A stretch of 64,000 nucleotides of DNA from Plumapathes pennacea. Lineage: Eukaryota; Cnidaria; Anthozoa; Antipatharia; Myriopathidae. The stretch spans positions 4,281,501 to 4,345,500 of the forward strand of contig OZ038464.1 in NCBI GenBank assembly GCA_964036295.1, read 5' to 3'. The translations under genes and the position numbers were made by a program. The notes beneath the pieces are model-generated. The model searched no databases. It had not been told where the DNA came from and worked only from the letters and a program-made list of their open reading frames with translations. Positions 1-64,000 of this stretch are shown here, in pieces (position 1 is the stretch's first letter; every line of letters starts with the position of its first letter).

Positions 1-92
1 ACATCATCTCGCGTGTTTATATAGGGCCCGGTCGCACCAGGAAGTTTAGTCGATAATAACTCAGCATCGAGAGAAATACGACGGCTTCCTCA

Positions 93-171
93 ATGTTTGG
101 TAGCAACTTGCTGACATATATGCTTTTGGTGGCAAGCGCTCCTTGCACTTCAAATGAAGCAAATGTCAATG
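93..171 (+). CDS. Possible first exon of a small secreted protein (plus strand)
   Basis: A TATA-like sequence (TTTATATA, 16-23) is followed about 70 bases later by an ATG at 93. The frame from it reads like a signal peptide, with hydrophobic LLTYMLLVASAP after a short polar start. It then runs into AATG|GTAATG, a usable splice donor, at 171/172. No continuing plus-strand exon is recognisable in the window, and the region downstream is the 3' end of the minus-strand channel gene. It could be chance, or the TATA could equally act on the minus strand towards the left edge. Confidence 0.22.
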
Positions 172-290
172 GTAATGTCGTTAAAGTTGCGAGTGCGACC
201 GGAGCCATAGAAGTACAAAGACATAGAAACTCGTGTTATACTGCTTAAATATATAAAATATGTTTCTATATATTGGGAATCGATGTTGGC

Positions 291-692
291 AGGGTTCGTA
301 CAATCTTGAAAAGCCCTTTAATTTAACTTCTTGTCCTGAAAAGTCCTTGAATTTGTGTGGCGCCTTCAAAAGCCCCTCAATTTTAATAACAGTTCTGAAA
401 CAAATTGTGCATTTTTAAATAAAAGTCGATTAGAATGTATTGAATCAACCGATAAATGCATCGACTGGCAGTTTGACCCTGCAGTCGGCAAGTCAATTGC
501 TTTTCAAGGAAAAGCATGGGGAAAACTGTTCCGATACAGTCACTTCAAGGATAATATTAAAAACTGGAATTCTTTAAAGAATGCTAATAAAACATTCTAT
601 TTGGACCAACCAGGTAATTTTAGGTGCTTGAAAAATTTAAATTGGCCTTGAGAAGCCCTTGAATTTCGATTTAAAAAGGCTGTACGAACCCT
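291..692. mobile_element. 402 bp non-autonomous element with 12 bp terminal inverted repeats
   Basis: AGGGTTCGTACA at 291-302 is the exact reverse complement of TGTACGAACCCT at 681-692. Subterminal sequences (CTTGAAAAGCCCTT and its inverted counterpart) extend the symmetry imperfectly. No clear target-site duplication is seen. It lies directly 3' of the channel stop codon, so it sits in the 3' UTR or immediate flank. A 98-codon open frame inside it has no recognisable domain and is probably incidental. Confidence 0.65.
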
Positions 693-695
693 AAT

Positions 696-24501
<23,806 letters not shown>

Positions 24502-25174
24502 CTGCAAATAAATCGTTTATATTAGTATTTGCCCTCATGAGTAAAAAAAGAACTACTGTAGAGACAATTCGTTGCAAAAATATTTGTTCTTGTCAGTTCA
24601 ATGAGTACAATAATAAATCCCCTATACCTGTCATGGCAAGGTTATCAATAGCGACCAGAGTTGCTGACAAACCCCTTCAGTTGGCTCTGAAGATTACTTC
24701 CGCTCACGTAACCGAAAAGCCAGTCAACACTAACAGCCAGTATTCCGGTTGTTTGGGTGGTGGTTGATGTAGGCATTTTTGCATGTCATTATATTTTTTG
24801 CTGCTCTTTCCATTTCTGGTGTGATGAATTTTTTAGTCACGTGATGAATTTTAGGTCACGTGTCTATATCATGCAAGAAGTCTTATTTTGAAAATCACTT
24901 AGAATACCATTGCGCAATAGATATTCCAAACGTTTTATTTTTATTTATATTTTTTTCCCCAAGAAATGGTAAGCACATTACAGACGATAACTGACACGGT
25001 CGCTTCCTTTCTAGAAACTGCCATAGGTTTCCGCTTCTGTCCCGAGGAACTGTGGACCGAAATCAGAACAATAAAACTGATCTCCGACCCCGTAAAATGT
25101 GTAAAACTAGGAACGCGTGTTTTAATGTTTGTCAGCCTGTCAGTCAGTCAAATCAACCAGTCTAGGTCTTCCAA

Positions 25175-25305
25175 TAGACTTGTAACAGTTCCAGCTGTTC
25201 TTTCAACATCTATTTACGAATTGAGCAGCGCGTCGCTGAACAGCTTCCGTTTCATCAATGTGGCGTTGTAATGGAGCCCAAGCAGGGCTGGCGTGCGGTG
25301 TTTAA
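25175..25305 (-). pseudogene. Fragment of a non-LTR retrotransposon reverse transcriptase C-terminus
   Basis: The minus-strand frame reads PAWAP, then HIDETEAVQRRAAQFV, a widely shared motif near the end of LINE-type ORFs. A one-base frameshift follows, then TSLLEDLDW, matching the usual continuation. A stop and the frameshift show it is dead. Only about 130 bp are recognisable. Confidence 0.6.
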
Positions 25306-25737
25306 GATGTGGGTGAACTTACATGAAGTACGCTGCTTCTTTACTTACCTCCAGGGCAGTTACTAAAATTCTGTCTTAGGCAGCCGAGTGCTTTGTTTAC
25401 CTTGTTGATTTTCTTTTAGATTCAGAATTCTTCCCTTCAGAATTATAAAACATTACTGAAAATCGAAGGCTTCGTAAGTTTCCTTAAAGATTAACGATAG
25501 TCAGTTGTTGACCACTACCGAAGACCCAAGGAGTCGTTTTCCTGGCCCAAAACGGATATTTAATCTTAAAACGTAACTGGAAGAAAAATCTATGTTTTAC
25601 AGTGCAGGAGATGTAATTTTATTTGATGTTGACTTCATTTACATAATTATTGGAAGGCAGTTTACCAATGCGGAACAAATGATACAATACTTCCCTTTTT
25701 CCGAGTAAATAGGAAGTGCGGCGAGTTCGCGTTCGGA

Positions 25738-27056
25738 CTTTGCCTTAAAAACTGAATATCAGCGTTGAGTTGTTGTGGTCACATCTCTCTTGGTGAAAAC
25801 CAGCAATTGCTGCCGATCATAAACCAATGATCCGCGTATAAAATATTACAGGCCGTTGCAATTGCAGTAGTTAAAATAACTTGAGAGTTACTCTTGCATT
25901 GCCGATGTCTCGAACGTGTGCATTTTCCCGGTATCCTTGGTACCAGAGCTTCGCGTTTTCTTACTGAATGGCACCTATCTTTCCGCCAGGCTTAGGGCTC
26001 CGTGCGACTTTTCATTTGGCAGCTGACTGTCATCTGGTTTTCACGATTTCCGAATGATAACAAGCGCGCTCGAGGTGCCACACAGCCAAGCACAACTTTC
26101 CTAGCTTTCAGTTCCTCGCCTTGTGTGTGTGCTTGCGTCGCTCGTTTTAATTTCCCTGGCCTGGTGCCAGCATTACTCGATTTATTTATTGCCTCATTTC
26201 TACCTGGCGCAAATTCCTCGACTGTGCTTTGCCTGTGTCGCTCATGAAAACCTGTCATTGACCTCTTTTCATTCTGATTTTATTAATTAACCGATTTCTT
26301 TCCTCGCTTCTTTCTTCGTAATACATTCCTTTCGGCAATTCTAATAAATTAACATGTGATCGTGTGTTAACCAAGCGCCCACGAAACAAAAACAAAACAA
26401 CACATCGCGCTGTGAAAGCACTGCAGCAAATAGTGGAGACAGTGAAAATCAATATGAATGTATAGCCGTTTCAGTGCCTTGACAAACTGGTTTCATGCAG
26501 AACTTTAGAACAAGGGTTAGCATCAACGTACTTACCATTATGGTTGTTGAGACAGATATCTTGCTGACTGAATGAGGTTTTGAACTATAGTATAAACCTT
26601 GCTCAGTGCTTTTGGCATGTCGTAAACAGGAAACGTGTCATACTTGCATGCCACGGGCGTGAAACGCTTCAATTTTTAACAAAAGGTAACAGGAAAAAAA
26701 TGAATAATAGCATTTTACAGCTAAGTGACGTTCTGAGTTGTTTCTATACAATGCTCTCTTTGTACAAAAACATATTAAAATTGATCGAATCGTAAAGTAT
26801 CTGTTTATACTGAATTTGAGTGTTCTAAGAAATGTTTGTACTAAGAAATGCACAGGGTCCAACGAAGTTTAGTTTTAACGCGAGAATCTTACCTTGTATA
26901 AAACCCCATCGCCTTTGCACAATTTTGTTTTGCTGCCGAAACTGATGATCTTCGTTTGTGCACAAACTCCCGAGTTTGAATGTACTACAGACACATGTCC
27001 CACTGCAAGGTATTTAAATACGCTCCCTCCCCCCCCCCCCCCCCCCCCCCCGCCTC

Positions 27057-27087
<31 letters not shown>

Positions 27088-28271
27088 GCACAGAGAGCCC
27101 GCTAATTAGTCAGCACCGCATAATTAAGGTAGATCGTTGACTCTGAATACACTGTTGTATCTAACACACTGCCACAGCCAACGGGACTTTGCTTTATAAA
27201 CTGAATATCAGCATTGAGTTGTTGTGGTCACATCTCTCTTGGTGAAAACCAGCAATTGCTGCCAATCATAAACCAATGATCCGCGTAAGAAATATAACAG
27301 GCCGTTGCAATTGCAGTAGTTAAAATAACTTGAGAGTCACTCTTGCATTGCCGATGTCTCGAACGTATAAATCAAGTGCATTTTCCCGGTATCCTCGGTA
27401 CCAGAGCTCACATTTTATTGCTACATGCACCTATCTTTCCGCCTAAGTTGCTTCGTGCAACTTTTCATTAGGCAACTGACTGTCGTCTGGTTTTTACGAT
27501 TCTGCCTAGTGATAACTAAGCTCGAGATGCCACGTAAGCGTAGCGTTCGTATTTTTTTAGTTCCCCGCCTTGCGCGTGTGCTTGCGCCGCTCCTTTAATT
27601 ATCAACGGTTCTGGTGCTTGCAATGCTCTATTTTACTTTATGAATTAAATTCTACTAGAACCTATTGAATATATTAATTTGTGATCGTATGTTAACGAAG
27701 TGCCAGTCAAAAATGAAGACAACGCAGCGCGCTATGCAGAGCACTGCAGCAAATAGTGGTTATCAGTCACAGTCTGCACCAAAGATGGAGTGAAAATCAC
27801 GAATATGAATGTATAGTTCTTTCAGTGCCTTGCCAAACTTGTTTTATGCAGAACTATGGAACAATGATCAGCATCAACGTACTTACCAAGATGGTGGTTG
27901 AGACAGATATCTTGCTGACTGAATGAGGTTTTGAACTATAGTATAAACCTTGCTCAGTGCTTTTGGCATGTCGTAAACAGGAAACGCGTCATACTTGCGT
28001 GCTACGGGCGTGAAGAGCTTCACTTTCTAACAAAAGGTAACAGGAAAAAAAAAAAAAAAACATGAATAATAGCATTTTACAGCTAATTGGCACTACCAAG
28101 CTAAGTGACGTTCTGAGTTGTTTCTATACAATGCTCTCTTTGTACAAAAACATATTAAAATTGCTCAAATCGTAAAGTATCTGTTTATACTGAATTTGAG
28201 TGTTCTAAGAAATGTTTGTACTAAGAAATGCACAGGGTCCAACGAAGTTTAGTTTGAACGCGAGAATCTTA
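25738..28271. repeat. Direct segmental duplication (25738-26890 and 27186-28271)
   Basis: The two units share long near-identical blocks in the same order (for example GTTGTGGTCACATCTCTCTT, GCCGTTGCAATTGCAGTAGT, CAGTCAGCAAGATATCTGTC, CTCAGTGCTTTTGGCATGTC), offset by roughly 1.38-1.45 kb. Each preserves a minus-strand donor-like GTAAGTACG (about 26536 and 27886). Short upstream open frames include a 46-codon one in the second unit (28026-27887); the first unit has a stop in that frame. This may hold 5' exons of the channel gene or the decayed end of another gene; I cannot decide. Confidence 0.7.
27027..27084. repeat. Poly-C tract followed by (CA)n
   Basis: About 24 C residues, a short spacer, then about 13 CA units. 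Low complexity, located between the two duplicated units. Confidence 0.95.
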
Positions 28272-28424
28272 CCCCCCATCGCCTTTGCACAATAAAATAT
28301 CCGTTTGTCCATTTAACCATGCTTTCCTTGTCCCGTACCATTTACTTTGTATACAAAATGATTTTACCTCGGCCCCGTTTTTCTTGTATACAACAATGTG
28401 TACTAAAGGTAGTGTCGGCCATGT

Positions 28425-28595
28425 AGCGGCCGACAATCGACCGACACTCGACCGATACTGCACCGAGTACCGATCGTTACCCGGACGTATAAGTTGAGTG
28501 TCGGTCGAGTATCGACCGATATATTGACCGATATGTTTCGGTCGACACTCGGTCGATAACTGACCGATAGTTCACTGAGGTGTCGGTGATATTTT
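28425..28595. repeat. Cluster of short palindromic TCGGTCGA motifs
   Basis: Within 170 bp, variants of TCGGTCGA, ATCGACCGA and GACACTCGACCGATA recur on both strands, giving several overlapping inverted repeats (for example GAGTGTCGGTCGAGT and GGTCGACACTCGGTCGAT). No coding frame. Confidence 0.6.
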
Positions 28596-29551
28596 GAGTC
28601 TTTTGAGTATTACGAACCATTCCTTTATGTTAATCAACTAAAAATATACATACATTTTTTTGATAACGGTAAACGTATCTCATATAGCTATAAAAGTACT
28701 GTTTGTTGATTTGTTACTTCATAAAATAGATTTTTAGTTCAGTTTTTATCCCCCCAGAAAGCTTAACAAGCTGGTTGTTTAACCTCAGGCAATTTACAGT
28801 ATACAGTAAAGCGTTCAGTAGATTTAAAGTGGATTCTCTTGGACAATTTCGTGCAGTAGCCTTACAAAACAACCACTGGGATAAGGGTCAGCATACCAAC
28901 GTCTCCGTGTAAATTCCTGTAAGTATTCTTGAAGAAAGTTTGGATATTAGTGTTGACTTTCATCTTCTTGAATTTTTCTTTTGCTTCACACCAGCTTTAA
29001 CAAGTAATCACTATAGATTGCTCATTCAATTTTGAAATGAGCACTCGTAAAATTTTCAAAAACCACAAATTGCACTGACGCCCCCTTTAGCCTCCTTCTT
29101 GTTTAGATTGCCTTTATATTACAGAAATTTGTAGATATAGATTCACAGGGTCTCAGTTTTAGTTTTATATAGGATAGAAGAGCTGGTAGTTATATAGTGT
29201 TCCCAATCTTAGTTGATCTTCCATCAGCTATGTATCTTTGACACTCACATAAATTCTTTATTACTGTTATTATTGATTCTGGTGCTCAGCTGGCCCAGTT
29301 TCCACCTTCAAATTGTTTTAATAATTGTCTTTATAATTAATCTAATTGTCTTTATAATTTGAGAGGCTTCCCTAAACTCATTTTAAAGAATTTACACACT
29401 TTCAGGTAGTTCACATTACCGGCGAACGGAATCTTCCCGGTTTTGTGATTTGTCCTCTACTATATTAACTAATCATTCAATCAACAATCATATTCTTTGT
29501 TTGCAGGTGATGTCACGGCGACCATGCTGGTGGAACTTAAAAGAATGTCTA
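28596..29551. other. Intergenic stretch between the channel gene and GBP gene A
   Basis: About 950 bp of AT-rich sequence with no open frame, repeat or hairpin that I recognise. Confidence 0.5.
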
Positions 29552-29552
29552 T

Positions 29553-29657
29553 TAATATAATATAATATAATATAATATAATATAATATAATATAATATAA
29601 TATAATATAATATAATATAATATAATATAATATAATATAATATAATATAATATAATA
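29553..29657. repeat. (TATAA)n microsatellite, ~21 units
   Basis: An almost uninterrupted TATAA pentanucleotide array about 95 bp past the stop codon of GBP gene A, in its 3' UTR or immediate flank. Confidence 0.95.
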
Positions 29658-29750
29658 TTAATATTTCTTAGCACCAGCATGGCTTGAGTCAGGGGCTGAT
29701 TGCAAACTAAAAAGTTTATAAGTGTGATTTTTGTTAACATAGCAGAGTGA

Positions 29751-32700
29751 TTAGCGTTTCTTTCTTTGGAAGTCAGCCCGAAGTCTTGCCAAGTTCTGTT
29801 CCTGCTCATCAAACACCCGTTGCCTGTCTCGCATGGTCGCTTCTATATCCCTTCTCTGGCGGGATAGTGCCTCCCTTTCCCGCTCCGATTGTCGTCTTTG
29901 TTCGATTAGGACATTTTCCAGCTCTTCTCTTTCGTCCTTCATCTTAGTTTCAAACTTTTGTAGGGCTCTCTCTTGGTCTAAGATGTGTTGTCTCTCAAGA
30001 GCTGCTATCTAATTTGGCGCGGATAAAGACAAAGGATTAGTTTGATGATTCGCTCAGTTGAACGGTGCCGCCATCTTGGATCCAAAGCGAGGCTAACCTG
30101 GCACGAAATTCGCCAGACATGAAACAAGAGAGCTTCGTATCGCTCTGAAGCACCAATACGTCTAAAGAGGAGATGCACATCTCTCACTTGGGGAGTTACA
30201 TGCACACATTTCCAAGGTAACCTTCTCAGTTATGCCAGGACAGCCTCGTTTTGAAGCTCGTGCCAGTTCCCGTGCAGGGAGCCCATTGAGTTTCCATTCA
30301 AATTAACTATTGGTTTGAATTATCAAGAGTTCGAATTATCGGGATATTTTACAGTGTTAGCAAGTCAAAGCTAATTTAGAATCATTGAAACGTGACAGAA
30401 ATACAACAAAATATTACCCTCTCCTCTTTTTCCTTTAGCTCCGTTACCATTGAAGTGTTTTCACCCTATGATGGAAAATAACAAAGAAAGAAAACATATA
30501 GATGGTAATTAAATTGCCAAAAAAAAAACGGAGTGTTAATAATATTGCATATATTCAATAAACCAAACGTGCCTTTGCTGATTTCGATAGTCATAGCTAT
30601 AAGCACGTGGTATACTATCAGACGCTCTTTTTCTGGCCAAACTTAATTAATTTATCATATTTGTCAGGCCTCTCGGTCCCGTTAGTGAAATAGAGTTCTC
30701 TAAAGAGATCAACGTTTTTAGCGAAAAGGTGCATTTAACCCTTTCACTCCCAAGAGCGATCAACATCAATTTTCTCCTTTAGTTTCTTACCAGTATGCAG
30801 TATGGAGAACTAATGGCTCTTTATTGAGAGAATCTGTATTTTGAGTTTAGAAGTGAAATCTTACCTGTAACCGCACGGCCTCCTCTCTCTCAAATTGAAG
30901 AGCAAGCTTCTCAGACCTTAAGTCATCATCCCTTTTCTTCAAACGCAGAAGCATATTTAAGTTCTCTCTCATTTCTGTTGTGAGTTTCTGCAAAAGAAAA
31001 CTTAGAAGTAAGAAAGACAAAAACGTACATTGCCCTCTTGAAAATACCTTTAGAAAATAGCCTCTTTGTAAAGAAATGTATGAATAGTTTTTTAAAAGTA
31101 TGTGTGAGTGGTTGGCGTGCCCAGGTCGACTCGTGGAGAGTGTCTTCTGTCCCTGGAACAACTTTTGTTTCCCAGGCTTTCGTTTGAAAAAAAAAAAAAA
31201 GACTAGATATGCTAATAAAAATAGCGCTGGTTTTGTTAATAGTTGAACGAGTTATTTTGTCAACTTTGTAATGTTTAAACCAAAGATGCTGTTTGGTCTA
31301 GATTTTGTTTTCTGACAGTTTTTCTGTAATTGGTGCTGTGGGTAATACTTAATGGTGTTGGTTTCGAAGGTTAATTGAAAACTTCAGCAACTATATGTAA
31401 GTCGAAAGAGGAATATAAATCCACCTCCATCTGACTCGTTCTAGGAGAAGAGTAGTACCTTTTGATCTGTGGTACTACAAGCTAATAGTTGTTTTGAATA
31501 ATTGTGCTTTTTCGTGTTGGGAACCAGATATTTTCTAGATACAAACAAAAGCATTGAATTTGGTTGATAGGGCCCACTTCCTTGAATAATTGTCACAAAA
31601 AAAAAAGAAAAATGCTCGCACCTCTTTTAGAACGTGAACGAGGTTGGCATAAAGCGCCTTGGGGCCTTTCCTCGGGCGTCCGAACTGATCCTTCACCTGG
31701 TCGTAAACGGAGTACAGTTGTGTTGGTACGATGTCATAGTCTCGCCGGTTCTTATAAACACGCTGGAGGACTGGTTCAATGTATTGACTCCTCAGCATGG
31801 CTTCCCTGTTGCGATAAAACTCTTCTGTTTCGGAAATGTTTCTCTTCAGCCACATGCTTTCAATTTCCTCCTCCTTTTCCTGAGATCAAGGCATTGATAA
31901 TCATTATTTTATTGTATCGTCAAATCTCTCTTAACGGACACCCATCTAAGACGGACACCTGCAGTAGAAACGGTCCCTGCCGTTTCTTCAGTCATTCACT
32001 CTAACTGCCTCTCTTTAAGACGAACACTACTCAATAACGGACAGTTATAGCTGGTCCCAAAGGTGTCCGTCTTAGAGGACAGTTCACTCCAGATGTTCGT
32101 TTTAGACTGATGGGAGTTTGTCTTAAAGAGAGTTCAGTGAGAGTAAATGATTAAAGAAATGGCAGTCATGTGTTCGTCTTAGACAGATGTCCGTTAAGAG
32201 GACGTTAACTGTAAGTAAATTGAAACGCATAAAATTGGTGCTACAATCAGTGACAAAAGTCTTGGGACACTCGCACAGTTTCAGTAATTTATCTACTGTT
32301 TCAGTTGAACTACAACCCCCCTCCCCCCCGTTCAATATTGAAACCGGCATGAACCTGTTCTTCCAAACACACGCAATATTGCACAGAGGGGAGGGGGGAG
32401 AGTGATGGTTTCGCGCCTTTCAGTACGCTAAGTCAATGACTTGTGTCTGTGATACTTCAATTTTTGAAAGTGTCCCAAGAAGTTTTCTCACTGATTGTAG
32501 TCTGAGTAAGCAGTGTTCATACAAGTTAGAAGCCCGCTGCAACGTACCGCCAAATCTCTCAGATAACTCCAAGTATTTGCTAGCTCCATTCCAAGTGTTT
32601 CAAATTCAAAATGCTGTACGGACAATAAGTTGGCTTCGCGATGTGCTTTCCTAATTTTCTCGTCCTCACACGGGAAATCTTCCTTCTTCATCTGCTTCTC

Positions 32701-34163
32701 CATTTCGTCTTTGTATAAATTCAGGCACGTTGAGAAAGCTTCGGAACACTTGAGGTACACATAGCTTTGCCAGGTGCTCTGGATGCATGGAATTGATCCA
32801 GGGGTGTTAAGAGTTTTTAGATGTTCCTCCACCATCATAGAAAGAGCTAAGAAGAGACAGATAATAATGGTAGAAATACAAAAGAATAAGAGAATAATAA
32901 TAGAAGCATACATTGTAACATTGTACTATAGATAGTTGTGTATACATTTATAAAAACAACTTGTAAACAAACGCATGTTCGTAGCTCTATACAATGTGTT
33001 TTCTCTGTGCAGCGAACTTCTCGACATTCAGGATTAGAAATAGATTGACTTAATATTTATAGCACTCTCATAAATAACAGGAAGTCTTGGGTGCCGGACC
33101 TGGAACATATATCATAAAGATACACTAACCAGAACTATTGATTCTATTCTTCAATGAACGAAACATAGTTGCATTATGCGGAAGCTTTTAATACACAAAC
33201 TATCCATTTATTGCCAACGAGCAAGCCGAGCGAAGACGGTCGGCTTGCAAGGCGGCCAGCATAATGCCACGCGAAGTATTGCAGCAGGCCGAAAAATTCT
33301 CGCTTGAGCTGTTAAAAGTGTAATATTCCCTGGAGACGTTGATGCCGGAAATATTAGAGCCAACAGAGCCAATGAAAAGAGATGTTGATTTATGGTTTTA
33401 CCGTTCTTAGCCAATCAGGAGGGAGTATTTTGCACGAGGCTAACACATGCACTCACTAGAAAACACACGCAGATACAGCAGGAAGAAAGAAGTTCATACC
33501 GGTGATAAATGTGAGACTATTTTCAAGCTTGAAAGGCTCTAAAAATGTTGAAATTACGTTTAAAACATATTGGCATTATTCGTGTTCGAGATGTCGTTTT
33601 TCAATCTTTATGCAACGGGAAATCTGAGTCAATATGTCAACACATGAATACGTGAATGTGTCGTTTGTATAAATACTAAACTCTCACCTTCTCCAGTTAT
33701 CAGTTCGCCCTGTAAACTTCTATTTGGAGTCAGCTTTGCTTTCACGTTTTGCTGAAGTTGCTTCACTTGTCTCGTAAATTCAGGATTGAGTTCTCTCTGC
33801 TCCTCTGCAGCATTCATATTCTGGACTACCAAAGGATTGTCGGCCGGAGGGGGAAGTTGAAAAGCGTCAAAATCACGGAAAAGCTTTGTGACATTCTCTT
33901 CAAGTTTCCTGGCATTTTCACTAGAGCCATGGTTAAAGACCTGAAAACAAAAATACAATCAAGAAATCGTCCCCGCGAATATTACAGTTACTAAGAGGCC
34001 TTTACCGCGGATAATGATCAGTCTAATCATGTTCTGTTATATCTCTCTGCTTTCAAAGCGATCAGAATATTTTTGGAGCACGCATGCCGATGTAATAATC
34101 CTAAGTAAGTGATAAAACTTGTTCTATTTAATATACTATTATAATATGTATACTATGTATATG

Positions 34164-34204
<41 letters not shown>

Positions 34205-35190
34205 CTAGACATTTGCATGTGGTACAGTGTATATCTTTTTATAAGTCGTGTAGTATTTTGGCGAGTTGCGAATAATAGTACATGTTAATATAATAATGAC
34301 GATAGCATTATTTAGTGTGTGTGTGTGTGTGTGTGTGCTTACCTTATTGCTATGAAGCTATTTTCATGCTACTATATGCGATATTTTACGTTGCTAAGGA
34401 AATTGGATAAAAAACATGGAGCATTCATTCATTGATATGTATAATACATAAGACAGATATGGAGGATGTTACATGGCAAGGTTAATATATATTATGTATT
34501 GTATACATCAAGAACTGATTTGTACAGTAGGCGGCCATGGATAGATACTATTGGACAGATCGAAGCATAACACACAAAAATAACAACACTACCAACGAAA
34601 AAAACCAAACAGGGGGTAGCCATTTGTAGTTGTTTATCAAATTGTCTTTAAGTTTGCACTAAAACTTAGGTTTGCCTTACCTTTCCGACAAAATACTCTC
34701 TTAAGGTCTTGAACTCCTTGGGTAACTGTAGTATAACGTCCCTTAAAAGCCAGACGAAGGACGGGAATACTTTTCTGCAGCTTGAAGGGTCCACAGCCTT
34801 GTCCGATAGAACTTGGATTCTTTGTGATAGGTTGATAATGTGTCTACACACCCAAGTAAAGGTCAAATGCAAGACTGAATTTAAAAATGACATGAATACT
34901 GTGGATAAAAATGTTCTGCAGTCAAATATATTTGATATTTTGAATTATATTTAAAGGTAGCTTTCACTTTATGGACTACACATTTGTTATCCCATATTTT
35001 GCTCTAATTCGAATTCGTTACTGTAACTAGGTTTTGCCTACATATTTTTTCTTGGTTTGATGAACACTGCGGAAATACACTTTTTGCTGTGCGGTGACCT
35101 TGCTTTTGGGCCAGCGATCATTGTACAAACCAAGTGCAGATTTTGTATTTCTGTGTAACGCTCGTAAAAACTCGACTTAACCAAGATAAC

Positions 35191-35259
<69 letters not shown>

Positions 35260-35928
35260 CTATTGTATTGTACACTCCCTTGGGGTTTTTCAAGCCAATT
35301 TACAATTCATCAAACTAAACTATTTATAGAATACTAACAGTATAATATAAAACTTACAATATTCTCACTTGCAAATTCTTCTAAAAATATAGCCATAATA
35401 TAATACCCGGACAGCGATGCGTTCTTAATAGTCATTACATGTAGGATACTGCAATCCTTCCACATCAGATCGGTGAGGAACACCGACCGAGTTGTAAATC
35501 ATAATCGAGCTGAGAAGAACAGTCAGGGTTATGATGGAATGATCATTCTTCCCCTCGGCTTCAACAGCATTCGTTCCTTCAGAGTCTAGTAACACCACGG
35601 TGAATTCTTGTCCAGTCGAACGATCACGATATCTCTCTGGTACAACCCACAACCACATACCCATCGTTTCTGGATCAAGCGAGTGTCCAAGCGGAAATAC
35701 CTCTCCCTGATTGAAAATTCTGCTCAGAATGTACGACTTTCCCCTTCGGCAGGGGCCCACAATCGATACGACACATACGGGACCTTTGATGGCTCTCAGT
35801 TGACGTAGCGCGGCCTCCACAGGTCTCAACGAGGTACGAGGTGTATCGTCGTCTGAATGGTACTCGTTAGTTGTTTTATTCCAGCGGCAGTTATTTGGAA
35901 GGCAAAGAGGTGTGGCAAGTTTTGACAT
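29751..35928 (-). CDS. Guanylate-binding protein A (GBP-like GTPase, no CaaX box)
   Basis: Dynamin-superfamily GTPase of the GBP class. Exons: 35928-35450, 34843-34681, 33940-33688, 32846-32548, 31879-31622, 30987-30865, 30465-30418, 30008-29751; phases agree and give 626 residues. G1 is GPCRRGKS (residues 58-65), keeping the arginine corresponding to the GBP catalytic arginine finger. The switch I threonine lies in DPETMGMW, G3 is DSEG (115-118) and the guanine-specificity RD is in LLRD (192-195). A helical middle domain and a long charged helix follow, as in vertebrate GBPs of about 590 residues. Oddities: the G-domain intron of B and C is missing, and the last exon is a single 258 nt unit ending RKKR and stop, with no prenylation motif. 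A strong acceptor (TCTTCACCCAG) sits one base before the ATG, so a 5' UTR exon probably lies upstream. Confidence 0.93.
30735..30861. mobile_element. TTAACCCTTTCACTC-family MITE ending at a GBP-A splice donor
   Basis: Starts TTAACCCTTTCACTCCCAAG, contains GATCAACATCAATTTTCTCC and ends at AGAAGTGAAA. This truncated end reaches to within about five bases of the donor of exon 30987-30865. Other copies: 42680-42862, 49244-49453, 59216-59478 and 62082-62442. Confidence 0.6.
31915..32215. mobile_element. ~300 bp inverted-repeat element in GBP-A intron 4
   Basis: Imperfect inverted ends CTCTTAACGGACACCCATCT and AGATGTCCGTTAAGAG. Internal GGACACC/AGACGGACAC motifs repeat on both strands. A related GTTAAGCGGACACC motif occurs at 43560-43660 in gene B. 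Confidence 0.5.
32240..32503. mobile_element. CTACAATCAGTG-family TIR element
   Basis: Begins CTACAATCAGTGACAAAAGT and ends with the inverted CTCACTGATTGTAG, with AGTCTTGGGACACT subterminal on both sides. It overlaps the 3' side of the intron after exon 32846-32548. The CAGTGNCAAAAGT ends flanked by TA are Tc1/mariner-like (inference). A second close copy is at 41017-41240. Confidence 0.6.
34144..34205. repeat. TA-rich microsatellite in GBP-A intron 2
   Basis: TATGTATA grades into a pure TA run of about 20 units. A (GT)n run follows at 34314-34338. Confidence 0.85.
35189..35258. repeat. (AAT)n microsatellite, ~23 units
   Basis: Pure AAT array within intron 1 of GBP gene A, between exons 35928-35450 and 34843-34681. 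Confidence 0.95.
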
Positions 35929-36215
35929 TCTGGGTGAAGACAGAGATGCGGAATTTCAAAAATTGTATTAATGATTTTTATTAATAATGTCATTAATAAT
36001 TAATAATTTTATTTATTAATAAAATATTGCCGATTGGGCCGTTTTTCGCGGGATGACTGTCCCAAGCCAAAACCAAAGAACGTACACCTCCGCCAATCAC
36101 AGAGGCTGTACAGAAACACTTTCCACCAATCAGAAGTTAAAGTATTCGCTTGGTTTTACTTTGCAAGAAGACACGCCAGAACACGCTATCATACCACACC
36201 AAAAGTTTCGACCGA

Positions 36216-36300
36216 AAAAAAAAAAAAAACAAAAAAACAAACAAAACAAAAACAAAAAACAAAAAACAAAAAAACAAAAATACCAGCAAAAACAAAACCC
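36216..36300. repeat. A-rich (AAAAAC)-type low-complexity tract
   Basis: About 85 bases of A runs punctuated by single C residues. The open frames crossing it on both strands are low-complexity artefacts. Confidence 0.85.
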
Positions 36301-36670
36301 AAAACCCACTGTCTAAATATTCAATCCATGAAAGCATCCGGCAGTTTTCTAAAAAGAGACCGGAAGAAATTGCATAAACAATTATCCCCGAGCGAAGCGA
36401 AGCGAAGTGAGGGTAATAATCACGGCGCTAATGCATTAATATCTCCTAACTTGGGGACTCCAAGCCTGTCGCCATCTCAAAATTTAACGTTCGTCTGTCA
36501 GTCAGTCTGTCTGTCTGGCGTACGACTTTAGGCGCGGTTACCCTGCATAACCAATAACAAAGGCCGGATCGATCACGTGATCACGTTTACTCGGAATGAG
36601 AGAAATTAGATTTGAGCGAAGCAATTAGATTTGAACGAAGCAACAATATATCGTAGCTGCGTTCACGAAA

Positions 36671-37012
36671 ATGGAAAACTTAAAAACTGGAAAACTTGAA
36701 ACACAACAGTCTTGCGAAGCTCGTCTTCAAATAAGAAGGGAACAGGCACGAGCAAGGCGAAATCGTGAAACGAGCGAACAGCGCCTAATTCGTCTCGAGA
36801 AAAGGCGACAATCCTGTTATGATCGACAGCATCATAAACAGAAGCGTGCCGAAGAAACGGCTCCGCAAAGGGAACAGCGCTTGCAAGCAAAACGGGAGCT
36901 TCAGACGCCGTTTTGTGTTAAACTCAGATACTTATTTAGAAAGGACAAGCAACAAAGGTTAGTCAGTGGAAATCGAACAATCACCGTGACAAATATATTC
37001 TATCCCGTATAG
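36671..37012 (+). CDS. Basic, repeat-like ORF of element X (113 aa)
   Basis: Starts MENLKTGKLETQQ and is extremely rich in R, K, E and Q, with ETSEQRLIRLEKRR and APQREQRLQAKREL units. Such REQRLxxxRE repeats are common at the N-terminus of large Helitron-type and other transposon ORFs in invertebrates, so this is probably the start of a truncated transposon protein. No catalytic domain follows. Copy 1 of the element has the same frame broken by frameshift. Confidence 0.45.
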   Translation: MENLKTGKLETQQSCEARLQIRREQARARRNRETSEQRLIRLEKRRQSCYDRQHHKQKRAEETAPQREQRLQAKRELQTPFCVKLRYLFRKDKQQRLVSGNRTITVTNIFYPV

Positions 37013-37515
37013 ACTGTAACTCGATCACTTCAGGAATGTATTAAAATCTGTATGCTGATCATTTTCCCTCGAAGTATTGTTTTAATACGCTTCTGTCGCC
37101 AGTTTCGGCTACCGTATTCGCTCAGAGCAATCGGAACTTGGTGAATGATTTAGTCAGATGTCTTCTGTAATCTGACACGCGGTGATTGCAGCGAGAATCG
37201 TTCACAAGCCATTAGAAGTATGACTAGGTCTGAAGCCCGTGTATAATTTGAAGTAAACCATTCAAGTTTTGCTTTGATTCTGGGAGAAATCATGCTGTTT
37301 TGAGCGGGTTTACATACAAAACAATTCGAGCCTATTAAATATGCATTCCCGGGGTCTGGTGCATGCAATCCAGAGTAAAAACAAATTGCACAGGAAGCCT
37401 ATTTAATTGTACTGCCTATGAATTCAAAATTGGAAAATCAGTATTCCTTTTTTCCGTACTACGACGGCCGACCAACTTCAAAATTTAAGTATTAAATTTT
37501 GAGAACGTGCTTGGC

Positions 37516-38491
37516 CAGTGGCAATTTCCGGCAATTCTACTTTTTTGTTGAAACTCGAATTTGGAATCACGAAAATAAAGGAAAAACCAATTCTTAGCGC
37601 TCTTCTTTTTTGTGAAAGTTAAAATACCCCAATTATTTTCTACTTCGTTGTATACGGTCTGCAACGTAAATATTCTCGACCTTTTCTGAATAAAAATCTC
37701 GATCTTTTCTGAGATTTGTTCCGGCCAGTAGTTTGGGGAAATGTCAGACATTTTCTCACGTTTGTCTGTCGGTTCGTGTCTCGGAACAAGCCTTTCTCAT
37801 GCTGTTCCCACGTGACTTTACAAAAAAACAACTTCGCGCCACTTGCTCGCCGGGTTTTGGCGCGACGACACGTGCACGGCAAGATGTCTTTTGTAAATGT
37901 TAAACGAAAGGGCAAACTGGTGAAGGTAAAAATATCAGACTTAACAGTTAAAAGCATTTCAATGATCTTTAAGTATCACCGCTCCTTCGATTTCATCTTC
38001 CAGGTAAACTCCTTTCATCGCATTCAACTTAAAGATCATTGAAATGCTTTTAACTCAGTGTTAAGTCTGATATTTTTACCTTAACCAGTTTGCCCTTTCG
38101 TTTAACTTTTACAAAAGACATCTCGCCGTGCACGTGTCGTCGCGCCAAAACCGGGCGAGCAAGTGGCGCGAAGTTGTTTTATACGAAAAGTCACGTGGGA
38201 ACCGCATGAGAAAGGCTCGTTCCGATACACGAACCGACAGACAAACGTGAGAAAATGTCTGACATTTCCCCAAACCTGCTGGCCGGAACAAATCTCAGAA
38301 AAGATCGAGATTTTTATTCAGAAAAGGTCGAGAATATTTATGTTGCAGACCGTATACAACGAAGTAGAAAATAATTGGGGTATTTTAACTTTCCCAAGAA
38401 AGAAGAGCGCTAAGAATTGGTTTTTCCTTTATTTTTGTGATTCCAAATTCAAGTTTCAACAAAAAAGTAGAATTGCCGGAAATTGCCACTG
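37516..38491. mobile_element. 976 bp near-palindromic foldback element
   Basis: Starts CAGTGGCAATTTCCGGCAAT and ends with the reverse complement ATTGCCGGAAATTGCCACTG. The two arms (about 475 bp each, turning near 38000) match almost base for base. It interrupts element X between CTTGGC and AGACTG-like flanks; copy 1 shows the uninterrupted GCTTGGCAGACT in inverse orientation at about 5887-5898. Open frames inside occur symmetrically on both strands and are not convincing genes. Confidence 0.8.
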
Positions 38492-38745
38492 CGCAGACTG
38501 TATGAATTAATTTGACGTGCCGACCGTGGGAAATACGTACTTCGTCACGCAATCGACTCTTTTTTCAACGCAAAAGTATAACACACACATTCTTTTTCTC
38601 CGTCCTTTGCGTGCAGCACTTGACTTCGAAGAAAAGATTGAGTCAACATTTCGGCAAAACAAAGGCTACTCTTGTTGGGATTACCAAAGTAAAAGTCCCA
38701 TCAATGGCAGAGCGAGGGGGTATCTGCGATTATCGTATTTCTAGT

Positions 38746-41016
38746 ACCTTCGTAAATTTAGCTACTTCCGGTTTCGTGATGCTGGCGGTTTCGTCTGGCA
38801 AAAATATTGATGAATAACATAACGTATGCGATTATAGTTGGGAAGAAAATATTCGGAACCATGCATGGTTTTCATACAACACTGTTAAAGTGTTTTACAA
38901 TAACTGGAATTGTTTCGAACTTCCCTTTGACACAAGCTTAACTATAATTTTGAGGTTTTGAACTGATTGAGGCTTCGAATTGTCAAAGACTGGTATTTTG
39001 ATTGATGCAATACTGTTCGGCTTTCTGCCGAACTGTCGCAGTTTTGGGAACTCGTTTAGATCAATAACGTTGTTGAACACGAGATATATATCCGCCACAG
39101 CAAGTTACCGTTTCAAATTGTGAATTTGCTTGAGCTGACATTTCCAATATTAAATTAAACACGAACGTGCCGCTACAGTATGTGGACTGAAACTCCGACG
39201 CAGCCTACCTTAACGGGTGGAGCCTAGTTTGATCATTAGCTACAATGTCTCCTCCTCGTCTCCTCTTGAAAACCACTGTAAAACTGTTAAGTCATCAAGC
39301 AACCCTTGAAAACGAAAGTTTCGACGTGACATCATTTTGGGGGATTCCCCGATTACCAAGAAATCTTCGCACTTCACAGCATTATAATAACAACGATAAA
39401 CGACACTTTCAGTGTTATTTATGGACATTGCGAGAGTTTCAACGGACAATGGCCGATGTTGTGGGGAGATGATAGAGAGGAGGACGCGTTTTAACATGGC
39501 CGTGTCGTAATTAAATGTGCATTGAAAGGCAAGGGAAGGGAGAGGGGGGGGGGGGGGGGGGGTGGGGGGGGAGGGTGAGGTTGCCTAAACTTTGGTAGAC
39601 GGTTTTTCGGTTTTAAACACGCCATTATCCATATGGTGAATACCAAGAAAGTAAACACTGCTCATTCCATCGAAATCTATGCTTGGGCAATCCTTGTTCA
39701 CTGTTTATTTGCTGTTTACTTTCAGTGTCTGCGCGCGCAGAGTATCCTGGGAGCCGCAGTCGAGGGTCAGCGGTTTATGTATTAAAGTGTCCATTTTGTT
39801 TGTGGCGTAAACAGATAAAGTTTGAACTATCAGAAGTTGCAATAGCGTCGTCAAATAGGGCTACTGTCGCGCATAAAGAGAAATGGATGAGAAAGGCTTG
39901 AAAGTCACTCCGCAACATAGCTGGGACTTTTCGAAGTTGAGGAAACGGGCTTACTGCCAGAACATGTGGAAGCGGGTAAGAACTAGAGAACAGTTGTTGC
40001 GACCGTGACGTCCTGTTGGACCTATTAGTTAATGTCTATTACATTGGCTGTCAAAGAAAACAGATGTATTTTATTTTATTTTATTTTTTGTTTGTTAACG
40101 GTAAGTTGTAATAACAAAAGAAATTTTTGTAAACAGTGCACACAATTCTGTTTAAAATGAAGTACTAAGTGGTTGTTGTTCTTGGAGTGACATATGGGAG
40201 TGAGATTCACACAGCTTCAATTTTAAATTTGCACACTGCAGTACATTTTATGTACATCACAGTAAGCTCAAGTAACTGGGTCCGGACCTTGCTCAGACAA
40301 AACTGATTAAACTTTTAGTTCTCACTACAGTTGTTCCAGTATAGTTTCCTCCAATTACATCACAGACTGCCCAAGTGTTTTGGTGATGCCACTGATAGTT
40401 CGTGGGCACAACTTAATGGCCAAGAGAATGTATGGGGATTTCACTCTGAACTGAACTTTTATTCAGAAAATATAATTTATACAAATTCATTTACCCACAG
40501 GTAGCAAAAGCTAATTGAGGCGGGTTAAACTTGGTTAATCTATATGTTGTTAATCACACAAAAGTAATTAATATGAGAGCGAAGAAAGGTCGATCGGGCA
40601 ACAATATAGCATTTACGAAAAAAATTGAAACTTGCACACTAGCTGCAGGCTTATAGTTTATCTGTGTCTCTTTTGTAACTGGGCAGGTTCTGGGCAGGCA
40701 AATCTGGCTCAAATGGCCCTAGAGCCTGTTCAATTAAGAAGGAGATTTAAGTTGCCATTAAGTTACGCCTGTGAACTATCAGCGGAATCACCCCCAACGC
40801 TTAATTGGGCCACCACCGTGCTTACATGTGTATACTGTAAAAACTGGTGCCATTTCTGGGTGCACTTTGAAGCAACTGTATATATACTGTACAAGGCAAA
40901 AAACAATATTTAAAGTAGTGATTGTTAAATCTTTAATCTGAACAAGGAAGTGTTTTATGTCATTTTTTAATTAATTACCACACACCTTATATTCCTGGTA
41001 TTCCTGATTAGCAGTG
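38746..41016. other. Intergenic stretch between GBP genes A and B
   Basis: Contains a poly-G-rich tract (39541-39574) and a small (ATTTT)n run near 40070. Open frames at 38895-39098, 39240-39497 and 40632-40913 have no recognisable domain or convincing splice sites. The promoter or 5' exon of gene A may lie here but I cannot locate it. Confidence 0.45.
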
Positions 41017-41240
41017 ACAAATCAGTGACAAAAGTTCTTGGGACACTGACTAAGCATACTAAAAGGTGCAAAACCATTTTTCTCCCCCCTCCCCTCTGCA
41101 CAGTGTTGCGTGTGTTTGGAAAAACAAGTTCGGGCCACTTCAACATTGGACGAGGGGAAGGGGGTTGTCTTTCAACTGAAGCAGTAAAGAAATTACTGAA
41201 ACTGTGCGAGTGTCCCAAGACTTTTGCCACTGATTGTAGC
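41017..41240. mobile_element. CTACAATCAGTG-family TIR element, second copy
   Basis: Carries CAGTGACAAAAGTTCTTGGG at the left and CCCAAGACTTTTGCCACTGA then TTGTAG at the right. It lies about 95 bp past the stop of GBP gene B, near an ATTAAA that could serve as its polyadenylation signal (41243-41248, minus strand). Confidence 0.6.
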
Positions 41241-41334
41241 TACTTTAATGTATTCTTATACAATCTCAGAAATGTTCCCTAGAATGACTGTACAGAACAG
41301 GTGTCAACTCCTCAAGTTTTAAGCTGTACTTGTA

Positions 41335-44300
41335 TTACATGATACTGCATTTCTTCTTCTTCTTTGGGCGTGGGGTAGGTCTTTGGTTCAGCTGGTTGAT
41401 TTCATTCTGCAGTTTCTGGATTTCAGTATTCCTGTTTTCCAAACTTTGCTTCATGCCCTCCACTGCCACCTATACTCATAAACAAGTAAAATATACCAGA
41501 AAACAATGACTATTATCCAGCCATATTAAAATAGAAAATGAAGCACTTTTTATGATGGATTAGACTTGATATCCCTTTACTTTAGGCTACAGGTACTCCA
41601 TTCTAACCTCAGTTCCCCATCTTTTCTCTCCAAAGGGCTCCCATGTCTATATTTCACTGTTAGTAGACTTTATAGAATGTGTTCTTTTACACTTTCCAGC
41701 TTTTGGAATGCTCCACCTTTTCATATTATTCACCCCAGTACAGGGCCATGTTTTGCTCTTTGCTTTATGACCTGATCTATACACATACATGTATTCACTT
41801 GCGAGAACTTTAATTTATATCTTTAATGCATTTTTTTCAGGGGAGGTGGGGGGGTGGGGGGGGGGGGGGGGGAAGGCCTTGACCTAGATTATTGTTTTTT
41901 ATTGTTCAGGTATTTGCTAATTTGAAAGGACTATCCTGTAGTCAAAGACACCAATTATGTTCATTGTAAAATTCTGTAAATATTAGTGCCTGGTTTTTAT
42001 ATGTATATTTTTAGTTTTTTTTTTTTAGTTTTGTTAAAAATAGAAACTTTTTAGTCCAAGATCTATTTCCCGTCAGGCTTATTATTGAAGGTTGTTTTGT
42101 GTTTCAAAGAGGGTTGGTTAGTCAGTTTGCTAACAGTATGTACAAGTCCATTTGGGCCATTAGTATTTTGATAGTGCAGTAACATGTGGGCCTTTATTTT
42201 GTGTGGGGGGGGGGGGGGGTGGATTTTGGGATCTATGATCTGTGTCTTTATAGTATAATTATAATTATCTAATACATTTATTTATTTATTTATTTATGGA
42301 GAAGGGATTTATTTTTGGAAGGTACTTTCTTAAGGTATACCCATTTACAATCTTACCTGAAGTGTCCTGTTTTGGTCCTGCATGCTCTCCCTCTCTTGCC
42401 TTATCTCATCCATGTTTGCCGTCATTAAGTTTCTCATTTGCTCTCGCTCAATGGCCAAATTGTTTTCAAGTTGTTCTTCAAGTCTTCGGCGATCTTCTTC
42501 TTGTCTCAATTTCAAACGTTCCATCTACAAGAAATGGTCGTTCTCGTATCAGGAACTTAATTCAAACTTTCCTCTCCCACCCTATTAAAATTCTATCATT
42601 TTCCGACCGTGAACATGTTTCCTCTGAGGCCATTGTGTGTCCACGCTAAACAAAACTATTTAAAATCCCCAACTTGCTCTGACGAAGGGCTAAAAGTGAT
42701 CAACTTCAATTTTCTCCTTCAGATTGGGCAGCACAAATATATCATATAGTAAGAAGAACTTGGTTTTTGATACCTTGCACAGATCCTATCAATTTTCCCT
42801 ACATCATGTTCTTCTTACAAAGCTGGGAGAATTTGTATTTTGAACTTGGGTAAAAGGGTTAATCTACATATACTACAAAAACCTTTGATTGACACATTAC
42901 GATTTTGCCGTTTCGCTTGAAATGCTTTTAAAAGTTCTGTCAGTTTTTGTACTTTCATCAAAATGTTTGTCTGTGACATGAGATTGCTCGTGTAAGTTTT
43001 TGAGGTCCTGTACACGTCAGTTCACAAATTCTCCATTCGTTGTATTGCTAAGAATAACCAATTTCAACTCTGTTTCTGTTGGTGAGAACCAGAAATATAT
43101 TAAACATGAAGAAGAAAGACGTGCTCAGGTGAAAACTGAATAACCTGTGCAATTCACACTTTGTCGCTCAAACAGATTTTTATTCGGATGCTGGGATAAT
43201 CTTTAATTATCTTCAATTTCGTCCGAATTTTGTTTCTTGTGAATTTCGCATGTAAGTACAATCCATACCTCGTTTTCCTTCCTATTGCGTTCCTCCTCAA
43301 GACGCTTGTATTCCTCCTAAAATATATAAGTGTTCACAGGATTTTAGCTCATGAAGATGTTCACTGATATTACACGTTTATGGAACACTTGTTTGTAGTT
43401 AAACTTCGCTTTTCTCCCATTCGTTTTCATCCTCTTCCCGGTTCCTGCTTTTATTACGATTATTACGATTATCATTTTGTTTATTTATCTTTCTAGTATT
43501 AGGTTATCGTATACAATGAAACCTGTATTATATGGATCCCTTATTAAAAGGTCACCCTCTGTTAAGCGGACACCAGCTTTGGTCCTGAAATTTTCTTCAC
43601 ATTTTTGAGGTAAAACGAACCTGTATTTCAACGGACACCCCTGTTAAGCGGACACCAAAATTAAGCAAGTGTGTACGTGTCTTACTTTACCACCCGAATC
43701 ATATCTTTTGTTAACAACGCGGCCCTTACCTCCATCTTTTGTCTCTCGTTTTCTTCATGAGCTCTCGCAGCTCTCTCTTGAGCCAAATTTTCGTCATAGT
43801 CTTTAAGCTGTTCCAGATGTTTCACGTGCTTTTCCATTTCAGTTTGCAGTTCCTGAACATAAACCGCATCGCACAATGAACAGTGTGAATTATGTAAAGC
43901 AAGAGATGGTGATGGAAAAAAGGTGGCTCCAGTGATCAACAGGAATCTGTCAAATTGGCTAAGGTTCAATACATCACTGTGGAGGATAGGTAATAAGTAT
44001 CTATGCTTCTTCCAATTGATTATGACTACTATGATAGTACTTTATTTAAACTTGTGACGTACGTAATACATCTTTGTCGCCCTGGCTAGACTTTTAAAAC
44101 TCTCCTGGCAAGGGAATATGCTCCAAAGATCTAAATCCAGCATTAACAAGTTGTATAGGCTCTATCACTTACGGGATGGAAGCTATTAAAAACTCTGGCA
44201 CACACGTCTTTGGCGCCCTTGGCCTGATCCTGAAAACTCTCCTGAATAAGAGAATATGCACCAATGATCTCAGCAAATGTCAAATCAGACCAATTGTCCC

Positions 44301-46574
44301 CATTAAGGATGGAAAGGACTGGCTCCAAGTGTTGGCGTTTCAGATTTTGCAACAAATCTGCGCAGAAGTTCTCAGTCTCTCGATCGTTGTCTTCCTGCAG
44401 TGTTCCAAGTCGTTTCTCCGCCTCCGCCTAAAAATAAAGCAATACGTACAATAACGTACACATTAACACAGCCGCGTTTATTCTTGCCTCGAGAAACAAA
44501 ACTTTCATTTTTGTCTTTTTTTTTTACTTAAACAATAATTATTCTTAACATTTGTATTCAAAGCACGGGGCTTATATCTAGGTAACTTAATATGTAATAT
44601 AGAATGAACTTATGCTTTTTATCGGACAGATGTACGGCACTATCACACATTAAGTTGAAGGAAAACAATGAAAAAAACGACTATTTTACGTCCGAATATG
44701 CAGACATGAAGCAAAACGGTTGGATTACATACAAAGCCTGATAACGTTGAATTAAGTTGAAAATTAGCGTATGTTATGCCTTTCAAAAATCATGTAAGCC
44801 TAATTAAAATGGAGGCTTTCAATCATTTAAAAGTAAGTAATTATTGTCTGTAGAACGTAAACTTGCGAATGGAAATCGTCTCTCGATGCATGCTAGGGCT
44901 TGTTTGTCATACAATTTATCATTTTATCATACGTGTATATACGAAAAATATGTTACTTTATATTTTTAGAGCATTTATTTGTTTAGTACATCTTGAAATG
45001 TCCGTCACTTGTTTATCAAACGTCATAAACTTGATCTATTTTATCTAAGTTAAGCAAGCATTTTTTTGGGAGGTGCATGTTCGTGTGGTATAATGGGCGC
45101 TTGTGTGGAATATTGGGAACACTTTCAGGGTGCATTGGGCATGGAGTCTTCTCCAATTCAAATTGTAACAGTCTATTTGAGAAGATGGATGAGGATAGGA
45201 AGATAGGAGTTATGCAGTGAGAATTGATATTTTAATCAGCTTTTATATCCGCAAGTCATGAAAGTCATCAAAAGCCAAGTTCTCCAATCTGTATGATACT
45301 GTATATCTCTGGTGAGAAATCGATCTAATAAGAAGTTCAGAAGTTGATTATCTTTGGCTGACAGGGTTAATAACAGTGTTGTTTAGAACTTTTTGGTATT
45401 ACTGCATGTTCAGCACAAAGATAAATGCAAAGATAGTAAGGTTAGTGTATTAACTAAAAATATGGCAAACAAACAAGAACGAAACAAAACAGTAGCATCT
45501 GTCCATGTCAATCAAGTCGAATAATATGATACCTCAATTGGCTCTTACCAGCCATTCTGTTGAGTACTTTTCAACACTAGCAGCAGAAATCCCGCGCGTT
45601 TCACCTTCAAATAGTGCCAGACCCCTTTCGAGCGCGGCCTGATGACTTCGGCGAAGTTCATCCGTGTCGCACGGCAGCATGTCCTTCAACATTGAGGTCA
45701 AGACGTCGTTGTAGAGATCAAGCGCTGCAGTTTTAGCCTTAGTGCACTGACTATGAAGAAACGTTTCCCAAGTGCTCTTGATGTTAGGAACTGTCCCGGG
45801 CGTATTCAGGGCTTTCACATAAATCTCTGTCATGGCTGCCAAAGCTTGCAAAAGAAGGAGCACAATTTCATGCCGATTAGCAGTGAAAAGTCATTTACTG
45901 TAAGAACTGTCCTTTGGTGTATTCAGAGCTTTTAAATAATTTTTTTGTTGTGGTGACTAAAGCTTGCAAAATAAGAAACACCATTTTATGGCAAATAGCA
46001 GTTAGATATTGTATTTTTGATGTAAAACACGTAATTAAGCTAAATAGCTGGCGGTAACTACTAACGTTTCGTGCTGTGTATACTCCAAGTGCTCTTAATT
46101 TTAACAAGTGACAGGTAACCGTCAGATTATATAGGCATCCTGATGTAATGTATTTCTTTATAGTTATAGATGTTTATCAGTTGGTCAAGTGGTATATATA
46201 ATTGCCTAAATATATATTTCGATAGGACAACCTTTTTGGGATTGACTGTGTAAATATATATGTTTGATTTTGTCTTACCTTCTCCCGTCACGAACTCTCC
46301 ATCGTTGAAGCTGCATTTTGGTGCCAGCTTTGGTTTAATGAAATCCTTGAACTCCTCCACTCCATTTAAGAACGATTTACTGATCCCTTCCTGCGCGCTG
46401 TTTAGCTGTTGCGTGACTTCTGGACTGCTCGATGGAGGTGGTAGTTTGAACGCATCGAAGCCTGGAAAGTAGCTTAAAATGCTCTCTGCCACTTCCTTTG
46501 CTCCGCTGGATTTGCTGGCGCCACCAGACTGAGATTTTGGCGCCTTAAATACCTAGAAATAATAGCATAAATTT

Positions 46575-46606
<32 letters not shown>

Positions 46607-48740
46607 GCTATTATAGTTAATGGTAACCTTAAAGATAGAATTAAAAGGCATATACCCTCTTCAAGAAGTATTCTTTGATGTCTTCACAACCTTTGGGTAA
46701 AGCCAGAACGACATCTCTCAGGAGCCACACGAAGAAGGGAAAAGTTCTGTGCAGGGTTCCAGTTGACGACCCCATTTGAACACGCTCCGATAACTTTGTG
46801 ATAAAGCTGTATCCTAGTTAAGGTTTAGGTTCTGTATACTTCCCCGAGAAAGAGAGAGACTGAATGAGACAGATCAGTAACAAAGAACGAAAATTAGAAT
46901 GCATCTGATAAAAAAAATAGTCGATTGAATTCAATGATATATCTATAAATTATACTATAGACGTGTATGTGCTATTTTGCTGTAACTATTTCCCAAAAAG
47001 TCTTCAAGTTATATTTCTAAAACGAATGCAAGTGTTTGATGAGGTTGCAAAGACGGAGAGCGATGAAGGAGGCCAAATGCTTTTATTGCTTCGAGGTGTT
47101 TGGAATTCCTGATCAAAGACAAAGCACGACTTTTTAAATGACTTTTCATGGCTCAAACACTCGAGCCAGTGTTTGCCGCTGTATCAAAACTCGGATTGCC
47201 ACCTGACTAAATGCAGTGCGCTGATTGGCTCATAAAATCATGAATTATTAAGGATTTGAAAGCAAAAGGAAAAAAAAAAGGAGAAAGCCAGGGAGGGAGG
47301 TAAAACTAGAAGTACACACTGGGCTGAGGAGACAAAATTAGTGAACACAAGAAAAGGGATGACTACAGATTGTGGCGTATGTACGAAACGAGAGAAACTC
47401 GATATAGGTTTTTTTTGTCTTTTTGCTTGTTTACGAAATTGAATTTTCTAAAGATACTCGAGGTCCTCCAGGTCTTTTCTGGTTGGTACCCCAGCTGAGT
47501 TGTAAATCAACACAGAGGCCAGCAAAACTGTGAGTGTGAAAATCCTGTGATCGTCTGTTTTTTCTCCGCTGACGGCATCGATGCCTTCAGAGTCCAGTAG
47601 AACCACATTGAGCTCTCTCCCATTCTGATCCTGCGAGGCCAATCAGAAATATTTTTTGTTGTATATGTGCGATACATTTATACTCGTCTAAAGCAAGGGC
47701 ATGATTGCTACGAGGATCAGCTTATATGTGACTTTTTTAGGCCCGAACATAAGCTTAGCATGCGCCTCTGACTATGCACTGCAACTTAGTTCGAAAATAA
47801 TGAAACTGTACGTTTGATTTTATGACGCCTATGTGTTAGTCGGTGTTCTGTGTATACACCGTTGATATCCTGGGCTTTCTACAAGATTTGAGCCGACGGA
47901 AAGCTTAGAAAAGAATTAATCTGCGTAATAAGCTAAGCCGTTTGTTCCTTCCTCGGTTCTTGACTTTAATACTAAGGGGCCCTCTCAGGCAATTGATTGT
48001 TTTTGTTTACATCTGTAAATATAATTAAAAGATTTGGCTGAATTTGGTTTCCAACACGAAATTGCGTAAAGGATCAAAAGAAAAATAGGCAAGTAGCACT
48101 TTTAGGTGAAAAGAAACCGTATTGTTCTGCTCAAACGAGTCGGATGGAAGTGGATTGCTGTTCATCTTTCGACTTCCGGGGGCCCTAAAAATGGCGGATC
48201 AAGGAGTTCGGCGCGTAAAGGACTGTGGGTGAGAGGGCCCATTTAATATAGTTAATATTTTTAGTCTATATTTCTCTGTCAACTTCGTTTTGTGTGCTTT
48301 TACGTTAATAACATCATGTCCCGCTTCTTCCGATTTCCACCGTGCTGTTCGTCTGTATGCCCTGGTCCTACTTCAACAAACGTACTTCGTGTAACTATGC
48401 ACTAAAACTCGTAATTTATGAATCTTCTGTCGTGTACCTTGTATTTCTCGGGCACAATCCACATCCAAATGCCCATGGTCTCAGGGTCCAGACTGTGTCC
48501 AAGCGGAAAAACTTCTCCTTGCTCGAAAGCTTTGCTCAAAATGTACGATTTTCCTTTCCGGCAAGGTCCAGCGATGGACACCACACATACGGGACCTTTG
48601 ATTTGTCGCAGCCTTTCTAGCGCCGTGTCTGTGACGCACAAGACTTCACGATCCTGTTCTTCGTTCTGGGAGTACTCTCCCGTCAGGGGATCCCAGGAGC
48701 AGTTGTTTGGCAGGCATAGTGGAACGGCTTGACTTTCCAT
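41335..48740 (-). CDS. Guanylate-binding protein B (polybasic CSIM CaaX terminus)
   Basis: GBP-class GTPase of 641 residues in ten coding exons: 48740-48438, 47630-47458, 46806-46656, 46552-46279, 45844-45549, 44427-44173, 43852-43730, 43316-43269, 42524-42357, 41469-41335. G1 GPCRKGKS (58-65), switch threonine in DPETMGIW, G3 DSEG (114-117), LLRD (187-190). The helical middle domain starts near GFDAFKLPPP. The C-terminal third is a charged coiled coil. The protein ends PKKKKK-CSIM: a CaaX box with X = Met, which normally directs farnesylation, behind a lysine patch like the polybasic region of human GBP1. The Met at MESQ was chosen because the paralogue starts MEGQ and because an acceptor (TTTCATTTAAG) lies just upstream, so translation begins in exon 2. 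Degenerate copies of parts of exons 5 and 6 lie nearby. Confidence 0.94.
41845..41872. repeat. Poly-G tract in the last intron of GBP B
   Basis: GGGGAGGTGGGGGGGTGG grades into an uninterrupted G run. A second G run lies at 42206-42220. Confidence 0.9.
42680..42862. mobile_element. TTAACCCTTTCACTC-family MITE, diverged copy
   Basis: Has GTGATCAACTTCAATTTTCT near the left end and GGGAGAATTTGTATTTTGAA then AAAGGGTTAA at the right. Lies in GBP-B intron 8. Confidence 0.55.
44055..44142 (-). pseudogene. Decayed partial duplicate of GBP-B exon 6
   Basis: On the plus strand, CTTTGTCGCCCTGGCTAGAC then AAAACTCTCCTGGCAAGGGA and ATATGCTCCAAAGATCT parallels CTTTGGCGCCCTTGGCCTGA, AAAACTCTCCTGAATAAGAG and ATATGCACCAATGATCT in the real exon (44173-44427). 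It lies just downstream (sense) of the exon donor and has indels and no donor. Confidence 0.6.
45895..46107 (-). pseudogene. Decayed partial duplicate of the GBP-B exon 5 boundary
   Basis: Just upstream (sense) of exon 5, the sequence AGAACTGTCCTTTGGTGTAT...CTAAAGCTTGCAAAATAAG parallels the exon's GGAACTGTCCCGGGCGTATT...CCAAAGCTTGCAAAAGAAG. The frame reads LQALVTTTKKLFKSSEYTKG against LQALAAMTEIYVKALNTPGT in the real copy. It then stops, so it is a non-functional exon relic. Confidence 0.65.
47976..48240. mobile_element. ~265 bp element with GGGCCCTCTCA ends in GBP-B intron 1
   Basis: GGGCCCTCTCAGGCAATTG at the left and GTGGGTGAGAGGGCCC at the right form imperfect terminal inverted repeats. 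No open frame. Confidence 0.5.
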
Positions 48741-49243
48741 AACTCTCAACTTAAATGAAAGTAAAATTACCTGGCCTAGCTGCGATTCATAAAACGTACG
48801 TATGCTTGCATGCGATAAAGTGTTGCCGGTGATTATGTACCGATCAACTTAAAAGCTTCAGCGCACGCCTCCCGCGCCCCACCCCACTCGCTCCGAGCTG
48901 ATCCTCGGAAATTTGAAATTTGACTTTCTCGGTTGTCAAATCTGTCACTCTTGGGCCAAAGAGTTTGTTCGAATACCCCGCCCTAAAGCTTGATTCAGAA
49001 ACATAATGTGCCAACCCCGAAAAAAATAGTTTTAACAAATAAACCCTCTCAGAAATTGACTTGTTTGTGGTGAAACGCGCGCACGAGATTAGCGATGGTA
49101 GTTGGTAATATATTATTTAGGAGTCGGATTCCTTAAAGTTTAGGATGGGACGAGTTGAAATTCCCGACCTCTATGTGGTTCTAATCAGATGCCTAGGGCC
49201 AGAGCACTCCGTCAAGTACCCAGGGTTGAATTGAAGTTTCGAA

Positions 49244-49453
49244 TTAACCCTTTCACTCTCAAGAGTGATCAACTTCAATTTTCTCCTTCAGTTTCTCACC
49301 AGAAATATATAACACAGTAAGGAGAGCTTGGCTTTTGATAACTTGCTCGCATGAAATCTGATTGAACTATCGATTCTCACTACATCATTCATACATTTTC
49401 TTCTTAAAAGGTTGGGAGAATCTGTATTTTGAGCTTGGGAGTGAAAGGGTTAA
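49244..49453. mobile_element. TTAACCCTTTCACTC-family MITE, most complete copy
   Basis: Runs from TTAACCCTTTCACTCTCAAG to CTTGGGAGTGAAAGGGTTAA (inverted ends), 210 bp, with the family body GATCAACTTCAATTTTCTCC. Between GBP genes B and C, in the predicted 5' intron of B. Confidence 0.75.
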
Positions 49454-49938
49454 GTCATTTGCGGGCACGTGTGACGTTGACATATACAGTATTTCTTCCC
49501 TTGTACGTAACAGTAAACTTTAAATTCAAACACTTTGTTTGATTGTGGTTGTGCTTCTTGTAAATTGTGAGTGCGTTCAAAGAAACAGCTCAAGATTTTG
49601 TGATTGGCACTGAACTAAAAATAAAAACAAATGTGATAGTGATTTCCATGACTGAGCATTGCGTCATGATAAAGTACACAGCAAAAAGCCGGAAGTAATA
49701 TAACAAAAGCTTACTAAGCCTTGTGCATGGCGTGACACGAATCCTTAAATCATTCACCGCTTTCTTATTTTTTATCCTTTAACTGCCAAAGGCTAGAAAA
49801 CATACACCTTTACTACCAAATGAACTGTTGATGAACAAGGATTGCTTGAATTTTTAAAGGGAAGTGACATTTCTTAGCTTTCTTGTACACAGAAACCGAA
49901 AGTAACATGGCAAATGGTTTGAACCCAGGAGTGTGAAC

Positions 49939-50179
49939 AGTAGGTTGGTTGTGATCGTCCGGGTTAGAGTAGTCTCCAGAAAGACTGTTGTTGGTGACTG
50001 ACGTTTCGACTACCTGAGCTCACTTCAACAACCAGACATATATACCGCCATCTGACGAATACTTTCACTTTACTCTGAAGATGACTTAACTTCCGCTCAG
50101 GTAGTCGAAACGTCAGTCACCAACAACAGTCTTTCTGGAGACTACTCCGCTAACCCGGACGATCACAACCAACCTACTG
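49939..50179. mobile_element. 241 bp foldback element with ~80 bp arms
   Basis: Starts AGTAGGTTGGTTGTGATCGT and ends with ACGATCACAACCAACCTACT. The arms stay complementary through GTCCGGGTTAG, GGAGACTACT and GACGTTTCGACTACCTGAG. A shortened relative lies at 62222-62357. Confidence 0.75.
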
Positions 50180-50601
50180 AAACCGAAAGTGTTAACGTAA
50201 GCAGCAGTTTCGCTTTTGTTATGAGCAAGGCGGAATGAACATGAACTGTACACACTATATCTCTTTTAGCGTGTTAAGAAGAAAAACAAGTTTGGTCTGA
50301 GGTAATTCGACCATGTACAAGCAAGTTTCCTGTTCATGGTTCGGCTGATAGGAACAGGTCAGACAGCGGTAGTCGGGTAAATAACAGAGTTAGGACAAAG
50401 TTGAACGGTAGAAGATACAAATGTTTCCAAGATTTAATGATGTCCTTAAATTGTGTTTCCGATTTGCGTTAAAGACTATCACTAAACCGTCGAAGCAAAT
50501 CTTGAATTTTCCAAATTATGAGTTATGTCGTGACAAAATAGAATGCCTAACATTTAGGTCATTGTTTTATATGTTTTAATAGTAGAGTCATGGTAACTTA
50601 C

Positions 50602-50770
50602 CTTGTAGATGAAACAAACGCGGTGCTATGTAGCGACGGTCACCCAGCTGAATGATAAAACTTCTAAATGAGCGAGAGTAGATAGACCTGATACTGTCAT
50701 GTGAAAATACGGGGAAATACCGAACAAGTTCCCAGAAAAATGACGTCATCCATCGTGGAGCCAAATGCAT
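50602..50770 (-). promoter_or_regulatory. Predicted promoter and 5' UTR exon of GBP gene B
   Basis: On the minus strand a TATAAAA box (50796-50802) is followed about 165-195 bp later by a strong donor CTACAAG|GTAAGTTA at 50602/50601. Gene B's first coding exon has an acceptor just before its ATG. Together these predict a leader exon of about 165 nt and a 1.85 kb first intron, the same layout as vertebrate GBP genes. The open frame through the leader is not the GBP frame. The transcription start is inferred from the TATA position. Confidence 0.5.
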
Positions 50771-51053
50771 GTTCAAAATGCAAACGGAAAATGCTTTTTA
50801 TAATGTGTTACTTGTTCTGTGTTTACTTTGTATTAGCGTGTATAATATCGACGTATTGTGGTCCGTTCAAAAATTATGAGTAATGGCTGGGAAACGACAA
50901 CGAGCTTGATAGACTGGACTTGGTTGCATCAAGTTATATCGACTCTTTGGCCCCGTTACATGGAGCTGTCCCGGCCCCGGGTACCTGGCTGATAAGCTTG
51001 GTACTAGCAGCATAGTTCATTGCAGCACCGCTATATTTCGGGTGTGTGTGGTG

Positions 51054-51055
51054 GT

Positions 51056-51086
<31 letters not shown>
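51054..51086 (+). repeat. Poly-G tract (~30 G)
   Basis: Nearly uninterrupted G run preceded by GTGTGTGTGGTGG, between genes B and C. Confidence 0.95.
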
Positions 51087-51583
51087 GGGGAACTTAAAAT
51101 TCTTGGTATGCTTTTATTGGTATCTTTTAAGAATCAAAACACGCTCGAGCCATCATTATGTGGGAGTACCCCTCCCTCCCGCTATATCATCCCAAAATCC
51201 GTAGTCTTCTTATGGCTCCGCTATGTGAAATGTTGTAGCTGTTGACGTTTATTGATTGATGTTTCGCTTTAAGTGTGAACTTTATTTATAGCGCAGTTTT
51301 CCGACTTTAATTGTGCAGCTAAAACCGTACAAAATATCACTTTGTGCCTTCATCAAATTTTATTTGTCTTGATCACAAGTTCTAGTATCAATCTTTGATT
51401 TTAGTTACCTTTTGAGTGTTTGTTATCATTCAAACAAAACAAATGTTAGAATCCGTGAAGGGAAAGGATATCAGAAAAAAAGATGTTAAGCATTAGCTCG
51501 AATCCTTACATGATCAAAACGAAACTTTTGCTTTCCGCTTGAACTCCCGATTAATGCTTCAATACATCTGTAGACCAACTCGT

Positions 51584-54095
51584 CTACAAAATGACGCAAC
51601 CACCCGACTCTTCTACTTGTGGTGGAGGTCTTGAAGCAAGAATTGTTATCTGCTCCTGAAGCCTCTGAATCTCTGCATTCCTGCTCACCATGGATTTGTT
51701 CATTCGCTCCAATGCTTCCTGTAAAAAAAAGGAAAAAATAGTAACAAGAGAAGCGATAAATTTCTTCTTAATAATAGCTTCTAACTTGCTAGTTTCCTGA
51801 AGTTGCTTATAATATATACTTTTAAAAATGACACCTTCCTTTAGTCCTTTTTGACGGTTTACGACCGTTATGTCACAAAGGGTTTTTTCGTCATTGGCTA
51901 CGAGTGGTTAATCTGTTTAATCTGCTATCCTTAATTTTTCACGGTTTTATTTTATAACATGCGTAATAGACACAAAAACCAAAACGAACAAGAATAGAAA
52001 TAATGCGGAATTCTATAAGATAAATGAATGAATGAATGGTGTCTATTTAAAATCGGCATTCTATCAATAAAATGTCACCTCCAGGGTCTTGTTTTGGCTC
52101 AGCATGGCTTCCCTGTCTTGTTTGATTTGTTCCATGTTGGCTGTCATCATGTTCCTCATTTGCTCACGTTGAGTCTCCATGTTCTCTCTGAACTGTTCCT
52201 CCAATCGTATGCGGTCTTCTTCTTGCTTTTCTTTCAACAGTTCCATCTAAAAATCATGAAAGTTTGAAAGAAGCGACAAATATATATTTTTAATGCAAAT
52301 AATTGTGCAATCTTCTAGTTTGCTTTCCTGAAGTTGTTATAATGTGCCTTAAGAATGACAGAGCCTCTGCCCTTTGATCCTTAGCTTGTGATTCTAGATT
52401 GCTAAGGGGCCATTTCAACAAAACAATTACAAGTGTATTTTACGAGTTGGACCAATTTTCTCACACATTAAAACACATGCTAATCTAATTATAAGACCGC
52501 CAAATAATGTTCCAGTCACGTTTGTGAGACCTATATCTGGAACCTTTTCCAGACTTCTGTAAAATTAGATTCCGCTTGAGGCCCGGGGGGATACTCATAA
52601 ACTTTGGTACGGGAAGGCTCCGCCTGGACGTTCAACCCCTTACCCTTTCAAATACCCTTTTTGGGTCAAAATCGGGACCCTTTCATATACCTCCAGTAAA
52701 AGATTTGATTGTTCTATTACACCGACAAAGCGCCTGACAGGATGTTGTACTCCGAATGAAACATGAAAATCTTGAATTAAGATGTAGTTGTTCCATGGCG
52801 GAGTTTCCGGTTTTCGCACCCCTTTCAAATACCAACGTGATTCAACATCACTCGACGTGGTTAGTGTTTTAGTGACCCTTTCAAATACCAAAAATGACAC
52901 TTTCCCATACCCTATCTAATACTTGAGTCAAAAAAAGGGACCCATTTCGGGCGGGACCTCCCCGTATAGCCGATCATAGGGAGTATCCCCCCCCCCTCCC
53001 CCCCCCCCCCCCCCCCCCCCCGTGGGCTTGAGGAAAACATATGGGTGATGTGGGAGAATAACTAAAATACTGATGCTGCCAAAATATGGACTAACCTCTC
53101 TTTCTTTCCTCTTGCGTTCCTGTTCCAAACGCTTATTTTCTTCCTAAAAATATTAGACATTTTTTCTAGTGTTCCTTTTGATAAGCGGCCTAAGATGATG
53201 TATATTTTCTAATGAAACGAGTATAATTAATAAAAACAGTTTAATAATTAATGCCATGCTTCATTGTCCACTCACTGGCAAGCACTTAGAAGGTAGTTAT
53301 TGTAATGAAGACATAGTTATAGGTTCAGTTGAATTGGACTGATCGAAAGGGTTAAGGTGGATGCATTATTAAATGTGCCACACTGTTGTATTCTTGCAAT
53401 TTCGTGTCAACCCACGGCCGATTACAATTTTACCGGAAGGCATAGATATTATCACTGGGTTTTCTCCAATCCTTCACCGCTACTACCAACAATCACATAG
53501 GTGCGATTTGCCAACACCAACGTAAAAGGTGAGGGCTGGTAAACTTCAAACAAACCATAAAGAAGACTGCCACCGGCCGCATGGGATTGTATTCACAAAA
53601 CGACCCTGATTTATGAAAGACTAAGGCCCGTTTTAGACGCCGCTCCCCACATGCGCCAAACTTAATACAAATGAGTAAAAACCACTGTATGAGTTAATTT
53701 GCATTAGGTTCGGCATGTGCGAGGAGCGGCGTTGGGTAACTTTCCCTCGTTTTTTAAGTTTTGTCTTATTTTTAAACAAGAAGTGGTACGTAACTCATCT
53801 TGTTTGAAAGTAAGAAAAATGTTGAAAAAAAAACCTTTCCCTCTGACGTTAAGAGTATCACACAAGTCCTACCTCCATTCTACGTCTCTTTTCTTCGTCT
53901 GCTGCTCTTGCAGCTCGCTGCTGGGCGAGTTTCTCGTCGTAATCTTTCAACTGCTGCAGATGGTCAACGTGTTTCTCCATTTCGGCTTTCAATTCCTGAA
54001 TTTAAGACACGATTAGCTACTCAGCACACCTGTTTTCATACGGAAATACATATTTTTTGTCAATCAAGTCGTTCTTAGAAAGAATAAAACTAGGA

Positions 54096-54153
<58 letters not shown>

Positions 54154-57100
54154 TATAAAGCATAATGACATCGTAGTTATTTGAATTATGGTAACTCCTC
54201 CTGCAACAATTCAAGCCTTATCCATATTGTACAGAGGTTTTCGGATAGCTGCCGAATCAAAGTAATTGTGTGATTGCTATAATGATGCGTTTGCTTCGCT
54301 TTTGGATTGGTCCCTCTTGTCCAATCAGGAAGCGATCGTGTCACTAATTGGAATTCTCGCATATTAACCAAATTCTATGGCTCATGGATCTCCAGTTTAA
54401 GGTTAAACTAATCGCAAATTTGTTTGGCTTCTGGTTAGTTAAACATGTTTTCTTACAATCTTTGTAATTGATGAGCTATTACAAACACATAATGATCTTG
54501 CATAGATTTTATCGATTACCGTATTTAGTTGGCTAAGCTACTTACCGGATGGAAGTTAAAGAAGGCTCTGGCACACACATCCTTGGCTCCCTTTGCCTGG
54601 TTTTTGAATCCCGTCTCGATAGCAGAGTAGGCCTCTATGATCTCGGTGAACGTCACTTTAGCTCCCTCAGAACTGATCAGTTGCGCGAGGACTGGTTCTA
54701 AGTGCTGCTTCTTGAGACTTTGCAACAAGTCAACACAGAAGTCTTCTGTTGCTCGATCGTTCTTCTGTTGCCAAATGGACAAATTTTCCTCTGCTTTGTC
54801 CTGGACAAACGAAACGAAGAAATTAATTGCAGGGGACGAAAAACTGCACTTCGTGTTTTGTGTGCATTTGCGCGCCCGCGATGAAGTCGTCTCGCGGTAT
54901 GCTTTGTATACGTACAGTATATAGGGTTTTACATAATAGAAAGCAACCGAATTCCTCTGTGCCCTGTAGTTATAGAAACGCGCGGGCATTTGAGAGAGCA
55001 CGAGGGACGGGGACGTGTTGAGTTAAAATGCTCCAATCAGTTTGCTTGTAATATAGACCTGTTCTAGATTTTATAAAATGACATACTACAATTTCCTAAA
55101 GGTGTGTTTTCATTGCACGAAAAAGGAATTGTTCTCCAATTAAAAGTCACAAATGACTTAAATAAAGAAACCTTAAACTAAACATGCAATTGTGTGTTCA
55201 TTAAATATACGTTTTTTTGTTCTTTTTTTGACAAGTTTTAACCTAAAACTATAAAGACTTTTAAAAATTGTTAAAACTTTAAAAAAAAAAAAAAAAAAGT
55301 TATGGACATATATGTCTCACCTTCCAGTCGGTTAGATATGCGTTAACATGGATGGCAGAAATACCCCGTGTTTCTTCCTCAAAAAGTGCCAGGCCCCTCT
55401 CAAGCGCGTCCTGATGACTTCTGCGCAACTCATCTGAGTCACACGGCAGCAGATCCTTGACTTGTGACGTCATAATGTCGTTGTAGAGACCAAACGCCGC
55501 ATTTGTGGCTTCAGTGCATTTGTTCTGGACAAATGTCTCCCAAGTGCTCTTGATATTGGGAACTGTCCCCGGAGTGTTGAGAGCATCAACGTAAAGTTCT
55601 GCCATGGCTGCCAAAGCTAGAAAAAGGTGCGAGATCAAGATAGCTAAGGCCCTCTTAAACTTCCATTTGATTGGATGTCATTTGCTCAACCAATCAGCGC
55701 CCAAACAAATGCAATCAGGAAGAAAAAGCCCATGAAGCTTGGTTACTATCATAGCTGATAAATCAGGACACGTCAGCCATATAAGATTACAACAGATTAG
55801 AATGTTCCGCCCTAGTCTGCTCGCAGCCGTTTTTGTGGCACCTTGTGCCCCTCGGTTACGACCACAAAAACGGCTGCAAGCAGACTAATTCCGCCCCAAA
55901 GGGTATCGTTTTCAAGTATTTTAGCCTGAAATAGGGTATAGATTTTGCCATCTTTTATCGGGTGCACATTTCTGGGGTACAGGTCTGAAATAGGACGAAA
56001 GTTAGTATATATTGGTCTGAAATAGGGCTGCACACTCCCACCAAATAATACTAAGAGTTCCCTTCCCTCTGATTGTCTGTGATATGATATACACGTCGAA
56101 CGGGTAGCAAAATATTGCATTTGTTATGACAATTTGCATATCACGTAAAGTACCTTCTCCTGTGACAAGCTCTCCATCGGTGAAGCTCCGTTTTGGTATT
56201 AACCTCTGCTTTAAATTTGCGGAAAACTCATCTACTCCTTTCAGGAATTCTTTGTTAACGCCATCGGCTCCCGCGCTGTTCATGTTCTGCGTTACTTTGG
56301 GGTCAGTGGATGGAGGCGGCAATTTAAATGCGTCGAATCCTGGGAAGAAGCTCAAGATGCTTTCTGCCGCTTGTGTTGCCGTGTCCTTTTCGTCAGATCC
56401 TGTTTGAGCCTTAGGCGACTTGAATACCTGTACACATCAAAACATCATCAGCACCCGCATCTACTTCAAAATGACTTGTCTTTTTTGGGGGTGGGGGGGA
56501 GGGGGGGGGGGGGGGGGGGCTGAGGGAACAATGTCAGCTTCCATTGATAACAGCCTTCACAGCTGACGGAACTATAACCGGCGTTAAACTTAAAAAAAAA
56601 AACCTTATTATTCAATGAAGGATCGACGGTTTCGGCTCGTGTGTGGTTGATAGGCTTATTTAGAGCCAGTTTATGTTATTTATTATGGTTAACAATTTGA
56701 AATCCAACATATTCTATGGAATTAATTTACTAAATTCCCCACGCTAAGGTACCTCTGTTCATTCTGAGTGCCAAAATAGCTACCAATGTATGTTCCTGGC
56801 AAGTGGGGAAGGGGGAGTGGTAGAAATACATCGACCTTTTCATGGATTTAATTAAAATATTAAGTTTAGCCCGGCTATGAAAAGTGCGGCGTCTAAACTG
56901 GACCTTAGTAAACGTAACAGAATAACAACTGGAAAGCTGTAAACGCCCCGGGGGAGGGGGGGGGGGGGTACTCCCTATGATCGGCTATACGGGGAGGCTC
57001 CGCCCGAAAGGGGTGTATTTTTACGATCGAGGTATAAAAAAGGTATAGGAAAATGACGTTTTTAGGTATTTTAAAGGGTCAATAAAAAGGGTGGAGCGAG

Positions 57101-59138
57101 GAAATGATTTTGGTATTTTAAAGGGGTACGAAAAACGCCAGGAAAAACCGGGGAAAAAAAACGGCGGAAGACCGGAAACTCCGCCTTGTTAAAAGAGGGA
57201 AGCACCCCGCCATGGAATCGTCTGCCGTACGCATCAAAGGTATAAAAAAGGGGTGCATTTGTACTGGAGGTATATAAAAGGGTCCCGATTTTGCCCCCAG
57301 GATGGTATTTTAAAGGGTAAGGGGTTGACAGCCCGGGCAGAGCCTCCCCGTACAAAAGTCCTCTGGGTACCCCCCCCGGGGTAAACACTCACCCTCTTCA
57401 AGAAATAATCCTTGATGTCAGAACAAGACTTCGGTACTTCCAGGACTACATCGCGGAGAAGCCACATAAAGAAAGGGAACGTCTTATGAAGGAGATTTAC
57501 ATCGGCTTCAGATTCCCCTTGAGATCCCATCCGCACACGTTGGGAAAGTTTGACGATAAAGCTTTGAAACGTTAAGGAGTGTTGCTCCTGGGTGAATCTT
57601 AGTCCCTGTAATGCTAATCGAATGCTTTTAACAGATTTTGATGGAGCTATTTTTTCGAGTCTATATTATTGTTATGCACTAAGTCTAAATCTTAAAGAAA
57701 CTAATTCATTTTTTTGTCTCTATTTATTTCAATTTTAACTCATGGTGCACCCAAGTTTTGGGGATTATGTTTGATTGGAAGTGTTTTCTAGTGGTCTTTG
57801 TGATTACATTTACAGGAATTTAGTTGAAAACTGACATATCCTATGTATCAAGCTACTTAAAAATGTCTAAACGGCTGTAAATGTCGAGCTACACGTAAAC
57901 GAGGTCGTGTGTATTCGTACAAAGCGGAACCACAGCAGTTTTGAGGCATTCTAAAACAAGCACACAAATTAAACACTGTTTAGTTTTTGGAAATCTTACA
58001 TCATTTAACCACGCCAATCCGCGCGGCGGCCATTTTGGGATATAGGTGTATACAAACTTAACTCTTAGTGATTTAAGTGCAGTAAAACATTGGCATTTTT
58101 ATAGCTTTTACGTCCCAGTGTGTACAATGAATAGTATAGGAATATAATACAGGATATATAACAATATACTCACTATAGCATGGCACACTAACCAGAAAGC
58201 AGAATGAATAAATTAAACTATAAAAGGATACTCGAGGTCCTCTAGGTCTTTTCTTGTCGGTACACCAGCTGAGTTGTAAATCAACACAGAGGCCAGCAAA
58301 ACTGTGAGAGTGAAAATCCTGTGATCGTCTGTTTTCTCTCCAGTCACGGCATCGATTCCTTCAGAGTCCAGTAGAACCACAGTAAACTCCTGGCCATTTT
58401 GGTCCTAATTAGAGTACACATTACAACATTACAAGCATTACCAGATAGCAATCACAGAAAGCAAGATCCACCATGGACATATTTAAATTTAAAAGGTTCA
58501 GCAGACAATATAACACGTTAAATATAATGCGCTTGGAGGCTTTTGAAAACTGTTGCATATTACGATAATAATCGTGTTTTTATTAGTTATGGAATTATAC
58601 GAAAGGGATGCCTTTCTAGGCAGTATTTCGAGGTATATTTAGCGGTATATGAAGGCTTGATGTTCCTTACGTACAGACAAGAGATAGAATGTTGGTCCTG
58701 CAGGTGCATGAAATTTATGTGAAAGGGGTAACTTTTTTTTATAAAAATGGTACATGAAAGGGTAAGAGTCTGGACCTCTGGGTAGAATACTTTACTTAGT
58801 ACACCTCCACCCCCCTGTCTGTTTTTTTTCTTCACCTTGTATTTCTCGGGCACAATCCACATCCAAATGCCCATGGTCTCAGGGTCCAGACTGTGTCCAA
58901 GCGGGAATACTTCTCCTTGATCAAAAGCTTTGCTCAAAATGTACGACTTTCCTTTCCGGCAAGGACCAGCGATGGACACCACACATACGGGACCTTTGAT
59001 TTGTCGCAGCCTTTCCATTGCCTTGCATATGACCCACAGGTTTTCACGATCCTGTTCTTCTCTCTGGGAGTACTCTCCCGTGTGGGGATCCCAGGAGCAG
59101 TTGTTTGGTAGGCAGAGTGGTACGGCTTGGCCTTCCAT
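51584..59138 (-). CDS. Guanylate-binding protein C (CVIL CaaX terminus)
   Basis: GBP-class GTPase of 647 residues in ten coding exons: 59138-58836, 58404-58232, 57561-57393, 56427-56154, 55616-55321, 54800-54546, 53995-53873, 53143-53096, 52246-52079, 51718-51584. Nine of the ten exon lengths equal those of gene B; the third is 18 nt longer (GSQGESEADVNL insert). G1 GPCRKGKS (58-65), DSEG (114-117), LLRD (193-196). The C-terminal coiled coil ends EESGG-CVIL, a CaaX box with X = Leu, predicted to be geranylgeranylated, without a lysine patch. An acceptor (TTTTATCACAG) seven bases before the ATG implies an upstream leader exon. A repeat with poly-G ends terminates about ten bases inside the intron after exon 3. 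Confidence 0.94.
52579..53022. mobile_element. CCCGGGGGG-TACTC element with poly-C end in GBP-C intron 8
   Basis: Left end GCCCGGGGGGATACTC; right end GGGAGTATCCCCCCCCCC running into about 35 C-rich bases. The body repeats CCCTTTCAAATACC-type motifs. The right subterminal GTATAGCCGATCATAGGGAG is the inverse of the left part of the 56947-57383 element, so they are one family. Confidence 0.6.
53640..53735. repeat. Short hairpin repeat in GBP-C intron 7
   Basis: GACGCCGCTCCCCACATGCG at the left pairs with CATGTGCGAGGAGCGGCGTT at the right, around an AT-rich centre of about 55 bases. Confidence 0.5.
54098..54152. repeat. (TTA)n microsatellite
   Basis: About 18 units of TTA in GBP-C intron 6. 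Confidence 0.95.
55811..56045. mobile_element. Foldback and decayed CCCCAAAGGGTATCG repeat in GBP-C intron 4
   Basis: 55811-55887 has arms TAGTCTGCTCGCAGCCGTTT and its near complement. It is followed by CCGCCCCAAAGGGTATCGTT and GGTCTGAAATAGG motifs that recur at 60100-60420. Confidence 0.5.
56493..56520 (+). repeat. Poly-G tract in GBP-C intron 3
   Basis: GGGGTGGGGGGGAGG leads into about 18 uninterrupted G residues. Confidence 0.9.
56947..57383. mobile_element. CCCGGGGGG-TACTC element at the GBP-C exon 3 donor
   Basis: Left end CCCCGGGGGAGG, then poly-G and TACTCCCTATGATCGGCTAT; right end GGGTACCCCCCCCGGGG. The body contains GGTATTTTAAAGGG-type units on one strand. The right end lies about ten bases inside the intron from the donor at 57393/57392. 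Confidence 0.6.
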
Positions 59139-59215
59139 ATCGCAGCTGTGATAAAATCTCCGTTAATGATTATAATGACATTATAATAATACTTAATGTA
59201 AGAAGCTGATAATTG

Positions 59216-59478
59216 GACCCTTTCATTCCCAAGAGCGATTAGCATTTTTTCCTTCAGTTCTCACCAGAAATACCGTGAGTTACTCTAATATGGCATGGGG
59301 GTAGGGAGGGGGGGGGGGGGGGGAGGGGGGGTGGGGGGAATAGCATTTACGGTATACCATAAAGAGAACGTGCCTTCCGTACTACGCATATGAAAGCTGA
59401 CTATAATGCCTATTATCACAGATACATATTCTCTTTAGTTAAAAAGCTGGGAGAATCTGTATCTTGAGCCGTGAGTAA
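59216..59478. mobile_element. TTAACCCTTTCACTC-family MITE interrupted by poly-G sequence
   Basis: Left part ACCCTTTCATTCCCAAGAGC and TTCTCACCAGAAATA. It is broken by GGGGGTAGGGAGG plus a G run near 59300-59335, then resumes with AAGCTGGGAGAATCTGTATC. Lies just upstream of gene C. Confidence 0.5.
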
Positions 59479-60062
59479 AGGTAAAAAAGAAAAGTTAAGC
59501 TACATGACTGTGTCATCTATTTAGAAAATGTAGGAACTGACAACGTGTTCTTTACAGGCTTATCCACAGTATTATCCGATAACAGCTATGCTCTTAGTTA
59601 ATTGCGAGATGTGCTGCAATCAGATTGCGCTGAAACTTGCACAACGATACGGCTTCAAAATGGAACTTTAGAAAAATGAGGGATTTATGTGATGTTTTGG
59701 ATTTGTAGGAATATATAGCATTGTTTCGATTTAGGACCTCTTTGAAAAGTGATGGAACATCTTGCGTGAATAATATTATTGCGCCGGAATCTTTTACTTT
59801 CTACATACTATAACATCTCTTTGACAGCTGAATATTGGCAGAGTTGCAGGCTGAGGCCACACTAATTTTATGTGTTATTCAGATTGATACCTGTGCAGAT
59901 TGCTGTAAAACAAACAAACAAACAAACAAACCTAGAAGGAGGAAAATAGGCCATTCCCGAGAGGCCTGTTGAGTCTTTTTCAAAACGAGGTCTAGTGCGA
60001 AACCTATCTTATGAAAAGTAGTTTCATTTTCATGCAAATCAAACTCATTTTCATAAGAAAGG

Positions 60063-60470
60063 CCCGGGGGGGGGGGGGGGGGGGGTACTCCTATATATTA
60101 GCCATATAGGTATGTGCCGCCCCAAAAGGTATCGTTTTCAAGCATTTTTAGTCTGAAATATGTATAGATTTTGCCTTTTTGGTCTGAAATAGGGTATCGA
60201 GTTTCTCTTTTTGGCCTGGGATAGGGTATGATCTTAATAGAAATGTGTCGCCGCGGACAATGCACGGCAAATGGAAGAAAGCACAGGGCGGAAATCGTTG
60301 CAAAAGAGAAAAAAATTCCCTAAAATAGGTTTGAAATAGGTATACATTTTAGGAGTCAGGTCTGAAATAGGGTAAAGTAAATTAGATATTTTGGTCTGAA
60401 ATAGGGTAAGGGTTTTCAGGTCCGGGCGGCACACCCCCGCCCAAATTAATGATGAGTACTCCCCCCCCTT
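60063..60470. mobile_element. ~410 bp repeat with GGCCCGGGGG and CCCCCCCTTCGGG ends
   Basis: Left end GGCCCGG plus about 20 G then TACTCC; right end GAGTACTCCCCCCC. Inside, GGTCTGAAATAGGGTA-type units recur at least five times. The ends are shared with the elements at 52579 and 56947; the interior differs. Confidence 0.55.
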
Positions 60471-61275
60471 CGGGAAGAAAGGTTTCGAACTAGGCCTGGG
60501 TGATAAGTACAGTGAAGATTTATCAGGGAAGGGCTTATAATTCTTGTATTTGAGCGTATAGTGTTTTATATGGTGGAAAGGACTATTTATGAACATGTTC
60601 AGTGTTTTAAATGCAATTCTCAGTAACATGAACCATTTAGAATTTGGTTATTTTCTAATTATATAAAAGCGAAAGTATCCACAAGATCACGTGATCAACT
60701 GGATGTCCTAATCTTGCTCTAGTGAACACGGTAATTCTAGCTACCAAGAAATTGCATAGAACTACTGGCTACGGCTTTACTGAGTAATAATAGATTGGAA
60801 ATAGTTCACGGAGTTGTTCAGATTTTGGATGTCGTTTTGGCAGAGTTCGGTGACCCAGAATAGGCAAACCGGAAGTACGGTAAAGCTAGAGAATTCATTC
60901 CGCCTGCAATGTTTTGGAAAATTTTACTCCATCCTAGTTTTTACTTGACTGCGAAAGGCGATCGAGTGTCTAGTGTCTCTGCAGACATCACTAAATAGTT
61001 GAATTTACTTGTCATTCGGGCAGAATGACTTTCTATTCTCGACGGATCTGCAGCTACCTGTCGCTTTCGTAAAACTCGATAAATATTGTCCGAATAAACC
61101 TTCTCAAGAACCACGATGTTATTATAATAATTGCTGAGCTACATATGAAAGGCAGAGGTGTCGAATCTATCTGTGATTCTTGCATTAATAATACTGGCTG
61201 TGAGTCCTTCCACTGTATTTACTACGTAATCACTAAATACTCCTTAGATCGCAAATCCATCATTGCCTTAGTTAC

Positions 61276-61446
61276 CTTTTTCACCTTCGAGACCTTGTGG
61301 AATTCTTGGCAAGCTTTCTCGTTCGCTTTGTCTAAACGAAGTCTCCTTCTTTGGTGATGTGAGAACGAAAGTGATGTGCGTCTTATGGAAATTAAAACTT
61401 TAATAGCAAGGGGAATACCCACCATGGTTCCAAGAACAGATGTCAT
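61276..61446 (-). promoter_or_regulatory. Possible leader exon of GBP gene C (carries an upstream ORF)
   Basis: A minus-strand ATATATATG TATA-like box (about 61471-61480) precedes an ATG at 61446, a 57-codon open frame and the donor AAAAAG|GTAACT at 61276/61275. Gene C's first coding exon needs an upstream leader, and this lies 2.1 kb away, close to the spacing in gene B. Joined to gene C the frame does not match, so it would be 5' UTR with an upstream ORF, or the first exon of an unrelated gene. Confidence 0.3.
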
Positions 61447-62081
61447 GACGTAATTGTGGTGACGTTTACATATATATTTCGCTTTCTATGCATGTCACTC
61501 AGCTTTTAATGCTACTGTAGTATTTCGAGAGTCAAGTTATTGTACCTTCACAATATCAGTTTAATTTGTTTTATATTGAGACAATTTTCGGAATTTCTAA
61601 TTGAAACATATGCTGTTGGCTCATATGAAACAAAGGAATTAGCTCGAAGGTACATTAGTGGCGTAACCTTTATTTTTAAAATAGCTTCACTTTCGAATAT
61701 GGCACACAGAACGTGTGGACGAGGCGGGAAATCGAACAGGCAGCACTGCAAAACGGAAAAACGCTTACATTCCGAATTTATATAATTATTCTAAAACAAC
61801 AAGCCACCGTCGACCTTAACCTGAGTATCAGGTTAATTGTTCGGCTATTTTTTTCCTCGGCTTAATAGACTGGGGAGAGAGGAGAGAAGTGAAAATTACG
61901 CTTTTTCCACTCCCAGTCTCGCCCCAATACCACATCTCCCCAGAAAAAAAAGCCTGAAACCCAGGCTAAGTCGATGTATACGTCAGTGGCCGGGATTTAT
62001 TTTCCCAAACGGGAAACGCATGGAGTGCATATAGATTGACCGAGCGTGATAACTTTCCTACAATTACACAACGATGGTAAA

Positions 62082-62442
62082 TTAACCCTTCCACTCTCAA
62101 GAGTAATCAAGTTAAATTTTCTCCTTCAGTTTCTCACCAAATATATGTTATATAGTAAGGAGAACTTGGCTTCTGATGCCTTGCTCAGATGACAATTGAT
62201 TAAGCTATCAGTTCTCTCTACGGTAGGTTGGTTGTGATCGTCCGGGTTAGAGTAGTCTCCAGGAAGAAACGTCAGTCACCAACAACAGCCTTCCTGGAGA
62301 CTACTCTAACCCGGACGATCACAACCAACCCACAGCTCACACTCCTGGGTTCAAACTAATTGCCAAGTTCTCTACATTACCCATACATTCTATTCATAAA
62401 AGGTTGGGAGAATCTGCGTTTTGAGCTTGGGAGTTAAAGGGA
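62082..62442. mobile_element. TTAACCCTTTCACTC-family MITE with a nested foldback (62222-62357)
   Basis: The outer MITE runs from TTAACCCTTCCACTCTCAAG to GGGAGAATCTGCG...AGTTAAAGGGAC. It is interrupted by a shortened form of the 49939-50179 foldback (GTAGGTTGGTTGTGATCGTC ... CGATCACAACCAACCCAC). The trailing CACACTCCTGGGTTCAAA also flanks the 49939 copy, in inverse orientation. Confidence 0.65.
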
Positions 62443-62527
62443 CAAAAGTCAATTCTTCATACCGTATATTTAGATTTTGCAAACGTTTGGGTTTCGCTCG
62501 TGTCAGCTGCGATGTATCTGAGCAAGT

Positions 62528-63443
62528 TCACGAAATAGCACAAAACGTTCTTGAGTCTGATTTGGGTGGATTCCTTAAGGCAAGCTGCTGCATCTGATCC
62601 TGAAGCCTTTTGACCTCTGCATCACTGGTCAACATGGCATCATTCATTCGCTTCACTTCTTCCTATAAATAAACGATTCGTAGCTTAGTCTCTGTTTACG
62701 TTTCCCTCCCAGCAAGGACAACTTTTGTCCATGTAAACGCCCAAGGTAGGGTTGCCCTCCTGGAGGGGAGGGGGAGGGGGGGGGGGGGGGGGGGTGGGGT
62801 GTTGGGGCGAGTTGTGTTTCAAAATTTGTACAAACAGCTGTATACATTACAGAGCTTATATAACCGTGATACGTGACCTAAGTCTACACAAGACAATTGC
62901 CTTTTCTACACTACTGTATTATCGGTAAGGAGCTCGTTCGACCACGGTCTCTTGTCGCACCGGAAGTCGTCGGTCCGCCATTTTATAGGCTTGTAAACTC
63001 GGAAAACTATTGGAAAGATCCATTTCTCAATCCGACTCTTTGTAGAAAATCGGTTTCAAATTATCATGGTATTTCGTCCAGTTAAAAAAGCCTTCAAAAT
63101 TTAATTCATTTCTACATAAGCAAACCTATATTTGTTACAGGCCGGAATTGGGAGAATGATAAACATATTAAACCTTAACTAAACACTGGGTTGACAATTA
63201 TCGTTAAATATATATTACAATAGGTATACGACAGATCGAGTTGTACAATAATTCAGACAATAAATGTTTTATAAGCTACAGTTTTTACATCACCTCTAAT
63301 AACTTCTGTTGGCTAAGCAAGGCCTCTCTTTCATTTCGTATCTGTTCCATATTTTCTGCCATCCTATTTTCCATTTCCTTGCGTTGCGTTTCTATATTCT
63401 TCATAAACAACTGCTTCTCTTCTCGTTCCGTCCTTGGCTCCAT
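62528..63443 (-). CDS. Guanylate-binding protein D, last two exons (CAIS CaaX terminus)
   Basis: Exons 63443-63294 and 62662-62528 match exons 9 and 10 of genes B and C. The final exon is again exactly 135 nt. The coiled-coil helix reads METQ-style repeats (TQRKEMENRMAENMEQIRNE) and continues to LALRNPPKSDSRTF-CAIS and stop. CAIS is a CaaX box with X = Ser, predicted to be farnesylated. The exon 9 equivalent is 18 nt shorter than in B and C. The GTPase and middle-domain exons lie beyond the right edge, so whether the gene is intact is unknown. Confidence 0.85.
62765..62797 (+). repeat. Poly-G tract in GBP-D
   Basis: GGAGGGGGAGG leads into about 17 G residues, in the last intron of gene D. 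Confidence 0.9.
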
Positions 63444-63721
63444 CTGTAAATAATCAGATCGTTACCGAATTGTGATTCTAACTTGTCCAAAATGTTTCTA
63501 TTTCTTTATAATTTGACTGCCCCTCTTGGTGCCGACAATCTTCTCGTTTCTTCTTCGGCTCCAGTTTGTAGCTATAGAGTTGTGTTTGTAGTGCAAAATG
63601 TTCCCATGAAAGAGTTTTTTGAGGCAGAGAGGAAAAAGGCATCTCAGAACTATTACTACTACTGACTACTTCTAGCTTCTACTACTTCTGCTGCTTCTAC
63701 TATATAAATAGGTTATTATAG

Positions 63722-63744
63722 TGGGGGGGGGGGGGGGGGGGGGC
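63722..63744 (+). repeat. Poly-G tract at the right edge
   Basis: About 22 uninterrupted G residues between the visible exon of gene D and the window end. No exon was recognised in 63445-64000. Confidence 0.95.
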
Positions 63745-64000
63745 ACAAAATCAAAAAAAGCCGTCAAATCATTTAAGATCACCATTATATAATCAGTCCA
63801 AATTTTCGCGCGATGACGTATATTGACCTGCAAGATGTTCATTCGCTTTCGTATGATAAATACGAGATCAAAATAATTATGATTAGATTACTGGTTTTCC
63901 CTAAACTTTACTGACAACGGATGTCGTTCGGGGTGAGCAATCTGTAGTAGTCCCAGAAACCTAAAAAAATAAAATAAAATAAATAAACTGAATAGACTGC

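Follow-up and report, generated by a model that had tools for sequence, protein, structure and literature searches.

Organization of the GBP gene cluster

The window, i.e. the whole stretch of 64,000 nucleotides analysed here, carries four GBP-type loci (A, B, C and D), all of them on the minus strand. The exons are given from high to low position:

GBP gene A: 35928-29751, minus strand; 8 exons, 626 amino acids, translation without internal stop
Exons of gene A: 35928-35450, 34843-34681, 33940-33688, 32846-32548, 31879-31622, 30987-30865, 30465-30418, 30008-29751, minus strand
GBP gene B: 48740-41335, minus strand; 9 exons, 625 amino acids, from exon homology, splice model and translation
Exons of gene B: 48740-48438, 47630-47458, 46806-46656, 46552-46279, 45844-45549, 44427-44173, 43852-43730, 42524-42357, 41469-41335, minus strand
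GBP gene C: 59138-51584, minus strand; 9 exons, 631 amino acids, from exon homology, splice model and translation
Exons of gene C: 59138-58836, 58404-58232, 57561-57393, 56427-56154, 55616-55321, 54800-54546, 53995-53873, 52246-52079, 51718-51584, minus strand
Exon 8 of D (E8): 63443-63294, minus strand; coiled coil, first codon ATG directly behind the AG acceptor (likewise in B and C)
Exon 9 of D (E9): 62662-62528, minus strand; headless GBP tail ending in RTF-CAIS and stop, CaaX with predicted farnesyl

Gene A was modelled by exon-by-exon homology to B and C, using the splice model for exons 1-6 and placing the last two exons by eye; a single exon of A corresponds to exons 1 and 2 of B and C. 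The splice model assigned weak donors (GTATCC/GTATCT, scores -3.3 to -5.4) to the end of exon 2 (exon 1 of A). An Rfam scan of the window yielded no matches at gathering scores. The 1500 bp upstream of A, B and C contain 0, 2 and 1 GAAANNGAAA cores, respectively (0.28 expected), as well as 2, 2 and 1 NF-kB-like sites; both are too few to use.

The products of A, B and C possess both GBP domains: (i) PF02263 (GBP) with 140.2, 138.1 and 149.5 bits, respectively, versus a curated cut-off of 21.1 (E-values 9e-41, 4e-40 and 1.3e-43), and (ii) PF02841 (GBP_C) with 43.3, 77.1 and 86.3 bits versus a cut-off of 24.3 (4e-11, 2.1e-21 and 3.2e-24). A PDB search with a rough join of the gene C blocks matched GBP1 and GBP2, the latter (E 8.6e-35) across query residues 34-597 of 642, with atlastins far behind (2.7e-6). 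The P-loop GPCR(R/K)GKSY as well as DSEG and LLRD can be read directly in all three translations. In the TLRD motif, T is thus replaced by L, and similar hydrophobic changes (A/I/V) are noted for mammals. Identity of aligned residues is highest between B and C (441/624), compared to A/C (256/606) and A/B (244/600). The earlier note, written from the sequence of this locus, had counted four paralogues; three of them (A, B and C) are indeed complete GBPs, whereas D consists of E8 and E9 only and no GBP head was found for it.

C-terminal tails

The four terminal peptides named in the earlier note were found exactly where it had placed them:

End of gene A: 29751-29765, minus strand; RKKR and stop, no CaaX
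End of gene B: 41335-41364 (CSIM and stop at 41335-41349), minus strand; KKKKK-CSIM and stop, polybasic stretch plus CaaX, predicted farnesyl
End of gene C: 51584-51607 (CVIL and stop at 51584-51598), minus strand; SGG-CVIL and stop, CaaX, predicted geranylgeranyl
End of D: CAIS and stop at 62528-62542, minus strand; RTF-CAIS and stop

CaaX boxes accordingly terminate B (CSIM), C (CVIL) and D (CAIS), but not A (RKKR). Each box resides in an open terminal exon behind an AG acceptor in phase 0, and these three exons can be aligned up to their ends, the cysteine and isoleucine of the CaaX box being invariant. As judged from this alignment, the three loci have one homologous CaaX exon in common, the variation being confined to the X residue and the residues preceding the cysteine. 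CaaX-like endings precede 25 of the 6670 stop codons (0.37 %) in all six frames of the window, those of the GBP loci included. The resulting probability of about 2e-7 for three CaaX boxes at four ends assumes independence, yet the three exons are homologous, and thus the figure shows only that the motif is not noise. Chance occurrence is ruled out by the low frequency among stop codons together with the position retained in three homologous exons. A remnant of E9 behind gene A was also considered, but the best tblastn match (E 0.033) is a lysine run and not convincing.

Similarity of genes B and C in exons 1 and 2

The synonymous divergence between B and C rises steeply along the alignment, with dS values of 0.24 (columns 0-105), 0.48 (105-170) and 3.36 (170-230) and saturation thereafter (230-318). 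For comparison, the pair of gene A and gene F, located elsewhere in the genome, is saturated in columns 0-105 and reaches 2.17 in columns 105-170. The B/C similarity detected by blastn stops 1-2 bases beyond exon 1 and the start of exon 2 and, in intron 2, after 22 bases. No alignment above shuffles was obtained for intron 1 (z -1.4), intron 2 (-0.3) or the 5' flank (-2.4) of the two genes. Gene conversion, largely limited to exons, has probably kept the heads of B and C alike while the last exon drifted. Alternatively, the resemblance of exons 1 and 2 may be due to a constraint on synonymous sites peculiar to B and C.

The headless locus D

A tblastn search with A-D in the 40 kb upstream of D (contig C3, C3:4345001-4385000, no N) provided no convincing exon for a GBP head; it yielded a charged repeat ORF (E 1.6e-4) and, on the plus strand, a 13-residue match (E 0.76). 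Likewise, a genome-wide scan for PF02263 (22 candidates, all scored; 20 matches) revealed no match between the end of the window and gene E, the next GBP past D at a distance of about 0.93 Mb (nearest PF02263 match at C3:5285555). D is therefore without a detectable GTPase head, and a Pfam search with its 94 amino acids retrieved only DUF3987, below the cut-off. D does not form part of gene C either, since both are on the same strand and D, located upstream, ends before C begins.

Assemblies are prone to collapse tandem arrays, and a 1660-base exact direct repeat is present upstream of D. An assembly error, or a head located far off, is nevertheless a very unlikely cause of the missing head: the 40 kb upstream contain no N, and C3 has no PF02263 match from the window to gene E. 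Further PF02263 matches, which might represent a distant head, are on C8 and C11.

The reading frame of D is open, its splice sites are kept, and comparison with C yields a dN/dS of 0.185 at a dS of about 2. The probability that 94 codons remain free of stops is 0.24 after 0.1 neutral substitutions per site and 0.05 after 0.3, so a dead copy would probably show stops beyond the latter value. Taken together, dN/dS and the open frame speak against a remnant that died long ago and suggest that D has been under constraint for a long time. One may speculate that D is a stand-alone gene for a 94-residue prenylated coiled-coil peptide, which would bind the stalks of B or C and tune or block their assembly. 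The same evidence of constraint and the ATG opening exon 8 just past the acceptor, as proposed start, agree with this idea. It is however improbable, since the constraint may predate the loss of the head, and the ATG also opens exon 8 in B and C, so that D would have inherited it. The preferred view is that D arose by tandem duplication and lost its 5' part fairly late.

Other GBPs of the genome and phylogeny

Genes E and G, encoded elsewhere in the genome, end without CaaX. Gene G, which lies outside the window, terminates in an amphipathic helix at the place of the lipid signal of C; a coiled-coil filter applied to stretches L014, L027 and L028 did not detect the tail of gene F. Phylogenetic analysis included exons 1-4 of E (49 % of columns), the first three exons of F (47 %), G without its last exon as well as human rows lacking the final printed block, while D was left out; the gene models are poor beyond exon 4 (E) and exon 3 (F). 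The six GBPs read from this genome form a group separate from the only two human rows included, GBP1 and GBP2 (100/100 with midpoint rooting), suggesting that the variety of tails is not orthologous to that of vertebrates. Gene A groups with F, i.e., with another class (90/94, below the 95/80 mark of the tool), and one of the five inner branches received the tool's star.

The mitochondrial genome identifies the animal as a hexacoral, in agreement with the early-branching origin assumed in the earlier note. Its proposal that the tails diversified independently stands insofar as their variety is separate from that of vertebrates and the CaaX ends are genuine and have retained their position; the notion of four independent addresses is not supported. 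Four complete paralogues, each with a membrane address evolved on its own, would fit the termini, which are as described, and the cysteine kept in B, C and D, but are highly improbable considering that the terminal exon of these three was inherited once, A groups with F, the head of D was not found and neither E nor G carries CaaX. What remains supported, in this reduced form, is a diversification of tails on a common GTPase.

A serious possibility, if somewhat short of even, is that CaaX is ancestral in animal GBPs, with A, E and G having lost the box that B, C and D keep; residue drift and the tail of G would then be the only novelties. CaaX occurs in several vertebrate GBPs, and an ancestral state with repeated loss was suggested for mammals (PMC12486975); according to PMC9005921, a GBP of rainbow trout carries CaaX, while zebrafish Gbp does not. 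Against this stands the restriction of CaaX to B, C and D among the ends read. A comparison of one genome with two human sequences does not discriminate gain of CaaX from loss.

Proposed function and comparison with known systems

The cluster probably represents three complete GBPs (A, B and C) and the headless D, working in a vertebrate-like manner and shaped by tandem duplication, which would have enlarged it, and by exon-limited gene conversion. A, B and C most likely act like vertebrate GBPs in defence inside the cell: the GTPase head would dimerise, and a signal at the C-terminus, beyond the helical stalk, would set the hold on membranes. B would be farnesylated and, together with its lysine run, prefer negatively charged membranes, C would be geranylgeranylated and bind membranes more tightly, and A, devoid of lipid, would be cytosolic or recruited by partners. 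The lipid types of B and C and the localisation of A-C are predictions from sequence. A bolder view regards these GBPs as plug-in proteins: exon-limited conversion would unify the heads of neighbours, the last exon would be retuned or swapped (polybasic farnesyl, geranylgeranyl, plain basic, amphipathic helix of G), and D would be a working prenylated mini-protein regulating its neighbours. Such a scenario appears rather unlikely.

Vertebrate GBPs share the same two domains and the arrangement in a gene cluster, and also comprise polybasic-farnesyl (human GBP1, CTIS), geranylgeranyl (GBP2, CNIL; GBP5, CVLL) and unanchored members (GBP3 and GBP4, not found on membranes), as described in PMC2998424 and PMC9005921; in the hexacoral, the lipids are predicted. 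Differences are the separate radiation, the headless array member D and the likeness of B and C in exons 1 and 2 at synonymous sites. In human cells, GFP fusions of CTIS, CNIL and CVLL all localised to the Golgi, and a polybasic stretch added the plasma membrane (PMC2998424); the X residue alone is thus a poor guide to destination. In primates, the polybasic stretch next to the CaaX box undergoes rapid evolution, and it targets bacteria (PMC7240152). In primate GBP1/GBP2, CaaX likewise persists whereas the residues immediately preceding it vary, but between orthologues; in the hexacoral, the change is seen between paralogues of one animal. With a mixture of anchored and unanchored GBPs similar to that of vertebrates but a history of its own, the hexacoral cluster offers a test of whether the logic of lipid-plus-basic tails in cell-autonomous immunity is ancient or originated twice.

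In Nematostella, GBPs are among the named genes responding to poly(I:C), but knock-down of the sensor RLRb caused no significant change in GBP1 mRNA (PMC8476169), which makes immune control of Nematostella GBP1 less certain. Presence and function of GBPs in invertebrates were called unclear in a 2022 review (PMC9005921). A full-text literature search, with subscription journals mostly outside its range, retrieved among the matches listed no cnidarian GBP tails and no GBP ending in an amphipathic helix.

If expressed, D would be a GBP without its engine. Atlastins possess a C-terminal amphipathic helix, which resembles the end of gene G, although G is a GBP by its exons. With this helix in place of the CaaX of C, gene G would lend itself as a natural experiment on the requirements of a GBP for membrane attachment.

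Gene models of the GBP array

The window has a G+C content of 39% and contains multi-exon genes, among them those for guanylate-binding proteins (GBPs), arranged from right to left in the order D, C, B, A. Comparison of the open stretches of the window against each other revealed conserved blocks in the same order in A, B and C, which were connected with a splice-site model, the last two exons of A being placed by eye:

63443-62528, minus strand: D, exons 8 and 9 only
59138-51584, minus strand: C, 631 residues, without internal stop
48740-41335, minus strand: B, 625 residues, without internal stop
35928-29751, minus strand: A, 626 residues, without internal stop

Apart from exon 3, B and C have exons of equal length, and a single exon of A represents their fused exons 1 and 2. 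A, B and C all score above the Pfam thresholds of GBP and GBP_C and carry the P-loop, DSEG and LLRD. The roughly joined blocks of C match the solved structures of GBP2 (residues 34-597 of 642) and GBP1 along most of their length, GBP5 along a shorter stretch, and atlastins far more weakly. A, B and C are guanylate-binding proteins; an additional match of B to Bacillus_HBL, below cut-off, probably reflects a coiled-coil effect.

The window also contains ion channel exons (8391-12429, minus strand; Ion_trans 8.4e-07, plus 5.3e-04 below cut-off; TRP-like by eye). Charged ORFs of a repeated family (window 7506-7880, minus strand, and 36635-37012, plus strand; 8576-9073, minus strand, of L009, a stretch upstream of D) are perhaps part of a mobile element.

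C-terminal ends in the array

The earlier note had described four GBP paralogues whose membrane addresses appeared to have diversified independently, ending in RKKR, KKKKK-CSIM, SGG-CVIL and RTF-CAIS; these are exactly the ends of A, B, C and D, respectively. The last exon (exon 9) of B (VAVEGMKQ...PRPKKKKK-CSIM), C (EALERMNK...VEESGG-CVIL) and D (EEVKRMND...SDSRTF-CAIS) comprises 44 codons plus stop and starts in phase 0; its alignment is ungapped up to the CaaX prenylation motif, of which cysteine and isoleucine are fixed, while X and the residues directly before the cysteine vary. CaaX-like endings precede 25 of the 6670 stops of the window. The last exon of A has 85 codons plus stop (terminus FQRKKR), and a search behind it for a remnant of exon 9 yielded nothing convincing. 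Diversification of the tails holds in a reduced form: B, C and D carry retuned versions of one inherited CaaX exon, tails of other kinds belong to other classes, and a fourth full gene is not part of it.

Other GBPs of the genome

Three further GBP genes are located on the same contig (C3):

C3:5286348 to 5273747, minus strand: E, terminus DRVRNKRV, without CaaX
from C3:5309462, plus strand: F, fused first exon and small 16-codon exon, both A-like
C3:190516 to 182674 (L017, L018), minus strand: G, uninterrupted frame, 640 residues

Exon 5 of E has a frame break in this assembly (C3:5282345-5282351, in L012), indicating either a pseudogene or a sequencing error. The end of F was searched for and not found. 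The last exon of G corresponds to joined exons 8 and 9 of B/C and ends with SGG as in C, followed by GLFQTLGKVVDGVVGFFK at the site where C has its CaaX box. The hydrophobic moment of these 18 residues (0.62; stretch chosen after viewing) was matched by 0 of 5000 shuffles. In a single-sequence AlphaFold2 model of this exon, residues 2-85 form one long helix, and a loose linker leads to another helix at 99-113, which is of low confidence (block means of 48, 68 and 57 from residue 91 on). G is accordingly predicted to end in a strongly amphipathic helix. Tail types in this one genome therefore range from CaaX, lysine-rich or not, through plain basic to an amphipathic helix.

GBP-like GTPases at C3:1921346-1929078 and C11:1058025-1059140 are encoded by long single frames (457-634 aa) and apparently form a class separate from the array.

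The headless copy D

D does not stand as a fourth full paralogue, just exons 8 and 9 having been found. A genome-wide PF02263 scan gave 20 matches from 22 candidates, every one scored: 10 in A, B, C, E, F and G, 4 at C3:1.92 Mb, 4 in one C8 locus and 2 on C11 (locus assignment is our own, with C8 and C11:1.58 Mb entered as bare scan matches), and none between the end of the window and E. In the 40 kb upstream of D, which are free of N, the only tblastn hits with A-D as queries for GBP exons were an ORF of the charged repeat type (E 1.6e-4) and 13 residues matching on the plus strand (E 0.76). Searching with the D tail (E up to 1) yielded seven matches, i.e., D and C twice each, G (0.01) and a further two that carry no weight (0.09, 0.18).

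For C/D, dN is 0.365 and dS 1.98 (ratio 0.185); dS of B/D is saturated. A neutral copy would stay stop-free over 94 codons with a chance of 0.24 if 0.1 substitutions per site had accumulated, and of 0.05 for 0.3. By these values D is not long dead, and either its head was lost late or its tail is still functional. An exact direct repeat of 1660 bases (period 2.1-kb; L009:4069-5728 and 6168-7827) upstream of D either arose by duplication very recently or is an artefact of the assembly.

Relationship of B and C

A midpoint-rooted tree that also included human GBP1 and GBP2 puts the six genome GBPs (A, B, C, E, F, G) on one side (100/100), groups A+F (90/94) and B+C (92/93), and places E and G weakly (82/83). 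The tail variety of this anthozoan resembles that of vertebrates and stands apart from the two human GBPs compared. Its less expected parts are a D without head, the likeness of B and C within exons, and the helix of G.

B and C share 441 of 624 residues. Their dS is 0.24 in columns 0-105 and 0.48 in 105-170, afterwards 3.36 and saturated; along the full B/C alignment, dS takes an intermediate value of 1.12 in columns 300-400 (about exon 5) and is saturated in 160-300, 400-490 and 490-632. A/F show no corresponding dip. The synonymous likeness covers exons 1-2 (window 48740-47458 versus 59138-58232). Introns 1, 2, 4, 5 and 8 and the 300-base 5' flank align no better than shuffles, and blastn similarity extends 22 bases into intron 2 and elsewhere 1-2 bases beyond exons 1 and 2. 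The simplest reading is gene conversion that, with introns no longer matching, stayed largely within exons; alternatively, a synonymous-site constraint peculiar to B and C may act in place of conversion.

Proposed roles of the tails

Farnesylation is favoured by Met or Ser as X, geranylgeranylation by Leu. This rule agrees with CTIS, CNIL and CVLL in PMC2998424. According to PMC7240152, the polybasic residues next to the CaaX box decide bacterial targeting and evolve fast, the box itself being kept. By analogy with vertebrate GBPs, B (lysines and CSIM) would be a candidate GBP1-like pioneer, C (CVIL) may be GBP2/5-like, and A could serve as soluble partner.

Host genome

The genome comprises 290 Mb in 24 contigs, and the window corresponds to C3:4281501-4345500. 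Contig C24 (17,711 bases; code 4) reads as a mitochondrial genome. An initial portion of cox1 (PF00115, 5.6e-94) is followed by an open frame carrying a LAGLIDADG domain (2e-12), by frames that look by eye like the remainder of cox1, and by nad4 (Proton_antipo_M 8.9e-83). ARAGORN detected two tRNAs, one for Met and another whose anticodon is UCA. Hexacorals are marked by such a cox1 intron and by having just two mitochondrial tRNAs.
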